Source: Bacteroidia bacterium (GTDB lineage: Bacteria; Bacteroidota; Bacteroidia; CAILMK01; JBBDIG01). Taken from it: a stretch of DNA of 64,000 nt. The DNA lies in the NCBI GenBank assembly GCA_040880525.1, contig JBBDIG010000014.1:1-64000 (forward strand), given 5' to 3'. Numbering within the stretch: the stretch's first letter is position 1; each line of letters starts with the position of its first letter. A program made the position numbers and the translations under genes. The notes under the pieces were generated by a model, which was given only the letters and a program-made list of their open reading frames with translations, searched no databases and had not been told where the DNA came from. Below are positions 1-64,000 of this stretch, one piece after another.

Positions 1-82
1 CAAACTTGGTATCCAAATCGTATAATACGTAACTGAATTCCAGGTTAGGGTTTAACTTCCTATCGAATTTAAAATCATCCAT
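1..82 (-). other. possible partial reading frame running off the left edge
   Basis: On the minus strand an open frame begins at an ATG at 82 and runs out of the window without a stop. It encodes about 27 residues starting MDDFKFDRKLNPNLEF, an alternation of polar and aromatic residues like an outer-membrane beta strand. It overlaps the end of the truncated transposase in another frame. It could be the body of a gene into which the transposase fragment was fused, or chance. No family is assigned. Confidence 0.2.
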
Positions 83-329
83 CAGGCATCACAATAAATT
101 CACCAAGCTCCAAATTCATGTCTGGACGCAGTTCGGGGGTCTTGTTCCATTCTTTTTCGGCAATTCTACCCATATCCGACAAGTGCATCCGACCCTTTTC
201 AATTTCACCGAAAAAATGTTCCCGGTTAGCGGTACAGATGGTTATGAAATGCATTCCTTCATTGCCATAGTTCCATGATTGGAGCCGAGCGGATGAAATC
301 CTGTATTTGTCCCTGAACAGATCAGCCAT
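75..329 (-). pseudogene. truncated REP-associated tyrosine transposase (RAYT, Y1_Tnp / IS200-like)
   Basis: The 84 residues match the N-terminus of RAYT proteins: a start in ADLFRDKYRISSARL, then HFITICTANREHFFGEI, then GRIAEKEW and FIVMPD. In intact family members MPD/MPN is followed at once by the HxH metal-binding motif, and later by the catalytic tyrosine. Here the frame ends with a stop one codon after MPD, so all catalytic residues are missing. The fragment begins 8 bp after the lepB-like gene stop on the same strand. RAYTs process REP palindromes at the DNA level; this copy cannot be active. Full-length family members are about 150-200 residues. Confidence 0.75.
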
Positions 330-337
330 GATATTTC

Positions 338-1186
338 CTAAAACACATGCACAATTTTCCCTTTCAATAATTCTTCAGGAATAAAACCAATAAAGCGGGA
401 ATCGAATGAATTGTGCCGGTTATCGCCCATCACAAAATAGTAGTTCTGTTTAAAGGTGTATTGGGCGAGTACTTTATCAGGATTGTCTGCAGGTAATACT
501 AATATGTCGAGGTTCGCTTCTTCATAACCATTGATCACTGGCTTTAGCCAGGACCAATTAGCAGGCGTTATTTCTACAGTAGCATCTCTGGCAGGAACAG
601 TAACCGGCCCCCAAAAATCTATGTTCCATTCGTGTGAAGAGCTGCTTCCATAAACTGCTGCCTGCAAAAATCCCTTAGGCAGAATAACTCGCTCATAGCT
701 TTTGGCATTTAATGCTGCTACCACCTTTTCTGCTTCCTTCTCAGTCATTTTTATCTGAATCTCATCCTGGACAGCCGTAATTTGATATTCGCGCTCATTC
801 AATATACTCTTATTAGGCTGCACATCTTTTAGAAGGTAGTTGAACCATAATTCATTTACAGGATCAAAGGTTTCTCCGTTTACAATCGAAATTCCGTTTT
901 GAATCTCCAAATAATCTCCTGGCAATCCTACCAGTCTTTTGATCCACAAGACTTCGCCTTTAGATTGATTCGGTTTGAGAAACAATACTAAATCATTTCT
1001 TCCGAGATTTTGGGTGTAGTGGACCAGAACCACGGAGCTAACAGGGATAGTTGGGGCCATTCCTGAAGAAGGGATCAAAAACAATCTATAGGCAAAAAGA
1101 AAATACAGGGGCAAACCCACTACAGCCAGTAAAGATAAAAATGTAAAGCTTCGTTGAACAGAATTTAGTCCTTTGAATATGCTCAT
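338..1186 (-). CDS. lepB: signal peptidase I family protein (S26), nucleophile Ser replaced by Gly
   Basis: This 282-residue membrane-anchored protein has one hydrophobic N-terminal segment (about residues 12-34), followed by the S26 boxes. Signal peptidase I cleaves signal peptides outside the inner membrane with a Ser/Lys dyad. The Lys box is intact (IKRLVGLPGD, Lys at residue 83) and so is the C-terminal box (MGDNRHNSFDSRFIG). The nucleophile box reads IPSSGMAPT: the residue directly before the Met, normally the catalytic Ser, is Gly42 (codon GGA at 1061-1063 on the complement), with Ser40 and Ser41 just upstream. Either a neighbouring Ser has taken over or this is an inactive paralogue. 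The insert between the boxes (about residues 115-225) is long, as is usual in Bacteroidota. Family membership is certain; activity is not. Confidence 0.88.
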   Translation of the reverse strand: MSIFKGLNSVQRSFTFLSLLAVVGLPLYFLFAYRLFLIPSSGMAPTIPVSSVVLVHYTQNLGRNDLVLFLKPNQSKGEVLWIKRLVGLPGDYLEIQNGISIVNGETFDPVNELWFNYLLKDVQPNKSILNEREYQITAVQDEIQIKMTEKEAEKVVAALNAKSYERVILPKGFLQAAVYGSSSSHEWNIDFWGPVTVPARDATVEITPANWSWLKPVINGYEEANLDILVLPADNPDKVLAQYTFKQNYYFVMGDNRHNSFDSRFIGFIPEELLKGKIVHVF

Positions 1187-1398
1187 ATTGCAAATATAGA
1201 AGCTGCCCTATATATCTCCTTCTATTTATCTTCACTCCTTAGCTTTGGCCCAATAAAAGCGACAAAATCAATTCTGAGATAGGCTTAATGTCCGCAACCT
1301 CAATCTTTAGATATTGTTGCTATATCATAAAACTACATTAGTTAAATGCTGTTCTGGATCGAGGAGTAAATTTTAAAATAAAAATCTAAAAACATAAA

Positions 1399-1728
1399 AT
1401 GGCAGTATTAGAAGTTTCAGATCATGAATTTGAAGACAAACTGAAAGAGAACAGGAACCTGGTGGTAAAATATTATGCGAGCTGGTGTGGCAGTTGCCGG
1501 CTGTTTGCGCCAAAATTCCGGAGAATGTCAGAAGAAGAAGGATTCAAGCACGTGGTGTTTCTGGACATTGACGCAGAAAACAACCCGATGGCGCGTAAAA
1601 TGGCAAAGGTGGAAACGTTGCCCCACTTCGCGGTTTTTAAAGATGGGGAATTGTTGGATGCCGGATCCACGAGCAAGGAAGAATCAGTGCGTACAATGCT
1701 CGAAAAACTGCACAGCGATGAAAATTAG
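1399..1728 (+). CDS. thioredoxin-family protein with WCGSC active site
   Basis: This 109-residue single-domain thioredoxin fold has no signal peptide and so should act in the cytoplasm as a thiol-disulfide reductant. The redox motif is WCGSC (Cys30 and Cys33), and the cis-proline loop is visible as ETLPHFAVFKDG. Ser replaces the usual Pro between the cysteines, which in this family tends to shift redox potential and substrate preference. The stop overlaps the start of the next small gene by 11 bp, so the two are likely translationally coupled. A general reductant or a partner of a peroxiredoxin are both possible. Confidence 0.9.
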   Translation: MAVLEVSDHEFEDKLKENRNLVVKYYASWCGSCRLFAPKFRRMSEEEGFKHVVFLDIDAENNPMARKMAKVETLPHFAVFKDGELLDAGSTSKEESVRTMLEKLHSDEN

Positions 1729-1960
1729 CGTGATAAAGCAACTTGCCGAAACCCATGAAGTGGCAACGCTGAAGAAACTTGAAGACGACCTGGTGGAAGG
1801 CCGCAGCATGGAATATGAGGTAGGCGGTGAAGACGAAGGCGAGCAGCTAACCCATATTCTGGGCGCCATCTGGGTAAAGGAGCAAATGAAGATCAATGGC
1901 TCCGACATGCGCACCGAGATCAGGAATTTTTCCGGGCGTGTAAGAGGGAGTATTTCCTGA
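1718..1960 (+). CDS. small conserved protein, DUF6952-like, coupled to thioredoxin
   Basis: This is an 80-residue protein starting MKISVIKQLAETHEV and ending RNFSGRVRGSIS. The chosen ATG (1718) overlaps the last 11 bp of the thioredoxin gene in another frame; the longer frame starting at 1475 is only a shadow of the thioredoxin gene. Small proteins with this beginning (K-x-x-VIK-x-L) and end (F-x-x-RV-x-GSI) follow thioredoxin genes in many Bacteroidota; from memory they are called DUF6952. The function is unknown. The acidic middle (about residues 19-40) and coupled translation suggest it works with the thioredoxin. Confidence 0.7.
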   Translation: MKISVIKQLAETHEVATLKKLEDDLVEGRSMEYEVGGEDEGEQLTHILGAIWVKEQMKINGSDMRTEIRNFSGRVRGSIS

Positions 1961-1983
1961 GAACCTGAATGGACCTGCTCACG

Positions 1984-2047
1984 GCAGGAGATTCCTGCCT
2001 TTGCAGGAATGACATCAAAAGGAGGGGAATGAGGTATGAAGCGACCG
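1984..2047 (+). repeat. dispersed intergenic repeat, copy 1
   Basis: The segment starts GCAGGAGATTCCTGCCTTTG and ends ATGAGGTATGAAGCGACCGC. It recurs at 2171-2221 with a shorter centre. Its reverse complement contains the widespread intergenic element that would read as VIPAKAGI, known from many bacterial genomes. It is not a gene. Confidence 0.7.
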
Positions 2048-2084
2048 CTTTTCCCGATAACCATTTCTTATCAAACAGATTGTC

Positions 2085-2120
2085 ATTCCGGAATTTCGTT
2101 TTTCACGAAATGTCCGGAAT
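2085..2120. repeat. imperfect palindrome (hairpin) in the intergenic repeat block
   Basis: The left arm ATTCCGGAATTTCGT pairs with the right arm ACGAAATGTCCGGAAT around a 5-base TTTTC loop, giving a stem of about 14 bp with one bulge. It lies between the two copies of the flanking repeat and looks like a mobile intergenic palindrome rather than a terminator, since no T-run follows. Confidence 0.6.
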
Positions 2121-2170
2121 CCCCGGCAAGAGTGCCAGACTTATGCCCCCGGCTTGACCACACTACCAGC

Positions 2171-2221
2171 GCAGGAGATTCCTGCCTTTGCAGAGGGGAG
2201 AATGAGGTATGAAGCGACCGC
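2171..2221 (+). repeat. dispersed intergenic repeat, copy 2
   Basis: This is the second copy of the element at 1984-2047. The first 23 bases and the last 23 bases match copy 1; the middle is about 13 bases shorter. Confidence 0.7.
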
Positions 2222-2297
2222 ATTCGAAGAGCAATTATCTGCGTCAGGGATTAAAACAGCATAGCCCATCCTACCAATGAAGTCATCCCCTTTCACA

Positions 2298-2305
2298 TAT
2301 CTTTG
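2298..2305 (+). promoter_or_regulatory. candidate -7 box of the serC promoter
   Basis: TATCTTTG matches the Bacteroidota -7 consensus TAnnTTTG and ends 23 bp before the serC ATG. No good TTTG -33 box is visible at the expected spacing, so this is a moderate call. Confidence 0.4.
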
Positions 2306-2328
2306 CAGCCCACCCAAAAATACGTTTA

Positions 2329-3402
2329 ATGAAAGAAGTTCACAACTTCAGTGCTGGCCCGGCAATCCTGCCACAACAGGCCATTGACGCTTCTATCGAA
2401 GCCCTTCGCGAATTCAAAAACATGGGCCTCAGCCTTGTTGAAATCTCCCACCGCAGTGCGCAATGGGAAGAGACGATGCAGGCTGCCGTTAACCTTGTTC
2501 GCGAACTACTCAAGGTACCCGATGATTACTCCATTCTATTTCTTCAGGGTGGGGCGAGTACGCAGTTTTGCATGGTGCCCTATAACCTGCTCTCAGAAAA
2601 CGGAACTGCTGCCTACGTAAAAACCGGAACCTGGGCCAAGAAAGCCATTAAGGAAGCTCAGCTCTTTGGAAACGTGCAGGTGCTGGGATCTTCTGAGGAC
2701 AAAAACTTCAGCTACATTCCCAAGGACTTTTCCATACCTGGCGATGCCGATTATTTCCACTGCACTTCCAACAACACCATTTTTGGGACACAGATGAAGG
2801 AGTTCCCGGACTCACCTATCCCGATGGTGTGCGATATGAGCTCGGATATTTTCAGCCGTCCTGTGGATGTATCCAAATTCGGGATCATCTATGCCGGAGC
2901 ACAAAAAAACATGGGCCCGGCTGGAACTACCCTCGTAATCATTAAGAATGAATTATTCGGAAAAAGCGGGCGGAAAATTCCAAGTATGCTGGATTATAAG
3001 ATCCATGCTGAGAACGATTCGATGTTCAATACCTGCCCTGTTTTCCCCATCTACTTATCTTTTGAGACCCTGAAATGGCTAAAAGGTGAAGGTGGCGTGG
3101 AAGGCATAGCCGAGCGCAACAAACGCAAAGCCGAGAAGCTTTATAAAGAGATTGACGACAATCCCATGTTTGTAGGAACGGCAGCCAAAGAAGACCGCAG
3201 CTACATGAACATTTGTTTTCTGCTGAAAGACGACAGCCTGAATAATGAATTTATGAAGGCAGCAAAAGAGGCCAACATCAGCGGCATTAAAGGCCATAGA
3301 AGTGTGGGCGGCTTCAGGGCTTCTACCTATAATGCCCTTCCTGAAAAAAGCGTAGATGTGCTTATCGGGATCATGAAAGAATTTGCCAACAAACACGCAT
3401 AA
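2329..3402 (+). CDS. serC: phosphoserine aminotransferase
   Basis: This 357-residue class V aminotransferase transfers an amino group from glutamate to 3-phosphohydroxypyruvate, the second step of serine synthesis, in the cytoplasm with PLP. The N-terminus HNFSAGPAILP is the family signature. The PLP lysine is Lys193 in YAGAQKNMGPAGTT, and the phosphate-binding region ends in GHRSVGGFRAS near the C-terminus. Length is normal for the family (about 355-365). It is the first gene of a serC-serA-DUF1015 run, with serA starting 19 bp downstream. Confidence 0.96.
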   Translation: MKEVHNFSAGPAILPQQAIDASIEALREFKNMGLSLVEISHRSAQWEETMQAAVNLVRELLKVPDDYSILFLQGGASTQFCMVPYNLLSENGTAAYVKTGTWAKKAIKEAQLFGNVQVLGSSEDKNFSYIPKDFSIPGDADYFHCTSNNTIFGTQMKEFPDSPIPMVCDMSSDIFSRPVDVSKFGIIYAGAQKNMGPAGTTLVIIKNELFGKSGRKIPSMLDYKIHAENDSMFNTCPVFPIYLSFETLKWLKGEGGVEGIAERNKRKAEKLYKEIDDNPMFVGTAAKEDRSYMNICFLLKDDSLNNEFMKAAKEANISGIKGHRSVGGFRASTYNALPEKSVDVLIGIMKEFANKHA

Positions 3403-3421
3403 CTCATCAACTCAAAAAATT

Positions 3422-4375
3422 ATGGTTAAGATATTAGCTAATGACGGCATAGCGCCAGAAGGACAGGCAATTTTAGAAGATGCCGGATTTGAAGTGGACA
3501 CCAACAAAATTCCGCAGGAGGAGCTGACAGGTCGGCTAAATGGCTATGATGCCATTATTGTACGTAGCGCTACGCTGGTAACAAAAGAGGTGATAGACAG
3601 TGCGCCAAACCTGAAGGCAATTGGCCGTGCAGGAGTAGGTCTCGACAATATTGACGTGGCCCATGCCCGCAGGAAAGGCATTGAAGTGATCAATACACCT
3701 GATGCATCGTCACTCTCAGTGGCTGAGCTGGTATTTGCCCACATCTTCACAATGAGTCGGTTCCTGCATTTGTCAAACCACGAAATGCGCACAGGCGGAG
3801 AGTTCAAGGCATTAAAAAAGAAATATTCGAAGGGAATAGAGCTAAGAGAGAAAACCCTCGGAATTATAGGCTTGGGCAGGATTGGCCAGGAAACGGCAAA
3901 AATTGCCCTGGGACTTGGAATGGAGGTCGTGGCGTTTGACCCTCAGGTAAAGCGGGTTTTCCTGGATATGGATCACCTGGACATTACGCCCACACCGGAA
4001 ATGGTGATTGAAACCACTTCGAAGGAAGAAGTGCTGGAGCGGTGTGATTTCCTCACACTTCATGTACCCTTCAAGGCGGGCAGCGATTCATTGCTTAGCA
4101 AGAAAGATTTTAGCCTGATGAAAAATACGGTTATCGTAATCAACTGCTCGCGCGGTGGCGTGGTACATGAGCAAGAGCTGATAGAGGCGCTGGATCAAAA
4201 ACAAATCGCATTTGCCGGTCTGGATGTATTTGAAAACGAACCTGTAGTAAACCCGGCACTGCTCGGCCATCAGAATATTTCGGTTTCTCCACATATTGGC
4301 GGCTCCACAATAGAAGCCCAGGAACGTGTAGGTGTTGAAATAGCGAAGAAAATTGTCAGACATTTTCAGGGCTAA
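3422..4375 (+). CDS. serA: D-3-phosphoglycerate dehydrogenase, short form
   Basis: This is a 317-residue NAD-dependent D-2-hydroxyacid dehydrogenase, the first committed step of serine synthesis. The start used is ATG 3422 (MVKILANDG); a longer frame from 3383 would overlap serC and adds no family sequence. Visible landmarks are the NAD loop GIIGLGRIGQETAKIA and the catalytic Arg, Glu and His in NCSRGGVV, GLDVFENEP and SPHIGGST. The protein ends right after the catalytic domain, so there is no C-terminal ACT domain. Feedback inhibition by serine through an ACT domain is therefore not expected. Confidence 0.95.
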   Translation: MVKILANDGIAPEGQAILEDAGFEVDTNKIPQEELTGRLNGYDAIIVRSATLVTKEVIDSAPNLKAIGRAGVGLDNIDVAHARRKGIEVINTPDASSLSVAELVFAHIFTMSRFLHLSNHEMRTGGEFKALKKKYSKGIELREKTLGIIGLGRIGQETAKIALGLGMEVVAFDPQVKRVFLDMDHLDITPTPEMVIETTSKEEVLERCDFLTLHVPFKAGSDSLLSKKDFSLMKNTVIVINCSRGGVVHEQELIEALDQKQIAFAGLDVFENEPVVNPALLGHQNISVSPHIGGSTIEAQERVGVEIAKKIVRHFQG

Positions 4376-4396
4376 ACAGAACACCTATCTTTCAGC

Positions 4397-5602
4397 ATGG
4401 TAAAGATCTTTCCTTTCGTTGCCCTCAGGCCCAAAAAAGAGTATGTGGTTGATTTCTCGACCAATGCTTATGAGACTTCTGCAAATCTGCCGGTGGATGA
4501 AAGCAAGTTCAGCTATCAGCAGATCGTTCAGCCCGAAAGTTATTTCAAAAAAGCCATGCCGCCAGAAGAAGCCTTGCAATATGCAAAAGAGAAATTAGAG
4601 GAATTCCTGAAAAAGTCTGTATTACAGGAAGAGGAATATCCTTCCATTTATATTTATGAGCAGGTTAAGGATGATCATGTATTCCGGGGATTCATTGCCG
4701 GGGCCTCTGTGGAGGATTATGAGATCGGCAAAATCAAGAGGCACGAACTGACCCGCACCCAGAAGGAAGATCAGATCACGGAGTATTTCATGAAATTAGG
4801 CATCAATGGAAGTCCGGTACTTCTCACTTATCCAAAAGAGGAGGCGCTGGAAAATCTCCTTCATGAGGGAAGACAACATCGTTCTCCGGTTTATGATTTT
4901 ACCGATGAAATGGGTATTCACCACGGGCTTTGGCTTCTGGGGAAGGAGGAAGCGCAGCAAGTGCAAAGTCTCTTCAGGCCGGTAGAGGCAATTTATATAG
5001 CTGACGGCCACCACCGATGTGCTGCTGCAGCGCGTGCAGCAAAGGAACTGCAGAACTCAGGATTCGCATCTTTTATGGCTTTCCTTATTGCCGGAAGTAA
5101 TCTATCCATCTATAGTTATAATCGCCTGATAGAAAATCTGGGAGGAATATCAGTGCAGGATTTCCTGGAAAAACTCAGAGCTGATTTTGAAGTAGAAGAG
5201 GTAGCCGAATCACAAGCTGCTCCACAGGCAGGGAAATCCTTTGCCTTGTATATGGAGTATAAATGGTACAGGCTGAGATTGAAGAACGAAATTCCGCAGG
5301 CATCATCCTATAAGCAAAACCTGGATGTGTGCATCCTTGAGAACCATATCCTCGGGCCGCTGCTTGGCATTACTGACAGCCGCACGGATTCCCGCATCAG
5401 CTTTATGGATGGGGCAGCAGGCATACAAGCTCTGGTGAATAAAGTTGACTCCGGTGAGGCAAAAGCAGCATTCGCCCTGCATCCCGCCTCCATTGAGGAT
5501 ATATTTATTATTTCTGATACAAATGAAACCATGCCGCCTAAATCTACCTGGGTAGAGCCGAAATTGAGAAGCGGATTGTTGTTGCACAAACTATCTCAAT
5601 AG
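4397..5602 (+). CDS. DUF1015 family protein
   Basis: This is a 401-residue protein of the DUF1015 family (about 400 residues). The characteristic motif DGHHRCAAA is at residue 203, with an N-terminal FVALRPKKEYV segment and a late HPASIEDIFIISDTNETMPPKST segment containing the conserved MPPKST. Function is not established for the family. Its position 21 bp after serA, repeated in many Bacteroidota and Firmicutes, suggests a role tied to serine or phosphoserine metabolism. No membrane segments or signal peptide are seen. Confidence 0.9.
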   Translation: MVKIFPFVALRPKKEYVVDFSTNAYETSANLPVDESKFSYQQIVQPESYFKKAMPPEEALQYAKEKLEEFLKKSVLQEEEYPSIYIYEQVKDDHVFRGFIAGASVEDYEIGKIKRHELTRTQKEDQITEYFMKLGINGSPVLLTYPKEEALENLLHEGRQHRSPVYDFTDEMGIHHGLWLLGKEEAQQVQSLFRPVEAIYIADGHHRCAAAARAAKELQNSGFASFMAFLIAGSNLSIYSYNRLIENLGGISVQDFLEKLRADFEVEEVAESQAAPQAGKSFALYMEYKWYRLRLKNEIPQASSYKQNLDVCILENHILGPLLGITDSRTDSRISFMDGAAGIQALVNKVDSGEAKAAFALHPASIEDIFIISDTNETMPPKSTWVEPKLRSGLLLHKLSQ

Positions 5603-5989
5603 CCAATCGCTTTAGGCTTCTTGCTCAAATTATGGGAACCACCAGCGGTAATTCCTTTGAATTACCGTCTTTCGCAATCTGTAAGATTCTTGGCCTCAGC
5701 GCAGTTTATAACTGCCATTACATCAAATTCCTGATCCTCAAAGATATTTTAACCATAGAAAATATAGCAGTTGAAAACTGGAAGAATAAGGAGGTATTAA
5801 ATCTAAAACCTATGAAACATGATGAGGGAGCCCGATTTTGTGGCCGTTTACATTCCTATAGTGCTCCTTCAACTTCTTAAAAAATATTTTTTTAAATATT
5901 TAATATTTAATGCCAGATAAAGCTATTTTTGCTACCATCTTTTAATACGCCTGTGAATAGCAGGCGGAAACTAAAATCACTAAGTATAT
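5603..5989. other. intergenic region with a candidate promoter
   Basis: I see no convincing gene here. An 82-codon frame at 5632-5880 has no family features and atypical composition. The right end is AT-rich and carries TATTTTTG at 5924-5931, which fits the TAnnTTTG -7 box for the gene starting at 5990, but without a clear -33 box. Confidence 0.5.
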
Positions 5990-7369
5990 ATGAAAAAGTT
6001 AGTAACACACAGAATTTTGCCGGCTCTCTTCGTGATAATGCTGGTCGTATCATCATGTCAGAAAGGAGGGAATGGCAACAGCCAATTGCCAAGACCGGAT
6101 GAGCACTCATCTGAAGTAGTCACAGCCTGGATGGACCTGATCCTGGAAATGACACGCACCACACCAGGATTTAGCCCACCTGTGGCAGCCAGGGCATTTG
6201 GCTACGCAGGCCTCGGGCTTTATGAGAGCGTAAGAGGCGGACAGCCGGGCTACAAAACCCTGGCCGGCCAAGTCTCCGGGCTGAGCCAGAATTATCTGCC
6301 TAAAGCATCGCCCAATGGCAAGTATCACTGGCCTGCGGTAGCAAATGCTACCCTGGCTACCATCGCACGCGGATGTTACGTCCCCGCAGCTTTGGCCAAC
6401 GAGCAGCTCATTGACGATTTGGAATTGGCTTTTAATAATGAATTCCAAAGTCAGATTCCGGGAAGTGGCCCAGGCCGATCACAGGGCTTGGATGCTTATG
6501 AACTTTCGGTTGCATTTGGAATCGAGATGGGGGAGAAAATCCTGGATTATGCAATGTCTGATAATCAGGACGAATGTTATAAGAATAATTTCCCTACAAG
6601 CTATACGGCACCTACCGGCAATGGACTTTGGGTTCCCACGCCTCCAGCATATCAGCGCGCGTTGCAGCCATATTGGGGTGATGTAAGGCCTTTTCTTGCA
6701 CAAAATGTTTCTTCTGCTGTCCAACCGGGACCTCCGCCACCATTTTCAATGGATGGGGATTCTTACTTTTTCAAGGAGTGCAAAGAGGTGTATGACGTGG
6801 TAAATGCTATCACTTCTGAAGAGTTGAAGATTGCTAAGTACTGGAGTGATGATCCAGGCCTTACAGCCACACCGCCCGGCCATTCACTGTCAATCCTGCG
6901 CCAAGTCCTCATTAAAGAGGATGCTGACCTGCTATTGGCAGCAGAGGCTTTTGCCAAATTGGGAATGGGTGTACACGATGCATTTATCTCTTGCTGGAGG
7001 GCTAAATTCGATTACAACCTCGTTCGCCCGATTACATTGATCCGTCAACATTTTGATGCTTCATTTACCACGCCTCTTACAACACCTCCATTCCCTGAAT
7101 ACACGTCAGGGCACTCGGTGCAGTCGGGGGCAGCTTCGCTTATTTTGACGGACTTGTTTGGAAGCCACTACAGCTTTACCGATTATACCCATCAAAACAG
7201 GACTGACATTGACGGCACTCCCCGGTACTACAGTTCTTTTTATGATTTTGCTGACGAAGCAGCCATCAGCAGGCTCTATGGTGGGATCCACTTCCGCGCA
7301 GCCATTGAGAATGGCATCGTTCAGGGCCGCCTGATCGGAAATAATATTTCAGCTTTAAAGTTCAAATAG
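5990..7369 (+). CDS. vanadium-dependent haloperoxidase-like lipoprotein (PAP2 superfamily)
   Basis: This 459-residue protein has a lipoprotein signal peptide ending VVSSCQKGG, so it should be exported and lipid-anchored. Vanadate/phosphate-binding motifs typical of vanadium haloperoxidases and PAP2 phosphatases are present: KFDYNLVRP (Lys339, Arg346), YTSGHS (His375) and SRLYGGIHF (His434, the metal-coordinating His). This family either oxidises halides with peroxide or acts as an acid phosphatase; sequence alone does not separate the two. It is followed by a strong terminator at 7392. A 39-bp stretch (6310-6348) recurs at 87% identity in the chimeric remnant at 13081. Confidence 0.87.
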   Translation: MKKLVTHRILPALFVIMLVVSSCQKGGNGNSQLPRPDEHSSEVVTAWMDLILEMTRTTPGFSPPVAARAFGYAGLGLYESVRGGQPGYKTLAGQVSGLSQNYLPKASPNGKYHWPAVANATLATIARGCYVPAALANEQLIDDLELAFNNEFQSQIPGSGPGRSQGLDAYELSVAFGIEMGEKILDYAMSDNQDECYKNNFPTSYTAPTGNGLWVPTPPAYQRALQPYWGDVRPFLAQNVSSAVQPGPPPPFSMDGDSYFFKECKEVYDVVNAITSEELKIAKYWSDDPGLTATPPGHSLSILRQVLIKEDADLLLAAEAFAKLGMGVHDAFISCWRAKFDYNLVRPITLIRQHFDASFTTPLTTPPFPEYTSGHSVQSGAASLILTDLFGSHYSFTDYTHQNRTDIDGTPRYYSSFYDFADEAAISRLYGGIHFRAAIENGIVQGRLIGNNISALKFK

Positions 7370-7391
7370 CTGGTCTCGGACATGGATCTTT

Positions 7392-7427
7392 AAAAGCCTC
7401 ACCGGTATGTACTGGTGAGGCTTTTTT
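7392..7427 (+). terminator. rho-independent terminator after the haloperoxidase-like gene
   Basis: The arms AAAAGCCTCACCGGT and ACTGGTGAGGCTTTT form a long GC-rich stem with an ATGT loop, followed directly by a T-run. Confidence 0.88.
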
Positions 7428-7923
7428 AGTGGAATAAGCCCAGGTAAAACGGGATCAGGCATTTTCTTTTGAGATTCACTGGCACCCACATGGCAGGGAC
7501 CTGGGATTTGCATTGAAATTTCAGCCGATGGATGCCCTACAGGCCCCCAATGTCCGGGTGGAATAAGATTCCCTGGTTCTCCAGAAGAATGGGAACAGAC
7601 TGGTGGCGATTTTTATCGTGAATATCCTCCAACTTCATGTTGCCCTATGGGGTATTCTGTAACCTTTAGTTCAGGTATTTTTACGTTTGATTGCCTCTGA
7701 TAGTAACCCTCAATGATTATTAAAGCATTAGTATTGATTGATAGTTATTAAACCAGTTTTTCTCAACATTTAATTTAATTACAATGAAACATATATTTTT
7801 CTTCCAATCATGGCTTTGATAATGTTTGCCGGCTGCTCTGGTTAATTATCTTTTGACTGTATTTCTTAAATTGCATTGGTATCCATATTGAGGATTCAAA
7901 ATGGATACCTTAATTTTCAGATA
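7428..7923. other. gene-free region with probable gene remnants
   Basis: No intact gene is visible. At 7784-7843 an ATG followed by a hydrophobic stretch breaks after 11 codons (MKHIFFFQSWL, stop), while the next frame continues as IMALIMFAGCSG and stops. This resembles a frameshifted lipoprotein signal peptide. Around 7457-7567 a short open stretch (EIHWHPHGRDLGF) looks protein-like but has no start. Both are probably debris. Confidence 0.35.
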
Positions 7924-10656
7924 ATGATTATAAAGCACATATTTATTTTGATGGTGTTCTTTCTATGGATGGGTATCCTTCGTTCCCAGCCATCGGGTTT
8001 TATAGCTGAATTGAGCACAAGTAAGCATAACGTTTTTGTGAAGAAGTTTGTATCCGACTACGATGGTTTTATTTTAATGCAACAGATGCATCAACATGGA
8101 TTCTCTCTCACCAAATTTGATGAATGTCTCAATGTAATTTGGTGCAAAATAAAGCCGATATCTTCAATATCCCATACGCATGATATTGCTGGGTCTGCAG
8201 ATGAAGACTATTTTTTCATGGTTAATAAGGATAGAAATACTTCAGACGGTAGCATTATTACTGTCTCCAAATTGGAAAAAATTGGAGGTGCAGTGGTATG
8301 GAGCAAAAATATTGCGTTTCCCGGCCTACAGGGACATCCTAATTTTATAGGGATTACCGAAATCACTGCTACGGCAGATTCCGGTATTGTAATAGTGAGC
8401 TCCCACGGATTAAGCAATAACGTATACAAAGTTGTGAGTATTCATAAAATTGCTAAAGATGGGGGGATGGTATTTACCAAAACTTTAGATGAATTGCAGT
8501 TTTCCCTAAATTCTATTAACTTGGAAGTACATGAAGTTGATGGTACTATTGCTTTGCTAATGAATGATGCAGCTAGTCACGTTATTGATCGTAATTTATA
8601 TATATTGCACATAAGTGAAAACGGTGATCCTGTTATTTTCTATAAAGTAACTTCAATAGGCGACAAATGGATGTTTAGAGGGTCAGCAAAATTAACAGAG
8701 CAAACCCTGTTAGTGCTGGGGGTCGGACGCCAAGACAAAAGAATATTTTATTTTACAATTGAAAATTTAGGTAGTATCAGTGGTATTAAAGCGTACATTA
8801 CTAATCAAGGCACGGGAAACTTTCCTTTTACACCTATCATAACCACTAAAGACTCCTCCGTCATTTTTTGGCAAGCAATTGATACTTTTTCCCGACAAGT
8901 CATAAATTATAATATTGGAAGCAATGCTTTCCGGAGTAAGCGCTATCCAACAAGCTACTGGCCTGACCAGGAAGTGTTTGAATGGAACAACTCAGTTTTG
9001 TTTTTTGGCACGTTTACCAAAGGTGCGATACTGGGCGGCAGGTCCTTGCTTGGACGTATATCAGATTTTGACCAGGATTTGTGTGCAGATGACAATGAGC
9101 CGCGAGATACAACCGGGAACAACGTGCCGTTCGATTCTATTCCCCAATATTTGCCCCTGCCTGCTGACACCAGCCTTTTTTTCCTGCGCGACACCACAGT
9201 AATTTTGGAAGACGCCAGCCAGGAAGTTGACATCATCTGCTCCGATATTAAAATACCAAAAGTTGAATTAGGAAATGATACATTAATCTGTGCTGGTTCC
9301 TTATTTCAATTAAATGCAGGCAATCCGTTAGATTCATTTTCCTACACTTGGAGCACGGGCGATACGGTGGCGGAGATCACGGCCACCACTTCAGGCCGGT
9401 ATTGGGTGGAGGTGTCCAATGGCGGCTGCACGGCCACCGATACCATAGATTTGGTTTTTCTGGATGACGCACAATCCATATTGCCGGATGATACTACCCT
9501 TTGCCCCTACGACAGTTTGCTTGTTTCCATCCCTGCCAGCGGGAATTATCGTTTCATTACGCCAACTAATGACACCCTTACACACGGGGCTATTTATGCA
9601 AAGGACAGCGGCACCTATTATTTGTATGCTGAACTTGATGGCGATTGTGTCTTTCGCGACAGCATCCAATTAATATTGCATGATCTGCCTGCTGCCAAGG
9701 CGGGGCCTGACACGCTGCTGTGCTACAACCAGGAATACGTAATGCAGGGCGCGGGTGGGGTTAGCTACCATTGGATTCCTGCCACTTACTTATCGAACGA
9801 TACCATTCCCGACCCTGTGGCACAACTTCCTCACCAGCAGAATTACATCCTCATTGTGGGCAATAATGCTGGATGCCGTGATACTTCAGCCGTCAGCCTG
9901 GACGTGCGTTCTCCGCTGAATCTGAGCCTGCGTCCCAGTGACACTATTGTATGCAAGGGCGATATGTTGCAGTTCATCGCATCTGCCACAGGAGGCGACA
10001 GCAGCAGCTATTCATTTACCTGGAACGGCAATTCGTCAACAGGCGCAAGCCATAGCCAGGCGTTTTATTCGGAGGGCTGGCTATATGTGACGCTGGAAGA
10101 CGGCTGCTCACCGGAAGTGGGCGACAGCATATTTGTGCAGGTGGCAGACCCGCAGGCCGATTTTATGGTGCAGCCTGACGACACTGCCCATATTAATAAT
10201 TCACTTCACCTCATCAATTATTCGGAAAATGCCGCCCATTATTCCTGGGATTTCGTGAATGGGGAAAGTTCCACGCTCCTGTCGCCCACGGTAGCTTATG
10301 GAGATACCGGGCGCTTTCAAATCCGTTTGGTTGCATTTACCGAAGAAGGCTGCGCGGACACGGCCATGCAATGGGTCTGGGTATTGCCGGAACTAAAGGT
10401 GTTCATTCCGAATGCCTTTCATCCGGGAGGAGGCATCAATGATGTTTTTGCCCCTACAACCTCAGCCGAAGTTTCGTGGCATCTGGAGGTTTACAACCGC
10501 TGGGGCCAGAAGGTATGGGAAGGCACCAACACCGGCTGGGATGGGCAGTACAAAGGCGCACCGGCCCCGGAAGGTGTATACGTCTATAAAATCCAGTTGT
10601 TGGACACTGACCGGAGGGAGAATGCTTTCAGGGGGAATGTGCATTTGTTGCGGTGA
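7924..10656 (+). CDS. secreted T9SS type B (gliding-motility CTD) protein with PKD/Ig-like modules
   Basis: The start is taken at ATG 7924 because it gives a clean signal peptide (MIIKHIFILMVFFLWM, cleavage near RSQ); the frame is open from 7876 but those 16 codons are not signal-like. The protein is 910 residues. Residues about 20-380 are a beta-rich, possibly propeller-like region. Residues about 450-770 hold repeated Ig-like modules with DTLICAGS, DTTLCPYDS and DTLLCYN motifs, followed by a PKD-like module (HYSWDFVNGES) and the type B sorting domain (VFIPNAFHPGGGINDVFAP, YNRWGQKVWEG, GVYVYKIQL). Such proteins leave through T9SS and attach at the cell surface. The last 430 bp are duplicated at 13114-13543. 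Confidence 0.88.
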   Translation: MIIKHIFILMVFFLWMGILRSQPSGFIAELSTSKHNVFVKKFVSDYDGFILMQQMHQHGFSLTKFDECLNVIWCKIKPISSISHTHDIAGSADEDYFFMVNKDRNTSDGSIITVSKLEKIGGAVVWSKNIAFPGLQGHPNFIGITEITATADSGIVIVSSHGLSNNVYKVVSIHKIAKDGGMVFTKTLDELQFSLNSINLEVHEVDGTIALLMNDAASHVIDRNLYILHISENGDPVIFYKVTSIGDKWMFRGSAKLTEQTLLVLGVGRQDKRIFYFTIENLGSISGIKAYITNQGTGNFPFTPIITTKDSSVIFWQAIDTFSRQVINYNIGSNAFRSKRYPTSYWPDQEVFEWNNSVLFFGTFTKGAILGGRSLLGRISDFDQDLCADDNEPRDTTGNNVPFDSIPQYLPLPADTSLFFLRDTTVILEDASQEVDIICSDIKIPKVELGNDTLICAGSLFQLNAGNPLDSFSYTWSTGDTVAEITATTSGRYWVEVSNGGCTATDTIDLVFLDDAQSILPDDTTLCPYDSLLVSIPASGNYRFITPTNDTLTHGAIYAKDSGTYYLYAELDGDCVFRDSIQLILHDLPAAKAGPDTLLCYNQEYVMQGAGGVSYHWIPATYLSNDTIPDPVAQLPHQQNYILIVGNNAGCRDTSAVSLDVRSPLNLSLRPSDTIVCKGDMLQFIASATGGDSSSYSFTWNGNSSTGASHSQAFYSEGWLYVTLEDGCSPEVGDSIFVQVADPQADFMVQPDDTAHINNSLHLINYSENAAHYSWDFVNGESSTLLSPTVAYGDTGRFQIRLVAFTEEGCADTAMQWVWVLPELKVFIPNAFHPGGGINDVFAPTTSAEVSWHLEVYNRWGQKVWEGTNTGWDGQYKGAPAPEGVYVYKIQLLDTDRRENAFRGNVHLLR
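10227..10656 (+). repeat. direct repeat, copy 1 (3' end of the T9SS gene)
   Basis: The 430 bp match 13114-13543 without gaps and with 12 mismatches by my count (about 97% identity). The segment covers the PKD end and the whole type B sorting domain up to the stop codon. Confidence 0.95.
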
Positions 10657-10698
10657 TGCAACTGATTTATAAAAATCCTTATAAATCATTTTTAATAA

Positions 10699-10876
10699 GG
10701 CTACTCTCACCAACGGCACATTCCTATTCACCACCTAGAACGTGTGCTCGTAGTCACCAATTTCAATCTAAAGACATAAACGCCTTACGGCAGTGCTTCG
10801 CCTGTATAAAAATACCGGCCGTTATAGTTTTCGTCTTTGGCAACGGTGCAGAATACTGGTTCTACTGCTGCGCGGT
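10699..10876 (-). pseudogene. decayed T9SS type B sorting-domain fragment
   Basis: The complement reads NYNGRYFYTGEALP, then a TAA stop, then GVYVFRLKLVTTSTRSR, and after a frame change VVNRNVPLVRVAL. This follows the usual end of a gliding-motility C-terminal domain (LPEGVYVYRL ... V-x-R-x-x-x-VTLVR); the stop sits where Glu is expected (TAA against GAA). It is a third sorting-domain trace within 3 kb, on the opposite strand. The call rests on motif order only. Confidence 0.5.
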
Positions 10877-10895
10877 ATTAGCCAGGAAATTTTAA

Positions 10896-11657
10896 CTAAA
10901 GGGCATATTTTAATGCTAGCGCTACACCTATGTTATAATATTCTTCATCAAAAAAAACGGATTCCCCAGCGAGCGGGGTTATTGCATATTGCACATGTGG
11001 TCCGAATGAAATGGATAGGGCAGGTCGCACTTCATAAGAAATGGCCATTCGCCCCCATACTGAAGCAGTATAAGGTGAGAAGTCATCAAGCCGGTCTGAT
11101 GATTTATTGCTTTCATTTTCTTCATTCCACTCTGTAACTTTTTGACGGCTAAATAATAACAAATCTATGGAAGGGCCTACAGATAGGTGTAAACCCCAGC
11201 GGCCTGCACTATCTAAAGGCAATGAACCCTGAACCAACAATGGCAATGCTAAATATACCATTTTAAATCTTGCTTCATTTTCAACGCTGCCAGGAAACCT
11301 GCTTAAAAAGATAAACTCACAGTTGGGTGGAGGGCCAGGGCGGCAATTACGAACCCTGGGCCTGGAAAAGCCCCGCTCATTATACAGAAGTCCTGAAGAT
11401 AAGGCCAGCCAATTATTTATGCGGTATTCTACCAATAGGCCGGCTGTAAGCCTGGCAGCAGGAAATTCAAGTGTATCCCGGTCTTTCTTCACCCTTGCAG
11501 CCAAAGCCAATACACTTGGGTCCCCTTCTTCCGCCAATTTTATATTTCGAAAAGCTGAATTCACTGAGAAAACAGGCTCCACATACCACCGTGAATTTTG
11601 AGCCTGTGACAAATGGCTTATAAAAAAGCAGGCTATGAAAATGTATCGTTTCTTCAC
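10896..11657 (-). CDS. PorT-like outer-membrane beta-barrel protein
   Basis: This 253-residue protein has a signal peptide (MKKRYIFIACFFISHLSQAQ) and alternating aromatic/polar strands typical of the eight-stranded PorT/OMP_b-brl family, for example LTAGLLVEYRINNWLALSSGLLYNERGF near residues 68-95. It ends in VALALKYAL, a usual barrel end. The molecular role is unknown; the family includes the T9SS component PorT but also many unrelated barrels. It is convergent with the degraded T9SS traces to its left. A TAnnTTTG box lies about 100 bp upstream. Confidence 0.78.
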   Translation of the reverse strand: MKKRYIFIACFFISHLSQAQNSRWYVEPVFSVNSAFRNIKLAEEGDPSVLALAARVKKDRDTLEFPAARLTAGLLVEYRINNWLALSSGLLYNERGFSRPRVRNCRPGPPPNCEFIFLSRFPGSVENEARFKMVYLALPLLVQGSLPLDSAGRWGLHLSVGPSIDLLLFSRQKVTEWNEENESNKSSDRLDDFSPYTASVWGRMAISYEVRPALSISFGPHVQYAITPLAGESVFFDEEYYNIGVALALKYAL

Positions 11658-11755
11658 TGTTGTAATTTTAGGATCTTTTGAGAAATATTCTGACTTAATT
11701 TGGAAATCAAATAAAGACCAGTAGATTAAAATACTGGCAAAATTTGGCTCTTTTG

Positions 11756-11763
11756 CAAAGATA
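11756..11763 (-). promoter_or_regulatory. candidate -7 box for the PorT-like gene
   Basis: Read on the minus strand this is TATCTTTG, matching TAnnTTTG, 99 bp before the start codon at 11657. A small dyad (CCAGTA and TACTGG, 11719-11738) lies in the would-be leader. Confidence 0.35.
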
Positions 11764-11839
11764 GGGTGCGAGGGGCTTTCCCCGTCAGATACCGCTTGCG
11801 GAGAGGAGTCCTCAGTTGTGCGTTCGACTTTCTTTTCTG

Positions 11840-12157
11840 TCAGGTAAGTTTAACAAAATTGTCTTCAATTTTTACGTTAATATTTATCTCCGCATTCAAG
11901 GCGCTAAACACTTTCATTATTGTGTCAATGGTCGCACTGTTGGCACTACTTTCAAGTTTAGAGATTTGAGCTTCTGCACTCCAACAAGTCGTCCAAGTTA
12001 TTTTTGTGTCAAGTTTCTTACTGTCTTGCGGTTTTAATCATCTTACCTAAAACGTCCATTCGAAGTTCGTATTCGTCACGTTCTTGAGTTCCGACTTTGC
12101 CGATATACTTGTCTTTCATCTCGGCAAGCGTATAGGTTTTAATTCTTTAGTTGCCAT
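11840..12157 (-). pseudogene. frameshifted HigA-like XRE antitoxin
   Basis: From ATG 12157 the complement reads MATKELK, then after a one-base shift TYTLAEMKDKYIGKVGTQER and DEYELRMDVLGKMIKTARQ, then a stop. After another shift it reads AEAQISKLESSANSATIDT and VFSALNAEININVKIED to a stop at 11840. Order and motifs match HigA-type antitoxins (ME/HTH start with KDKYIGK, helix-turn-helix with QISKLE, then IMKVFSALNA). The first half of the helix-turn-helix is scrambled, so the protein is dead. Just upstream on the same strand a frame ending MVIEWREY may be the last residues of the lost HigB toxin. Confidence 0.72.
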
Positions 12158-12250
12158 GTGATTACTTTTTTGTTTGTTTCTTAATATTCTCTCCACTCGA
12201 TTACCATTCGTTTATTATTTCAACCAGTCATTAAGAAAGTGGATTAAAAA

Positions 12251-12535
12251 TTAAGCAGCCGTAGAATCTATTTTGAGTTGTCCACCCAATGCTTTAAGTA
12301 CCTTATAAATGGTTTCAAATTGTGGTTTGGAGTTTTGACTCAATGCCTTATACAAACTAGGTCGGCTAAGTCCTGTTTGTTCTGCAATTTTTGTCATACC
12401 AATAGCTTTGGCAATATGTCCAATGGCTGCTACCAATTCTTGCGAATCACCATCTTCTAAAACGGCATTCAAGTATTCAGCAATCATCTTGTTGTCATCT
12501 AAATAGTCAGCGATGTCAAATTTTGAAGTTGTCAT
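12251..12535 (-). CDS. addiction-module antidote protein (HTH, HigA/TIGR02684 type)
   Basis: This 94-residue antitoxin carries a C-terminal helix-turn-helix (KIAEQTGLSRPSLYKALS, about residues 50-67). The N-terminus SKFDIADYLDDNKMIAEYLNAVLEDGD is characteristic of the antidote family that pairs with short RelE-like killer proteins. Its start codon overlaps the toxin stop by 4 bp, the usual toxin-first order of this subgroup. It should bind and neutralise the toxin and repress the operon. Length is normal (about 95-105 residues). Confidence 0.9.
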   Translation of the reverse strand: MTTSKFDIADYLDDNKMIAEYLNAVLEDGDSQELVAAIGHIAKAIGMTKIAEQTGLSRPSLYKALSQNSKPQFETIYKVLKALGGQLKIDSTAA

Positions 12536-12840
12536 GATTTCTTATTTTTATATTTAGTCCAAAGAGATTTAGCTTTAGCGATGTCCGCACTTTGAGTTGA
12601 TTTGTCACCTCCTAAAAGAAGTAAGACAACCGTTTTACCTTGCTCTTTATAGTATACTCTATATCCTTTACCTTCCTCGATTCTTAATTCCATTAAACCA
12701 TCTCCGACTGATTTACAATCTCCAAAGTTGCCTTTCAGTTCGATTCGTTGGATTCTAACTAAAACTTTGGCTTTCGCTCTAAAGTCTTTTAGCTTCCGCA
12801 GCCATTTATCAAATTCGGTGGTTTTTTCAATTAAGTACAT
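12532..12840 (-). CDS. RelE/ParE-type toxin (addiction-module killer, TIGR02683 type)
   Basis: The start chosen is ATG 12840 (MYLIEKTTEFDKWLRKLKD), giving the usual 102-residue size; the longer open frame to 13107 adds sequence without family features. The toxin has the RelE fold signature: an N-terminal strand with FDKWLRKLKDFRAKAKV, then GDCKSVGDGLMELRIEEGKGYRVYYKE, and a late LLLGGDKSTQSADIAKAK segment. Members are ribosome-dependent or free mRNA interferases. It is coupled to the antidote gene at 12251. The pair sits between the two copies of the 430-bp direct repeat. Confidence 0.9.
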   Translation of the reverse strand: MYLIEKTTEFDKWLRKLKDFRAKAKVLVRIQRIELKGNFGDCKSVGDGLMELRIEEGKGYRVYYKEQGKTVVLLLLGGDKSTQSADIAKAKSLWTKYKNKKS

Positions 12841-13080
12841 CAACCAAAATTGTATCCAAGTGAATACAAAGGTAGGAAATTTTTTCTTACGTTTTAAAAT
12901 GAATGGGAACGGAAAAGTGTATGGTCCGTGTCCCGAAGGGCATGTGCAATTCTCTTTGTGTGTGCCCGGCATGGGCAAAGTATCGAAGATGCCTAATAAT
13001 TTCCAGCGGGTTTGCCGTGTATGCAACATTAATGTTTTCATACACTCAAATTTTATTAATGGAGCCAGGTCCATAGCTTT
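12841..13080. other. gene-free junction between the TA pair and the chimeric remnant
   Basis: This holds the upstream region of the toxin gene. It contains GTATGGTCCGTGTCCCGAAG and later GCCTAATAATTTCCAGCGGG, which faintly recall cassette recombination sites, but the paired arms needed for an attC site could not be shown. No gene is called. Confidence 0.4.
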
Positions 13081-13543
13081 GCCCAAGGGCAAGTATCTCT
13101 GGCCCACGGTGGCAAATGCAGCCCATTATTCCTGGGATTTCGGGAATGGGGAAAGTTCCACGCTCCTGTCGCCCACGGTGGCTTATGGAGATACCGGGCG
13201 CTTTCAAATCCGTTTGGTTGCATTTACCGAAGAAGGCTGCGCGGACACGGCCATGCAATGGGTCTGGGTATTGCCGGAACTAAAGGTGTTCATTCCGAAT
13301 GCCTTTCATCCGGGAGGAGGCATCAATGATGTTTTTGCCCCTACAACCTCAGCCGAAGTTTCGTGGCATCTGGAGGTTTACAACCGCTGGGGCCAGAAGG
13401 TATGGGAAGGCACCAACACCGGCTGGGATGGGCAGTACAAAGGCGCACCGGCAGCGGAAGGTGTGTACGTCTATAAAATCCAGTTGCTGGACACCGACAG
13501 GAGGGAAAATGCTTTCATGGGGAGTGTGCATTTGTTGCGGTGA
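13081..13543 (+). pseudogene. chimeric remnant: haloperoxidase-like piece fused to a T9SS type B C-terminus
   Basis: Bases 13081-13119 match 34 of 39 bases of the haloperoxidase gene (6310-6348) in the same codon frame (KGKYLWPTVANA against NGKYHWPAVANA). From 13114 the sequence switches to a copy of 10227-10656. The two parents share the hexamer AAATGC exactly at the switch. The frame is open from 12728 to 13543, but no signal peptide or family start precedes the fusion, so I treat it as a non-functional relic. The T9SS half keeps the complete PKD end and sorting domain and its stop. Confidence 0.7.
13114..13543 (+). repeat. direct repeat, copy 2
   Basis: Second copy of 10227-10656, gap-free, 12 mismatches. 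Eight of the twelve differences fall in the last 100 bp. Confidence 0.95.
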
Positions 13544-13600
13544 GGATTTTCAGAGGCACCATGTTTCATCCATTTTACTCCTTGTCATTCATTTTTTCTT

Positions 13601-13608
13601 TACTTTTG
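13601..13608 (+). promoter_or_regulatory. candidate -7 box for the lipoprotein gene at 13644
   Basis: TACTTTTG fits TAnnTTTG, 35 bp before the ATG. A TTG at 13582-13584 is 16 bp upstream, slightly short for the -33 box. Confidence 0.4.
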
Positions 13609-13643
13609 ATAACGAAATAATACAACAACAAAAAGATAACAAC

Positions 13644-14297
13644 ATGAAAAGGAACTTAATTACTTATCTGGCAATGGTCTTAGCCGCTGCTACCTTCACT
13701 TTTACTTCTTGCGGAAAAGAAGAAGGCACTCCCGTCCCTAAAGATCCGGTCACCGGGCCCTCAGGCACTCTCGAAGTAACGGTGATGGATGAGGATGGAA
13801 ATTTACTTGAAGAAATCAATGTGCAACTTGCGTATACGCTGGATAGCATGAGCAATGAGAAGTTCTTTGCCAGCGCCAAGACTGATGCAGCAGGAATTGC
13901 GACATTTACAGAAGTGCGCATAAGCAAGGTATATGTGTATGCAAATAAAGGCACTCTTAATGATTATCAAATCGTAAATATTAAAGAGGATGAAACGGTA
14001 ACTGCTGAGCTTACGCTTATCAGAAGTGGTGATCTAAGGGTAATCGTAAAGATCAGCACTACTGCCGGTAATGTGGCCGGTGGAGCAGATGTCCAGGTAT
14101 CATTAACGGAAGCTGACTGGGAGAATGATAAATATATCGCTACAGGAGTAACTGATGATTTTGGACAGGTGCTTTTTCCAAACTTGCCTGTAGGAAGTGT
14201 TTGGGTCGCTGCTCAGCATGAGGATAAAAAGGGCTCGGCTTCTTTTGTGGTGAAAGAAGGCCAGGAAATAAGCCAGGTGATGGCTGTCGGGCCGTAA
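13644..14297 (+). CDS. lipoprotein with two carboxypeptidase-regulatory/Ig-like domains
   Basis: This 217-residue protein starts at ATG 13644; the longer open frame from 13299 runs through the neighbouring relic. A lipoprotein signal ends TFTFTSCGKEEG (lipid-modified Cys about residue 23). Two similar beta modules follow, about residues 42-130 (LEVTVMDEDGNLLEEINVQL ... TDAAGIATFTEVR) and 131-217 (LRVIVKISTTAGNVAGGADV ... TDDFGQVLFPNLP). They resemble CnaB/CarboxypepD_reg folds that decorate surface proteins. No enzyme motif is seen. A strong terminator follows. Confidence 0.75.
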   Translation: MKRNLITYLAMVLAAATFTFTSCGKEEGTPVPKDPVTGPSGTLEVTVMDEDGNLLEEINVQLAYTLDSMSNEKFFASAKTDAAGIATFTEVRISKVYVYANKGTLNDYQIVNIKEDETVTAELTLIRSGDLRVIVKISTTAGNVAGGADVQVSLTEADWENDKYIATGVTDDFGQVLFPNLPVGSVWVAAQHEDKKGSASFVVKEGQEISQVMAVGP

Positions 14298-14321
14298 CGT
14301 ATCCAGGCTATATTAATAAGC

Positions 14322-14359
14322 AAAAGGTGCTGTCCGTTTTTCAGGCAGCACCTTTTTTT
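14322..14359 (+). terminator. rho-independent terminator
   Basis: The arms AAAAGGTGCTG and CAGCACCTTTT pair perfectly over 11 bp around a 13-base loop and are followed by a T-run. Confidence 0.88.
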
Positions 14360-14429
14360 AATATACGCTATTTCTAAATGATCAATTCCCGGATCTTTAT
14401 TCCAAAATAGAAATTCCAACAGCCGTATT

Positions 14430-15098
14430 TCAGGAAGCAGTGTAATAGGCCGTTACATCCGCCAGGGGTTTTCGCTCAATATCAGGGACTTGCGCATCCG
14501 CAGCCGGATAGCCGACAGGGATCAGCAGAAAAGGCCGCTCATTCTCCGGACGCTGCAAAATATTAGTAAGAAAATTCATGGGGCTTGGTGTATGGGTTAA
14601 TGATGCCAAACCGGCATTATGAATAGCCGCCAGCAAGAATCCTGAAGCAAGACCTATGGATTCCGACACATAATAGTTATTCCTTTTTTTTCCGTCCCGG
14701 AGATCATAGGCTTTTTTAAAAACAATGATAAGCCAGGGAGCGGTTTCCAGAAATGGCTTCTCCCAGCCTGTTCCCAATGGTTCCAGATCCTCTAGCCATT
14801 CTTTGCTCATACGGCCATTATAACTGCGGTATTCTTCTTCTTCAGCCGCCTTTCGTATTTCTTTTTTTATCTGAGGATCGGAGACAACACAGAAGGTCCA
14901 GGGTTGCTTGTGCGCTCCGGACGGTGCTGTGGAAGCTGCCCGGATAATGTTTTCAATTATTTTAAGCGATACGGGTTTGTCAGAAAAATGGCGGATGCTC
15001 CTGCGGCTGTTTATCCATTGATAGAATGATTCACTCCTGCTCAGCATTTCCGCTTCATTTATTTCATCCATCTCGTAAGGAACCTTTTTATGTGGCAT
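14430..15098 (-). CDS. nitroreductase family protein (FMN-dependent)
   Basis: This 222-residue cytoplasmic flavoprotein has the FMN-binding signature SRRSIRHFSDKPV near residue 31 and APSGAHKQPWTFCVVSD near residue 58. A second half follows with SESIGLASGFLLAAIHNAGL and the NADPH/FMN-contacting LIPVGYPA. Members reduce nitro groups, quinones or flavins, or dehalogenate iodotyrosine. The spacing of motifs and the PSGAHKQPW form resemble the iodotyrosine deiodinase-like branch, but the substrate cannot be told. It stands alone, convergent with the lipoprotein to its left. Confidence 0.88.
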   Translation of the reverse strand: MPHKKVPYEMDEINEAEMLSRSESFYQWINSRRSIRHFSDKPVSLKIIENIIRAASTAPSGAHKQPWTFCVVSDPQIKKEIRKAAEEEEYRSYNGRMSKEWLEDLEPLGTGWEKPFLETAPWLIIVFKKAYDLRDGKKRNNYYVSESIGLASGFLLAAIHNAGLASLTHTPSPMNFLTNILQRPENERPFLLIPVGYPAADAQVPDIERKPLADVTAYYTAS

Positions 15099-15176
15099 TT
15101 TTATTTTTTAAAAGAGGTTATAATTGTTATTTAGCTAAAAATGATTTTAATAAAAAATTAAATAATTTATTAAAAC

Positions 15177-15216
15177 TAAAAATCCCCGGCTGCAAATGCA
15201 CAACCGGGGATTTTTA
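15177..15216 (-). terminator. terminator of the CHRD protein gene
   Basis: An AAATCCCCGG arm pairs with CCGGGGATTT around a loop of about 15 bases, with T-runs on both strands. It lies just after the stop of the minus-strand CHRD gene at 15232. Confidence 0.8.
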
Positions 15217-15231
15217 AACAAATGAAAAGGT

Positions 15232-18200
15232 TTAATCTAAAATTTTCAATTTGCCGTTTGCCTCACGTACAAGGGTTCCATCTGAAACCAACATGCGGTA
15301 GCTATAGATACCGGCTGCCAGTTTATCGGTATTATACAGAATGGAATTGTCACCGGAGGGCAGGTTGCCTGCGTTTAGCGTGCTGACTTCTTTTCCTGCC
15401 ACATTGTAAACCTTCACTGTAACGGAGGAAGGTTTTTCCAGTGAGAACCGAAACATCGTGCTGCCTGAAACCGGATTCGGATAAACACTCACGTCTACCT
15501 GTGGCTGGCCGTCTTCTTCAATTCCAACCCTTTGATTTTGAAGGGTAACGATCCTGGTAGGACTGGCACTGTAAAGGCTACCATCAGATGCCAATACCCT
15601 GTGGTACACTGTAATTTGCTGGCCTATAGCAACGCCTGCTTCTGTAAGAATAGAATCCATTGTAGCATGGGAAGCTGAGAATTCCGGAGTTGTACCCGTA
15701 TTCCGGTTAAAGATCAGCTTGGTGAAATCTGCGGTTGCAGATGCCTGCCAGATATAAACAACCTTGTCGCCATCAGGATCTGAAACGGATGACCAGGTGA
15801 CGTCAAAGGAAGTAAGGCCGGCTTCTATCACGATTACATCATTATCAGGAGGAGACGTTAATGCCGGAGCAGACGGAGCTGTATTATCAATAGGAAGCAA
15901 TTGTCCGCGGATCTCTCCTCCGGCAAATGTGTTGGTATGGACGTTTACATAGAAATCGCCATTATCAAGATCCGCTGATTGCTGAGGGGTAAGCCTGAAA
16001 CGGTTTCCCTCGAATTGTCCTCCTTCCTGATTCGCATCTATCCGGAAATTGAGCGGGAAAACAATGCTGCCATTGGTTCCGGTTTCTCCAAGATGAATAT
16101 GGGCGCCTCCCTGTATGGAAGTATCAACTGCCGATTGAAGGTTGCTGAAAATTCCATTTACCGCAATAGAATCAGCGCCTACGCGGGTAACGGTTACGAT
16201 TCCTCTTCCGGTTGTGAATACCGGCTGTACCTCATGCACTCCCACAAGATTGGTTGAGTAATCGCCCACGGCACCTCTGGTGAGGGTTACGCTAGCCGAT
16301 TCGCCAATCGTATAGAGACTTCCATCTGAGGCATACACCCGGTGGTGATAGGTGAAACTGCCTCCCGGAGATACACCGGTTTGGTCCAACAGCGTGTCAA
16401 TCTCGGCATAGGTGAAATTGATGACCGTATCCGTGCCGGTAGGGATCCTGAGCAAAATGGTATTGTAGGAGGCATCGGCAGCCAGTTCCCATACATATAC
16501 TACTTCATTTTCATCAGCATCGCGGACATCATTCCAGTTGACTTGCAGGATCTGCCCTGGTGCTCCGGAAATTGTTTCGGAGGAACCCGGAGCAGGATTA
16601 AGGATCATAGCGGAATCGGGAAAATGATTAGGCGCCTGCAATACCTGGCCGCGCAACTCACCCGAAGGTTGTTGCACGCTGTGTACGTTTAAGTACAGAT
16701 CTTCCTGGACCAGCGTGTCAAGCATTCCTCCTGAAAGGACGAACATGTTGCTGTCAGCATTCCAGAAGCCTGCGCGGTTGTTGGCGTTAGTATCCAGATC
16801 CACGTTCAGCCCGATGGCAACCGAACCGTTGGCGCCAGGGCCAGCACCGTGCAGATGGGACCCGCCTCCGATATTGGCGTTGAAGTCGCTTGCGAGCCCA
16901 CTGAAGGAGCCGGAAAGGACGAGCCTCGGTCCGCGAAGTTCCAGCACGGCTGCACCGAAACCGTTCGAATTAACGGACGGCACCTCATTGAACCCATCAA
17001 GAGAAGCCATAAAATAATGATCAGCATTTGGCAGCAACTGGCCGCGTATTTCTCCATTAGCGTTATCTGTTGACGGTACATTGATATACGTCATGCGCAT
17101 CATAAGAGTGTCTATCATTCCTGATGAAAGCGTAAAATGGTTGGAGTCTGCCAGGTAAGCCCCACCGCGCATGTCTGTGGTAGAAGCGGCATTCAGTTCC
17201 TCAAACAGGTTTCCAATGTTTCCTGCCAGTGCGTCTGTATAAATTCCGGAGCTGGCGGCTGTGTCAAAATCACTCATCAGCCCGTTGAAGCTACCGGTAA
17301 CCGTGAGCCTGTTATTGCGTAATTCAGCGATCACCCGGCCTCCGGCCTCTGTATTTACAGGTGGTACTGCGCTTCCACCTCCGAGAAGGGCGTGGAAATA
17401 CATATTTGCGATCGGCAGCAACTGGCCCCGGATCTCACCCCCGGTATAGTTGAGAGAGTGAATGTTTACATAAGTCAACCGGTTAAAAATGGAATCCTTG
17501 TATCCCTGGCTGATGGTAAAGGAATTGGATGCCGCCTCGTATTCTCCGTCCCGGTTGTTACCCGATAAGTCTACGGTCAGGCTGGTTTTTATGCCTCCGG
17601 CCCTTCCGGCTATGGCTCCGTGAATGTGGGATCCTCCGGCTACCCCTGATGCGAAATCAGAGGAAAGGTTGGCGAAAGAACCGCTCAGCGTGAGCCGGTT
17701 GCCATTGATTTCGCCCATCATCATGCCTTTAGCGCGGCTACGCACGAGGTGCGATTCGTTAAATGGCGCAAGCCCTATATGGAAGTAAAATGTTGCTGCG
17801 GGCAAAACCTGTCCACGCATTTCTCCTGTCGGATACATCTGAGAATGAATATTAACATAAAGCCTTCTTTCCCTTAGGTTTTGGGCCTGGGCTGCTGATA
17901 GTTCAAAGCGGTTGTTGTCAGGATGATAATACCCGCTCCGGCCATTGCCTGCAAGGCTGGCATTCAGCGCAAATGCTACGGGGCCATTTGCACCTGAAAG
18001 GCCAGTATGGATGTGGCTAGCTGTATAAGCTGAACCCAGGTCCCGGAAAGATCCTGAAACTATAAGGGTTGTGTCGTGCAACTCAAGGCTCACGCCCCCC
18101 TGTCCGCGAGTGATGACCATTGGAACTTCGTTCATTCCACTGATAATGGAGTTGAAATAAGTGTGGGATTCCGGCAGCAACTGCCCGCGCAATTCTCCCC

Positions 18201-19371
18201 CCGGATATTGTGATGTGTGGACATTATGATACAGCCCTCTCATGAACAGCGTATCCACCAGGCCGGAGGATACCGGATAGGTATTGGAAGAAGGTAAATA
18301 ATCTCCGCTGGTGCCAAATACACCGGTGAAGGCGGTAAGTGGAATGACAACCGGGCCGGCTTCTCCTGCCATGCCCGCGTGGATATGGCTGGCAGAGTAA
18401 TCTGCGCCTAATTCTGCAAATGAACCTGATATGATCAACTGCTGGCTGTCAAGTTCGGCAATGATTCCACCATGCCCGGCTGAAGGTGCGCTCGGCACTT
18501 CGGTAGCGCCAGAGAGATGTACGCGGAACACAGCCAAAGCCCTGGATATCAACTGGCCGCGAATTTCGCCACCGGGATAAGCTGTTGTATGGATATTCAC
18601 ATAGAGGTTGCGCTCAGCAAAATCCTGTAGTTGCGAGGGCTGTATAGTGAAAGTATTGCTGTCAGCCTCGTAAACTCCGCCACGGTTGTTACCGTCCAGC
18701 GTAGGATTCAGTGCAAACTCCACAGGGCCGTTGGATCCGGCCAAACCGATGTGAATATGGCTGGCGGTATAAGCAGCGGATAAGCCGGAGAATGAGCCGG
18801 AAAGCCTGATCTGGTTAGAGTCTACTTCCACGATAACACCACCATGTCCGTCCGTCAGAACAGGAGGTACCTCATTGCTGCCAAAAATATTGCTCATATA
18901 ATACATCGAAGCCTCCGGAAGTAATTGGGCTCTGATCTCTCCACTGCCATGATCTTCAGTATGAATATTAACATACATCTGGTGGTTTTCGAGCATTTCC
19001 CGGTCCTGGGTGGTGAGCGTAAATCTGTTGTTGGCCGCATTAAATACTCCGCCTCTCATATTCGGATCTAAATCAGCATCAAGCGAAAACCGGATGCCAC
19101 CATTCTGCCCGGCATAGCCGATGTGAATATGGGAACCCCCAGCTATGTTCGTGTCAACATCACTTGACAGATTGCTGAATACTCCGGAGATTTCCAGCGT
19201 ATCTGCAATAAGGGTCGCAGTGATATTCCCTTCAGCAACCGTCAATACAGGGGGCACTTCCTGTGTCCCGGTCAGCTTTCCTGTATAAGTCTGTGCATTG
19301 GCCCCGGAAATGGCCAACCCTAAAATTCCAAAAAACAGGAACACACCTTTGGGTAGAATGTGTAATTTCAT
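15232..19371 (-). CDS. giant secreted protein with eight CHRD repeats and a T9SS type A sorting domain
   Basis: The 1379-residue protein has a signal peptide (cleavage near GANAQ), then CHRD (chordin-like) repeats of about 125 residues starting near residues 28, 157, 283, 405, 530, 660 and 790. A cadherin/Fn3-like module follows (about 915-1035), then an eighth CHRD (from about 1040), a second Fn3-like module (about 1165-1270), and a type A sorting domain (VDVSVYPNPVSGSTMFRF ... AGIYSYRM). Typical repeats read EVPPV ... SHIHIG-AG-NG ... YVNIHT ... GEIRGQL. Repeat 5 has lost EVPPV and repeat 6 has lost the SHIH motif. CHRD function in bacteria is unknown. A terminator follows and a TAGGTTTG box lies upstream. 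Confidence 0.92.
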   Translation of the reverse strand: MKLHILPKGVFLFFGILGLAISGANAQTYTGKLTGTQEVPPVLTVAEGNITATLIADTLEISGVFSNLSSDVDTNIAGGSHIHIGYAGQNGGIRFSLDADLDPNMRGGVFNAANNRFTLTTQDREMLENHQMYVNIHTEDHGSGEIRAQLLPEASMYYMSNIFGSNEVPPVLTDGHGGVIVEVDSNQIRLSGSFSGLSAAYTASHIHIGLAGSNGPVEFALNPTLDGNNRGGVYEADSNTFTIQPSQLQDFAERNLYVNIHTTAYPGGEIRGQLISRALAVFRVHLSGATEVPSAPSAGHGGIIAELDSQQLIISGSFAELGADYSASHIHAGMAGEAGPVVIPLTAFTGVFGTSGDYLPSSNTYPVSSGLVDTLFMRGLYHNVHTSQYPGGELRGQLLPESHTYFNSIISGMNEVPMVITRGQGGVSLELHDTTLIVSGSFRDLGSAYTASHIHTGLSGANGPVAFALNASLAGNGRSGYYHPDNNRFELSAAQAQNLRERRLYVNIHSQMYPTGEMRGQVLPAATFYFHIGLAPFNESHLVRSRAKGMMMGEINGNRLTLSGSFANLSSDFASGVAGGSHIHGAIAGRAGGIKTSLTVDLSGNNRDGEYEAASNSFTISQGYKDSIFNRLTYVNIHSLNYTGGEIRGQLLPIANMYFHALLGGGSAVPPVNTEAGGRVIAELRNNRLTVTGSFNGLMSDFDTAASSGIYTDALAGNIGNLFEELNAASTTDMRGGAYLADSNHFTLSSGMIDTLMMRMTYINVPSTDNANGEIRGQLLPNADHYFMASLDGFNEVPSVNSNGFGAAVLELRGPRLVLSGSFSGLASDFNANIGGGSHLHGAGPGANGSVAIGLNVDLDTNANNRAGFWNADSNMFVLSGGMLDTLVQEDLYLNVHSVQQPSGELRGQVLQAPNHFPDSAMILNPAPGSSETISGAPGQILQVNWNDVRDADENEVVYVWELAADASYNTILLRIPTGTDTVINFTYAEIDTLLDQTGVSPGGSFTYHHRVYASDGSLYTIGESASVTLTRGAVGDYSTNLVGVHEVQPVFTTGRGIVTVTRVGADSIAVNGIFSNLQSAVDTSIQGGAHIHLGETGTNGSIVFPLNFRIDANQEGGQFEGNRFRLTPQQSADLDNGDFYVNVHTNTFAGGEIRGQLLPIDNTAPSAPALTSPPDNDVIVIEAGLTSFDVTWSSVSDPDGDKVVYIWQASATADFTKLIFNRNTGTTPEFSASHATMDSILTEAGVAIGQQITVYHRVLASDGSLYSASPTRIVTLQNQRVGIEEDGQPQVDVSVYPNPVSGSTMFRFSLEKPSSVTVKVYNVAGKEVSTLNAGNLPSGDNSILYNTDKLAAGIYSYRMLVSDGTLVREANGKLKILD

Positions 19372-19413
19372 AATAAATGTAGTTTTGATTTTTTGAAGTT
19401 GTTATTTATGCTG

Positions 19414-19421
19414 CAAACCTA
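19414..19421 (-). promoter_or_regulatory. candidate -7 box for the CHRD gene
   Basis: On the minus strand this reads TAGGTTTG, a full match to TAnnTTTG, about 42 bp before the start at 19371. No clear -33 box. Confidence 0.42.
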
Positions 19422-19501
19422 TCTAAATCAGGTTGCATTGAAGTGGATAACAATGCGGGTATTTTTATGTTTTTTTAACAAATATTTAAATTCCATAAAA
19501 T

Positions 19502-20041
19502 ATGAAACGCCTTAACTGGCTGGTTCTTCTGATGATACTGATCGTCCCGGTTTTTTTCTTTCAATGTAACATGGATGAGACGGTAGCAGAGAAAAATGCT
19601 TCAGATCCGGATTTTGATACGCTGCCGGAACTGAAGCTTGTAACACTGGCGGGAGATACCATCACGCATCAGGATTTTGCGACTGACCAAAGGTTGGTAT
19701 TCGTTTTCGTAAGTCCTGATTGTGATCATTGCCGGAAAGAAATGGAATCTTTTCCGAAGGAAGTCGCAAAACTGGAAAATGCACAAGTGCTTGTGGTATC
19801 ACCTTATGGCCGGGAAGAAGTGAGCAACTTCGCTGTAGAATTCGGCCTGGATAAGCATCCGAAGATCATGGTGCTTCTGGATCCGCTCCATGAATTTGAC
19901 AGTAAATTTCTTCCTGACCAGACTCCGATCCTATACCTGTTTGATGAGAACCGTGAATTTGTTGGCGTTGTAAGAAATAAACGCAACGCAAAAACCATCA
20001 ATACGGCCTTTGAAGATCATAGTTCCGGTTCTATTTTTTGA
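19502..20041 (+). CDS. thioredoxin-like (redoxin) lipoprotein
   Basis: This 179-residue protein has a hydrophobic export signal ending VPVFFFQCNMDE, with a likely lipidated Cys22. The mature part is a TlpA/AhpC-type thioredoxin fold with the redox motif CDHC in VSPDCDHCRKEM and a cis-proline loop (DQTPILYLFDE). It should work as a periplasmic thiol-disulfide reductase. Its last 11 bp overlap the convergent oxygenase gene. Confidence 0.83.
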   Translation: MKRLNWLVLLMILIVPVFFFQCNMDETVAEKNASDPDFDTLPELKLVTLAGDTITHQDFATDQRLVFVFVSPDCDHCRKEMESFPKEVAKLENAQVLVVSPYGREEVSNFAVEFGLDKHPKIMVLLDPLHEFDSKFLPDQTPILYLFDENREFVGVVRNKRNAKTINTAFEDHSSGSIF

Positions 20042-20990
20042 GAAGGCCAATTTCAATGAGGCGTTGCGTGAGGTATTCGCCTGCACTGATGTCAGCGTAT
20101 TGTTTGGGATGTTCAGCATCAATACATGAGGCTAAGCAGTTAAGCGGCATATCGCTGCGAGGATGCAGGAAAAATGGAATGGAGTAACGTGACAAGTGCC
20201 ATTTTTCCTTTGGCGGATTCACTACGCGGTGGGTGGTTGATTTCAGGCGGTTATTGGTGAGCCGCTGCAGCATGTCGCCTACATTTACCACAAGCTGGTC
20301 AGGCAGGGCGGTTACGGCTACCCACTTATTCTTTTTATTCAGAATTTCTAAACCTTCGGCAGAAGCGCCCATGAGCAGGGTAATAAGATTGATGTCCTCA
20401 TGCTCGGCTGCCCGCACGGCATCTCCGGGATCCTGCGTAATGGGTGAATAATGAATAGGGCGCAGGATGCTGTTTCCATTATGAATTTTATCATCGAAAT
20501 AATTTTCTTCTAAATCCAGGTGTAGCGCTATAGCCCGCAGCAATTCTCTTCCGGTATCTTCAAGGGCTGTGTAAGCTTCCCTTCCAGCGGTATTGAATTC
20601 CGGCAATTCCCCCACGCTTATGTTGTCAGGATATTCTTTACGAATAGGATCGCCATCTGTTACTTCCTGGCCAAAATGCCAAAATTCCTTCAGGTCGCCC
20701 ACATTGCGTCCTTTCGCATGTTCCTTTCCCATGCCTGTATAACCGCGCTGTCCGGCCATACCCTCAATCTCGTACTTATTTTTTACCTGAGCGGGAAGGG
20801 AAAAAAAATGTTGTACCTGGCTATATAGTTTTTTCGCTAGCTGAGGATTCAGGAAGTGGTTCTTTACGGCCACAAATCCAACGTCCTCATACGCCACGCC
20901 TATTTTATCTACAAAAGCTTGTTTTAATTTTTGGTCGCCTGAAGTAAAATCTGCAAGATCAATAGAAGGAATGGTCAGGGCATCGGCCAT
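20031..20990 (-). CDS. isopenicillin N synthase-like 2-oxoglutarate/Fe(II) oxygenase
   Basis: The 319-residue enzyme has the two halves of the family: an N-terminal DIOX_N region (IPSIDLADFTSGD ... GYTGMGKEHAKGRNVGDLKEF) and a C-terminal jelly-roll core. Iron ligands are visible as the His and Asp of EHEDINLITLL and the His of STTHRVVNPP, and the 2-oxoglutarate-binding Arg-x-Ser is RYSIPFF. It should hydroxylate or desaturate a small molecule; the substrate is unknown. Related proteins are common as single genes in Bacteroidota, so no pathway is implied. Confidence 0.88.
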   Translation of the reverse strand: MADALTIPSIDLADFTSGDQKLKQAFVDKIGVAYEDVGFVAVKNHFLNPQLAKKLYSQVQHFFSLPAQVKNKYEIEGMAGQRGYTGMGKEHAKGRNVGDLKEFWHFGQEVTDGDPIRKEYPDNISVGELPEFNTAGREAYTALEDTGRELLRAIALHLDLEENYFDDKIHNGNSILRPIHYSPITQDPGDAVRAAEHEDINLITLLMGASAEGLEILNKKNKWVAVTALPDQLVVNVGDMLQRLTNNRLKSTTHRVVNPPKEKWHLSRYSIPFFLHPRSDMPLNCLASCIDAEHPKQYADISAGEYLTQRLIEIGLLKK

Positions 20991-21237
20991 GTGAATAATT
21001 TTATGTTCAAAAAAGGGGTCAAAGTTAGGTTTTCATAACCTGTGGAAAAGCGTTTTTTCTTAAAGGATATAAGGAAAATTAAAGATTTCTGATTGACAGG
21101 CAGTCATTAATGGGAAAGTCATTTTTTCATATTAAAGCTGAAATCTGACAATTGAAGTGCTTGCAGTTAATTCCCGTTGTGGTACTCCTCTCCAGCACCC
21201 ACATTTGCAGCGGGATTAAATTAAACAAAGTAACATT

Positions 21238-21852
21238 ATGACTATTAGAAAACTTTTACTCGCTTCCGTCCTGACGATCTTAGGCTTCGGAATCAATGGC
21301 GCGATGGCGCAAACAACAGTAACTGACACAGTATGTGCCGGTGAAACAGGAACCAGCTACTGGGTGAGCGGAGCTTCCGGCTCCACCTACTCGTGGATGA
21401 TTAACGGAGGAACCAAAGCCAGCGGTGGTACCTCAGACAGCATTACCGTGGACTGGTCTACTACCCCAGGAACGGATACCATGAAAGTGGTGGAGATCAC
21501 CTCAACCAGTTGTTTGGGTGATACGATTACACTGATTGTGGTGAGAATGCCATTGCCAACTGCCGCTATTTCAGGCACAACAGCTTTCTGTTATGGAGAT
21601 TCCACAACGGTTTCTGTGGCGCTCACAGGTACAGCACCGTGGAGTATTACTTATACAGACGGTACAACACCCGACACTGTTAATAACATTACTTCTTCTC
21701 CTTATCAGTTTAACACCGGATCGCTTACATCCAATACCACCTATAGCCTTACTAATGTAACGGACAGGTTAGGATGCGTAGGTACTACATCTGGTTCTGC
21801 TGCTATTACGGTTTATGCCAAGCCTACTACAACTGGCATCTTTCATAACTAG
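21238..21852 (+). CDS. small secreted Ig-like protein related to the N-terminus of the next gene
   Basis: The 204-residue protein has a signal peptide ending GAMAQT. Residues about 27-105 ([19 protein letters not shown] ... YSWMINGG ... [10 protein letters not shown]) form a domain clearly related to residues 25-105 of the gene at 21974. A second beta module follows ([21 protein letters not shown]). It ends [10 protein letters not shown] with no sorting domain of either T9SS type. Small proteins of this make-up, ending in a short aromatic-His-Asn tail, occur beside gliding-type proteins; function is unknown. A 14-bp-stem terminator follows, so the two related genes are transcribed at least partly separately. 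Confidence 0.72.
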
Positions 21853-21868
21853 TAGTTTTAAAGAACAC

Positions 21869-21904
21869 AGAGGTGAATGCACAAACCGCAGTGCATTCAC
21901 CTCT
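21869..21904 (+). terminator. strong hairpin, probable terminator or attenuator between paralogous genes
   Basis: The arms AGAGGTGAATGCAC and GTGCATTCACCTCT pair perfectly over 14 bp with an 8-base loop, followed by a T-rich stretch. Confidence 0.78.
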
Positions 21905-21973
21905 TTCTATTCTGATAGAATATTATAGAACAGCGGATGCAAGTGAAATCAGGATCAGAGGTGGAAGGAACGA

Positions 21974-23014
21974 ATGCAGTTAAGGAAAAAATATCTCCTG
22001 TTGCTGGGGTTGTTGTTTACAATAGCGGCCACCCCGATAGAAGCAGCTATTATAGATACGGTATGTGTGGGGCAGGAAGGTGAAGTTTATTTCACGATAG
22101 CCACGCCAGGCACATCCTATCAATGGACCGTGGAGGGCGGTAATATTGTCTCAGATACAGATTCTTCGGCCGTTGTCGTGGATTGGGATACAATACCGGG
22201 AATATTTGACATAACGCTGATATCAGCAAATAAGCAGGGATGCCCCGGAGATACGCTGATTGCCCAGGTTTGGGTGGTAAAAGAGGTGGAAGTCAGAATA
22301 ACCGGACCAGCCGGACTTTGCCTGGGAGACAGCATTACACTCACCGCCAGTGGAGCGGAGATCTATTCATGGGACGATGGAGGAACCGGCTCCACAAGAT
22401 CCTTCAAACCCAATAGCAACATCACATTGAAAGTATCAGGATACATCGGCTATTGCCTGGTGGATACTACTTCATACAGGGTACAGGTAAACCCGGTACC
22501 AATAGCAGATTTTACTTTCTCACCGGACCCGCCTCTTTTAGGGGATATTGTTGAATTCAAAGACAAAAGCGAGGGTGCTACCCGCAGAGAATGGTATATT
22601 GATTCTGACTCGGTTACTTCGGTAGAAAAAGATCCGGTTCATCCTTTTAATGACGCTGGCAATAAAGAAGTGATGCTGATCGCCATCAATGAATATGGAT
22701 GCAGCGATACAGCCATTAAAGTACTGAAGATAGACCAGGATGCCAATATTTATATTCCTACCGCTTTTTCGCCTGATGGCGATGGCATTAATGACTATTT
22801 CAGTATAGCATCTACTGGCCTGGAATCTTTGCAGGTGGATATTTACAACCGCTGGGGCCAGCATATCTATTCCTTCACTGGCGTAGATGGCAGATGGGAC
22901 GGTACGCATAAAGGAGAGCCTGTACCCATCGGAGCTTATGTTTATACCTTGAGTGCCAGTGCTGTGAATAAGCGCAAGTATTATCTCAACGGTTCCATCA
23001 CTGTTATCAAATAG
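21974..23014 (+). CDS. secreted PKD protein with T9SS type B sorting domain
   Basis: The 346-residue protein has a signal peptide (ending TPIEAA) and an N-terminal domain paralogous to the preceding gene (DTVCVGQEGEVYF ... YQWTVEGGN ... VVVDWDTIPG). It continues with an Ig-like module (ITGPAGLCLGDSITL), a PKD-like module (about residues 175-255) and the gliding-motility CTD (IYIPTAFSPDGDGINDYF, IYNRWGQHIYSF, GAYVYTL). It is expected to be exported by T9SS and held on the surface. Function is unknown. Confidence 0.85.
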   Translation: MQLRKKYLLLLGLLFTIAATPIEAAIIDTVCVGQEGEVYFTIATPGTSYQWTVEGGNIVSDTDSSAVVVDWDTIPGIFDITLISANKQGCPGDTLIAQVWVVKEVEVRITGPAGLCLGDSITLTASGAEIYSWDDGGTGSTRSFKPNSNITLKVSGYIGYCLVDTTSYRVQVNPVPIADFTFSPDPPLLGDIVEFKDKSEGATRREWYIDSDSVTSVEKDPVHPFNDAGNKEVMLIAINEYGCSDTAIKVLKIDQDANIYIPTAFSPDGDGINDYFSIASTGLESLQVDIYNRWGQHIYSFTGVDGRWDGTHKGEPVPIGAYVYTLSASAVNKRKYYLNGSITVIK

Positions 23015-23057
23015 TTAATCCTTTTTTATAATACCCTAAGATTTCCGGCCCTTTCCG

Positions 23058-23088
23058 GGAGGCTGTCTCTTCCTATGGAGCAGCCTCC
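23058..23088 (+). terminator. hairpin after the T9SS gene
   Basis: GGAGGCTG at 23058 pairs with CAGCCTCC at 23081 around a 15-base loop. Only a weak T stretch follows (TATTATT), so termination is likely but not certain. Confidence 0.5.
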
Positions 23089-23228
23089 TATTATTAAAAA
23101 GCTATGTATTCTCCGTACTTCTAATTTACAGGTCGTCATGAACCGGTTTCGATCAATGTTGCTGATTCAGGCACATCACTCCTGCTTTTGATGCGATAAC
23201 ATTTACTTCAGAACTCCGCTGTAATATT

Positions 23229-24614
23229 TCACTGCCAGGAAAAGAATGCTGTGGGCAGGGCCAGAAAAATCATGCTCATTAAAAACAGCAACAGGATAAA
23301 TTTCCATATCCACCTTAGCCATATTTCATAAGGAATTTTTGCGATGGCAAGAATTCCCATGGTGACCCCACTTGTAGGAATGATGAGGTTGGTTATGCCA
23401 TCACCAAACTGGTAAGCCAAAACTGCTGTCTGACGGGAAATGCCGAGTAAATCGCTCAGCGGACTCATAACCGGCATGGTGAGAGCCGCTTGCCCGGAAC
23501 CCGAAGGAATAAAAAAGTTGATGATCACCTGTAGAAAGAGCATCGCCTGAACGGAAATGTAGTTAGGCAGGTTTCCTGTAGCTCCGGTAAGCGCATTGAG
23601 AATTGTGTCAATTATTCTTCCTTCCTCAGCTACTACCAGTATGCCCCGGCTCAGCCCGATAATAAGCGCTGCGGCCATCATATCTTTAGCGCCAAGAATA
23701 AAAGCATCAATGGTTTTTTGCAGCGGCAACAAGCAGGCAATCGCAGAAAATATTCCCAGCGCCACGAAAAGCCCGGCAATTTCTTCAATATACCAGCCCC
23801 ATTGATTTACACCAAAAACAAGCAAAACAAGGGATGCCAAAAAGAGTGAGAGCACCAGCACACGTTGTGCCGTCAATGGAAGCTGTTCCTGACGGTCCAG
23901 CGCCAGACTTTCATTTCGGGGCAATCCAAAGACAGGGCTTGATGCAGGTTTTGCACCTACTTTGGCCGCGTACCGCATAATGAACAACACGGCAACCAGG
24001 GTAAACAGCAGCCACACTACAAGCCGGTATTCCCAGACACTGAACACCTGCACATCAGCAATTCCCTGCGCTATACCCACCGTGAACGGATTGAACATGG
24101 CCCCGGCAAAACCTACTGCTGCGCCTACAAATGGAATAGCCACTCCCACAATGCTGTCATAGCCGAGGGCATAGGCCATGGGGATGGTGATGAGAATAAA
24201 TACCAGCACTTCTTCACTCATCCCAAATGTGCAGCCACCTGCTGAGAAAAAAATAATGAGCAGCGGCAGTATGGCCTTCTTATACTGTGGCTTTTTTACT
24301 GAAAACCGGATGAGTTGCTGCAATCCTGCATTGACGGCTCCGGTGGCCGTTAAAATGGAAAAGGCTCCGCCTATCAGAAAGACAAAGGCAATTATGTGAG
24401 CCGCAGCGACCAGCCCTTTCAGCGGAGCCACAAAAAACTCCAGCGGACTTTGGGGGCTGGCCTCCACATAGTGAAACGATCCGGGCACTACAATTTGCCT
24501 TCCATCCACTTCCTGGCGGTCATAGTCTCCGGCAGGGATTATCCAGGTAAGACCGATGAAGAGCAGCAGAATTGCCGCAACAATGACAAGTGCATCGGGC
24601 AGTTTGAAGGACAT
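23229..24614 (-). CDS. YfcC-family membrane carrier (DcuC/AbgT-like fold)
   Basis: About 461 residues with roughly twelve hydrophobic segments. The start used is ATG 24614 (MSFKLPDALV); an ATG five codons upstream (24629) is equally possible. The early motif LPDALVIVAAILLLFIGLTWIIPAG is typical of the YfcC family. Two re-entrant-like signatures follow: GCTFGMSEEVLVFILITIPMA and PSGSGQAALTMPVMSPLSDLLGI. The second precedes a QFGDGITNLIIPTSG motif shared with dicarboxylate and short-chain-acid carriers. The substrate is unknown; basic amino acids have been suggested for the family. It is monocistronic by context. Confidence 0.87.
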   Translation of the reverse strand: MSFKLPDALVIVAAILLLFIGLTWIIPAGDYDRQEVDGRQIVVPGSFHYVEASPQSPLEFFVAPLKGLVAAAHIIAFVFLIGGAFSILTATGAVNAGLQQLIRFSVKKPQYKKAILPLLIIFFSAGGCTFGMSEEVLVFILITIPMAYALGYDSIVGVAIPFVGAAVGFAGAMFNPFTVGIAQGIADVQVFSVWEYRLVVWLLFTLVAVLFIMRYAAKVGAKPASSPVFGLPRNESLALDRQEQLPLTAQRVLVLSLFLASLVLLVFGVNQWGWYIEEIAGLFVALGIFSAIACLLPLQKTIDAFILGAKDMMAAALIIGLSRGILVVAEEGRIIDTILNALTGATGNLPNYISVQAMLFLQVIINFFIPSGSGQAALTMPVMSPLSDLLGISRQTAVLAYQFGDGITNLIIPTSGVTMGILAIAKIPYEIWLRWIWKFILLLFLMSMIFLALPTAFFSWQ

Positions 24615-24885
24615 GTTTTTTCGGGGCAAGATAGCAGGTTTGCCGGCAGTTCTGAATGCTCAGGACCCAGGTGCCATTATTCATAAGCAGCAAAGCCCTT
24701 GATGGGCCGGGCCTCGTTCAGCGAACAAACTGCCAGAAAAATTCTTTGAGGCATAGCAAGGAACGGGGCTGAATATCCGGCAGGTAAAACCGGTTTTATT
24801 AAGAATTGAATTCGAAGTCTGCAAAAATTCAGGATATAAATAATATTTGCGGACTTGTCGGATGGCGATTAACTAAAAATGAGCA

Positions 24886-25269
24886 ATGTACCAACTCAGC
24901 GGAGAGCATTTGGATCAATGGATGAAAGGTTATAAATCCGCCTGGGAGGGCCGGATAGCCGAAGAAGCAGTGAGGTTGTTCACTGACAATGCGGAATATT
25001 ATGAGAGTCCGTTTTCAGAACCTGCATGTGGCAGCAAATCCATTATGGATTTCTGGCAGGACGTACCGATCCTTCAAACCAATGTTTCCTTTGAATATCA
25101 AATTCTTTTTATAAAGGAAGCTATTGGATATGTGCATGCACACGGCCGGTTCATGCGCCTGGCTTCAGGCGAAGAAGTTACCATGGATGGCATTTTCGAG
25201 GTACATTTTGCTGAAAACGGACGGTGCGATCTCTTCCGCCAGTGGTGGCATGAAAAGACGGAACTTTAA
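24886..25269 (+). CDS. NTF2-like / SnoaL-type small protein
   Basis: The 127-residue protein fits the alpha+beta cone fold: an N-terminal helix (LDQWMKGYKSAWEG), the FTDNAEYYESPFSEPACG strand-turn, then strands ending GIFEVHFAENGRCDLFRQWWHEK. Such proteins act as small isomerases, cyclases or binding proteins; no catalytic pair can be assigned with confidence. It is convergent with the carbamoyltransferase gene and ends 9 bp from that gene's stop. Confidence 0.75.
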   Translation: MYQLSGEHLDQWMKGYKSAWEGRIAEEAVRLFTDNAEYYESPFSEPACGSKSIMDFWQDVPILQTNVSFEYQILFIKEAIGYVHAHGRFMRLASGEEVTMDGIFEVHFAENGRCDLFRQWWHEKTEL

Positions 25270-25278
25270 GCAAGCCGC

Positions 25279-26979
25279 TTATTTCTCTACCAGGAAATCA
25301 TTCATGATCAGACAATCCAGCCCGGACTGGTAAAAGCAGTTGATGGCATCCCCTGGAGTTTCTACCAGTGGCATTCCGTTTACATTAAATGAAGTATTGA
25401 GAACAATAGGCACATTCGATCTCGCGGCAAAATTCCTAATGAGATGATAATATCTCGAATTCAATTCTTCAGTAACCGTTTGCAATCTGCCTGAACCATC
25501 ATAATGCACCACAGCAGGAAGCCTGTCCTTTACTTTCTCTTTAAACTGGAATACCCGCTCCATAAAATATGAAGTCTGATCATTTGAATATTCAAAATAT
25601 TTCTCTTGTTTTTCTGCAAGAATGGCGGGAGCAAATGGCCGGAAACCTTCGCGATATTTGATCGTGGCGTTTACCAGGTCTTTCATATCAGGCCTCGTAG
25701 GATCTGCAATGATGCTTCGGTTTCCAAGTGCCCGCTGGCCAAATTCGCTGCCTCCCTGGAACCAGGCCAGGATTTTCCCATCCAGGATCAATTCGGCTCC
25801 TTTTACAGAGGCATCATCAAGCTTTGTGTAGCGGATCTTCCTTTTTATCAGTTCCAGCTCCACTTCGTCATTGGTGTATTCGCGGCCATAATAGTTATGG
25901 CGGTTGTTGCCAACATCCACCGGTTTATTCAGCACAAAGCGGGATCCATACAAGGCGCTGCCCACGCTGATTCCTGAATCATCAGGGCTGCCGCCCAAGT
26001 GTAGTTCTTCATAAGGCGTATTGTCTACAATTTTTCCATTTAATACAGAATTCATAAAAAAGCCGCCCGAAGCTACAAGCTTTGTATTTCCCGTTTTTTC
26101 ATGCAGATTTTTCAGAAGCTGAAAAATTACATCCTGAGCCACCTTTTGTACAGCAGCCACAATATCATAAGCGCGCTGATCGAGTTCCTGACCTTTGGTG
26201 TAACATGGTCCCAGCAATTCTTCAAGCTTATAGGAAAAATAGCGAGGCGTGAAGAAAAGGAAATGTTCAAAATATCGCAGGTCCAGTTCATACAGCAGCC
26301 CGTCAATGTTGATGAGCTTATTGATCCTGTCATAATATTTGGCGGAGTCTCCAAGCGCTGAGAGCGCCATTACTTTCCATTCATCACCATTGGGCTGGAA
26401 ACCCATGAAATCCGTAAAAGCCTGGTAGAACAACCCCAGGGAGTGAGGGGTGCGGTTGGTGTGGAGAATCTCGAATTTGCCATTCTTCACCTGGCCGCTT
26501 ATGCCGCTGGCCACTTCGCCAAATCCATCAGCCACCAGAAAATCGCAATCATCGAATTCACTGAAAAAGTACGCGTTGGCAAGATGCGCTTGATGGTGAT
26601 CTACAAAATGCACATTCCAGCGGATGTTCTCAGAAATAATGATTTGTTTAACATCCAAGATCTCCTTGGTTTCGAGGCTTGCCAGTTCGTTCAAGGCCAG
26701 GTATGCGATCTTACCGCGGTTACGCATGGCTTCAAAGAGGGTATGGTCCGGGCTTTTAATATAGTAGCGCGGATGCCATCCAATAAAGATATCGCTTACA
26801 TCTGAAAGTGAAATGCCGGCAGCCTTGCAGCAATACTTTATAGATTGAAGAGGAAAGGATTTATCCTTTTTAATTCTGGTCAGCCTTTCTTCATTAATAG
26901 CATATTGAAGCTTGCCATCCAGAATAAGACAAGCCGAAGAATTGAAACCACTGCAATTGACGCCAATGATCGCCCCCAT
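25279..26979 (-). CDS. NodU/CmcH-family carbamoyltransferase
   Basis: The 566-residue enzyme transfers carbamoyl from carbamoyl phosphate to a hydroxyl, via carbamoyl-adenylate, typically on a sugar or antibiotic. The N-terminal Kae1-like domain shows IIGVNCSGFNSSACLILDG and the metal-binding VDHHQAHLANAYF. The middle holds ASGGFFMNSVLNGKI, and the C-terminal domain starts with WFQGGSEFGQRALGNRSIIADP and has FRPFAPAILAE and NTSFNVNGMPLVETPGDAI. Length is normal for the family. It is divergent from the glycan locus, so O-carbamoylation of that glycan is the simplest inference. Confidence 0.92.
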   Translation of the reverse strand: MGAIIGVNCSGFNSSACLILDGKLQYAINEERLTRIKKDKSFPLQSIKYCCKAAGISLSDVSDIFIGWHPRYYIKSPDHTLFEAMRNRGKIAYLALNELASLETKEILDVKQIIISENIRWNVHFVDHHQAHLANAYFFSEFDDCDFLVADGFGEVASGISGQVKNGKFEILHTNRTPHSLGLFYQAFTDFMGFQPNGDEWKVMALSALGDSAKYYDRINKLINIDGLLYELDLRYFEHFLFFTPRYFSYKLEELLGPCYTKGQELDQRAYDIVAAVQKVAQDVIFQLLKNLHEKTGNTKLVASGGFFMNSVLNGKIVDNTPYEELHLGGSPDDSGISVGSALYGSRFVLNKPVDVGNNRHNYYGREYTNDEVELELIKRKIRYTKLDDASVKGAELILDGKILAWFQGGSEFGQRALGNRSIIADPTRPDMKDLVNATIKYREGFRPFAPAILAEKQEKYFEYSNDQTSYFMERVFQFKEKVKDRLPAVVHYDGSGRLQTVTEELNSRYYHLIRNFAARSNVPIVLNTSFNVNGMPLVETPGDAINCFYQSGLDCLIMNDFLVEK

Positions 26980-27399
26980 TTAGTTTAAGATTTGTAGGTG
27001 AATGAATAAAAACGTACTAACTGATTCTCTGAAAGAGCGTGCAAAATAAGCTGTTTTCAAGCAATATATTCTTGAGGTTTCAGTAGCGACATTATTTACT
27101 GAACAGGGTTGTTACCTTTTAAATCAACTTTTCTGTTTTGCTCCCTGACTTTCTTGTTTTATACTTTATTTCTTACCCCCTTAAAGTTTTATAATTATTA
27201 TTTATAAAATTGTTACTCCGGATCTAAAATCTTCTGTTTAAGGCTGAATCCGGCTTATCTGATGCATTAGTATTTTAGCGTATCAGCATCAAAGCATCGT
27301 TTCCTTACAAAAAAAGGAATTGATTCTACTTCTTAATAATTCAGAAAGATGATTTAAAAATCTGCTATTATTGCAGGTTTTTACTAACAGGATTGAGAG
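26980..27399. other. divergent intergenic region of the glycan locus
   Basis: 420 bp of AT-rich sequence between the carbamoyltransferase and the first glycosyltransferase. It should hold promoters in both directions. On the minus strand TTATTTTG at 27042-27049 is one mismatch from TAnnTTTG. No gene, RNA or strong hairpin was recognised. Confidence 0.5.
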
Positions 27400-28473
27400 G
27401 TGAGGATTCTGCATATATGCGGTTCATTTGAGAAGGGAGGAGTAACAGCATTTGTAAAAAACATGCTGGTGTTGAATAGCGAATTCGTTTCCACCCACGA
27501 TCTTATGGTAATCCATGAGTCCAATGAAGTGGAAGCACCCGGAGGCGCCACAATATATAATATGACCCGCGACCTTTCCTTTTTCAAGGCAGGAACTTTT
27601 TACTCCATTTTTTCTCAATACGAAGGGATTATTATTCACAAGGCCCATCCGGCCCTCCTGATTCCCCTGATGAGGTGCGCTGCATCTAAGCTCATCTTTC
27701 AGCACGGAATGACGATGAGCAAGGGTGGAGCGCTGAAAAAAGCCATCAAAGGAACCTGGTATTCACAGTTGCCGCGACTGCTCAAGGCAAAGGTGGTTTG
27801 TTCCACCCAATATGCTCTGGAAAAGGCCCGACTGTCAGGCATTGAAATAGCAGATAGTGATGCTTTTATAACACCCTTCGGAATAGACCTGAAGCGAAAG
27901 GAAACCCCGAAAGAATATGGTGCTCCACTGAAAAGCCGTCTGGTGGTGGGAACTGCCGGAAGACTTGAAGAGATAAAGCGCTTTGGGCTTTTGCTCCAAT
28001 CCCTGATGAACTACAGCGGACGGCCCATAGAATTGCGGATAGCAGGAGAGGGGAACCTCCGTGGTGAACTGGAAGCATTGGCAGCCAAATTACCGACAGC
28101 GCATGTTCAGGTACAATTTACCGGCAACCTCAGCGATCTGATCCCCTTCTATGATGATCTGGATATTTTTGTTTTTCCCAGCCACAACGAGTCTTTCGGA
28201 CTGGTGGTGGTAGAGGCGCTGGCCCGGAATATCCCGGTGGCAGTTTTTCCTGATATTGGAGGAGCCCTGGAGGTGATGGAAGATGAGAAGAACGGTTTTG
28301 TAATGAAGCCGGGAAAAGAAGGGCTAAAGGAACTGTGGGACAAACTGGATAATAATCCTGAGATTTTAAGCACAATGAGCCAGTACATTTGCAACACCGA
28401 CCTCTCTGTCTACAATATTATCGCTACCCGGAAAACGATGGACAACCTTATCCGGAAGATGAAACTAAGTTAA
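27400..28473 (+). CDS. GT4-family glycosyltransferase
   Basis: The 357-residue protein uses a GTG start at 27400 preceded by GAGAGG. It is a GT-B fold enzyme: the N-terminal half starts MRILHICGSFEKGGVTAFVKNML, and the C-terminal half begins VVGTAGRLEEIKRFGLLLQSL (about residue 185) and has the donor-binding EX7E region FPSHNESFGLVVVEALARN. It should transfer a sugar from a nucleotide donor with retention. It is the first gene of the co-directional glycan locus, 7 bp before the next start. Confidence 0.9.
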   Translation: MRILHICGSFEKGGVTAFVKNMLVLNSEFVSTHDLMVIHESNEVEAPGGATIYNMTRDLSFFKAGTFYSIFSQYEGIIIHKAHPALLIPLMRCAASKLIFQHGMTMSKGGALKKAIKGTWYSQLPRLLKAKVVCSTQYALEKARLSGIEIADSDAFITPFGIDLKRKETPKEYGAPLKSRLVVGTAGRLEEIKRFGLLLQSLMNYSGRPIELRIAGEGNLRGELEALAAKLPTAHVQVQFTGNLSDLIPFYDDLDIFVFPSHNESFGLVVVEALARNIPVAVFPDIGGALEVMEDEKNGFVMKPGKEGLKELWDKLDNNPEILSTMSQYICNTDLSVYNIIATRKTMDNLIRKMKLS

Positions 28474-28480
28474 TTTTCAA

Positions 28481-30355
28481 ATGAGCGGCTGGTTCTTAGC
28501 ATTCAACAACATACCGCCTGAGCGGATTGAGAAATTTCGCAAGGCATTCACATTTCCTCATTTACCGCCTCTGCAGTTGAATATCCGGGAATTGTCTCCT
28601 GGAATTTCGCTGGCTTTCTGGAACTGGCGCAATGACGGCCATTTCCATGATATTGCTATTGTTGAAGATAACAGCGGTCAACAACTATTGCTGGAGGGAT
28701 ACCTAACAGGTGCTGGAAAATATGGCAGTTTGCCGGCTGATCCCGAAGCTGCCGCAGCTACAGTTTTGCAGTTGTGGACGCAACATGGCGAAAAGGTAAT
28801 CTCCGAATTGAATGGCAGTTTTTCGCTCTGCATTATGAATCCTGAGCGGAAAGAAGGTTTGTTCATTACCGACCGCTTTAATTCACGGCCCGTCTGGCAC
28901 AACACAGAAGATGGCACTTCAGCCTTCGCCAATTTCGCTACACCTCTTGCTGCCCTGCAAAAGGCCGGAATTCGCTTCGATCCGGTTGCACTCTGGTCAT
29001 TGCTCTGTTATTCGCGCCCATTGGATCATCGCAGTTTGTTTGCCGGCATCCGTTTTTTGGATGCAGGAACGCGGGCTGAGTTTAATAATGGCAGGCTGGA
29101 AAAGCAGGAAAAATGGTTTAATCTCCATTTTGAGCCGGATACAAAGCCGTCAGCCTCAGAATGGGCCGGGGCAATCGTGGAGCGGCTGGGCGTATCAACT
29201 TCCGAAATGATCAAAACGGCTCCGGAGCTTTATCTCTTCCTTAGCGGAGGGCTGGATTCGCGGGTGGCAGCAGGCGCTTTGGGAAACCAGGCGCAATCCA
29301 TTACGCTGGCCTCGCATATAAATATGAATGTCAAACTTTCGCAGCAGGTTGCCGGAGCAGTAGGAATGCCCCATGAGATATTTTACAGGGATGACTATGA
29401 TTACCTGAATTATCTTGATGTGGCTGCCCTATTGAGCAATGGTAATTATAACCTGGCTCATGCACATTTTATGAAACCCTGCTATAAAAAAGTTGAAGAA
29501 AAGCCGGCTGCTGCGTTCATTCTTGGAGATCTGTTTGAGAATTATAATAAGCACTATTATAAAGTACTTCCTTCGGATCCAAAGGAGGTTTCGCCTGAAC
29601 AGTTGCCAACTATATTCAGAAAGCTATATGGCTATACCCATCCTGATTTCGTACAGCTCCGGGCGCTGTTTCAACCGGAGGTAGCCGGGCAACTGGAGTT
29701 GAGCTGGGAAGCGGCTCTGCAGGAATGGGCAGGGCAGGTGCAGGGTGTGAGCAATGATCACCGTGATTATCTGAATGCCCTATTCAGATGGTACAACAAC
29801 TACTGCTGCCCCACCAACCTGATGCTGGAATGCATTAAGCCTTTTGCGCCTCACCGGAATCTGATGTTTGACAATGAGCTTTTCAGTTTGTTGCTGCAAA
29901 TGCCCGCTGAATTGAAAGGAAAAGCCATTATGCATAATAAAATTTTAGGCACTCAAAATAAAAAGCTCCTCAATATTGCCGACAGCAATTTCTGGTTGCC
30001 GCCATCAGTGCCAAAACCGGTAAAGGAAATGGCTCAGCAGATACGGCCGTTACTGGGAAAATGGCGGAGAAGCCTCAACAGAAAGAGCAAAGGCGGCAAA
30101 CCCAACTTCAAGAGCGAAGGTTCATGGCACATGCGCCACGAGTGGTTTAAGCATGATAAAACCTATCAGGATTTGATTGAAGGACTGCTGGAGGATGAAA
30201 CCATTTTCATCAGCGAGGTTTTCAACCGCGAGGCTGTGCGGCAAAGCTGGGAGGAGTTTAAAGCAGGCAATAAAGCCCGCAACTTTGAATGGGATATGCT
30301 GATAAGCTATGCGCTGGTTCAGAGGCAGTTTCCTGCTTCAGGAATTGCGTTTTAA
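28481..30355 (+). CDS. asparagine-synthase-like protein without the glutaminase Cys
   Basis: The 624-residue protein has an N-terminal Ntn-hydrolase-like domain and a C-terminal ATP-pyrophosphatase synthase domain. In true AsnB the chain begins MCGI with Cys as nucleophile. Here it begins MSGWFLAFN, with Ser at that place, so glutamine hydrolysis as in AsnB is not expected. The PP-loop is intact (FLSGGLDSRVAAG, Ser255), so adenylation chemistry may remain. Homologues are frequent in exopolysaccharide loci, perhaps amidating uronic acids or making another amide. It starts 7 bp after the GT4 and ends 9 bp before the next GT4. Confidence 0.87.
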   Translation: MSGWFLAFNNIPPERIEKFRKAFTFPHLPPLQLNIRELSPGISLAFWNWRNDGHFHDIAIVEDNSGQQLLLEGYLTGAGKYGSLPADPEAAAATVLQLWTQHGEKVISELNGSFSLCIMNPERKEGLFITDRFNSRPVWHNTEDGTSAFANFATPLAALQKAGIRFDPVALWSLLCYSRPLDHRSLFAGIRFLDAGTRAEFNNGRLEKQEKWFNLHFEPDTKPSASEWAGAIVERLGVSTSEMIKTAPELYLFLSGGLDSRVAAGALGNQAQSITLASHINMNVKLSQQVAGAVGMPHEIFYRDDYDYLNYLDVAALLSNGNYNLAHAHFMKPCYKKVEEKPAAAFILGDLFENYNKHYYKVLPSDPKEVSPEQLPTIFRKLYGYTHPDFVQLRALFQPEVAGQLELSWEAALQEWAGQVQGVSNDHRDYLNALFRWYNNYCCPTNLMLECIKPFAPHRNLMFDNELFSLLLQMPAELKGKAIMHNKILGTQNKKLLNIADSNFWLPPSVPKPVKEMAQQIRPLLGKWRRSLNRKSKGGKPNFKSEGSWHMRHEWFKHDKTYQDLIEGLLEDETIFISEVFNREAVRQSWEEFKAGNKARNFEWDMLISYALVQRQFPASGIAF

Positions 30356-30364
30356 TAAAACTAA

Positions 30365-31504
30365 ATGGGAGAGGTGAAGAAAGTACTGATCGTTCAAAAC
30401 ATTCCGAATCCATACAGAATACCGCTCTTTAATGAGTTGCATACTCAACTGCAGCAGAAAGGGATTGATATGAAAGTGGTTTTTGGTGCTGCTACCTACA
30501 AGCGCAGAAAATTTTCACTGAACCTTGAGGACTGCCATTTTGATTTTGAAATATTGAAGTCCTCACTCGTTTATTCAGGCAAATCGGAAATTCCATTTTT
30601 TGGATACAACGGATTGTTGCGAACGGTAATAAAGGAAAAGCCGGACCTGATCATCATTATTGGGTTTTCTTTGGGAACATTCAAGCTTTGGCTGCGAAGT
30701 TTTTTCTCCTCAATCCCATTCCTGATCTGGAGTGGGAGCATCACTACTAAGGGGAGGAAGGATTCTCCCAACCGCAGGCGATTCAGAAAGGCGTTGGCCG
30801 CAAGGGCTGCCGGATTCGTGGCGTACGGCACAAAAGCCAAAGAGTATTTGATGGAACTGGGCGTACCGGCTGAGAAGATCCACATTGGAATCAACACCAC
30901 TGACATCAGCTATTTTCGGGAGCGCGTGAAGAAGGTGGGGCGCAAGCTTTCCGGCAGCCGCAAGAATTTGCTTACAATAGGCTACCTTACCCGTGGAAAG
31001 CGCATTGATCTTCTGCTGCAGGCCATAAAACACCTTAGCCGGATACGACAGGATTTTGTCCTGAAAATTGTAGGAGCAGGAGCAATAGAGGAGGAACTGA
31101 AACAATTGGCCGCAGAACTTCAGGTGGAGCCGTACGTTAGTTTTGAGGGTTTTCAGCAAAAAACGGAGATTCCGGGATACCTGGCAGAGGCAAGTGTATT
31201 CCTGTTTCCTAGTGAATATGATATATGGGGGCTGGTTTTGGTTGAAGCGTTGGCAGCAGGCGTACCGGCAATTTCGTCAATTCATGCGGGAGCAACCATG
31301 GATTTGATCGTGGAGGGTAAAACCGGTTTCGCAATGGACTTTGAAGATACTGAAGCCGTGGCGAAGAAAATTGACTGGTTGCTTGAGAATCCTGAAGAGG
31401 CTGCCAGAATAGGAGCTGCGGCCCAATACCATATTGAAACGGAGACAAGCCTGGCGAAAAGTGCCGCAGGATTTGTACAGGCCATTGAGGAAAATTTAAA
31501 TTAA
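30365..31504 (+). CDS. GT4-family glycosyltransferase
   Basis: The 379-residue GT-B enzyme starts KKVLIVQNIPNPYRIPLFNEL, with an acceptor-side half that includes PDLIIIIGFSLGTFKLWL. The C-terminal Rossmann half begins LLTIGYLTRGKRIDLLLQAI and carries the donor site FPSEYDIWGLVLVEALAAGVPAI. The EX7E second Glu is present (EYDIWGLVLVE). It is the third gene of the locus. A 189-bp gap with a promoter-like motif separates it from the GT2 gene. Confidence 0.9.
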   Translation: MGEVKKVLIVQNIPNPYRIPLFNELHTQLQQKGIDMKVVFGAATYKRRKFSLNLEDCHFDFEILKSSLVYSGKSEIPFFGYNGLLRTVIKEKPDLIIIIGFSLGTFKLWLRSFFSSIPFLIWSGSITTKGRKDSPNRRRFRKALAARAAGFVAYGTKAKEYLMELGVPAEKIHIGINTTDISYFRERVKKVGRKLSGSRKNLLTIGYLTRGKRIDLLLQAIKHLSRIRQDFVLKIVGAGAIEEELKQLAAELQVEPYVSFEGFQQKTEIPGYLAEASVFLFPSEYDIWGLVLVEALAAGVPAISSIHAGATMDLIVEGKTGFAMDFEDTEAVAKKIDWLLENPEEAARIGAAAQYHIETETSLAKSAAGFVQAIEENLN

Positions 31505-31530
31505 AAATCGGTAAAAAAGATGTTTTCACA

Positions 31531-31558
31531 TTTGAATATATATTTTTCGATACTTTTG
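31531..31558 (+). promoter_or_regulatory. candidate internal promoter before the GT2 gene
   Basis: TTTG at 31531-31534 and TACTTTTG at 31551-31558 fit the Bacteroidota -33 and -7 boxes, but the 16-bp spacer is slightly short. It lies in the only sizeable gap (31505-31692) of the first part of the locus. Confidence 0.45.
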
Positions 31559-31692
31559 CAATATAGTTTTGAAAAAGTAAAAAGTGAGAGACGAACGCCT
31601 TATACCACTATAAGCTCGTTTGTTTCCGCTCAGATGTTAGAAACCAGAACTTTTTATTTGGAAAAGATATTTTTAAGAAATAGCGTGAAAAG

Positions 31693-32676
31693 GTGAAGAA
31701 AGAGCTACGTCCGTATATTTCAATTGTCAGCCCTGTGTACGGGGCGGAAAAGCTGTTGGATGCGCTGGTAGAGCGGATCGGGAATTCCATGAAGCAGATA
31801 ACGGAGAGCTATGAGATCATCCTAGTGGAAGACCACAGTCCGGACCGTTCATGGGAAAAAATCGAAGAGAATGCCCGCCTGGATTCACGGATAAAGGGCG
31901 TGAAGCTAAGCCGCAATTATGGACAGCACTACGCAATCACAGCAGGACTTGACCATTCATCAGGCAAATGGGTGGTGGTAATGGACTGCGACCTTCAGGA
32001 CCGGCCGGAGGAGATCATTAATCTTTACAATAAAGCACAGGAAGGCTGGGATGTAGTATTAGCAAGAAGATATGACCGGCAGGATGGCAGGCTTAAGAAA
32101 TGGTTCAGCCGGTCATTCTACAAGGTGCTGTCTTATCTCACCGGCTCCAGTATTGATCCTTCAATAGCCAATTTTGGCATCTATCATAAAAATGTGGTAG
32201 AGTCAATTTGCAGCATGCGCGAAAGCATCCGGTATTTCCCGTCCATGGTTAAATGGGTGGGTTTCAACTCGACCTCAGTAAACGTGAAACATGCTGAACG
32301 CGCAGCAGGCAGTAGCGGGTACAACTTCGGGAAGCTGCTGAAACTGGCAGTGGACATTATGCTGGCTTATAGCGATAAGCCATTGCTCATTACTGTGCAG
32401 ATCGGGATCCTCATCTCAATGTTTTCTTTTGTTGCCGCCATCGTCTATTTTATTATGGCGGTTACCGGTAAGATCCAGGTGATGGGATTTGCCAGCCTTA
32501 TTGTTTCTATCTGGTTTTTATCCGGATTGATCATCCTCACTCTGGGGATAATGGGATTGTATATCGGAAAAACTTTTGAAGGCGTAAAAAACCGTCCGAT
32601 TTACCTGGTGGCTAAACGGGTAAATGTGAATGAAGCCGAAGAAGAAATTGTGTTAGGCCAGAAGGAAAGCAAATAA
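31693..32676 (+). CDS. GT2-family polyprenyl-phosphate glycosyltransferase (DPM1/GtrB-like)
   Basis: The 327-residue protein uses a GTG start. The GT-A catalytic part shows ISIVSPVYGAEKLLDALVERI, VEDHSPDRSWEKIE and the metal/donor motif MDCDLQDRPEEI. Two C-terminal membrane helices follow (about residues 232-258 and 268-295). This make-up is typical of enzymes that load a sugar on undecaprenyl phosphate for use outside the membrane. The GT39-like protein at 34003 is a natural user of such a lipid-linked sugar. Confidence 0.9.
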   Translation: MKKELRPYISIVSPVYGAEKLLDALVERIGNSMKQITESYEIILVEDHSPDRSWEKIEENARLDSRIKGVKLSRNYGQHYAITAGLDHSSGKWVVVMDCDLQDRPEEIINLYNKAQEGWDVVLARRYDRQDGRLKKWFSRSFYKVLSYLTGSSIDPSIANFGIYHKNVVESICSMRESIRYFPSMVKWVGFNSTSVNVKHAERAAGSSGYNFGKLLKLAVDIMLAYSDKPLLITVQIGILISMFSFVAAIVYFIMAVTGKIQVMGFASLIVSIWFLSGLIILTLGIMGLYIGKTFEGVKNRPIYLVAKRVNVNEAEEEIVLGQKESK

Positions 32677-32715
32677 AGAATATAAGGCAGTTTAGAATAA
32701 AACCTTAAAGTGAAG

Positions 32716-33891
32716 ATGAACAATACTCCGTTTAACAAGCCGTATCTGTCAGGAAAGGAAACTCAGTATATTGAGGATGCGGTGAGATCCGGAAAAATTT
32801 CAGGAGATGGCATTTATACTGCGAAATGCCACAAGTTTTTTGAGGAGCGATTCGGTTTTAATAAAACCCTGCTCACCACTTCCTGCACTGATGCGCTGGA
32901 AATGTGTGGAATATTGTTGGACATTCAACCGGGAGATGAGGTAATGCTGCCGTCTTTTACTTTCGTATCAACCGCCAACGCTTTTCTGCTGCGGGGAGCG
33001 AATCTCATTTTTGCCGACAGCATGGCCATGAATCCTAACATGGACGCTTCCCGGATTGAAGAATTGATCACTCCCCGGACGAAGGCAATTGTCGTGGTGC
33101 ATTATGCCGGTATTGCATGCGATATGGGAAAAATCATGGATCTGGCTGAAAAGCATGAACTGTATGTGGTGGAAGATGCGGCACAGGCTATTGATTCCTA
33201 TTATAATGGCAAACCGCTTGGCTCCATAGGAAATCTTGGTGCTTTTTCATTTCATGAAACCAAGAATGTTATTTCAGGAGAAGGCGGGATGATCGCCTTA
33301 AACGACAAGAAATTTCAAAACCGCGCTGAAATAATCCGGGAGAAAGGAACGAATCGCTCAGCCTTTTTCAGGGGCGAGGTTGACAAATATGGCTGGGTGG
33401 ATATTGGCTCTTCTTTTTTACCATCGGATATTATTGCCGCGTTTCTTTTCGCCCAGCTCGAAAATCTTGATGACATTCAGCAAAAACGCAGGAAGATCTG
33501 GGACAAATATGATGAACTGCTGCAACCGCTCAGAGAGGAGGGACGGCTTCAGCTTCCGCAAATTCCCGGGTATGCTACCAACAATGGACACATGTATTAT
33601 ATCGTGTGTAACGGGCTGGAAGAAAGATCGGCTTTGATTGCTCATTTAAAGAAAAAGGGGATTATGGCAGTATTTCATTATATCTCCTTGCATTCCTCTC
33701 ATTTGTACCGGAACAGGTATAAAGGAATGGCGCTTACAGAAGCTGACCGATATACGAATTCTCTGGTACGATTGCCCTTGTTTTACGACCTGACAATGGA
33801 AGAAGTAGCACGAATAGCTGAAGAAATAAAGAGCTTTTATAAGCAGTATCACAGGCAAAGTTCGCCACACGTTGCAACCTTAAATACCTGA
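32716..33891 (+). CDS. wecE: DegT/DnrJ/EryC1 sugar aminotransferase, WecE/RffA-like
   Basis: The 391-residue PLP enzyme (ATG 32716; a GTG two codons upstream at 32710 is possible) converts a nucleotide-linked 4-keto-6-deoxy sugar to a 4-amino sugar. The N-terminus NNTPFNKPYLSGKETQYIEDA is that of the WecE branch, whose product is dTDP-Fuc4N. The PLP lysine is Lys183 in SFHETKNVISGEGG, and the EDAAQAID cofactor motif is present. rmlA and rmlB, needed to make the substrate, are not in the window. With the formyltransferase at 41330 it suggests an N-acylated amino sugar. Confidence 0.88.
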   Translation: MNNTPFNKPYLSGKETQYIEDAVRSGKISGDGIYTAKCHKFFEERFGFNKTLLTTSCTDALEMCGILLDIQPGDEVMLPSFTFVSTANAFLLRGANLIFADSMAMNPNMDASRIEELITPRTKAIVVVHYAGIACDMGKIMDLAEKHELYVVEDAAQAIDSYYNGKPLGSIGNLGAFSFHETKNVISGEGGMIALNDKKFQNRAEIIREKGTNRSAFFRGEVDKYGWVDIGSSFLPSDIIAAFLFAQLENLDDIQQKRRKIWDKYDELLQPLREEGRLQLPQIPGYATNNGHMYYIVCNGLEERSALIAHLKKKGIMAVFHYISLHSSHLYRNRYKGMALTEADRYTNSLVRLPLFYDLTMEEVARIAEEIKSFYKQYHRQSSPHVATLNT

Positions 33892-33900
33892 CAATTTTAA

Positions 33901-33908
33901 TATTTTTG
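33901..33908 (+). promoter_or_regulatory. candidate -7 box before the GT39-like gene
   Basis: TATTTTTG fits TAnnTTTG. It lies 10 bp after the wecE stop and about 100 bp before the next start. The nearest TTG is too far upstream for a standard spacer. Confidence 0.35.
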
Positions 33909-34002
33909 CAGTCCGTTTCCTATGAAGGACTTCTCCTTCCCACCCACGCCTTTTATAAGTATTAAGTTAAAGAATTGCTGACAACGCAGACGGCTGAGTT
34001 CA

Positions 34003-35343
34003 ATGCTTAAAATGCGGCTGCGTTTAGGATTACAGAAGTATATGACATTAAGCGATAAGAAGGTGTTTGGAGTGAGCTCGCCAGGATTTCTATTAATCCT
34101 TGCCACCCTTGTAAAAATTCTCGTAATCTATTTTTTCTATCAGAAAGTGGTGGGATATGATGGAAATGTTGCAACCATTCAAACCGGATACGGATGGTCC
34201 GGCCTGGTGGAAAGCATGCAACGCGGAGAATATGAACTCAATTCCCAATCCGGCCTCAGTGACCTTTATGACCTGAATGCAAAAGCGCTGCGGACGCCTC
34301 TTTATGCTTTGTTCCTGTATGCTCTTACCTTTCTTGGGCCCTTTGCCTCATGGATTGCGGTGATCGTGCAAAGCATTGTAACCTCTCTGGTTGCATGGTT
34401 TGGCTATAAAATTATCAGGCGTTTTACAACAAATGACAGGCTTCCTCTTATCGGAGTTGCCGGGCTTTTTATTTTCCCGATGAATTTCTTGAAGTCGGGA
34501 ACCATAGACGATGCACCGATGATGCTGATGTTTTCACTGATCTCAGCCTATTATCTCATTCTCTATTTTCAGCAAGGGCAGCGGCATCTCCGCTTTTTGA
34601 TATGGGGCGCAGCTTTTATGGGATTTGCTATTCTGACGCGCACCATCCTGATGCCGGTCTTCATGGCCCTGTGCCTCTATATGCTGATTTTCACCCGGAA
34701 ACGCTGGTTGAACACAGCGGTATTTATCACCATGTTCTACCTGGTACTTTCTCCCTGGATCATTCGCAATTATGCCATTTATGATCAAATCGTCATTATT
34801 GACGGAACGAACCGGTTTTTTGTCATTACCCAGTCAGATGAATTTATTGAGCGCTTTCCGGAAACTTCTATTGACGACATAGAGCGTTCTTATCTGAGAG
34901 AATACCATGAAACGCATCCTTACCTTAGTGATCTTGATGCCCTGGAACTGAACAGAGAATTTGGACGGCTGGCGGTGGAAGAATTCAAGGAAGATCCCTG
35001 GAATATGGTGGAGGCGACTTTCGTGAAATTAAAAGTATTTCTGCCATATAAAATATTTCCGGAAAGGGAGAACAATACCATTAAAAGCATAGTATACGTG
35101 ATCCCATACTTAATTTCACTTCTCCTATTTCTGTATGCGCTTGTCTGGAAGCGCCACTTTAATCATCAGCTTAATATCATGCTGGTCTTTGTGGTATGTT
35201 ATGCTGCAGTTGGAGTTGTATTCCTGCTGCTAAGTCGGCACTTTTATCCGCTTATCGTATACATGGCGCTATATGGCCTTATGGTATTAGGAGCAGATGA
35301 AACAAGGAAGAAATCATTAACGGCCGTAAATCAGGCGATTTAA
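34003..35343 (+). CDS. GT39/ArnT-like polytopic membrane glycosyltransferase
   Basis: The 446-residue protein has about eleven hydrophobic segments. The start is ATG 34003, but an ATG at 34042 (MTLSDKKVFG) is equally plausible. The loop after the first helix includes KALRTPLYALFLYALTFLGP, a pattern seen in the PMT/ArnT family, which moves sugars from polyprenyl phosphate carriers onto acceptors outside the membrane. The typical acidic pair of the first loop is not obvious, so the class is tentative. It follows the GT2 and wecE genes and probably uses their lipid-linked product. Confidence 0.72.
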   Translation: MLKMRLRLGLQKYMTLSDKKVFGVSSPGFLLILATLVKILVIYFFYQKVVGYDGNVATIQTGYGWSGLVESMQRGEYELNSQSGLSDLYDLNAKALRTPLYALFLYALTFLGPFASWIAVIVQSIVTSLVAWFGYKIIRRFTTNDRLPLIGVAGLFIFPMNFLKSGTIDDAPMMLMFSLISAYYLILYFQQGQRHLRFLIWGAAFMGFAILTRTILMPVFMALCLYMLIFTRKRWLNTAVFITMFYLVLSPWIIRNYAIYDQIVIIDGTNRFFVITQSDEFIERFPETSIDDIERSYLREYHETHPYLSDLDALELNREFGRLAVEEFKEDPWNMVEATFVKLKVFLPYKIFPERENNTIKSIVYVIPYLISLLLFLYALVWKRHFNHQLNIMLVFVVCYAAVGVVFLLLSRHFYPLIVYMALYGLMVLGADETRKKSLTAVNQAI

Positions 35344-35353
35344 CCATCAGGAA

Positions 35354-36634
35354 GTGAAGAAATTTGTCCTTGTATATATCGCTCTCAGAAGCACCGTACT
35401 GGTGTTTTATGATACACACTTGCTTCCGGGAATAAGCGTGACTGATTTTGTAGGCGTTACTTTTCCAGCTTTGCTATTATACTATTACTTTACCACAGAG
35501 GAAAAGCCATTTCACTTTCTCAATCATATCATTATCATTTGGTTTGGCTGGATGATACTTTCCTCGGTGCTGGAGTATTTTGTATATAACACCAATATTC
35601 TGGGCAACATCATTATGGTGTTCAAGTTCCTGAATGCTTTCGCAGTTTTCCTGGTCTTTCCTGCCCTCTTTAAAACCAAAGAGGATGTGAACATGGTGGT
35701 GAATGCCTTTCTCATCAGCAGCTTGTTTCCACTGGCGCAGGGCATTGCCCAGCAGGTATTTGGCCCCACTTTTCTCGGTATGATGGTAATGGTTCGGCCG
35801 GGAGGAATTCAGTTATATTCAGGGTTCTACGGAAACTACGGAACCTTTTCCCTTCTTGCGGAATTCGGGCTGATGTGCCTTATCTACAAATTCAAGCAAA
35901 TGGAGCTTCAGACAGGGTTGCTCTGGAAGCTATTCTATATTTTCCTTTTTGTGGCTTACCTCGCACTTGCACTGATGACGCTTTCCAGAACATTGTTCAT
36001 TATAGTGTCCACGATCTCTATCGCTATATTAATGGGATTTAAACTGAGGAAGAATATTCCTTTCCTGGTGTTGATGATCATGGCGCTGGGCTACATCGCG
36101 ACCACGGATTATTTTACCGAGAAATATGAATCTATTCTGGCCCGGTCTCAAAGCGAGATTGCCGTGATGGAAGGAGAGCAAAAAATTGAGCACGGAATGC
36201 ATGGCCGCGTAGGCCGTTGGGGAGGCTATCTCGAAAAATTTTATGAACAATATACTCCGGCTGAAAGAATACTCGGTACGGACATTAACATAGGCCCGCA
36301 CGGGGATTATTTCTACTGGCTGTTCCGGTATGGATATGTGGGTATAGGACTGTACATTTCGTTTTTCATCTGTCTTACTCTCTGGTGCTTTGTAAGATAT
36401 TTTAAATGTAAAGATCCCCTTGATAAAGCTTATGGAAGATTAGCCCTGGTGGCTATTCTTGCCTGGCTATTTCAAGCCGTTACTTCAATTCCTTCCCTGA
36501 CCACAGACAGCAGTTTATTTATATTGGGAAATATTTCTATTTTTCTTAATATGAAGTTAAAAGATACCACTCAGCGAAGCAGAGATGCTTCTTTTGCACA
36601 AAAACCTATTTATGAAATGCCGGCATTGCAATAG
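35354..36634 (+). CDS. O-antigen ligase/polymerase-like membrane protein (Wzy/WaaL)
   Basis: The 426-residue protein starts at GTG 35354, ten bases after the preceding stop, and has about eleven membrane segments. A large outer loop between late helices contains HGRVGRWGGYLEKFYEQYTP and then GPHGDYFYWLFRYGYVGIGLY, which is the H-x-D-Y ... GYVG pattern of the Wzy_C family. Members polymerise repeat units or ligate glycans to a lipid or protein. It is the likely polymerase of the locus. Confidence 0.85.
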   Translation: MKKFVLVYIALRSTVLVFYDTHLLPGISVTDFVGVTFPALLLYYYFTTEEKPFHFLNHIIIIWFGWMILSSVLEYFVYNTNILGNIIMVFKFLNAFAVFLVFPALFKTKEDVNMVVNAFLISSLFPLAQGIAQQVFGPTFLGMMVMVRPGGIQLYSGFYGNYGTFSLLAEFGLMCLIYKFKQMELQTGLLWKLFYIFLFVAYLALALMTLSRTLFIIVSTISIAILMGFKLRKNIPFLVLMIMALGYIATTDYFTEKYESILARSQSEIAVMEGEQKIEHGMHGRVGRWGGYLEKFYEQYTPAERILGTDINIGPHGDYFYWLFRYGYVGIGLYISFFICLTLWCFVRYFKCKDPLDKAYGRLALVAILAWLFQAVTSIPSLTTDSSLFILGNISIFLNMKLKDTTQRSRDASFAQKPIYEMPALQ

Positions 36635-36637
36635 TTT

Positions 36638-36669
36638 TTTGACCAATAAAACTATTTAAACTAAATTTG
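36638..36669 (+). promoter_or_regulatory. internal promoter before the third GT4 gene
   Basis: TTTG at 36638-36641, a 20-bp spacer and TAAATTTG at 36662-36669 match the Bacteroidota consensus TTTG-N19-21-TAnnTTTG, 16 bp before the ATG at 36686. This is the best-matching promoter in the glycan locus and suggests the second half is a separate transcript. Confidence 0.6.
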
Positions 36670-36685
36670 CGAGGCTTTTTGGAAA

Positions 36686-37825
36686 ATGGAAAATTCTAAA
36701 CCTATTATGAAAGAAAATCATCCGCCAAAGGTGGTATTCCTTGGTAAGCTTCCTCCCCCATATATTGGGCCTTCTGTTGCTTGTCAACTTATTTTGAAGT
36801 CGAAACTTAAAGACAACTTCCAGCTTTTGCACCTTGATACATCCGATCACAGGGATATTAATACCCTGGCAAAAATGGACTTCACCAATTTCTACCTGGC
36901 TTTTAAGCAATATTATATGCTGTTTAAAATGCTGGTGAAGGACAAGCCGGACATGGTATACATACCTGCTGGCCAAACCACCATCAGCTATTTCCGTGAT
37001 GCCGGGTTTATTTTGCTCGCCAAGCTTTTTGGCAAAAAGGTGATATGCCACTTACGCGGTGGAAATTTTGTGAACTGGTACAATTCCACCTCGGCCCTCA
37101 CCAAAATGGGAGTACGGAGTATACAGAAAAATGTGGACGGCCAGATTGTGCTTGGCGACAACCTGCGCCCGCTCTTTAACTGGATGATGCCTGAAAACCG
37201 GATACATGTTGTTCCCAATGGTTCAAATTATCCCACCATCCCGAAGAATGGAAAAGTGAGCGATAAAGTCCGTATACTTTTCCTGGGCAATTTTATCGGC
37301 ACTAAAGGCGTACTGATGCTGCTGAAATCTTCCCCTGCTGTTTTTGCAAAGCATAAAAACGTGGAGTTCCTCTTTGCCGGGAACTGGCGGGATGAGCCTA
37401 CTAAGATTGAGTTTGAGAAATTCCTGAATGAGAACCCGGGTTTGCCGGTGACCATTATTGGCCCGGTACAGGGGCAGGAAAAGTTCGACCTGCTGTCGAG
37501 CGCTGATATCTTCGTATTCCCGACATTTTATCCAAACGAGGGACATCCGTGGGTGATCGTGGAAGCGATGTCAGCCGGGTTGCCGGTTATTTCAACGGAC
37601 CATGCGGCAATTTCAGAATCAGTGCTGGACGGGAAAAATGGATTCCTGGTAGAGAAGCGGAACCCGCAGCAAATAGCCGATAAGATCAACTATCTCATAG
37701 AACATCCCGAAGAGAGGAAACGAATGGGTGAGGAAAGCCGCAAGCACTATCTCGCCAATTTTACAGAAGAAAAAATGGTGGAGCGCATGACCAAGGCATT
37801 TAATGCTACGCTTCACATCAACTAA
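36686..37825 (+). CDS. GT4-family glycosyltransferase
   Basis: The 379-residue GT-B enzyme has an N-terminal glycine-rich start FLGKLPPPYIGPSVACQLIL and a Rossmann half that begins ILFLGNFIGTKGVLMLLKSS. The donor motif is FPTFYPNEGHPWVIVEAMSAGLPVIS, with both Glu of the EX7E pair. It begins the second half of the locus just after the strong promoter and precedes the tailoring genes. Donor and acceptor are unknown. Confidence 0.9.
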   Translation: MENSKPIMKENHPPKVVFLGKLPPPYIGPSVACQLILKSKLKDNFQLLHLDTSDHRDINTLAKMDFTNFYLAFKQYYMLFKMLVKDKPDMVYIPAGQTTISYFRDAGFILLAKLFGKKVICHLRGGNFVNWYNSTSALTKMGVRSIQKNVDGQIVLGDNLRPLFNWMMPENRIHVVPNGSNYPTIPKNGKVSDKVRILFLGNFIGTKGVLMLLKSSPAVFAKHKNVEFLFAGNWRDEPTKIEFEKFLNENPGLPVTIIGPVQGQEKFDLLSSADIFVFPTFYPNEGHPWVIVEAMSAGLPVISTDHAAISESVLDGKNGFLVEKRNPQQIADKINYLIEHPEERKRMGEESRKHYLANFTEEKMVERMTKAFNATLHIN

Positions 37826-37873
37826 CCCATCAAGCTATATTTCAATTTATTACAATAACATATTAAAGTTTTA

Positions 37874-40054
37874 ATGGAACAACTTACACAGAATTTGAAG
37901 GACGGTAAAATGGAACTTCTCGAAGTGCCATTTCCAGCATTGACAGAAGGAAACATGCTTGTCAGGGTTCATTTCTCCGTCATCAGTGCAGGCACTGAAG
38001 GCAAGACAGTGAAGGATGCCCGCCTCGGCTATATCGGCAAAGCCCGATCACGTCAGGAGGAAGTGAAAAAGGTTATACAGGTAGCCAAAACGCAGGGCGT
38101 AATGAAAACTTACCAGATGGTAATGAACAAGCTCGAAGCTCCTTCAGCCCTGGGATATAGCTGCGCTGGCGAAGTGATTGCCGTGGCACCTGATGTCCGG
38201 GGGTTCAAGGTGGGCGACCATGTAGCGTGTGCAGGCGCAGGTGCCGTGCATTCTGAAGTGGTAAGCGTTCCAAAGAACTTGTGTGTGAAAGTGGGCGATG
38301 GCGTCCGGCTGGACCATGCTGCTTTCTCTACTATCGCGGCCATTGCGCTGCAGGGTATCCGGCAGGCCGACTTGCGCCTCGGGGAAAACTGTGTGGTGAT
38401 CGGCCTTGGGCTGGTGGGACAACTTACGGTGCAAATGCTGAATGCCGCAGGTGTCGATTCCATTGGCATAGACATAGATCCGCGGCAGGTAAAGCTGGCG
38501 CAGGAAACCGGTGCAAGGCTGGCACTGGAAAGAAACGCCCCCGGCCTTGAAGACGCCATAATGGAACAAACAGGCGGTCACGGGGCGGATTCAGTAATCA
38601 TTACTGCCGGTACTTCATCACTGGATCCGGTGGAATTGGCAGGTACACTTTGCCGAACCAAAGGCAAGGTAGTGATAGTAGGTGTGGTGCCAACAGGCTT
38701 CAGCCGCAAGAATTTTTACCGCAAGGAACTGGACCTGAGAATGTCCTGTAGCTACGGGCCTGGCCGCTATGATGCGAATTATGAGGAAAAGGGCATTGAC
38801 TATCCCATCGGCTACGTGCGCTGGACGGAGAACCGCAACATGCAGGCTTTCCTTCACATGCTTCAAGATGGTAAGATTGACATGGAGAAGCTGATTACTC
38901 ATGAATATAAATTTTTCGATGCGCCTAATGCTTATCAGATGATCCTGGACAAAAAGGAACCGTTTGTGGGCGTGGTACTGAAATATGATACCGAGAAAGA
39001 ACTGACACAATCAGTAAAGGTGAGCAAGGCCACGGTATACGCAAAGGCAGATGCAAACCTGGGGTTTATTGGTGCCGGTTCATTTGGCCAGAACTTTCTG
39101 TTACCGAATGTAAAAGGAAAGGCAAACCTCGTTGGGGTGGCCACGGCCCGCAGCAACAGCGCCCGGAATATTGCCGATAAGTACGGTTTCTCCTATTGCC
39201 CTGCTGATGCTGACGAGCTTGTTAAGGATGAGAATATCAACACCCTGTTTATTGCCACTCGCCACAATACGCACGCGGAATATGTGATGAAAGGTTTGCA
39301 GAACAACAAGAACGTGTTCGTGGAAAAGCCTCTTTGCATGACCGAGGAAGAATTGGAGGAAATCCGCCAGCTTTATGATAAATCAAATGCGCGCCTCATG
39401 GTTGGTTTCAACAGGCGCTTTGCACCGCATATTAAAACGATAAAGCAGAAATTTAGCGATCAATTGCCCAAGGCGATCAATTACCGCATCAATTCAGGGA
39501 AACTACCCGATGACCATTGGATCCAGGATCCTGAGATTGGTGGCGGAAGGATAGTCGGTGAGGCTTGCCATTTTATTGACCTCGCTATGTACATTGCCGG
39601 ATCGCCCATTACCAGCGTAAGTGCAAACGGATTGCGTGATGCCAAAAACCATCTTGATACTGTAACCATTAGTCTGGGTTTTGAGAATGGAAGTGTGGCT
39701 GCAATTTCATATTTCAGCAACGGCAGCAAATCCGTACAGAAGGAATATCTCGAAGTGTTCTGTGGAGGAATGACGGCCATTGTGGATGATTTCAAAAACA
39801 TGACGCTCCACGGAAACAAGGTGAGCAAGGATAATCTTTCATCGCAGGACAAGGGCCATGCACAGGAACTGCATGAATTCCTGCAATCAATTAAGGAAGG
39901 CAAGCCAGCCCCCATTCCGTTCGAGGATGTCTACCTGTCTACATTGGCCACTTTCAAAGTGCTGGAATCCATTCGGGAACAGCGCAAAGTGATCCTTGCT
40001 GATGAAGCGAACCAAAATGTAGTTGCCTCAGAAAATGGTGTATTGCAGGACTGA
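37874..40054 (+). CDS. two-domain oxidoreductase: MDR dehydrogenase fused to Gfo/Idh/MocA
   Basis: The 726-residue fusion has an N-terminal medium-chain dehydrogenase (residues 1-375: GYSCAGEVIAVAPDVRGFKVGDHV, Rossmann GLGLVGQLTVQML) and a C-terminal Gfo/Idh/MocA domain (residues 390-715: LGFIGAGSFGQNFLLPNV, then VEKPLCMTEEEL and the EACHFIDLAMYIAG catalytic region with Lys and His). Such fusions sit in surface-polysaccharide loci of many phyla and are thought to oxidise or epimerise nucleotide sugars in two steps. The reaction is not established. Nothing suggests a frameshift; the linker is continuous. Confidence 0.9.
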   Translation: MEQLTQNLKDGKMELLEVPFPALTEGNMLVRVHFSVISAGTEGKTVKDARLGYIGKARSRQEEVKKVIQVAKTQGVMKTYQMVMNKLEAPSALGYSCAGEVIAVAPDVRGFKVGDHVACAGAGAVHSEVVSVPKNLCVKVGDGVRLDHAAFSTIAAIALQGIRQADLRLGENCVVIGLGLVGQLTVQMLNAAGVDSIGIDIDPRQVKLAQETGARLALERNAPGLEDAIMEQTGGHGADSVIITAGTSSLDPVELAGTLCRTKGKVVIVGVVPTGFSRKNFYRKELDLRMSCSYGPGRYDANYEEKGIDYPIGYVRWTENRNMQAFLHMLQDGKIDMEKLITHEYKFFDAPNAYQMILDKKEPFVGVVLKYDTEKELTQSVKVSKATVYAKADANLGFIGAGSFGQNFLLPNVKGKANLVGVATARSNSARNIADKYGFSYCPADADELVKDENINTLFIATRHNTHAEYVMKGLQNNKNVFVEKPLCMTEEELEEIRQLYDKSNARLMVGFNRRFAPHIKTIKQKFSDQLPKAINYRINSGKLPDDHWIQDPEIGGGRIVGEACHFIDLAMYIAGSPITSVSANGLRDAKNHLDTVTISLGFENGSVAAISYFSNGSKSVQKEYLEVFCGGMTAIVDDFKNMTLHGNKVSKDNLSSQDKGHAQELHEFLQSIKEGKPAPIPFEDVYLSTLATFKVLESIREQRKVILADEANQNVVASENGVLQD

Positions 40055-40128
40055 ACGGCATAGCGGGAGCCCGACATCAAACCATAGCAGCAGTATTTGC
40101 AAGAGACTAATATAATTGCATCAGCACA

Positions 40129-41322
40129 ATGGAACTATTGTTTACGATAAAAGAGGTAGCGAAGGATTCGCTCCAGCGCATTAAGCACAAATACTTGCCT
40201 TTCCCTATGAAGATTGGGCAGGATGAATTGCATCTGCAAAAGACCATGGAATGGCTGTGGCTCTCCTGCGAAAATGGGCAGGGAGGATCAGCAAGCCATT
40301 ATAATCTGGTTAATGGCAAATGGCTTGACCCATTTCCTGAAACTACCGGCTACATCATTCCCACCTTTTTCGATTATGCTGAAATGTATGGGGAGAAGCG
40401 GTTTTATGACCGTGCTATTCGCCTTACGGACTGGCTGGGTGAGGCGCAACTGGACAATGGTGCTTGCATGCAGGGCTCATGGAACAGGAGCAAAGGGAAG
40501 AATAAACCGATCATTTTCAATACCGGGCAGAACATATTTGGCTGGCTCCGCACCTATCAGGAAACCAGGGAGCAGAAATACCTTGACATGGCGCTAAAGG
40601 CCGGGGATTTTCTCTGCCGCAGTACAGGAGAAGATTTGATCTGGAACCAGCACCTGCACAACAATATCCCCCACACCTACAACTCCCGTGTATCGTGGAG
40701 CCTTTTGCTTTTGGCAGAAGAAACAGGTTTACAGAAGTATAGGGATGTAGCGCTCGCCAACCTGGACTGGGTGGTGGAGCAGCAGCTCACAAATGGCTGG
40801 TTCCAAAACTGTAACTTCAAGCCGGGGGAATACCCAAACACGCATGGAATCGCCTATACAACACGCGGGCTGCTGGAATCATATCTTGTATCCAAAGACG
40901 AAAAATATTTGGATGCTGCCCAGCGCACAGCGCACAAGCTTTTCCGCATTTTTGAATTGAGAAAGTACATACGCACATTCTGGGACGAGAAATGGCGCAA
41001 CCATGGCAAATTCCTGAAGAGCAGCAAAGGCCCTTATATCTGCCTGACCGGCAACATCCAGATTTCGATCGTGTGGATGAAGCTGTATGAGATCACCGGT
41101 GATGCCACTTATATGAATTCCGCAATGAAGATGCTGGACTTCATCAAAAGCCTCCAATATGTGGACCATCCAAAGAAAGAATTGAATGGTGGAATTAAAG
41201 GCTCATTTCCGTTTTATGGCCGCTATTCCATTATCAAGATGCCAAATTGGGCTGCCAAATTTTTTGTAGATGCCATGATGCTAAAAATCAGGCTACAGGA
41301 CGAAATCGCTAAAAACAATTAA
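40129..41322 (+). CDS. alpha/alpha-toroid protein of glycan loci
   Basis: The 397-residue protein has no signal peptide. It shows repeated helical pairs of the (alpha/alpha)6 type: FNTGQNIFGWLRTYQETREQ, SRVSWSLLLLAEETG, THGIAYTTRGLLESYLVSKD and GNIQISIVWMKLYEITGD, each followed by YLDMAL/YLDAAQ-like helices. The end GSFPFYGRYSIIKMPNWAAKFF is distinctive. Folds like this occur in glycoside hydrolases, uronyl lyases and C5-epimerase tails. Cytoplasmic location and operon position point to tailoring of a precursor. No catalytic residues can be named. Confidence 0.68.
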   Translation: MELLFTIKEVAKDSLQRIKHKYLPFPMKIGQDELHLQKTMEWLWLSCENGQGGSASHYNLVNGKWLDPFPETTGYIIPTFFDYAEMYGEKRFYDRAIRLTDWLGEAQLDNGACMQGSWNRSKGKNKPIIFNTGQNIFGWLRTYQETREQKYLDMALKAGDFLCRSTGEDLIWNQHLHNNIPHTYNSRVSWSLLLLAEETGLQKYRDVALANLDWVVEQQLTNGWFQNCNFKPGEYPNTHGIAYTTRGLLESYLVSKDEKYLDAAQRTAHKLFRIFELRKYIRTFWDEKWRNHGKFLKSSKGPYICLTGNIQISIVWMKLYEITGDATYMNSAMKMLDFIKSLQYVDHPKKELNGGIKGSFPFYGRYSIIKMPNWAAKFFVDAMMLKIRLQDEIAKNN

Positions 41323-41329
41323 GCTGACG

Positions 41330-42070
41330 ATGAAGAAGAAAATCACGGTTTTATTGCGTTATCCCAAAGTGGAGAAAAACCAGTGGAAGCGCGAACTCAT
41401 TGAGAAATTGCAAGAGGAAGGCTTCGAAGTGAGCATCATTTTCGGTGAAAAGAGTTATCAGCGCCACGCATTTGCTGCACTTAAGGATTTCGGACTGGAA
41501 ATCTTCAAAAAGAAGAGCAGTATTGACCAGCAGAAGAGTGTTAAACTGTATTCATATTTTAAGGATAAAATACATGTTGAAACGGTGAATGACCTGAATT
41601 CCAGCGACTGCGAAAAGAAAATCAGGAAGATTAACCCTGACTATCTCCTTTTGCTGGGCTCGGGCATAATCAGGAACAACATTATTGTGCTGCCAAAGAA
41701 GGGCGCCATACATTGCCATCACGGCTACCTACCTGAAGTACGCGGGGTCAGTACTGCAGAGTGGTCAATGTACCTGGGAAAGGACGTATACATTTCCACA
41801 CACTTTGTTGATCCGGGCGTGGACACCGGGGACATTTTGCTGCGCAAGAAAATACCGCTCACACCAGATGATACCATCACCAGCGTGCGCCTCAACTGCC
41901 GTCTGCATTCTGTAGACCTTATCATGGATACATTTAAGCTGGTTGAATCAGGCGATTACGAAGTAATAAAGCAGCGGCCGGAGGAAGGTGTGCAATATTT
42001 CCTGATGCACCCATTTTTTAAGGACTTGGTGAATCAAAAGCTAAAAAGAATAAAAGCGGAGGCAGTATGA
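41330..42070 (+). CDS. formyltransferase-fold protein with altered active site
   Basis: The 246-residue protein is related to the methionyl-tRNA/GAR/sugar N-formyltransferase fold: PDYLLLLGSGIIRNNIIVLP, GAIHCHHGYLPEVRG and STHFVDPGVDTGDILLRKKI. The family active site is Asn-x-His plus Asp. Here the His (130) and Asp (165) remain, but the Asn position is His128. With WecE in the same locus, N-formylation of a 4-amino sugar is plausible. It starts 7 bp after one toroid gene and overlaps the next by 4 bp (ATGA), so the three are coupled. Confidence 0.78.
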   Translation: MKKKITVLLRYPKVEKNQWKRELIEKLQEEGFEVSIIFGEKSYQRHAFAALKDFGLEIFKKKSSIDQQKSVKLYSYFKDKIHVETVNDLNSSDCEKKIRKINPDYLLLLGSGIIRNNIIVLPKKGAIHCHHGYLPEVRGVSTAEWSMYLGKDVYISTHFVDPGVDTGDILLRKKIPLTPDDTITSVRLNCRLHSVDLIMDTFKLVESGDYEVIKQRPEEGVQYFLMHPFFKDLVNQKLKRIKAEAV

Positions 42071-43284
42071 CCGACCTGAACAAGATCACGAAAGCACAGC
42101 AGCAGGCATTGAAATTTGCTGAAGAAAATGACTATTACGGCTACGACCTTTATGATGGCCTTAAAGTCACGGATTCAGAACCGTTGCTGAAGAATAAAGT
42201 ATTCAATGCGGTTTTTACCCAAAGCTTTAAACGCAACCCGGTAAACCTGCGACAATTGGCAGGCATTTCCAAATCTCGGATGCCAAAGGGAATGGGGATT
42301 TTCCTGAATGCCCATGCCTTGATGGCAAGGGTAACGGCAGGCGATCAACGCACCCATCATATTGCCGAGGGCAAGCGCATCCTGCAATGGCTTGACGAGC
42401 AAAAGGTGGAAGGTTACTCCGGTATTTGCTGGAATTTTGGGTTCAACTACAAGTTCATGTTCCACAAGCCCACAGTTGTGATTACCTCTATTATCGCCAG
42501 GGGACTGCACGAATACTACCTCGTAACACAGGACGAGCAGGCTAAACGACTCTTGCTGGGCACAAAGGACTTTATCCTGAACGACCTTTTCCGTACTGAA
42601 ACGGAAGATGGATTGTGCTTTAGCTACACCCCCATAAAGCCAGATTGCTGTTACAATGCCAGTATGCTGGCCACGGAAACCCTGGCGCGCATTTACTCAT
42701 TTACCGGGGAAAAGGAATTGCTGAATTTGATAAAGCAATCTATGGATTTTAATGTGGCGCACCAGCACAGGGATGGCCGATGGAATTATGCAATTGAAAT
42801 TGAAAGCGGAAAGGAACGCCCGCAAGTGGATTTTCACCAGGGATATGTGGTGGAGTCCATGCACGAGATCATGCGTTGGGCAAAACTTGACGATCCCAAA
42901 TATCAGCAGTCTGTCGCTGATGGGACCAAGTTTTATTTTGAAGAGCAGTTCTACAGCGATGGCCGGGCATTGCGCAGGATTCCCCGGATTTGGCCCGTGG
43001 ATATTCATAACCAGGCGCAGGGCATCATTACTTTCACCAAACTTCGCAACTTGGATGAACGCTATTTGCCGTTCGCCAAAACTGTGGCGGAATGGACCAT
43101 AGATAACATGCAGGACCTGGATGGCCACTTCTATTATCAGGTACATAAATACTACACCATCAAAACCTCCTACATGCGCTGGGCGCAGGCGTGGATGGTA
43201 TTGGGCATGGCACTCCTCCTTAACCAAGAGGACAAAGCCAAGCTAAACGGGCAGGTAAATGTGAAGGAAGGGGAGCGGGTGTAG
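42067..43284 (+). CDS. second alpha/alpha-toroid protein of the glycan locus
   Basis: The 405-residue protein overlaps the formyltransferase stop by 4 bp. Helical repeats include KPTVVITSIIARGLHEYYLV, YNASMLATETLARIYSFTGEKE, FHQGYVVESMHEIMRW and NQAQGIITFTKLRNL, with aromatic/acidic motifs between them (DGRWNYAIEIESG, WPVDIHNQ). It ends YMRWAQAWMVLGMALLLNQ. Similar fold to the gene at 40129 but low residue identity by eye. No signal peptide, so it should be cytoplasmic. Last gene of the locus; function unknown. Confidence 0.68.
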   Translation: MTDLNKITKAQQQALKFAEENDYYGYDLYDGLKVTDSEPLLKNKVFNAVFTQSFKRNPVNLRQLAGISKSRMPKGMGIFLNAHALMARVTAGDQRTHHIAEGKRILQWLDEQKVEGYSGICWNFGFNYKFMFHKPTVVITSIIARGLHEYYLVTQDEQAKRLLLGTKDFILNDLFRTETEDGLCFSYTPIKPDCCYNASMLATETLARIYSFTGEKELLNLIKQSMDFNVAHQHRDGRWNYAIEIESGKERPQVDFHQGYVVESMHEIMRWAKLDDPKYQQSVADGTKFYFEEQFYSDGRALRRIPRIWPVDIHNQAQGIITFTKLRNLDERYLPFAKTVAEWTIDNMQDLDGHFYYQVHKYYTIKTSYMRWAQAWMVLGMALLLNQEDKAKLNGQVNVKEGERV

Positions 43285-43369
43285 TCCTGTATCGCTGGTG
43301 TTTCTTCCCGGAGGGTGCCATTTATAATGGCCCTTTAGAAGCTGAAATAGTTGACAGGCCTGTACAATA

Positions 43370-43820
43370 TCAATATTCCCGGTTAGGGATTTTGCGGGGA
43401 TGAAGGGATTGCTGAAAGTGGAATTTCTGCGGTAGGTGCAGGTTTTTTTTACGCTCCTTTCTGTAATACACCACCAAGTTTGCCATGAAGAGGTCATCAG
43501 CCTGGGCCTTCAGGAAGTCCTCGGCATTTCTTACTCCACTGCCTTCCTTAATGGAAGCTACGAGGTCAAGCGGGGTGTAGTATTTTCCGCCAGCCATGGC
43601 AGGCACGCGTTGCGCTATCGCTAAACGCGCGGCAACGGGGGATATTTGCCCCAGTTCGTGCATATGGGGCAGTTCAATCATTTGGTAAATATATTTCTGA
43701 AAGATGTTGGGTTTTAATAACATACCTTTCCAGCAAAAGAGGATTCACGGGCAGATTCTTGAGATAGGGAAGCAGGTAATGATGCAACAGGTCGAATTTT
43801 ATCGAAAAATATTAAAGCGA
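43370..43820 (-). pseudogene. decayed gene with an inserted dispersed repeat
   Basis: On the minus strand a protein-like stretch (FDLLHHYLLPYLKNLPVNP, ERYVIKTQHLSEIYLPND) ends at a stop near 43680. A second frame then continues as MIELPHMHELGQISP, runs through the palindromic repeat at 43604-43641 (read as VAARLAIAQRVPAM) and goes on as GGKYYTPLDLVASIKEGSG and NAEDFLKAQADDLFMANLVV to a stop at 43370. The protein-like texture on both sides suggests one or two old genes broken by frameshift and repeat insertion. The family was not recognised. Confidence 0.4.
43604..43641. repeat. dispersed palindromic repeat, copy A
   Basis: Begins CACGCGTTGCGCTATCGCTA and ends GCGCGGCAACGGGGG. It is identical over 38 bp to 50158-50195. 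CGTTGC and GCAACG can pair into a hairpin. Confidence 0.85.
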
Positions 43821-43947
43821 TACCCGCTGATACCTAATCAGGAGGATTAAATTTATAACCTTGAAATCTTGGAGGTTGGAAACACATGAATTTAATATAA
43901 TTTCACATTTCATAATTTTAACACAACCATTCCTCAAAAAAAATTCT

Positions 43948-45738
43948 ATGAATTCAATAGAATTACAACTTCGGGAACAATTAAAGACAACTGAAAATGA
44001 TATTTTAAGGATAAGGCTGCTTAACGAGCTTGCATACGAAATGAGGACCTTTAATGCGGATGAATCTATTCTTCTTGCTCAGCAAGCCTTAGAATTAGCT
44101 GATCGTCTTGATTATACCCACGAGTCGGCTCGAACCAAAGCTAACCTCAGCCATTTTTACATGCTCAATTCCGACCTGGAATCTGCCAAGAGTTTTTCAG
44201 ATGAATCACTTAAAGTTTTGCAGGAACTAAACGATAAGGAAGGAATGGCCAAGATTTACCTGACTATCGGTAATATTCATCATCGGCAGGGTGACTTCCA
44301 TACTTCCCTACAAAATTTCCAAAAGAGTATGGTTATGTATGAAGAACTTGGGGAATTGGGCGGACTGGCCAGTGCCTTGAAAAACCTTGCCCTTGTTTAC
44401 TATCGTTTTGGTGATACAAAAACCGCTGAAGAGTACCTCAACCGCCAACTTGAGATCAGCCGACAAATTGGCGACCTCAATAGCGAATCCAACGCCCTGA
44501 CCTACCTTGCCCGCAATGGACTTGAGCAAGGCCAGGTTAGTGAGGCAATGGAGAAAATTTGTCAGAGCATCGAAATCAAGAAGCAAACAGATGACCAACG
44601 TGGTTTAGCATTGGCACGGAATATATTGGGGAGGGTGTACTTGCAATCAAACCGGCTAAAAGAAGCTGAGGAAGTGTTACGGGAAAGTTTGGAAGACGCC
44701 ATTCGGCTCAAGGATAAATATGGAACTATTGTGAATTTGACGGATCTCTCCAAGGTTCAGAACGAACTACAGCAATACGATAGTGCACTAAAACTGGCAG
44801 CCAGGGCTGAGAAGCTTGCTGTGGAGATTAATGCGCGGGAGTCCTTGATAAAAATATACTATGCCAAATACGTAAGCTACAATGCAACCTGCGATTTTAA
44901 AAAGGCACTGGAAATGTACAGCAACTACCACAAAGCCGAGAGTGATGTGATGAGCGTGGAGACGACTGGTAAGATAAGGAGCCTGGAGGCCACCTATCGC
45001 TCGCAATTGGCTGAGAAGGAAGCTGAAGTTTACCGACTGAAAAACGTGGAGCTCGCTGCCAAAAACCGCGAGATCAAGGAAGAGAAACGAAAATCAGAAG
45101 AACTGCTGCTCAACATTCTCCCTGCCGAGATAGCAGAAGAGCTCAAAGAAAAAGGCCGGACAGATGCCCGCGATTTTGATATGGTGAGCATCCTGTTCAC
45201 CGACTTCAAAGAGTTCACCCAAACCTCAGAAACCCTCAGTGCCAAAGAACTGGTGGAAGAGATTAATATCTGTTTTGAAGCATTCGATGCCATTTGCGAA
45301 AAGTATGGCATTGAAAAAATAAAAACCATTGGTGATTCGTACATGGCCGCAGGCGGCCTGCCCGCCCCAACAGGTGATTCGGTAAAAAACACCCTACTGT
45401 CCGGACTGGAGATGTCCGCTTTCATGATAGAACGTAAACAGATAAGGGAAACCGCAGGACAAGTTCCCTTTGAAATGAGGACCGGAATCCACACCGGCCC
45501 GGTGGTGGCGGGCATAGTTGGCATCAAGAAATTCCAGTACGATATCTGGGGCGATACGGTGAATACCGCGAGCCGCATGGAAACCCATGGGGACGTAGAC
45601 AAAGTGAATATCTCTCAAAGCACTTATGAGCTGATCAAGGATGACCCCAGTTTCCGGTTTGAGTCCAGGGGAAAAATACAGGCCAAAGGAAAAGGTGAGG
45701 TGGAGATGTATTTTGTGGAATTAAAAATAGATCAATAA
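43948..45738 (+). CDS. cytoplasmic TPR protein with class III adenylate/guanylate cyclase domain
   Basis: The start is ATG 43948 (MNSIELQLREQLK); the frame is open from 43861, but those codons are AT-rich and unlike the protein. The product is 596 residues without signal or membrane segment. Residues about 10-370 are TPR repeats (for example IYLTIGNIHHRQGDFHTSLQ), then a short coiled coil (about 375-395), and the cyclase domain. Catalytic residues are complete: metal Asp419 (FTDFKEFT) and Asp463 (GDSYMAAGG), Lys in EKIKTIGDS, Asp in YDIWGDTVN, and Arg in ASRMET. The Lys/Asp purine pair predicts ATP, making cAMP. It lies 18 bp before a paralogue. Confidence 0.9.
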   Translation: MNSIELQLREQLKTTENDILRIRLLNELAYEMRTFNADESILLAQQALELADRLDYTHESARTKANLSHFYMLNSDLESAKSFSDESLKVLQELNDKEGMAKIYLTIGNIHHRQGDFHTSLQNFQKSMVMYEELGELGGLASALKNLALVYYRFGDTKTAEEYLNRQLEISRQIGDLNSESNALTYLARNGLEQGQVSEAMEKICQSIEIKKQTDDQRGLALARNILGRVYLQSNRLKEAEEVLRESLEDAIRLKDKYGTIVNLTDLSKVQNELQQYDSALKLAARAEKLAVEINARESLIKIYYAKYVSYNATCDFKKALEMYSNYHKAESDVMSVETTGKIRSLEATYRSQLAEKEAEVYRLKNVELAAKNREIKEEKRKSEELLLNILPAEIAEELKEKGRTDARDFDMVSILFTDFKEFTQTSETLSAKELVEEINICFEAFDAICEKYGIEKIKTIGDSYMAAGGLPAPTGDSVKNTLLSGLEMSAFMIERKQIRETAGQVPFEMRTGIHTGPVVAGIVGIKKFQYDIWGDTVNTASRMETHGDVDKVNISQSTYELIKDDPSFRFESRGKIQAKGKGEVEMYFVELKIDQ

Positions 45739-45756
45739 CCGAAATACAACTTATTT

Positions 45757-47709
45757 ATGAAACACCTTCTTCTACTATCCACCTTCATTATTTTTATGAA
45801 CCCGTCAGCCTTCGCTCAACAACAATCAGATACCAAACCAAGTCTCCTCGAAAAAATATCTCTGGCAAAAGACGATAGCACCAAGGTTTTGCTGTTGCTG
45901 GAACTATCATCGATTGAAGCTATTCCTGATAGTGCCATCCATTATAGCATAAAGGCCCTGGCTATCGGGGAAAAAATCAATTCGCCACTGCTGATGACGG
46001 AATGTCATAAACAGCTCGGGGGTATTTATCGAGGGCAATCAACCTATCAAAAGGCACTTCTTCATTATAAAAAAGCATTCACTTTGATTAATTCACGAGA
46101 GTCAGTTGATCAAAAAGAACTGGCAGCCTTACATCGTCTTTTATCAACTGTTTATTTTGACCGAGGAGATTTGCTTATGATGATCGATCATAATTTTGAA
46201 GCATTGAAAATTTACAGAACACTCAATGACGAGAAGGGGATTGCAACATCCTATAGTAGTATAGGGCTGGGATTTGCCACATTAGGTGATTATGAAAAGG
46301 CATTTAAGTATCAGAAAGAGGCCATTGGACTTTATGAAAAATATGATCTAAAACATGGATTGGCTTATACCAAACTCAATATGGCTGAGTCATATACAAG
46401 AATCGGCAAGTATGAGGAAGCTCTTGAATGGGGCGAAAGATCATTACAAATATTCAGAGCAATGGAAGATGAAATGGGAATAGCTTATAATTTTGAAAAT
46501 TATGCCCTTACCTATAAGGGTTTACAACAATATGACAAAGCCTTGCATTATGCAGTAGAATCCCAAAAAATATATGACAAGCTTGGATACAAGAGAGGTT
46601 CTGGATATAGCCTGAAGATCATGGGAACTGTGTATTTAGCATTGGCTGAAGAAGCTTCAAAAATTAAGATGGAACAAAAACTATTAATTTCAGCGGATAG
46701 TTGTTTGAAAGAAGCGGTGGATGTACTTTCGGGAGAAGCAAAAGACTTTAAAAATCTAAGCGAAATATATGAAGCTCTTTCGAGAGTAGCTCAATTAGCC
46801 AATAACTATAAAACAGCTTTTGAGTGGCAACACAAATATATTCACCTGCGAGATTCGCTATACTCACATACACAAGGAATGGATGTGGCGGAGATAGAGC
46901 ATTTGCATGATATAGAACTAAAAGACAGGGAGGTACAACTCTCTGAAGTTACAATTGCAAAAAAGAAGATTGAGCAGTACTACCTCATTGCCGGGCTCTG
47001 CCTGCTGTTGTTTTCAACAAGTTTATTTTTTCGTAATTATCGAAAACAAAAGATCTTAAACAGGTTACTGGATTCTGAAAAGGAAACCTCTGAAGAATTG
47101 TTGCACAATATACTACCGACCCAGGTTGCTAAAGAGCTGAAGGAAAATGGTTTTGCAGAAGCGCAGCAATTCAGTAATGCCACGGTAATATTTACAGATT
47201 TCAAAGATTTTACCAACTATGCAGGGCATTTTTCACCCTATGAGTTAGTCAAAACACTAAATGAATATTTCAGCGAATTCGACCGAATAATTGAAAGCTA
47301 TGGAATTGAGAAAATCAAGACTATTGGCGACTCTTATATGGCTGCTGGCGGGCTGTTGGATGCGGGAAAGACAAATGCACGTCACGTGGTGAAGGCAGCA
47401 CTCGAAATGACAGATTTTATTGAGAAGCAAAAGGTGTTAAGAGGTGACAAAGCTTTTGAAATGAGAACTGGCATCCACACCGGTCCAGTGGTAGCCGGCA
47501 TCGTAGGAGTGAAGAAATTTCAATATGATATTTGGGGCGATACGGTAAACATCGCATCACGGATGGAAACCCATGGAGAAGTGGGTAAAGTGAATATCTC
47601 TCAAAGCACTTATGAACTGATTAAAGATGATCCGCAATTTCAATTTGAGCCCCGGGGGAAAGTGGCTGCAAAAGGAAAGGGGGAGGTGGAGATGTATTTT
47701 GTGAACTGA
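45757..47709 (+). CDS. membrane-anchored TPR sensor with class III cyclase domain
   Basis: The 650-residue protein has a signal peptide (cleavage near AFAQQQ), TPR repeats (about residues 85-360, such as SSIGLGFATLGDYEKAF), one membrane helix at 408-426 and a cytoplasmic cyclase domain. Metal Asp481 (FTDFKDFT) and Asp525 (GDSYMAAGG) and the Lys/Asp purine pair are present, so cAMP production is predicted. The cyclase half is very close to that of the preceding gene, but here the TPR region is placed outside the inner membrane. The pair probably arose by tandem duplication with a change of sensor location. Confidence 0.9.
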   Translation: MKHLLLLSTFIIFMNPSAFAQQQSDTKPSLLEKISLAKDDSTKVLLLLELSSIEAIPDSAIHYSIKALAIGEKINSPLLMTECHKQLGGIYRGQSTYQKALLHYKKAFTLINSRESVDQKELAALHRLLSTVYFDRGDLLMMIDHNFEALKIYRTLNDEKGIATSYSSIGLGFATLGDYEKAFKYQKEAIGLYEKYDLKHGLAYTKLNMAESYTRIGKYEEALEWGERSLQIFRAMEDEMGIAYNFENYALTYKGLQQYDKALHYAVESQKIYDKLGYKRGSGYSLKIMGTVYLALAEEASKIKMEQKLLISADSCLKEAVDVLSGEAKDFKNLSEIYEALSRVAQLANNYKTAFEWQHKYIHLRDSLYSHTQGMDVAEIEHLHDIELKDREVQLSEVTIAKKKIEQYYLIAGLCLLLFSTSLFFRNYRKQKILNRLLDSEKETSEELLHNILPTQVAKELKENGFAEAQQFSNATVIFTDFKDFTNYAGHFSPYELVKTLNEYFSEFDRIIESYGIEKIKTIGDSYMAAGGLLDAGKTNARHVVKAALEMTDFIEKQKVLRGDKAFEMRTGIHTGPVVAGIVGVKKFQYDIWGDTVNIASRMETHGEVGKVNISQSTYELIKDDPQFQFEPRGKVAAKGKGEVEMYFVN

Positions 47710-47935
47710 TTAAATTTGTGGAGCCTCATTCCAAAAATTAATCTAAATTTGAAATAGTTATAAACCCACCGTAGATTGGAGTTACTTTGGAATATTTTAC
47801 AGCCCCGCAATGGGCAATAAATATATTTTGTCGTACCTAAACTTAATTCCCGAAATTTTTGGCCGGTTACCGGGAAAAGATATTCCCTTCACTTTTCCTT
47901 AATCTTGCACTCCTAAAAATCAAAAGCAGGCAAAG

Positions 47936-48056
47936 GAACACAATCACCCGGAGATAGAATCCAAATGGCAGGAATGGTGGGAGCAAAATGGCACATACAA
48001 AGTGGGTATCAACAAGGACAAACCGAAATGTTTTGTACTCGATATGTTTCCCTACA
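47936..48056 (+). pseudogene. leuS: fragment of leucyl-tRNA synthetase N-terminus
   Basis: The frame reads [19 protein letters not shown], then [21 protein letters not shown]. This is the beginning of LeuRS (HxxIExKWQxxW ... DMFPYPSGxGLHVGH). Homology stops exactly after FPY, before the HIGH-type motif, and the frame then runs through unrelated codons to a stop near 48137. No start codon precedes it in frame. It is a 40-residue relic of a duplicated or displaced leuS 5' end. Confidence 0.78.
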
Positions 48057-48278
48057 TTAGTGCGCATTTAGCGAAGAGTAACGCGTGCGGGTCCGGTTGC
48101 ATCCCGAAAATTCCTCAACTTCATGCCGTGTCCGAAAAATCAAATTAAACGATTTCGAATTACGCTATTTCGTCAGTGCTCAATAATTTTTGGATTACCC
48201 CCTTCACACGGAAAGCGCTACCCTAAGCGGGATAAAATTCAGGCTTTGCTTCCTTACATCTGTCATGGGTATCGGGGT

Positions 48279-48312
48279 GAAGGAACTGCAAAAGTGCTTA
48301 TGCAGTTCCTTC
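48279..48312. repeat. perfect palindrome within a common GTCATCCTGAGCGAAG-type repeat
   Basis: GAAGGAACTGCA and TGCAGTTCCTTC form a perfect 12-bp stem with a 10-base loop. The following ACTTCGCTCAGGAGGAC (to 48329) is the complement of the CCTGAGCGAAGTGAAGGA element that is scattered in many bacterial genomes. Confidence 0.75.
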
Positions 48313-48447
48313 ACTTCGCTCAGGAGGACAACGATCGGTTTCTGTTATTATCTCAAAATTATCACAATTTATCCCGAGTTTAGAATAAACAGATTATTGG
48401 AGATTTATTTCTGTATTGGCAAAACAAGAAGGATGCAGTGCGGGAGG

Positions 48448-48478
48448 CACGCGTCCCGCTATCGTTGAACGCGTGGGA
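48448..48478. repeat. dispersed palindromic repeat, divergent copy C
   Basis: Shares CACGCGT, CGCTATCG and GAACGCG-type blocks with copies A and B but carries base changes and stops earlier. Compensating changes appear to keep a stem (CACGCG with CGCGTG, TCCCGC with GTGGGA). Confidence 0.6.
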
Positions 48479-48480
48479 AA

Positions 48481-48825
48481 TTAAATTTTATAAACTGTTG
48501 TCAAGGTGTCTTCAATACCATCAGTAAGCATCTCGATAAGTTCTTCATCCATAAATTCATACTCGTCAGGAATATTAAGGACCTTAATTACTGGCAACTC
48601 CAGATGTCCATAAAGTCCGCGAATTTTCTCCCTTTGGCCAGTTTCCATTACAAAAACAAAATCAGCCCAATTCAAATCATTTTCTGAAATTTTTCTATCG
48701 CTTTTAGGGCTTACCCCTGCCGAACGAATATTGAAACGGTCGTCATTTTTATAGATGTGTTCCGCTGTTCTGCTGCGTTTTTTATTACGTCCACAAACTA
48801 CCAGTATTTTCGGCCTTTCTGTCAT
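48481..48825 (-). CDS. small LMW protein-tyrosine-phosphatase-like protein
   Basis: The 114-residue protein has the P-loop CGRNKKRSRTAE, a CX5R-S match to low-molecular-weight phosphatases, at residue 11. An acidic LNIPDEYEFMDEEL loop holds a candidate general-acid Asp. It is shorter than classic LMW-PTPs (about 150), belonging to a compact branch often annotated as protein tyrosine phosphatase. RSAGVSPKSDRKI and WADFVFVMETGQREKI are typical. The natural substrate is unknown. It is 28 bp downstream of the PorV-like gene on the same strand. Confidence 0.83.
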   Translation of the reverse strand: MTERPKILVVCGRNKKRSRTAEHIYKNDDRFNIRSAGVSPKSDRKISENDLNWADFVFVMETGQREKIRGLYGHLELPVIKVLNIPDEYEFMDEELIEMLTDGIEDTLTTVYKI

Positions 48826-48853
48826 TGTGCTTTGGTCGCATGACTTGGGAATG

Positions 48854-49930
48854 CTATTTTCCGTCTTGGAATGTCCAATTTAATCTAAGGTTGTATGTCT
48901 TGAAATTATCAAAGCCTGGCATTCTCTTGGAAAGAGAGGGCTGAGGTAAGGAGGTATAATCAAAATTTATGTTAAGGGGTAATTTGGTCAATTTGTGAAT
49001 GGGTAGCTGAAGTCCAAATCCGTATGTTATCTCACTAATTTCATCCTTGTTTACAGCAGGGAAGCCGTAATTATATTCTTTCTCCATATAATAGCCCATA
49101 CGAATGGAAAGAATCTCTAAGAGTTCAATTTCAGCTCCTGTATGAATACCTGAATGATACGGTGAATTTAATAGCATCTTATATTCTCCTTGAAATAAAA
49201 AATTAAGCGTTTCCAATGTATCAATTATTAAATGTTTATCCAGTTTAAATTGATAATTTGTTCCATATCTGGTTATCACAGGCAAATCCGCTGTATATGT
49301 GTCGTCCATAATCTCAAAAGAGGTCTTGGCATTGTTAAAGTTTGTAATACTGGCACCAATATTAACAGAATGCATAACTCCATTTTTTTCAAAAATATAA
49401 AACTTCTTGATTGCACCAAAATCAAAATAAATTGCACTTTCAGGTTTACCCAATGGTTTCCAAACAAGATAGTTTGTGTTTAGGCCAATGAATAGGTTTT
49501 TAATTGGCTGAGATGAAAGGGTCAGCGTATAATTGGAATTTTCAGGCGTATAAGGACCATAGGTATTGCCATTTACATCTGCAAAAGTAAATTCTTGTCC
49601 ATAAGTAAAGTGGTTTCTACTTAAGCCCACAATTACATGGTCACTAACCTTATAGCCAATACTTACGAAATCGTATTGTGCAGAGGACAGCGTATAATAG
49701 GGAGAAGAGAATGACCCATCTATTTCAAGTCCCTTAATTGTCGCTATCCCTGCTGGGTTAAAGAAGATACTTGTAAGGTCACCGTCAATAGAACTGTAAC
49801 CTCTCCCCATTGCTTCTGCCCTGGCACTTGGTTGTCTACCGAAAAAAGTCTCACGTAGAAATCCATATTGATATTGCCCACTGGCCATTGCCGGTAAAAA
49901 CAAAAGAATTAGAATTGTTAAATGCTTCAT
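48854..49930 (-). CDS. PorV/PorQ-like outer-membrane beta-barrel protein
   Basis: The 358-residue protein has a signal peptide (ending MASGQYQ) and the N-terminal signature RQPSARAEAMGRGYSSIDGDL followed by FFNPAGIATI, which marks the PorV/PorQ (FadL-like) barrel family. Beta strands alternate to the end at LRLNWTFQD. PorV shuttles T9SS cargo and PorQ holds PorZ; which branch this belongs to cannot be decided. Given the T9SS cargo in the window a role in that system is possible, though no other Por genes are nearby. Confidence 0.78.
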   Translation of the reverse strand: MKHLTILILLFLPAMASGQYQYGFLRETFFGRQPSARAEAMGRGYSSIDGDLTSIFFNPAGIATIKGLEIDGSFSSPYYTLSSAQYDFVSIGYKVSDHVIVGLSRNHFTYGQEFTFADVNGNTYGPYTPENSNYTLTLSSQPIKNLFIGLNTNYLVWKPLGKPESAIYFDFGAIKKFYIFEKNGVMHSVNIGASITNFNNAKTSFEIMDDTYTADLPVITRYGTNYQFKLDKHLIIDTLETLNFLFQGEYKMLLNSPYHSGIHTGAEIELLEILSIRMGYYMEKEYNYGFPAVNKDEISEITYGFGLQLPIHKLTKLPLNINFDYTSLPQPSLSKRMPGFDNFKTYNLRLNWTFQDGK

Positions 49931-50238
49931 AGTTCATAGTTTGATAAGAGTCATTATGGGCAAAGGCATTAAGGTAATGTAATTTTTTCTGAAACTAGTT
50001 TTCCCGCTTCAATGTCAAAAGCAGTTATAGTTCATTCTAATGCTGTACCGCACTTTGCTGGAAATCTAACGCCAATCCCTTCATTTAATTGCAGGGGTAA
50101 TTTCATAGCATGTTTGATGCTGTTGAAGAGAGGTTCATGGCTACTATTTCGGGGAGTCACGCGTTGCGCTATCGCTAAACGCGCGGCAACGGGGGGGTTG
50201 GGATATCTGCGCCAGAGTTGATCAGAGCTGCTTACTAT
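49931..50238. other. gene-free region carrying repeat copy B
   Basis: No convincing gene. A 69-codon frame at 50012-50221 runs through the repeat and has no family features. The palindromic repeat at 50158-50195 lies just after the stop end of the DUF6602-like gene. Confidence 0.55.
50158..50195. repeat. dispersed palindromic repeat, copy B
   Basis: Identical over 38 bp to copy A at 43604-43641, and in the same orientation. Confidence 0.85.
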
Positions 50239-50979
50239 TTATTTCACTTCTTCTTGGTTTCTGATGTATGAACTCAACCAAGGGATATAGTTTTCTCCAA
50301 ATAGGGTCAACCGTTTATTTGATTTACTCCTTGCAATGTCTAAAATCCAAGCTACAAATCGTTTTGTTTCCTCAAATGTTGAACTGTTGTTTTTGCAGTA
50401 CTTCCAAGGGTTTGCCCCTGAGAGCCATCTGATCCAACTGTATTTCTGGACATGGCAAATTGAGTCGGTGTGATGAATGTTCTTTTCCAACCAATTTTTG
50501 TTATTGCCGTCCTTTAATTCTTTAATAGGGTTTCTGTTGAAGCCTATAATTCCTTTGACAATAAATATTGGATGTCGAAGTTGGTTATGGCAAATCAAAG
50601 TCTCATCCAGGTGTTTAAAGTTCTTCTCCGTGTCAAGAATTATTTGTCGGCTAATTGAAGACTTTACCTCAATAACTGCCAAAACTGACTCCAAAGGGTA
50701 AACTCCTAAATTGCTGTTCTTTATCATCGGAGGTAATATCCTGTTGTCGTAAAGAATAACGTCTATTTGGTGGCTTTGATTTCCGTAAGAGTCCACAATA
50801 ATTCCAGTTCCAATACCAAATTGTTCAGTTATAAAATTTGAGAGAAGTTCATTCAGAAATAGTTCTCTTATTTCTCCCTTGTTGAGTTTATGACGAAGTT
50901 CTTTAGTTGAAATCACCCTCTCGTAAAAGCCCTTAATTAAGGCTGTCGAGTAATCTTTTATGATAGTGCTCTTTTTCAT
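50239..50979 (-). CDS. DUF6602-like nuclease-fold protein
   Basis: The start taken is ATG 50979 (MKKSTIIKDYSTALI), giving 246 residues; the frame opens 11 codons earlier. The middle has FGIGTGIIVDSYGNQSHQID, then VILYDNRILPP and ESVLAVIEVKSSIS. The D-(x)n-E-x-K arrangement is a PD-(D/E)XK nuclease pattern, and matches the DUF6602 family as I recall it. Such proteins occur in accessory regions, sometimes beside restriction or defence genes. No methylase or partner gene is adjacent. The flanking repeats suggest an acquired gene. Confidence 0.7.
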   Translation of the reverse strand: MKKSTIIKDYSTALIKGFYERVISTKELRHKLNKGEIRELFLNELLSNFITEQFGIGTGIIVDSYGNQSHQIDVILYDNRILPPMIKNSNLGVYPLESVLAVIEVKSSISRQIILDTEKNFKHLDETLICHNQLRHPIFIVKGIIGFNRNPIKELKDGNNKNWLEKNIHHTDSICHVQKYSWIRWLSGANPWKYCKNNSSTFEETKRFVAWILDIARSKSNKRLTLFGENYIPWLSSYIRNQEEVK

Positions 50980-51013
50980 TAAAATTGGCGTTAAGCGTTC
51001 GAAACAAGCCACC

Positions 51014-54007
51014 CTACCGCACCACCACCTTCTTCATCACCACGCTATCGGCATCGGCAATCCTAACCATGTAAACCCCAGGCTCCCATTGGGCTACGTC
51101 CAGTTTTGTCACTTGAAGCGGGGCGGTTGGGCCGAGCACGGTACGGTATACCACTTTACCGTTCATATCAACCACGTCAATTCCGGTGAGGCCCTGGGTT
51201 GCTGATGCATTCCACAGATACACGAAATCTGAGGCAGGGACGGGGAACAGTTTCCAGCCGTCATCTTTATCCTTGTCATCTATGCCAAGAGGTTCGCCAT
51301 CCTGCACGATCTCGATTTTGTAGGGCGAGTTGGACGCATCGGTTGCGCCAATGGTTATTTCGCCATTGCGGATGGTGCCTGCATTGTTTTCATAATCCAG
51401 TATCAACATGCCATCATTTTGGCCGGGAGCGCCCGAAACGACCGTGACCCAATCTGGTTTTTCCGTGATGTTCCAGTCAAGCATTCCGCCACCAATGTTG
51501 CTGACGTAAACGGTGTCAGTGCCTGCGGGCCGGCCCCACATTACCATAAAGCGTGATGTGGCAATTTCAGGCTTTGCCGTGTTCTCATAAAAAAGCGTGT
51601 CCTCCACCGTACCATCATTGCCCTGGTCCAGTTTGATCCAGACTTTGGCGGTTTTCAGGCTGTCTTTGTTGGGAATAATGATGTGGCGGCTGTTAGCATC
51701 CAAAGGCACAGCCACCGTGGAAAAAACGGAACGGCCATCATTGTCCAATTTCGTCACCATCAGGTCGTAAGTCTTTGTGCCACCGCTATTCACCACCGTT
51801 AGTTCGCCATTTTCCCTGCTTACGCTAAGGGCTTCGGCCTGCTTGAGCTTTACGTTCCCAAGCGAATAAGTGGTCTCCGTGGCCCCGGGAACAATGGTTT
51901 TCAATTCGAATGTCTTTTCCGTGGCATCTGGATTTTGCACTTCAAACGCATCATCAATTTTGAATTCGTCCGTTTCAGTGCCCACGGCTCCAGTACGCAG
52001 GTAGGCGTAGCGTGCCGCATCTCGCACCGCATAGAGCCGGACGGTATCACTTTCAGGATGTTGGAGGCTGACCTGGTGCTCGCCAACATCAAGATGGTAG
52101 CCATAAGGCCGCGAAACCTTGCCATTGTACCTCCATAGCGGGAAAGTATTCGTAGTTGAATCCTGCACCACACGGCCCTGGTAAAAGCCTGTGCTGTCCA
52201 CTTGGTCGGAAACGATTAGCAGGTCTGCCGAGGCCGAGGGGTAGAGTACGTGTGGCACCGTGGCTTTTTTGTTGGTGGGTGCAATGGCATCATCCAGATA
52301 AGCAGAAGAGGCCAGGCTGATGAACATGCCTGAGCTGTTGTTTCCCCATTCAACGGCTGTCCCTGAGGTGTTCAATGTGGCTTCGTAGTACCATTTGCCC
52401 AGGCGCGTATGTACTTTGACTTTCCGTGTGGAATCGCCCGGAAAATTGGAATCATAAATCCATATCCATTCAATGTCCGGATCATTTTCGTCTTCTGTTA
52501 TTTTGTAAGGAAGCAGGCTATGGCCGCCACCAGGATCCTGAAGATTGGAATTAAAGATTACCAAATTGTAGTTCTCGCCATCTTCCTGCATGCGCTCCTT
52601 GAGGATTTCCAGCGTTTGGTTGGCGGATGTCCAGCGGTTTGATCTTTCAAAATCAATGTCTTGCTCCGAATACTGGTAGGTCATCATGTGGTTTACCACG
52701 CGTCTGCGGGCATCAGAAAGGGCGTTTTTGTAAAGTTCATTGTCCGTTTCCTGTTTATAAGTAAACTTGTTGTTGTAGCCCTTCAGTGTGTCATAAGCCA
52801 GGATGGCCGAAGTGGAAAAGCCATAACATGAGCCTCCCCAATCACCAGAAATTGCCTGCCACAATTCCAGCGCCTCCTGCCTGATTTGGGGGACGCTTGA
52901 GTTGGTGTAGCAGTAGCTTTCGCCAAAAACCTCAACAAAAAGCGGCCAGTCGGGAAACATGGACGAAGGATAGGTCCAGGTCTTTTCGAAAGCCCGGCCA
53001 GGCCCACGGTAGGGATCGTACTGACTGTATCTGAACTGTTGCCACCAGCTTTGAGGCCACATGTTCGCTGCGCTGTTGCTGAAGTTCCAGCCGTGGGTTT
53101 GGGGCCTGAAGCGTATGTCAATGGGCTGTTGCGTAAAACCATGCGTGTTGCCACTGCCATCGGTATAATAGCCCACTACCTCAAATGAATTGTTGACGCC
53201 CTGGGGCTGCACCGTGGTGGCGCCAAGATGCGAAAGGTCAATCTCCTCAAAAGTGTAGCGGCCCTTCCCGCCCATGTCATGGATGAAGCCTTTGGTCCGC
53301 TGAAAATCGCCTACTACCACGAGGCTGTCGTTCATGCCCATGAAGCGCGTTTTAATATTCCCTGCCCCTGATTGGTCCACCAGGGTGAAGTTTTGGCCAC
53401 CCGTCCACAAAAACCCGTAGTACTTGGCACCGTCAATAATGAACCCGCAAACCTCTCCTGACTTTGCCAAACCGTGCCCGTATGTCGGGAATTTATTCGC
53501 ATTTTTCGTATAGAACCGCGTTTGTGTGGTGCCATCCGGGTTGCCGATATAAAACACCCGGTTCAGCCCTGTGCGGTAGTTCCCCACAATGGTCGAGTCG
53601 TCACGAACACCTTCCAGGGTGATGTAGTCAACCCCAGAGAGGAGCACCATGTCCCCATCCGTAGGTTTGGATAAGAGCTTGGTGTTGATATCATAAAAGA
53701 ACCCGTGGGTCTCAGAAATCCCCACGTTGGTAAACGTGCCCGCCATAATAGACTTATTGTTAATGTGGGTAGCCTTAGTCCAGGCCGCGCCCGGCATGTC
53801 AAAGGTCAGGGTTTGGTTCGAGCGCAAATTGTGGTAAAAGGCATGGGTGCCTTGCCCGTCCTCAAAATAGCCCACCATCTCACCGTTGTCGTTAATGTCC
53901 ATGATGAAGGTATTGGTGGCGCCATCAATATCAAATTGTTTGAGTTCCTCCTGACCAGAAACGGCCAGTGCGAAGAAAAGGGGCAGAATGTACAAAAGCT
54001 GTTTCAT
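51014..54007 (-). CDS. T9SS type A secreted protein with HAF-like repeats, papain-like core and BACON-like domain
   Basis: ATG 54007 gives a clean signal peptide (MKQLLYILPLFFALAVSGQ) and 997 residues; the frame opens at 54127 without a signal. Residues 25-310 carry HAF-like repeats (INDNGEMVGYF, GTHAFYHN, VNNSFEVVGYYTDGSG). Residues about 330-600 contain WGGSCYGFSTSAILAYD (Cys394), GGGHSLLPYKI (His496) and WIWIYDSNFPGD (Asp/Asn), an order that fits a papain-like cysteine peptidase. A BACON-like module (MLDWNITEKPDWVTVVSG ... NGEITIGATDA) precedes the type A sorting domain (WKLFPVPASDFVYLWNA ... GVYMVRIADADSVVMKKVVV). Peptidase activity is inferred from motif order. Confidence 0.8.
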   Translation of the reverse strand: MKQLLYILPLFFALAVSGQEELKQFDIDGATNTFIMDINDNGEMVGYFEDGQGTHAFYHNLRSNQTLTFDMPGAAWTKATHINNKSIMAGTFTNVGISETHGFFYDINTKLLSKPTDGDMVLLSGVDYITLEGVRDDSTIVGNYRTGLNRVFYIGNPDGTTQTRFYTKNANKFPTYGHGLAKSGEVCGFIIDGAKYYGFLWTGGQNFTLVDQSGAGNIKTRFMGMNDSLVVVGDFQRTKGFIHDMGGKGRYTFEEIDLSHLGATTVQPQGVNNSFEVVGYYTDGSGNTHGFTQQPIDIRFRPQTHGWNFSNSAANMWPQSWWQQFRYSQYDPYRGPGRAFEKTWTYPSSMFPDWPLFVEVFGESYCYTNSSVPQIRQEALELWQAISGDWGGSCYGFSTSAILAYDTLKGYNNKFTYKQETDNELYKNALSDARRRVVNHMMTYQYSEQDIDFERSNRWTSANQTLEILKERMQEDGENYNLVIFNSNLQDPGGGHSLLPYKITEDENDPDIEWIWIYDSNFPGDSTRKVKVHTRLGKWYYEATLNTSGTAVEWGNNSSGMFISLASSAYLDDAIAPTNKKATVPHVLYPSASADLLIVSDQVDSTGFYQGRVVQDSTTNTFPLWRYNGKVSRPYGYHLDVGEHQVSLQHPESDTVRLYAVRDAARYAYLRTGAVGTETDEFKIDDAFEVQNPDATEKTFELKTIVPGATETTYSLGNVKLKQAEALSVSRENGELTVVNSGGTKTYDLMVTKLDNDGRSVFSTVAVPLDANSRHIIIPNKDSLKTAKVWIKLDQGNDGTVEDTLFYENTAKPEIATSRFMVMWGRPAGTDTVYVSNIGGGMLDWNITEKPDWVTVVSGAPGQNDGMLILDYENNAGTIRNGEITIGATDASNSPYKIEIVQDGEPLGIDDKDKDDGWKLFPVPASDFVYLWNASATQGLTGIDVVDMNGKVVYRTVLGPTAPLQVTKLDVAQWEPGVYMVRIADADSVVMKKVVVR

Positions 54008-54253
54008 AAAACACACGTATTTACTTGATGAAAAATGATTTGGAATTGAAAGCGCCAAATTAAGAAAAAGCTCGATAGTAGCGGCTTGAAGTCCATCTTT
54101 TGCCATGCCCTGTTTCCCTGGAAACAAGAGCCATTTTTAATTTGCTTTTTTGCGGAATTCGTGAAGTTTTAAAATGTATATTGTGCCGTGGCAATATCCA
54201 TAACTTATAGACTCAGTTATCTACAGAAAGCGCCTGAACACCAGCCGTTCAAA

Positions 54254-55198
54254 ATGTATTTTATGAAAGTCGTTTTACACATAGCCATTCTTCTAATTGT
54301 CGCTAACCCTCTTGCAGCCCAGGTTACCGGATATGTGAAAGACAGCAAAGCCAGGCAACCCATTCCGTACGTGAATATTTGGGTGGAAAACGAGAATGTA
54401 GGAACGAGTGCAGATGCACAGGGAAATTTTACCCTGCCTGCAATAGATAGTACGAAGAGGCTGGTCTTTTCTGCGATGGGCTATGAAACCAGGAAAGTTT
54501 CTTTAAGCCGGGGCATTGATACCGTCTATCTCCAATTCAAAGCCATTCAACTTGCTGAGGCTGTTTTCATACCTAAAAGAGGAATCTCTGAAAGGACGAT
54601 TGGAAATATTGATAAAAAGGACGTTGATGTTTATTTCTCTACTCAAAATAAGCCGTGGATTTTAGCGAAGTCCTTTCCCTATTCGGATGATTATAAAGAA
54701 ACCCCTTATCTTAATTCAATTAGAATAATTACGAAGAGTGAAATAAAAAATGCCAAATTCAACGTCAGGCTCTACTCAGCAGGCGAAGGGGGCGAGCCCG
54801 TGGAATATATCTACAATGACACCATTCCAGGTTATGCGAAAAAAGGAAAAAGAATTACTGAAGTTGATTTATCCAATTTAGCAATACAATTTCCGGATGA
54901 CGGTTTTTTCGTAGCCATAGAATGCCTGATCATAGAAGAAAACAGGCATGAAAGCAAGGGGACTGAAATTGCGCTTGATGGCCCCGTCACGAAAAAGAAA
55001 ATCTGGAAACGGTATCAGCCTTCAATTGGCTCAATGTATCGTGAGACGGATGAAAATACCTGGTATTACAGCAAGGGAAATTGGAGAAGGGGGATGCAAA
55101 TGAATATAAGAAAGTTCAACCCTGAATATGCTGAGAAGACCAGGAAAATCGAAGGTATGTATGCCGTGATTCCGATGGAGTTGGTACTGACGGATTGA
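54254..55198 (+). CDS. exported protein with carboxypeptidase-like regulatory domain
   Basis: The start could be ATG 54254 (MYFMKVVLH) or 54263; both give a signal peptide ending PLAAQV, while the frame opens at 54188. Length is about 314 residues. Residues 23-105 form a CarboxypepD_reg/CnaB-like domain (VTGYVKDSKARQPIPYVNIW ... GTSADAQGNFTLP ... FSAMGYETRKVSL). The rest (about 110-314) is a conserved beta-rich part with IRIITKSEIKNAKFNVRLYS and GEPVEYIYNDTIPGYAKKGK. These proteins are common in Bacteroidota and of unknown role. No sorting domain. Confidence 0.78.
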   Translation: MYFMKVVLHIAILLIVANPLAAQVTGYVKDSKARQPIPYVNIWVENENVGTSADAQGNFTLPAIDSTKRLVFSAMGYETRKVSLSRGIDTVYLQFKAIQLAEAVFIPKRGISERTIGNIDKKDVDVYFSTQNKPWILAKSFPYSDDYKETPYLNSIRIITKSEIKNAKFNVRLYSAGEGGEPVEYIYNDTIPGYAKKGKRITEVDLSNLAIQFPDDGFFVAIECLIIEENRHESKGTEIALDGPVTKKKIWKRYQPSIGSMYRETDENTWYYSKGNWRRGMQMNIRKFNPEYAEKTRKIEGMYAVIPMELVLTD

Positions 55199-55270
55199 GC
55201 AGACCTTACAATTTCATATCCGGCTCATCGAACTTTTAACAGCATATGCATACAGCTACTTCCCCTGTTT

Positions 55271-55319
55271 GTTTAGTCAGCTAAACGATGGCAAGCGTTC
55301 AACCTAATGTAAGTTGAAC
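55271..55319. promoter_or_regulatory. two dyads upstream of the HU promoter
   Basis: GTTTAG/CTAAAC at 55271-55286 and GTTCAAC/GTTGAAC at 55297-55319 are short perfect inverted repeats. They could be operators for hup or the tail of the upstream transcript. Confidence 0.3.
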
Positions 55320-55383
55320 ATTGCGGTCGCTTCTTTTCCGTTCCATATCAGTCCTCCGGATTCAGAGATTATTTCAAATCCGC

Positions 55384-55413
55384 TTTGATAAGTGTATTAA
55401 CTTCATATATTTG
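55384..55413 (+). promoter_or_regulatory. hup promoter
   Basis: TTTG at 55384-55387, an 18-bp spacer and TATATTTG at 55406-55413 fit the Bacteroidota -33/-7 consensus. The leader to the ATG at 55463 is about 45 bp. Confidence 0.62.
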
Positions 55414-55462
55414 TCTGAAGCTATGAATACATAGTCCTTTTAACTTTCTCAAATTAATTACT

Positions 55463-55732
55463 ATGAACAAAGGAGATTTAATCAATCGCATTGCTGACGA
55501 TGCGGAAATTTCAAAGGCAGAAGCACAGAACGTGCTGAACATTTTCACGAATTCTATTTCTGACAGCCTCAAAGGCGGAGACAAGGTAACGCTCGTAGGC
55601 TTTGGCACTTTCTCGGTTACTGACCGTGCCGCCCGGAAAGGCAGAAACCCACAAACCGGAAAAGAGATTGACATTCCGGCCAGAAAGGTTGTCAAATTCA
55701 AAGCTGGCAAGGATCTGACAGATTCGCTCTAA
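55463..55732 (+). CDS. hup: HU-family DNA-binding protein
   Basis: This 89-residue nucleoid protein shows all HU landmarks: MNKGDLINRIADDAEISKAE, the glycine turn LVGFGTFSVTDRAARKGRNP with the DNA-intercalating Arg-Asn-Pro, and a C-terminus ARKVVKFKAGKDLTDSL. It binds and bends DNA as a dimer. It has its own promoter and a terminator, so it is monocistronic. Confidence 0.96.
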   Translation: MNKGDLINRIADDAEISKAEAQNVLNIFTNSISDSLKGGDKVTLVGFGTFSVTDRAARKGRNPQTGKEIDIPARKVVKFKAGKDLTDSL

Positions 55733-55771
55733 GCACTGAAATTGTTCCCTTTATGGGCTTTACCAAGCCAC

Positions 55772-55807
55772 AACCTCTTTGTCCTTTCAGGATGAAGAGG
55801 TTTTTTT
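55772..55807 (+). terminator. hup terminator
   Basis: AACCTCTT and AAGAGGTT pair around TGTCCTTTCAGGATG, which can partly pair itself, followed by a T-run. Confidence 0.85.
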
Positions 55808-56175
55808 ATGCCTTTTCACAAATGCACGGAGGCAGAATTACCCTTCGCTGAATGCACCTCATCTTTACCCCACCATCCGGCCTTCCCCATTCACCAAAAT
55901 TTAGTTCCATCCATTCCCGCTTTCCCGGGAGAATACGGTGCCGGTTATGGAATAAATTCTTTCTCTACATCCATCATTTTATAAGCGCGTCATTTAGGGC
56001 TTCCGGGGGCGAAACAAGGAAAGGATCGTACACAATACATTCGCCTTTTTCCACTTCCCGGATGCGCTCCCGCTTATAGAATTATGCTTGATTCCGGCCT
56101 GCTTCCTATCGTATCTTACTTTAAGAGAACGGGATCTGAGAAGAATTTTTTCATCAATACTTAAATACCATCGTC
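55808..56175. other. gene-free region with a possible C-terminal fragment
   Basis: No intact gene. On the minus strand (about 55980-56080) the frame FYKRERIREVEKGECIVYDP followed by FLVSPPEALNDALIK ends at a stop and looks protein-like, but it begins after a stop and has no start. It may be a gene remnant. Confidence 0.35.
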
Positions 56176-59100
56176 ATGAAAACGCACCACATCACTTATG
56201 TCAAACCTGCTTTGTTCATCCTTTTATTGATCTCCAGTATGGGACTCACCTTTTCGCCCTGGGCCTTTACCGCGCTGAAGGGCGATTTTCTGGAGGAAAT
56301 TGTGTCGAAGTTGCGGGTATTTACTGCTGAATCAGATCCGGAGAGGGTATATGTGCATTTGGATAAAAGTCTGTACAAGCCGGGAGAATCGCTTTGGTAT
56401 ACAGCCTACGTCCGTAGCGCCACAGATATGACCCCTACCCGGAAGAGCGGGGTCGTCCATGTGGAATTGCATAATCCAGCAGGCGGAATTGATCAAAAGC
56501 ATTCGCTGATTCTGAGGGATGGAATGGCAAGAGGTGATTTCTTTATTGAAGAGGAAAAGCCGGGAGGCATCTATAAAGTGAAAGCGTACACGGCCTGGCA
56601 GAAAAATGATACACTGACACCTTTATTCGAGAAAGAAATTCAGGTGCAGAAAGTGGTGTTGCCGCGGCTGAAGATGAAGCTTAATTTTCCGGAAAAGGGA
56701 TATGGGCCGGGCCAAAAGGTTACGGCAGAATTATCATTGGAAACTATTGAAAACACGCCCCTCGGAAATTATGATGTAAAGTGGCTCGTGAAACTGGATA
56801 ATAAGAAGTACCTGGAAAAAGCTGCCCAAACCAATGCCCAGGGAAAGCTGCAACTGGAATTCAACTTACCCAAAAACCTGAAGTCGGCTGATGGCCTGCT
56901 GAATGTGATGCTGGATTATCAGGGACAAGCGGAAGCCATTTCCCGTTCCATGCCCATCACCCTGAATCGTGTCAACCTCACATTTTATCCGGAGGGTGGC
57001 GACTGCATCACCGGGCTGCCTTCGCGAATTGCATTTAAAGCTGTGGATGAGCATGGAAAACCTGTGAATGCAGCAGGGAAAATATATGATGGTGATGGGA
57101 ATGAAGTCACAGGGTTTAGCAACTATCATCATGGAATGGGCGCATTTGAACTGACACCCGGTAAAGGAACTTATTATTATGCCCGCCTCAGTGCTCCGGC
57201 AGGTATTGATTCTCAGTATGTATTGCCGCTCCCGGCCTATGATGGGTTCACCGTGCAGGCTTCCTTGCCTGAAAATGAGGTAGTACACTTTTCAATATTT
57301 GCGCATTATCCGGAAACTATTTCCGTGGTGGGCCAGATGAGAGGCAAACCACTCTTTGCCACTCAGATGAATATTAAGGCAGGTGAAAATCAATTGCGCG
57401 TTCCGGTAGGGAATTTCCCGATGGGAGTGGCGCAATTCACTTTTTTTGATTCATATAATGATCCTATGGCTGAGCGGCTGGTTTTTGTGAGCGATGAGCG
57501 GAAGATGAAGGTTGAGATCAGCACCGATAAAGAAAAGTATATGCCCAGGGAAAAGGTGACCATGCGCATTAAAACGATCGATGAGCACGGCAAGCCGGTA
57601 AAAGCCGGCCTATCACTGGCCGTGGTTGATGATAAATTGTTCAGCTATGCTGACGACAAAAGCGGCACGCTCCTGAGCCGTATGCTGCTGGAACCGGAAG
57701 TAAAAGGAAAGGTGGAAGAACCCAATTTCTATTTTGATCATAATGAAGAAAAATCCGTTCAGGCGCGCGATTATCTGTTGATGACGCAGGGCTGGCGCAG
57801 GTTTACCTGGAAGGAGATCCGTAAGCTGGAAATGCCGGAACCAAAGTTTGCAGCAGAGCGCACGGAATTTAGCGGGCAGGTGCAGGACTACCTTACTGGC
57901 CGTCCGTTGCCCAACGTGAAAATAACAGCTACAGGAAGTGACCGAACCTGGAAATCGGATCGCAAAGGTTACTTCGCTGTTTCGGGTATTCCGTTGTACG
58001 AATCTCCGGTGGCGCTCACTTTTGAATACGAAGGCATGAAACAGGAATTTCGCTGTAGTCGCTATTTGCAGGACATGAATGTACGATTTATGGTTGAGAA
58101 AATTCCGGGAGTTTTTGCCAGCCAGGATGGAAAAGGACGGATCATAGGAAGAGTATTAGATGCACAATCCAGGGAACCGGTCATGTTTGCCAATGTGGTT
58201 TTGGAAAAGGATGGTGTGCAACTCTCCGGAAGCGCTACCGATCTTGAAGGCTACTTTTATTTCACTACTGATGCCACTGGTACTTTAAATATCAGGACCA
58301 GCTATGTTGGCTACCAACCTTTCAGATTAGTTTATACCAGGCACCATCCGCAGCAGACACAAAATGTCGGGGAAATCAAACTCAATGCTTCGGCCGTAGA
58401 ACTCAGAGAGGTAATGGTGATGGAATATGTAAAACCTCTGATCGAAATAGACGCAACTACTGTGGCAGAAACCATAACCAAAGAGGAGATTAAGGCACTG
58501 CCTACCCGCAGTGTGAATCAAGCAACTGCGATGGCAACAGGCGTAATAAATCCAAACGTAAGAGGCGCACGTGCCGCTGCAACTGAATATTACGTAGATG
58601 GAATGAAGGTGCGGGAACTGGCGGTGCCGCAATCCTCCATCGAAAACCTCGCAGTGATTACCGGAGGGCTGTCTGCCGAATTCGGAAATTATGAATCGCT
58701 AAATGATCAGGGCATTACAAAGGATAAACGGACAGCGCGGATAGATCTCGATAAAACAGTAAGATCAGATCAACGGCTTTTAAATATCAATGAAAATCGA
58801 ATTGCCTCAGAGGATGAAGCCAGGGTATTATATTACCGTGCCCGGGAATTCCCTGAAATTCGATATCAAACCACCAGGGTAACCGGTTCCCGCCATGATT
58901 TTCGCAGCACCATTTACTGGAATGGGGAGATCATTACTTCAAAGGATGGTGAGGCTGAAGTGGAGTTTTATAATTCGGATGCTGTTACGAGCTTCCGGGC
59001 TGTGGCCGAGGGGTTTGCCAATAACGGATTAGTGGGGCGAGCCGAGAAAACTTACTTTTCGCAGATGCCTTTTTCGTTATCATTGAAAGTACCGCCAACC

Positions 59101-60954
59101 GTGTTAGTGGGTGACGAATTGCGGATTCCGGTAACGCTGGCCAACAATACGGATGAAGCGCTGGCAGGTAATTTCTCGCTTACGCTGCCAAAAAGCTGGA
59201 GCGTCACCAAGCCTTTGCAAAAAGTTCAAACCATACCGGCAGGCAGCGCCAAAACGCTCTGGATGGATATCCGTGTTTTGAACCATACTGGAACAGAAAA
59301 TCTGGAAGTAGCCTTTGATCATCCGGCATTTGCGGATAGTTATCGCGAGCGCGTCACCACGATGAGCCGTGGTTTTCCGCGAACATTGTCCTATTCTGCC
59401 CAGGTGATGGAAAAATTCCTTGAACTGGATATTAACGATCCGATGGAGGAAACAATGCTTATGGAAGTTGCGGCTTATCCGAGTATTGCGGATCAATTGC
59501 TACAGGGTGTGGAAAGCATGCTTCGTGAGCCGCACGGCTGTTTCGAGCAGACTTCATCTTCTGTTTATCCCAATATCCTGGTGCTGGACTACCTGCGTGA
59601 GAGCGGCACATTGCAGCCGGATGTAGAGAAAAAAGCCCTTGCACTGCTGGATAAAGGTTATAAGCGCCTCATCACATTTGAAACCCAAAAGAAAGGATAT
59701 GATTGGTTTGGAAAAGCGCCCGGCCATCAGGCACTTACGGCTTATGGCTTAATGGAATTTAATGATATGGCACAGGTATATGGTGGTGTTTCTGAAGCCA
59801 TGGTTTCGCGCACAGCCGGATGGCTCATGAACGAACGCGATGGAAAAGGGGGATTTGCGAGGAACAGCCGACAACTAGATGGATTTGGAGGAGCGGACAA
59901 TGACATAACCAACGCCTACATTGTAAATGCTCTTACCCAGGCAGGTTACCGCAATATCAGCCGCGAAATTGAATCTGTCGCAAAAGCAGCATTCAAAAGC
60001 AAAGATCCGTATCAGCTTGCGCTCGTGGCGCCCGTGTTGCGCAAAACCGGCTCTTCTGAAGATGCCGATAATATGCTGGCGCAACTGGTGATGCAGCAGC
60101 AGCCGGACGGAAGTTGGATTGGGGCCAGCCGCTCCATCACAAATTCGTCCGGTAGGAACCTGGCACTGGAGACGACTGCTCTTGCACTTTTGGCGATTCT
60201 CGAACAGCCGAAGAACAGGCATCAGGAAATCCGCTCAGCCGTGAATTTTATTATGGAAAATCGCTCCGGGTATGGCGGATTTGGCTCCACGCAGGCTACC
60301 ATCCTTTGTCTGAAAGCACTAACCTCTTACACCCGATTCGCCAAACGCACGAAAGAGCCGGGGACGCTCACGGTGATGGTCAATGGAAAGAAAGCCGGCC
60401 AGACCAGTTGGGAGGCAGACCGCGAAGGCGTGATCAATGTTCAGGACCTTGCTCCATTTTTTAAGAGTGGGAAAAATCGCATTATTATTAAATTTAAAGG
60501 AATGAATGAACCCATTCCCTTTTCATTGCTGGCAAAATGGAATGAACCGCTTCCGCCATCTGATTCCGCCTGCCGCCTTGCGCTGGATGTAAAGTTGTCA
60601 GCGAAAGTAGCGGAGCATGGGGAAACCGTACGGCTTACCTCCACAATTGCCAATAAAACTTCCGAACCGCTTGCCAGCCCGATTGCCATCATTGGAATCC
60701 CTGCCGGCCTCAGCCCACAACCCTGGCAGTTGCGCGAACTGCAGGAAAAAGAGGCTTTTGATTACTACGAAATATGGGATAACAACATTGTATTCTATTT
60801 CAGAGGGTTGAACCCGCATGAGATCAAAACTATTCATCTGGATCTGAGAAGTGAAATAAAGGGAAGATTTGAGGGCGAAGCCGCCTCTGCCTATCTCTAT
60901 TATGACAACGATGCAAAAAGCTGGGCATCAGCCGGTGCAATTACTGTGAGATAA
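56176..60954 (+). CDS. alpha-2-macroglobulin-like protein with inserted regulatory and TonB-plug-like domains
   Basis: The 1592-residue exported protein has an N-terminal hydrophobic signal. Macroglobulin MG domains follow (from about residue 55: RVYVHLDKSLYKPGESLWYT; another about 445-490). Two CarboxypepD_reg-like modules lie at about 570-640 and 655-735. A TonB plug-like stretch comes next at about 750-850 (ALPTRSVNQATAMATGVINP, AATEYYVDGMKVRE, ITGGLSAEFGNYE). Then comes the A2M region (about 885-980) and a thioester domain with GCFEQTSSSVYPN (Cys1122), the CxEQ motif. Family members trap peptidases through the thioester. The plug is without a barrel. A UUCG-loop terminator follows. Confidence 0.88.
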   Translation: MKTHHITYVKPALFILLLISSMGLTFSPWAFTALKGDFLEEIVSKLRVFTAESDPERVYVHLDKSLYKPGESLWYTAYVRSATDMTPTRKSGVVHVELHNPAGGIDQKHSLILRDGMARGDFFIEEEKPGGIYKVKAYTAWQKNDTLTPLFEKEIQVQKVVLPRLKMKLNFPEKGYGPGQKVTAELSLETIENTPLGNYDVKWLVKLDNKKYLEKAAQTNAQGKLQLEFNLPKNLKSADGLLNVMLDYQGQAEAISRSMPITLNRVNLTFYPEGGDCITGLPSRIAFKAVDEHGKPVNAAGKIYDGDGNEVTGFSNYHHGMGAFELTPGKGTYYYARLSAPAGIDSQYVLPLPAYDGFTVQASLPENEVVHFSIFAHYPETISVVGQMRGKPLFATQMNIKAGENQLRVPVGNFPMGVAQFTFFDSYNDPMAERLVFVSDERKMKVEISTDKEKYMPREKVTMRIKTIDEHGKPVKAGLSLAVVDDKLFSYADDKSGTLLSRMLLEPEVKGKVEEPNFYFDHNEEKSVQARDYLLMTQGWRRFTWKEIRKLEMPEPKFAAERTEFSGQVQDYLTGRPLPNVKITATGSDRTWKSDRKGYFAVSGIPLYESPVALTFEYEGMKQEFRCSRYLQDMNVRFMVEKIPGVFASQDGKGRIIGRVLDAQSREPVMFANVVLEKDGVQLSGSATDLEGYFYFTTDATGTLNIRTSYVGYQPFRLVYTRHHPQQTQNVGEIKLNASAVELREVMVMEYVKPLIEIDATTVAETITKEEIKALPTRSVNQATAMATGVINPNVRGARAAATEYYVDGMKVRELAVPQSSIENLAVITGGLSAEFGNYESLNDQGITKDKRTARIDLDKTVRSDQRLLNINENRIASEDEARVLYYRAREFPEIRYQTTRVTGSRHDFRSTIYWNGEIITSKDGEAEVEFYNSDAVTSFRAVAEGFANNGLVGRAEKTYFSQMPFSLSLKVPPTVLVGDELRIPVTLANNTDEALAGNFSLTLPKSWSVTKPLQKVQTIPAGSAKTLWMDIRVLNHTGTENLEVAFDHPAFADSYRERVTTMSRGFPRTLSYSAQVMEKFLELDINDPMEETMLMEVAAYPSIADQLLQGVESMLREPHGCFEQTSSSVYPNILVLDYLRESGTLQPDVEKKALALLDKGYKRLITFETQKKGYDWFGKAPGHQALTAYGLMEFNDMAQVYGGVSEAMVSRTAGWLMNERDGKGGFARNSRQLDGFGGADNDITNAYIVNALTQAGYRNISREIESVAKAAFKSKDPYQLALVAPVLRKTGSSEDADNMLAQLVMQQQPDGSWIGASRSITNSSGRNLALETTALALLAILEQPKNRHQEIRSAVNFIMENRSGYGGFGSTQATILCLKALTSYTRFAKRTKEPGTLTVMVNGKKAGQTSWEADREGVINVQDLAPFFKSGKNRIIIKFKGMNEPIPFSLLAKWNEPLPPSDSACRLALDVKLSAKVAEHGETVRLTSTIANKTSEPLASPIAIIGIPAGLSPQPWQLRELQEKEAFDYYEIWDNNIVFYFRGLNPHEIKTIHLDLRSEIKGRFEGEAASAYLYYDNDAKSWASAGAITVR

Positions 60955-61028
60955 ACTTCGTTCTAGTACCGTCCTGAATTGCTAAGCTATTTCAGGTGAT
61001 TTTTCTCATGTTTTTATGGTTTGGGAGG

Positions 61029-61066
61029 TTCCGCTCCGGCTTCGGCCAGAGCGGAATTTCTTTTTT
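61029..61066 (+). terminator. terminator after the macroglobulin gene
   Basis: TTCCGCTC, CGGC-TTCG-GCC and GAGCGGAA build a long stem closed by a UUCG tetraloop, followed by TTTCTTTTTT. The rest of 60955-61308 holds no recognised gene and presumably the pyc promoter. Confidence 0.9.
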
Positions 61067-61308
61067 GTGGGCTTTCGTTACATGCCTTATTTTGAAAAAA
61101 AATTAAACCAACCACAGCGAAGCATTTTCAATTAACGTAGTGCAGTCTCTGGTTTTTCGTTTTATGCAGTTTTCCTTTCCTGTTTATTGAATTATTTTGT
61201 CAACCATTAATTCATTAAGCAGTTTTTCTGGTAGCTTAAATTTAAATTGTGCCCCTTTGTAAAACCGCCTTCCCTGTTTATTACCCCATTTTTAAATGTT
61301 GAATTTGT

Positions 61309-64000
61309 ATGAATAATAATTTGCGCTCTTTGAAGAAGATCCTGGTGGCGAACCGGGGTGAAATTGCCATCCGCATTTTCCGCGCTGCCGATGAATTACG
61401 GCTGACTACAGTGGCTGTTTTTACGTACGAAGACCGCTATTCGCTCCACCGCTACAAGGCAGATGAGGCATATCAGATAGGGAAGGAGGATGAACCGCTG
61501 AAGCCATATTTGGACATTGAAGAAATCATCCAGGTAGCGCAGCAAAACGAGGTAGACGCCATCCATCCCGGCTACGGGTTTCTTTCTGAGAATACACAAT
61601 TTGCCAGGCGTTGCCGTGAAGAAGGGATCATATTCATCGGTCCGGAACCTGAAGTTATGGAGCAGTTGGGCGACAAAATCGCGGCTAAAGTGATTGCCCG
61701 TGCTACCGAAGTGCCCAGCATCGAAGACAACAAGGAGGAACTGAGTGATGCAAAAATCGCAATTACAGAAGCCGGCAGGATTGGCTACCCTGTCATCCTG
61801 AAAGCTGCGGCTGGCGGGGGAGGCCGGGGGATGCGCATTGTGCGGGAAGAGGAGGAAATGGAAACCGCATTTAATGAGGCGCACCGTGAGGCGAAGCGTG
61901 CTTTCGGCATTGACCGCCTTTTCATGGAAAAGTACATTGAATCGCCCAAGCACATTGAGGTGCAGGTTATCGGTGATCAGCATGGGAACCTGATCCATCT
62001 TTTTGAACGGGATTGTTCGGTACAGCGCAGATTCCAGAAGGTGGTGGAAATTGCGCCTTGCCCCACCATCAGCGACCAGGCGCGGCAAAAGCTCTACAGT
62101 TACGCACTCAAGATCTGCAAACACGTTAATTATACCAATGCCGGCACAGTTGAGTTTTTAATGGATAAGGATGAAAATCTTTATTTTATTGAAGTAAACC
62201 CGCGAATCCAGGTTGAACATACTATTACTGAGGAAATCACAGGAATTGATATTGTGCGGCTACAGATCCTGATTGCCAAAGGACACAAACTCACTGATTC
62301 TTCCATAGGAATTTTCGACCAGAGCCAGATCAGCAGGATTGGCTATGCCATACAAACCCGCATAACAACGGAAGATCCTGTAAACGAATTCAAGCCCGAC
62401 TACGGAACGCTCATCGCCTACAGGAATGCAGGTGGATTCGGTATTCGACTCGATGAGGGCAGCACGTACCAGGGCGCGCGCATTTCGCCATTCTTCGATT
62501 CTATGCTGGTAAAGGTCTCTTCGCATGGCAATACCCTGGAAGGCGCGGCTGCAAGGCTCTCCCGTACTTTGCGTGAATTTCGCATCCGCGGTGTAAAGAC
62601 CAATATTCCTTTCCTGCTCAATGTCATTAATCATCCTATTTTTCTTCAGGGAAAGGCCAATGTGAAATTCATCCATCAGCACCCGGAGATCTTTGAGTAT
62701 GAACGCAAGCGCGACAGCGGGACAAAAGCCCTTCGCTATCTCTCGGAAGTGATCGTAAATGGCAATCCGGATGTGAAATACATAGATCCTGCGGCTCGTT
62801 TTCGGCCCGCGGTGGTACCGGAATTCTCCAAAACCGGCCCGTATCCCAAAGGCTCCAAAGACCGGCTGACCGAATTGGGACGCGAAACATTTATCAGTTG
62901 GCTGAAGAATGAAAAGGCCGTTCAATATACAGATACCACGTTTCGTGATGCGCATCAATCGCTGCTGGCCACAAGGGTGCGAACCACAGATATGATAAGG
63001 GTAGCCGAGGCTTTTGCCAGGAGCCATCCGGAGGTATTTTCTATGGAAGTGTGGGGCGGAGCTACCTTCGATGTAGCCATGCGTTTTCTGCATGAAAATC
63101 CCTGGAAAAGATTGCAGTCGTTTCGTGCAGCAATACCCAATATTCTCCTGCAAATGCTCATCAGAAGTTCAAATGCGGTAGGATACACAGCATATCCTGA
63201 CAATCTCGTGGAGAAGTTCATTGAAAAAGCTGGCGAAGAAGGAATTGACATCTTCCGCATTTTCGATTCGCTGAACTGGACTGAAGCGATGAAAGTGAGC
63301 ATTAAGGCGGTGCGTGAAAGAACCGGATCGCTGGCAGAGGCATGTATCTGCTACACCGGAAACGTGAGCGATCCTGACGAGAAAAAATACACGCTGCAAT
63401 ACTACCTTGACATGGCGCGGCAACTGGAAGATGAAGGCGCCCATATTCTCTGCATTAAAGATATGGCCGGGCTACTGAAACCCTACAGCGCACAATTGCT
63501 TGTGGGTGAGTTGAAGAAAGTGCTGGATATTCCCATTCACCTGCATACACATGATACATCTTCATTGCAGGCGACCACTTATCTTAAAGCCATTGAAGCA
63601 GGTGTGGATGCCATTGATGTGGCTCTTGCTTCTATGTCCGGACTCACATCGCAGCCGAGTTTCAATTCTATTGCGGCCATGATGGAACATCACGAAAGGA
63701 ATAATCCGCTGGATATTCAGAAACTCAACGAATTCAGCAATTACTGGGAAGCCGTGCGGGAGTGGTATTATCCTTTCGAATCGGGACTGAAAGCCGGAAC
63801 CGCTGAAGTGTATGCGCATGAAATTCCGGGTGGGCAATATTCTAACCTGCGGCCACAGGCCCGTGGGCTCGGACTGGAGGATAAATTTGAGACCATAAAA
63901 AAGAACTATGCGGATGTGAATGAGCTTTTTGGAAACATCGTGAAAGTGACGCCATCCTCAAAAGTAGTGGGCGATCTGGCGCTTTTTATGACGGCCAATA
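61309..64000 (+). CDS. pyc: pyruvate carboxylase, 5' part
   Basis: The gene starts at ATG 61309 (MNNNLRSLKKILVANRGEIA) and runs off the window after about 897 codons. The biotin carboxylase half is complete: IHPGYGFLSEN, the ATP-grasp loop KAAAGGGGRGMRIV (about residues 163-176), HIEVQVIGD, RDCSVQRR, and FIEVNPRIQVEHT. The carboxyltransferase domain begins at about residue 540 (YTDTTFRDAHQSLLATRVRT) and has the carboxylated Lys717 in CIKDMAG and the HLHTHDT metal site. The biotinyl domain lies beyond the edge. The enzyme makes oxaloacetate from pyruvate, refilling the TCA cycle. BC and CT on one chain mark the single-chain form. Confidence 0.96.
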   Translation, partial: MNNNLRSLKKILVANRGEIAIRIFRAADELRLTTVAVFTYEDRYSLHRYKADEAYQIGKEDEPLKPYLDIEEIIQVAQQNEVDAIHPGYGFLSENTQFARRCREEGIIFIGPEPEVMEQLGDKIAAKVIARATEVPSIEDNKEELSDAKIAITEAGRIGYPVILKAAAGGGGRGMRIVREEEEMETAFNEAHREAKRAFGIDRLFMEKYIESPKHIEVQVIGDQHGNLIHLFERDCSVQRRFQKVVEIAPCPTISDQARQKLYSYALKICKHVNYTNAGTVEFLMDKDENLYFIEVNPRIQVEHTITEEITGIDIVRLQILIAKGHKLTDSSIGIFDQSQISRIGYAIQTRITTEDPVNEFKPDYGTLIAYRNAGGFGIRLDEGSTYQGARISPFFDSMLVKVSSHGNTLEGAAARLSRTLREFRIRGVKTNIPFLLNVINHPIFLQGKANVKFIHQHPEIFEYERKRDSGTKALRYLSEVIVNGNPDVKYIDPAARFRPAVVPEFSKTGPYPKGSKDRLTELGRETFISWLKNEKAVQYTDTTFRDAHQSLLATRVRTTDMIRVAEAFARSHPEVFSMEVWGGATFDVAMRFLHENPWKRLQSFRAAIPNILLQMLIRSSNAVGYTAYPDNLVEKFIEKAGEEGIDIFRIFDSLNWTEAMKVSIKAVRERTGSLAEACICYTGNVSDPDEKKYTLQYYLDMARQLEDEGAHILCIKDMAGLLKPYSAQLLVGELKKVLDIPIHLHTHDTSSLQATTYLKAIEAGVDAIDVALASMSGLTSQPSFNSIAAMMEHHERNNPLDIQKLNEFSNYWEAVREWYYPFESGLKAGTAEVYAHEIPGGQYSNLRPQARGLGLEDKFETIKKNYADVNELFGNIVKVTPSSKVVGDLALFMTAN

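Follow-up and report, generated by a model that had tools for sequence, protein, structure and literature searches.

A Bacteroidia glycan operon as a probable rearranged copy of a recurrent surface-polysaccharide gene set with added cassettes

Between positions 25279 and 43284 of the window (the whole stretch of 64,000 nucleotides of Bacteroidia bacterium DNA that was analysed) lies a locus with an unusual set of tailoring genes. This raised the question whether these genes constitute one undescribed pathway, as the first-pass annotation had proposed, in which seven co-occurring tailoring genes would yield a carbamoylated glycan with a 4-amino, perhaps formamido, sugar. All named genes proved to be intact ORFs. 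Twelve genes on the same strand form one glycan operon (27400-43284), and nodU (25279-26979) lies divergently on the opposite strand, 420 bp from the operon. Besides a formyltransferase (FT; PF00551, Formyl_trans_N) and an ADH+GFO fusion, the locus encodes three GT4 and one GT2 glycosyltransferases. The earlier family assignments (NodU, AsnB-like protein, WecE, formyltransferase, dehydrogenase fusion, toroids and glycosyltransferases) were upheld by profile matches or predicted folds, and the identification as a glycan locus was supported. The first-pass annotation had mentioned neither the GT-C protein (34003-35343) nor that the GT2 is of ArnC/PgfS type. The features are as follows.

25279-26979, - strand, NodU/TobZ-type O-carbamoyltransferase (PF02543 138 bits, PF16861 225 bits)
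27400-28473, + strand, GT4a glycosyltransferase, operon gene no. 1 (PF00534)
28481-30355, + strand, divergent AsnB-like amidotransferase/ligase, core gene (Ser for the glutaminase Cys, SGGLDS kept)
30365-31504, + strand, GT4b glycosyltransferase, core gene (PF00534; 37-48% identity to syntenic genes of relatives)
31693-32676, + strand, GT2 polyprenyl-phosphate glycosyltransferase, ArnC/PgfS type (NCBIfam models; hydrophobic C-terminus by hydropathy)
32710-33891, + strand, WecE dTDP-4-amino-4,6-dideoxygalactose transaminase (PRK11706, TIGR02379)
34003-35343, + strand, GT-C membrane glycosyltransferase, PMT_2 (PF13231, E 4.1e-8; many hydrophobic segments)
35354-36634, + strand, Wzy-like polymerase/ligase, core gene (syntenic with relatives)
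36686-37825, + strand, GT4c glycosyltransferase, core gene (37-46% identity to syntenic genes in most core loci)
37874-40054, + strand, two-domain oxidoreductase, core gene (MDR domain and Gfo/Idh/MocA domain)
40129-41322, + strand, tor1, alpha-toroid protein (AF2 pLDDT 83.6)
41330-42070, + strand, formyltransferase-like protein (PF00551; HxH for NxH in the alignment)
42067-43284, + strand, tor2, alpha-toroid protein, core gene (AF2 pLDDT 93.2)

This operon does not encode a unique pathway: its core recurs in relatives. Most likely it is a widespread, little-studied Bacteroidota surface-polysaccharide gene set in rearranged form, with an extra cassette, which probably adds a 4-amino sugar. The core order AsnB, GT4, Wzy-like protein, GT4, two-domain dehydrogenase and tor2 was found in other Bacteroidota and their relatives (loci L049, L051, L060, L064, L037, L097 and L107), and the dehydrogenase gene was located immediately 5' of tor2 in 32 of 66 loci. 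Cultured relatives that carry the core locus include Acidiluteibacter ferrifornacis (L058) and Balneola sp. EhC07 (L047). The Wzy-like protein had no Pfam match of its own; one of its syntenic relatives scored 31.4 bits against Wzy_C (cut-off 31.7). Two cassettes, GT2-WecE-GT-C and tor1-formyltransferase, are inserted into this core. Co-occurrence was counted in the 43 tor2 loci that had 5 kb of sequence to either side: 24 contained the dehydrogenase, 27 a DUF354 protein and 24 an initiating transferase (PGT). Strong matches to WecE, tor1, FT or GT2 were present in none of the 43 and NodU in one, and this survey thus lent no support to seven tailoring genes travelling together. In the relatives, tor2 is followed on its 3' side by the PGT, a formyltransferase, a DUF354 protein and a Wzi-like protein, and their loci end in the PGT and an outer-membrane protein of Wzi-like appearance. 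In the closest relative (L034), tor1, FT and tor2 are contiguous with this downstream half.

Within 25279-43284 no initiating transferase was found; the genome carries one elsewhere. The reported lack of a flippase, a chain-length regulator and rmlAB was likewise correct for 25279-43284 but not for the genome, which encodes them all. Contig C42 carries the block PGT-Wza-Wzc-Wzx (initiating transferase PF02397, Wza PF02563, Wzc/Wzz PF02706/PF13807, Wzx PF01943), with 50-72% identity between its PGT and that of the relatives' loci. RmlA (TIGR01207, 473.9 bits) and RmlB (TIGR01181, 483.6 bits), both above the equivalog cut-offs, are encoded on C38 and provide for the supply of dTDP-4-keto-6-deoxyglucose to WecE. 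A deacetylase-formyltransferase-DUF354-WecB block on C26 corresponds to the clusters 3' of tor2 in relatives (FT 60%, DUF354 49%, WecB 46%). The cluster-7 deacetylase-like probe had no match in the genome itself, and a PF01522 deacetylase takes the corresponding place on C26. Divergent from this block, C26 also contains an ABC-type (Wzm/Wzt) export system, and therefore the organism probably produces more than one glycan. The genome gave only a weak match to the Wzi-like protein, on C50. The locus thus seemed exotic because parts of it seemed missing that are encoded elsewhere in the same genome.

Judging from the relatives, the Wzx, Wzc, Wza and PGT of C42 may serve the operon. On the basis of gene content and order, we consider it likely that 27400-43284 represents, in rearranged form, a Wzx/Wzy-type polysaccharide (capsule/EPS) locus that recurs in Bacteroidota, with initiation, flipping and export provided in trans, a Fuc4N side branch, and NodU outside it. 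The repeat unit would be started on Und-P by the PGT and extended by the GT4s, and the AsnB-like protein, the oxidoreductase and tor2 would modify a sugar by amidation and redox-assisted epimerisation while it is still in the cytoplasm, after which Wzx would flip the unit and Wzy polymerise it. WecE would yield dTDP-Fuc4N, with which the GT2 would load Und-P, and the GT-C protein would add the Fuc4N side branch in the periplasm.

WecE scored above two curated cut-offs (PRK11706, 565.6 bits, cut-off 375; TIGR02379, 519.7, cut-off 434.85) which, with RmlA and RmlB in trans, makes the 4-amino-4,6-dideoxy sugar that had been predicted likely. The best NCBIfam model for the GT2 was PgfS (2.5e-61), and PRK10714 ArnC also matched (7.4e-57); the scores (207.6 versus 500 and 192.7 versus 529) are under the curated equivalog cut-offs and denote full-length family similarity only. 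The GT-C protein had no relative at E<=1e-10 among 394 other genomes of the phylum. The GT2 and the PMT_2 protein flank WecE, so a candidate synthase and a GT-C transferase, as in three-component extracytoplasmic glycosylation systems, lie close together; side-branch systems of this kind are established (PMC11127046). No recognised flippase gene was found in the cassette, and no ORF of at least 100 aa remained between the genes. In its make-up the cassette resembles a system that adds a dTDP-Fuc4N-type sugar as a side branch by way of undecaprenyl phosphate. The match to PgfS would also agree with a locus for a glycoprotein or LPS side glycan instead of capsule/EPS, in which protein or lipid is the acceptor for the GT-C protein and the Wzy-like protein is a ligase: PgfS-PgfM1-PgfE-PgfM2 of Streptococcus modify surface proteins (PMC5856776), and the Wzy_C model carries the annotation O-antigen ligase. 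We regard this as unlikely, since both the PGT and Wzi-like protein at the end of the relatives' loci and the PGT followed by Wza-Wzc-Wzx in the genome itself fit capsule/EPS export.

The best Foldseek match of tor1 was an unsaturated glucuronyl hydrolase (3wiw, TM 0.68), and its score against the GH88 Pfam (22.5 bits) was under the cut-off of 26.6. tor1 adjoins FT in L034, L142 and L144. Sugar N-formyltransferases have an Asn-His-Asp catalytic triad. The Asn is replaced by His in the FT of the operon and in that of L034 (65% identity between the two), NxH being intact in L142 and L144; with His at this position, the suggested formamido group is doubtful. NodU has both the N- and the C-terminal carbamoyltransferase domain and matched the carbamoyltransferase 7xb6 in phmmer (E 1.8e-91), but its profile score did not reach the NodU equivalog cut-off of 1000. 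Its closest relative found (55%) is located in a non-glycan neighbourhood, which has nothing but NodU in common with the window, and NodU probably adjoins the pathway without belonging to it. Physical proximity of all gene families and the 420 bp upstream region shared with the divergent nodU would speak for one self-contained pathway, NodU included, to a glycan that carries carbamoyl groups and a formamido 4-amino sugar. Such a pathway is nevertheless distinctly unlikely in view of the counts in the tor2 loci given above for NodU and WecE, the neighbourhood of the NodU relative, the FT lacking its catalytic Asn, and the provision of initiation, flipping and export in trans; the carbamoylation in particular found no support.

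The AsnB-like protein starts with MSGWF and thus lacks the N-terminal glutaminase Cys; the ATP-pyrophosphatase loop SGGxDS is present as SGGLDS. The complete syntenic AsnB of relatives starts with MCG and is placed before GT4b. Among 394 other genomes of the phylum, no relative of the AsnB-like protein was found at E<=1e-20. That the operon is a decaying relic with downstream genes lost, as the change of Cys to Ser in AsnB and of Asn to His in FT and the split of the block over contigs could suggest, is highly improbable, since every ORF is full length and tightly packed, SGGLDS is kept, the complementary parts persist in the genome, and L034 has the same change in its FT, which is therefore conserved, not random decay.

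What stands out as truly uncharacterised in the locus is the pair formed by the dehydrogenase and tor2, for which no description was found in the literature. The MDR domain has SAGTEG and GYS in place of the catalytic zinc ligands (Cys, His-Glu), a feature that nearly all of the 36 aligned homologues share, and in the alignment the EKP lysine and the catalytic His of the Gfo/Idh/MocA domain were invariant (36/36). For tor2, 392 related stretches were present in the contigs searched, and H257 and H314 were invariant. The best Foldseek matches of tor2 were sugar 2-epimerases (TM about 0.6, 12-15% identity), and profile matches to AGE/cellobiose 2-epimerase (E 2.4e-5) covered only part of the chain. 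No Pfam family matched tor2 itself, a sequence search of the PDB returned nothing, and only some of its relatives matched Pec_lyase, GH127, GH88 or GH76. The tailoring proteins contain no hydrophobic segments according to hydropathy, and tor1 and tor2 are probably cytoplasmic. A role of tor1 and tor2 as secreted depolymerases was considered and rejected, as neither shows a hydrophobic segment.

This fold-level similarity would suggest epimerisation. Tentatively, and with the balance against it, the two proteins could form an undescribed enzyme pair. In a lipid- or nucleotide-linked precursor, a hydroxyl on the sugar ring would be oxidised by the Gfo/Idh/MocA domain; the toroid, in the cytoplasm, would catalyse epimerisation or elimination at the adjacent, activated carbon, and the zinc-less MDR domain would close the redox cycle. 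If true, Bacteroidota and neighbouring phyla would have this hidden step in many of their polysaccharide loci, and the present genome would have added tor1-FT and a Fuc4N branch to it. With this analysis, a seemingly unique locus becomes one example of a polysaccharide gene set that recurs in Bacteroidota and neighbours and is largely unstudied, parts of which can be scattered over one genome, and a conserved oxidoreductase-tor2 pair of no known activity is singled out as directly testable.

Compared by gene types, the EPS loci of Rubrivivax gelatinosus (psc1) and Thauera sp. MZ1T also have several AsnB (WbpS)-type genes among GT4s, Wzy, Wzx and a polysaccharide deacetylase; in the excerpt of the source used here, they show no tor2-oxidoreductase pair and no GT2-WecE-GT-C cassette (PMC3684757). 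tor1 and tor2 are predicted to share the alpha-toroid fold of N-acylglucosamine/cellobiose 2-epimerases, GH76 and GH88 (TM 0.6-0.7), but at about 10-16% identity. The cassette resembles the pgf operon of Streptococcus mutans (PgfS-PgfM1-PgfE-PgfM2) in having a PgfS-family GT2 among other glycosylation genes (PMC5856776), and differs in containing an aminotransferase and in its position within a Wzy-type locus instead of a protein-glycosylation operon. With the enterobacterial common antigen pathway it shares a WecE above the TIGR02379 and PRK11706 cut-offs and RmlA and RmlB in the genome, whereas the sugar is predicted here to reach Und-P via the GT2. Like Gtr, ArnC-ArnT and GT136, it would combine a polyprenyl-phosphate sugar synthase with a GT-C transferase whose acceptor is a glycan in the periplasm (PMC11127046); it differs from them in its sugar, probably Fuc4N from WecE, in having no dedicated flippase gene, and in a GT-C protein without a close relative in the 394 other genomes of the phylum sampled.

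All ORFs of the first-pass annotation at 25279-43284 were present and uninterrupted, and family scans agreed with the genes it had named. Twelve + strand genes (27400-43284) have intergenic distances of -4 to 188 bp and, judged by this spacing, read as a single operon. NodU is encoded on the - strand, and 420 bp separate it from the first gene of the operon.

Genes identified by family scan
25279-26979, - strand: NodU carbamoyltransferase
within 27400-43284, + strand: three GT4 proteins, including GT4b (30365-31504) and GT4c (36686-37825)
operon, + strand: AsnB-like protein, starting MSGWF without the glutaminase Cys, SGGLDS retained
operon between GT4b and Wzy, + strand: GT2 of ArnC/PgfS type
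operon, + strand: WecE, scoring far over two curated cut-offs
34003-35343, + strand: GT-C protein of the PMT_2 family, unnamed in the first-pass annotation
operon, + strand: Wzy-like membrane protein
37874-40054, + strand: two-domain oxidoreductase (MDR and Gfo/Idh/MocA domains)
3' end of operon, + strand, in this order: alpha-toroid protein tor1 (40129-41322), formyltransferase-like protein FT (41330-42070), alpha-toroid protein tor2 (42067-43284)

Directly 3' of the operon (43861-47709) lies a tandem pair of proteins that combine TPR repeats with an adenylate/guanylate cyclase catalytic domain; a SnoaL-like protein (24886-25269) is convergent with NodU.

The tor2 alignment was used as query against 84,980 species genomes. 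Of the 392 stretches with a tor2 relative, the best 80 were retrieved with flanks, a selection biased in favour of window-like tor2, with one species genome per locus and many of them MAGs. Window genes were mapped onto these loci and all flanking ORFs were clustered. Among these 80 loci the order AsnB, GT4b, Wzy, GT4c, (second AsnB), oxidoreductase, tor2 recurs, and L049, L051, L060, L064, L037, L097 and L107 hold this upstream half mostly in order. In 32 of the 66 loci with sufficient upstream sequence, tor2 is preceded by the oxidoreductase on its own strand at a distance below 500 bp. After tor2 come a protein read from its sequence as deacetylase-like, either a hexapeptide acetyltransferase or a formyltransferase, then a DUF354 protein, an initiating transferase of Bac_transf type (PGT) and lastly a protein whose sequence suggests an outer-membrane barrel of Wzi type; Pfam models gave no match for the Wzi-like and deacetylase-like proteins of these loci.

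The gene order conserved around tor2 is different in Chitinophagaceae-type loci (L096, L098-L101, L103, L104, L106, L109): a stand-alone Gfo/Idh/MocA gene lies downstream, in place of the upstream fusion. In archaea-labelled MAGs (Methanomassiliicoccus, Thermoplasmatota, Euryarchaeota; L065, L072, L082, L092, L095) each tor2 relative follows a DUF354-family protein and a member of one recurrent ORF family; these loci may stem from transfer or from binning error.

The tailoring genes had been read as a candidate for one undescribed pathway, and the neighbourhood survey speaks against their co-occurrence. Among the 43 of the best 80 loci having 5 kb on each side of tor2, NodU and the GT-C protein were each found once, the latter as a weak match, and strong matches to WecE, tor1, FT or GT2 were found in none; the tailoring genes are therefore not a travelling set. 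NodU is a bona fide carbamoyltransferase. Its closest relative found among 394 other genomes of the class (L177, 55%) has neighbours whose sequences suggest sucA/sucB and other functions unrelated to glycans. With this and its single occurrence among the 43 loci, the carbamoylated glycan proposed earlier is possible but unsupported.

The reported lack of a flippase, chain-length regulator and rmlAB holds within the locus but not for the genome. Contig C42 carries a PGT, 50-72% identical to that of the relatives' loci, and after it Wza, a Wzc-type protein, Wzx, a GT4 and a sulfotransferase; C38 carries RmlB and RmlA, both over equivalog cut-offs, next to putative GalE and UDP-glucose dehydrogenase genes. 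The exotic look of the locus is thus gene dispersal. On C26, deacetylase, formyltransferase, DUF354 and WecB genes stand in the order of the relatives' downstream half (formyltransferase 60%, DUF354 49% and WecB 46% identical). By analogy with the relatives' loci, we infer that these three blocks may act for the window operon.

Divergent from the C26 block is a second glycan export system (L186:12582-17711), comprising an ABC2_membrane protein, a sulfotransferase, a Wzt-like ATPase carrying Wzt_C and an AsnB whose GATase domain is intact. After the C42 sulfotransferase, two 334-335 aa proteins (L130:10693-12674) without Pfam family or hydrophobic segments may have nucleotidyltransferase-like motifs.

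Tor1 and FT are inserted between the oxidoreductase and tor2. The nearest relative, L034, also carries tor1-FT-tor2 (64, 65 and 58% identical), followed by the downstream half, so the arrangement is common to at least two genomes. Tor1 adjoins FT in L142 and L144 also; in the alignment their FT has NxH, whereas that of the window and L034 has HxH and may no longer formylate.

Tor2 is predicted with high confidence to be an alpha-toroid (pLDDT 93.2), and its fold most resembles that of glucose and cellobiose 2-epimerases (TM ~0.6, identity 12-15%); for tor1 the closest match is to GH88 unsaturated glucuronyl hydrolases (TM 0.68), and the two toroids show profile-level kinship (hhalign probability 96.6). 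Neither has hydrophobic segments, so both probably act on precursors in the cytoplasm. Across 36 oxidoreductases the MDR domain has other residues at its usual zinc-ligand positions, and the Gfo/Idh/MocA domain has an invariant EKP lysine and catalytic histidine. The core gene order and the dispersal of parts over this genome are observed, and the pathway assignment and the chemistry are inferred; our best guess for the oxidoreductase and tor2, held with low confidence, is redox-assisted sugar epimerisation.

A second insertion, GT2-WecE-GT-C, lies between GT4b and Wzy. By likeness to known synthase/GT-C pairs, GT2 and GT-C would add an extracytoplasmic side branch, with dTDP-Fuc4N the sugar predicted from WecE. 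Such addition is typified by a polyprenyl-phosphate sugar synthase paired with a GT-C transferase (PMC11127046), and the pgf operon is the comparison case for the GT2 and GT-C cassette (PMC5856776).
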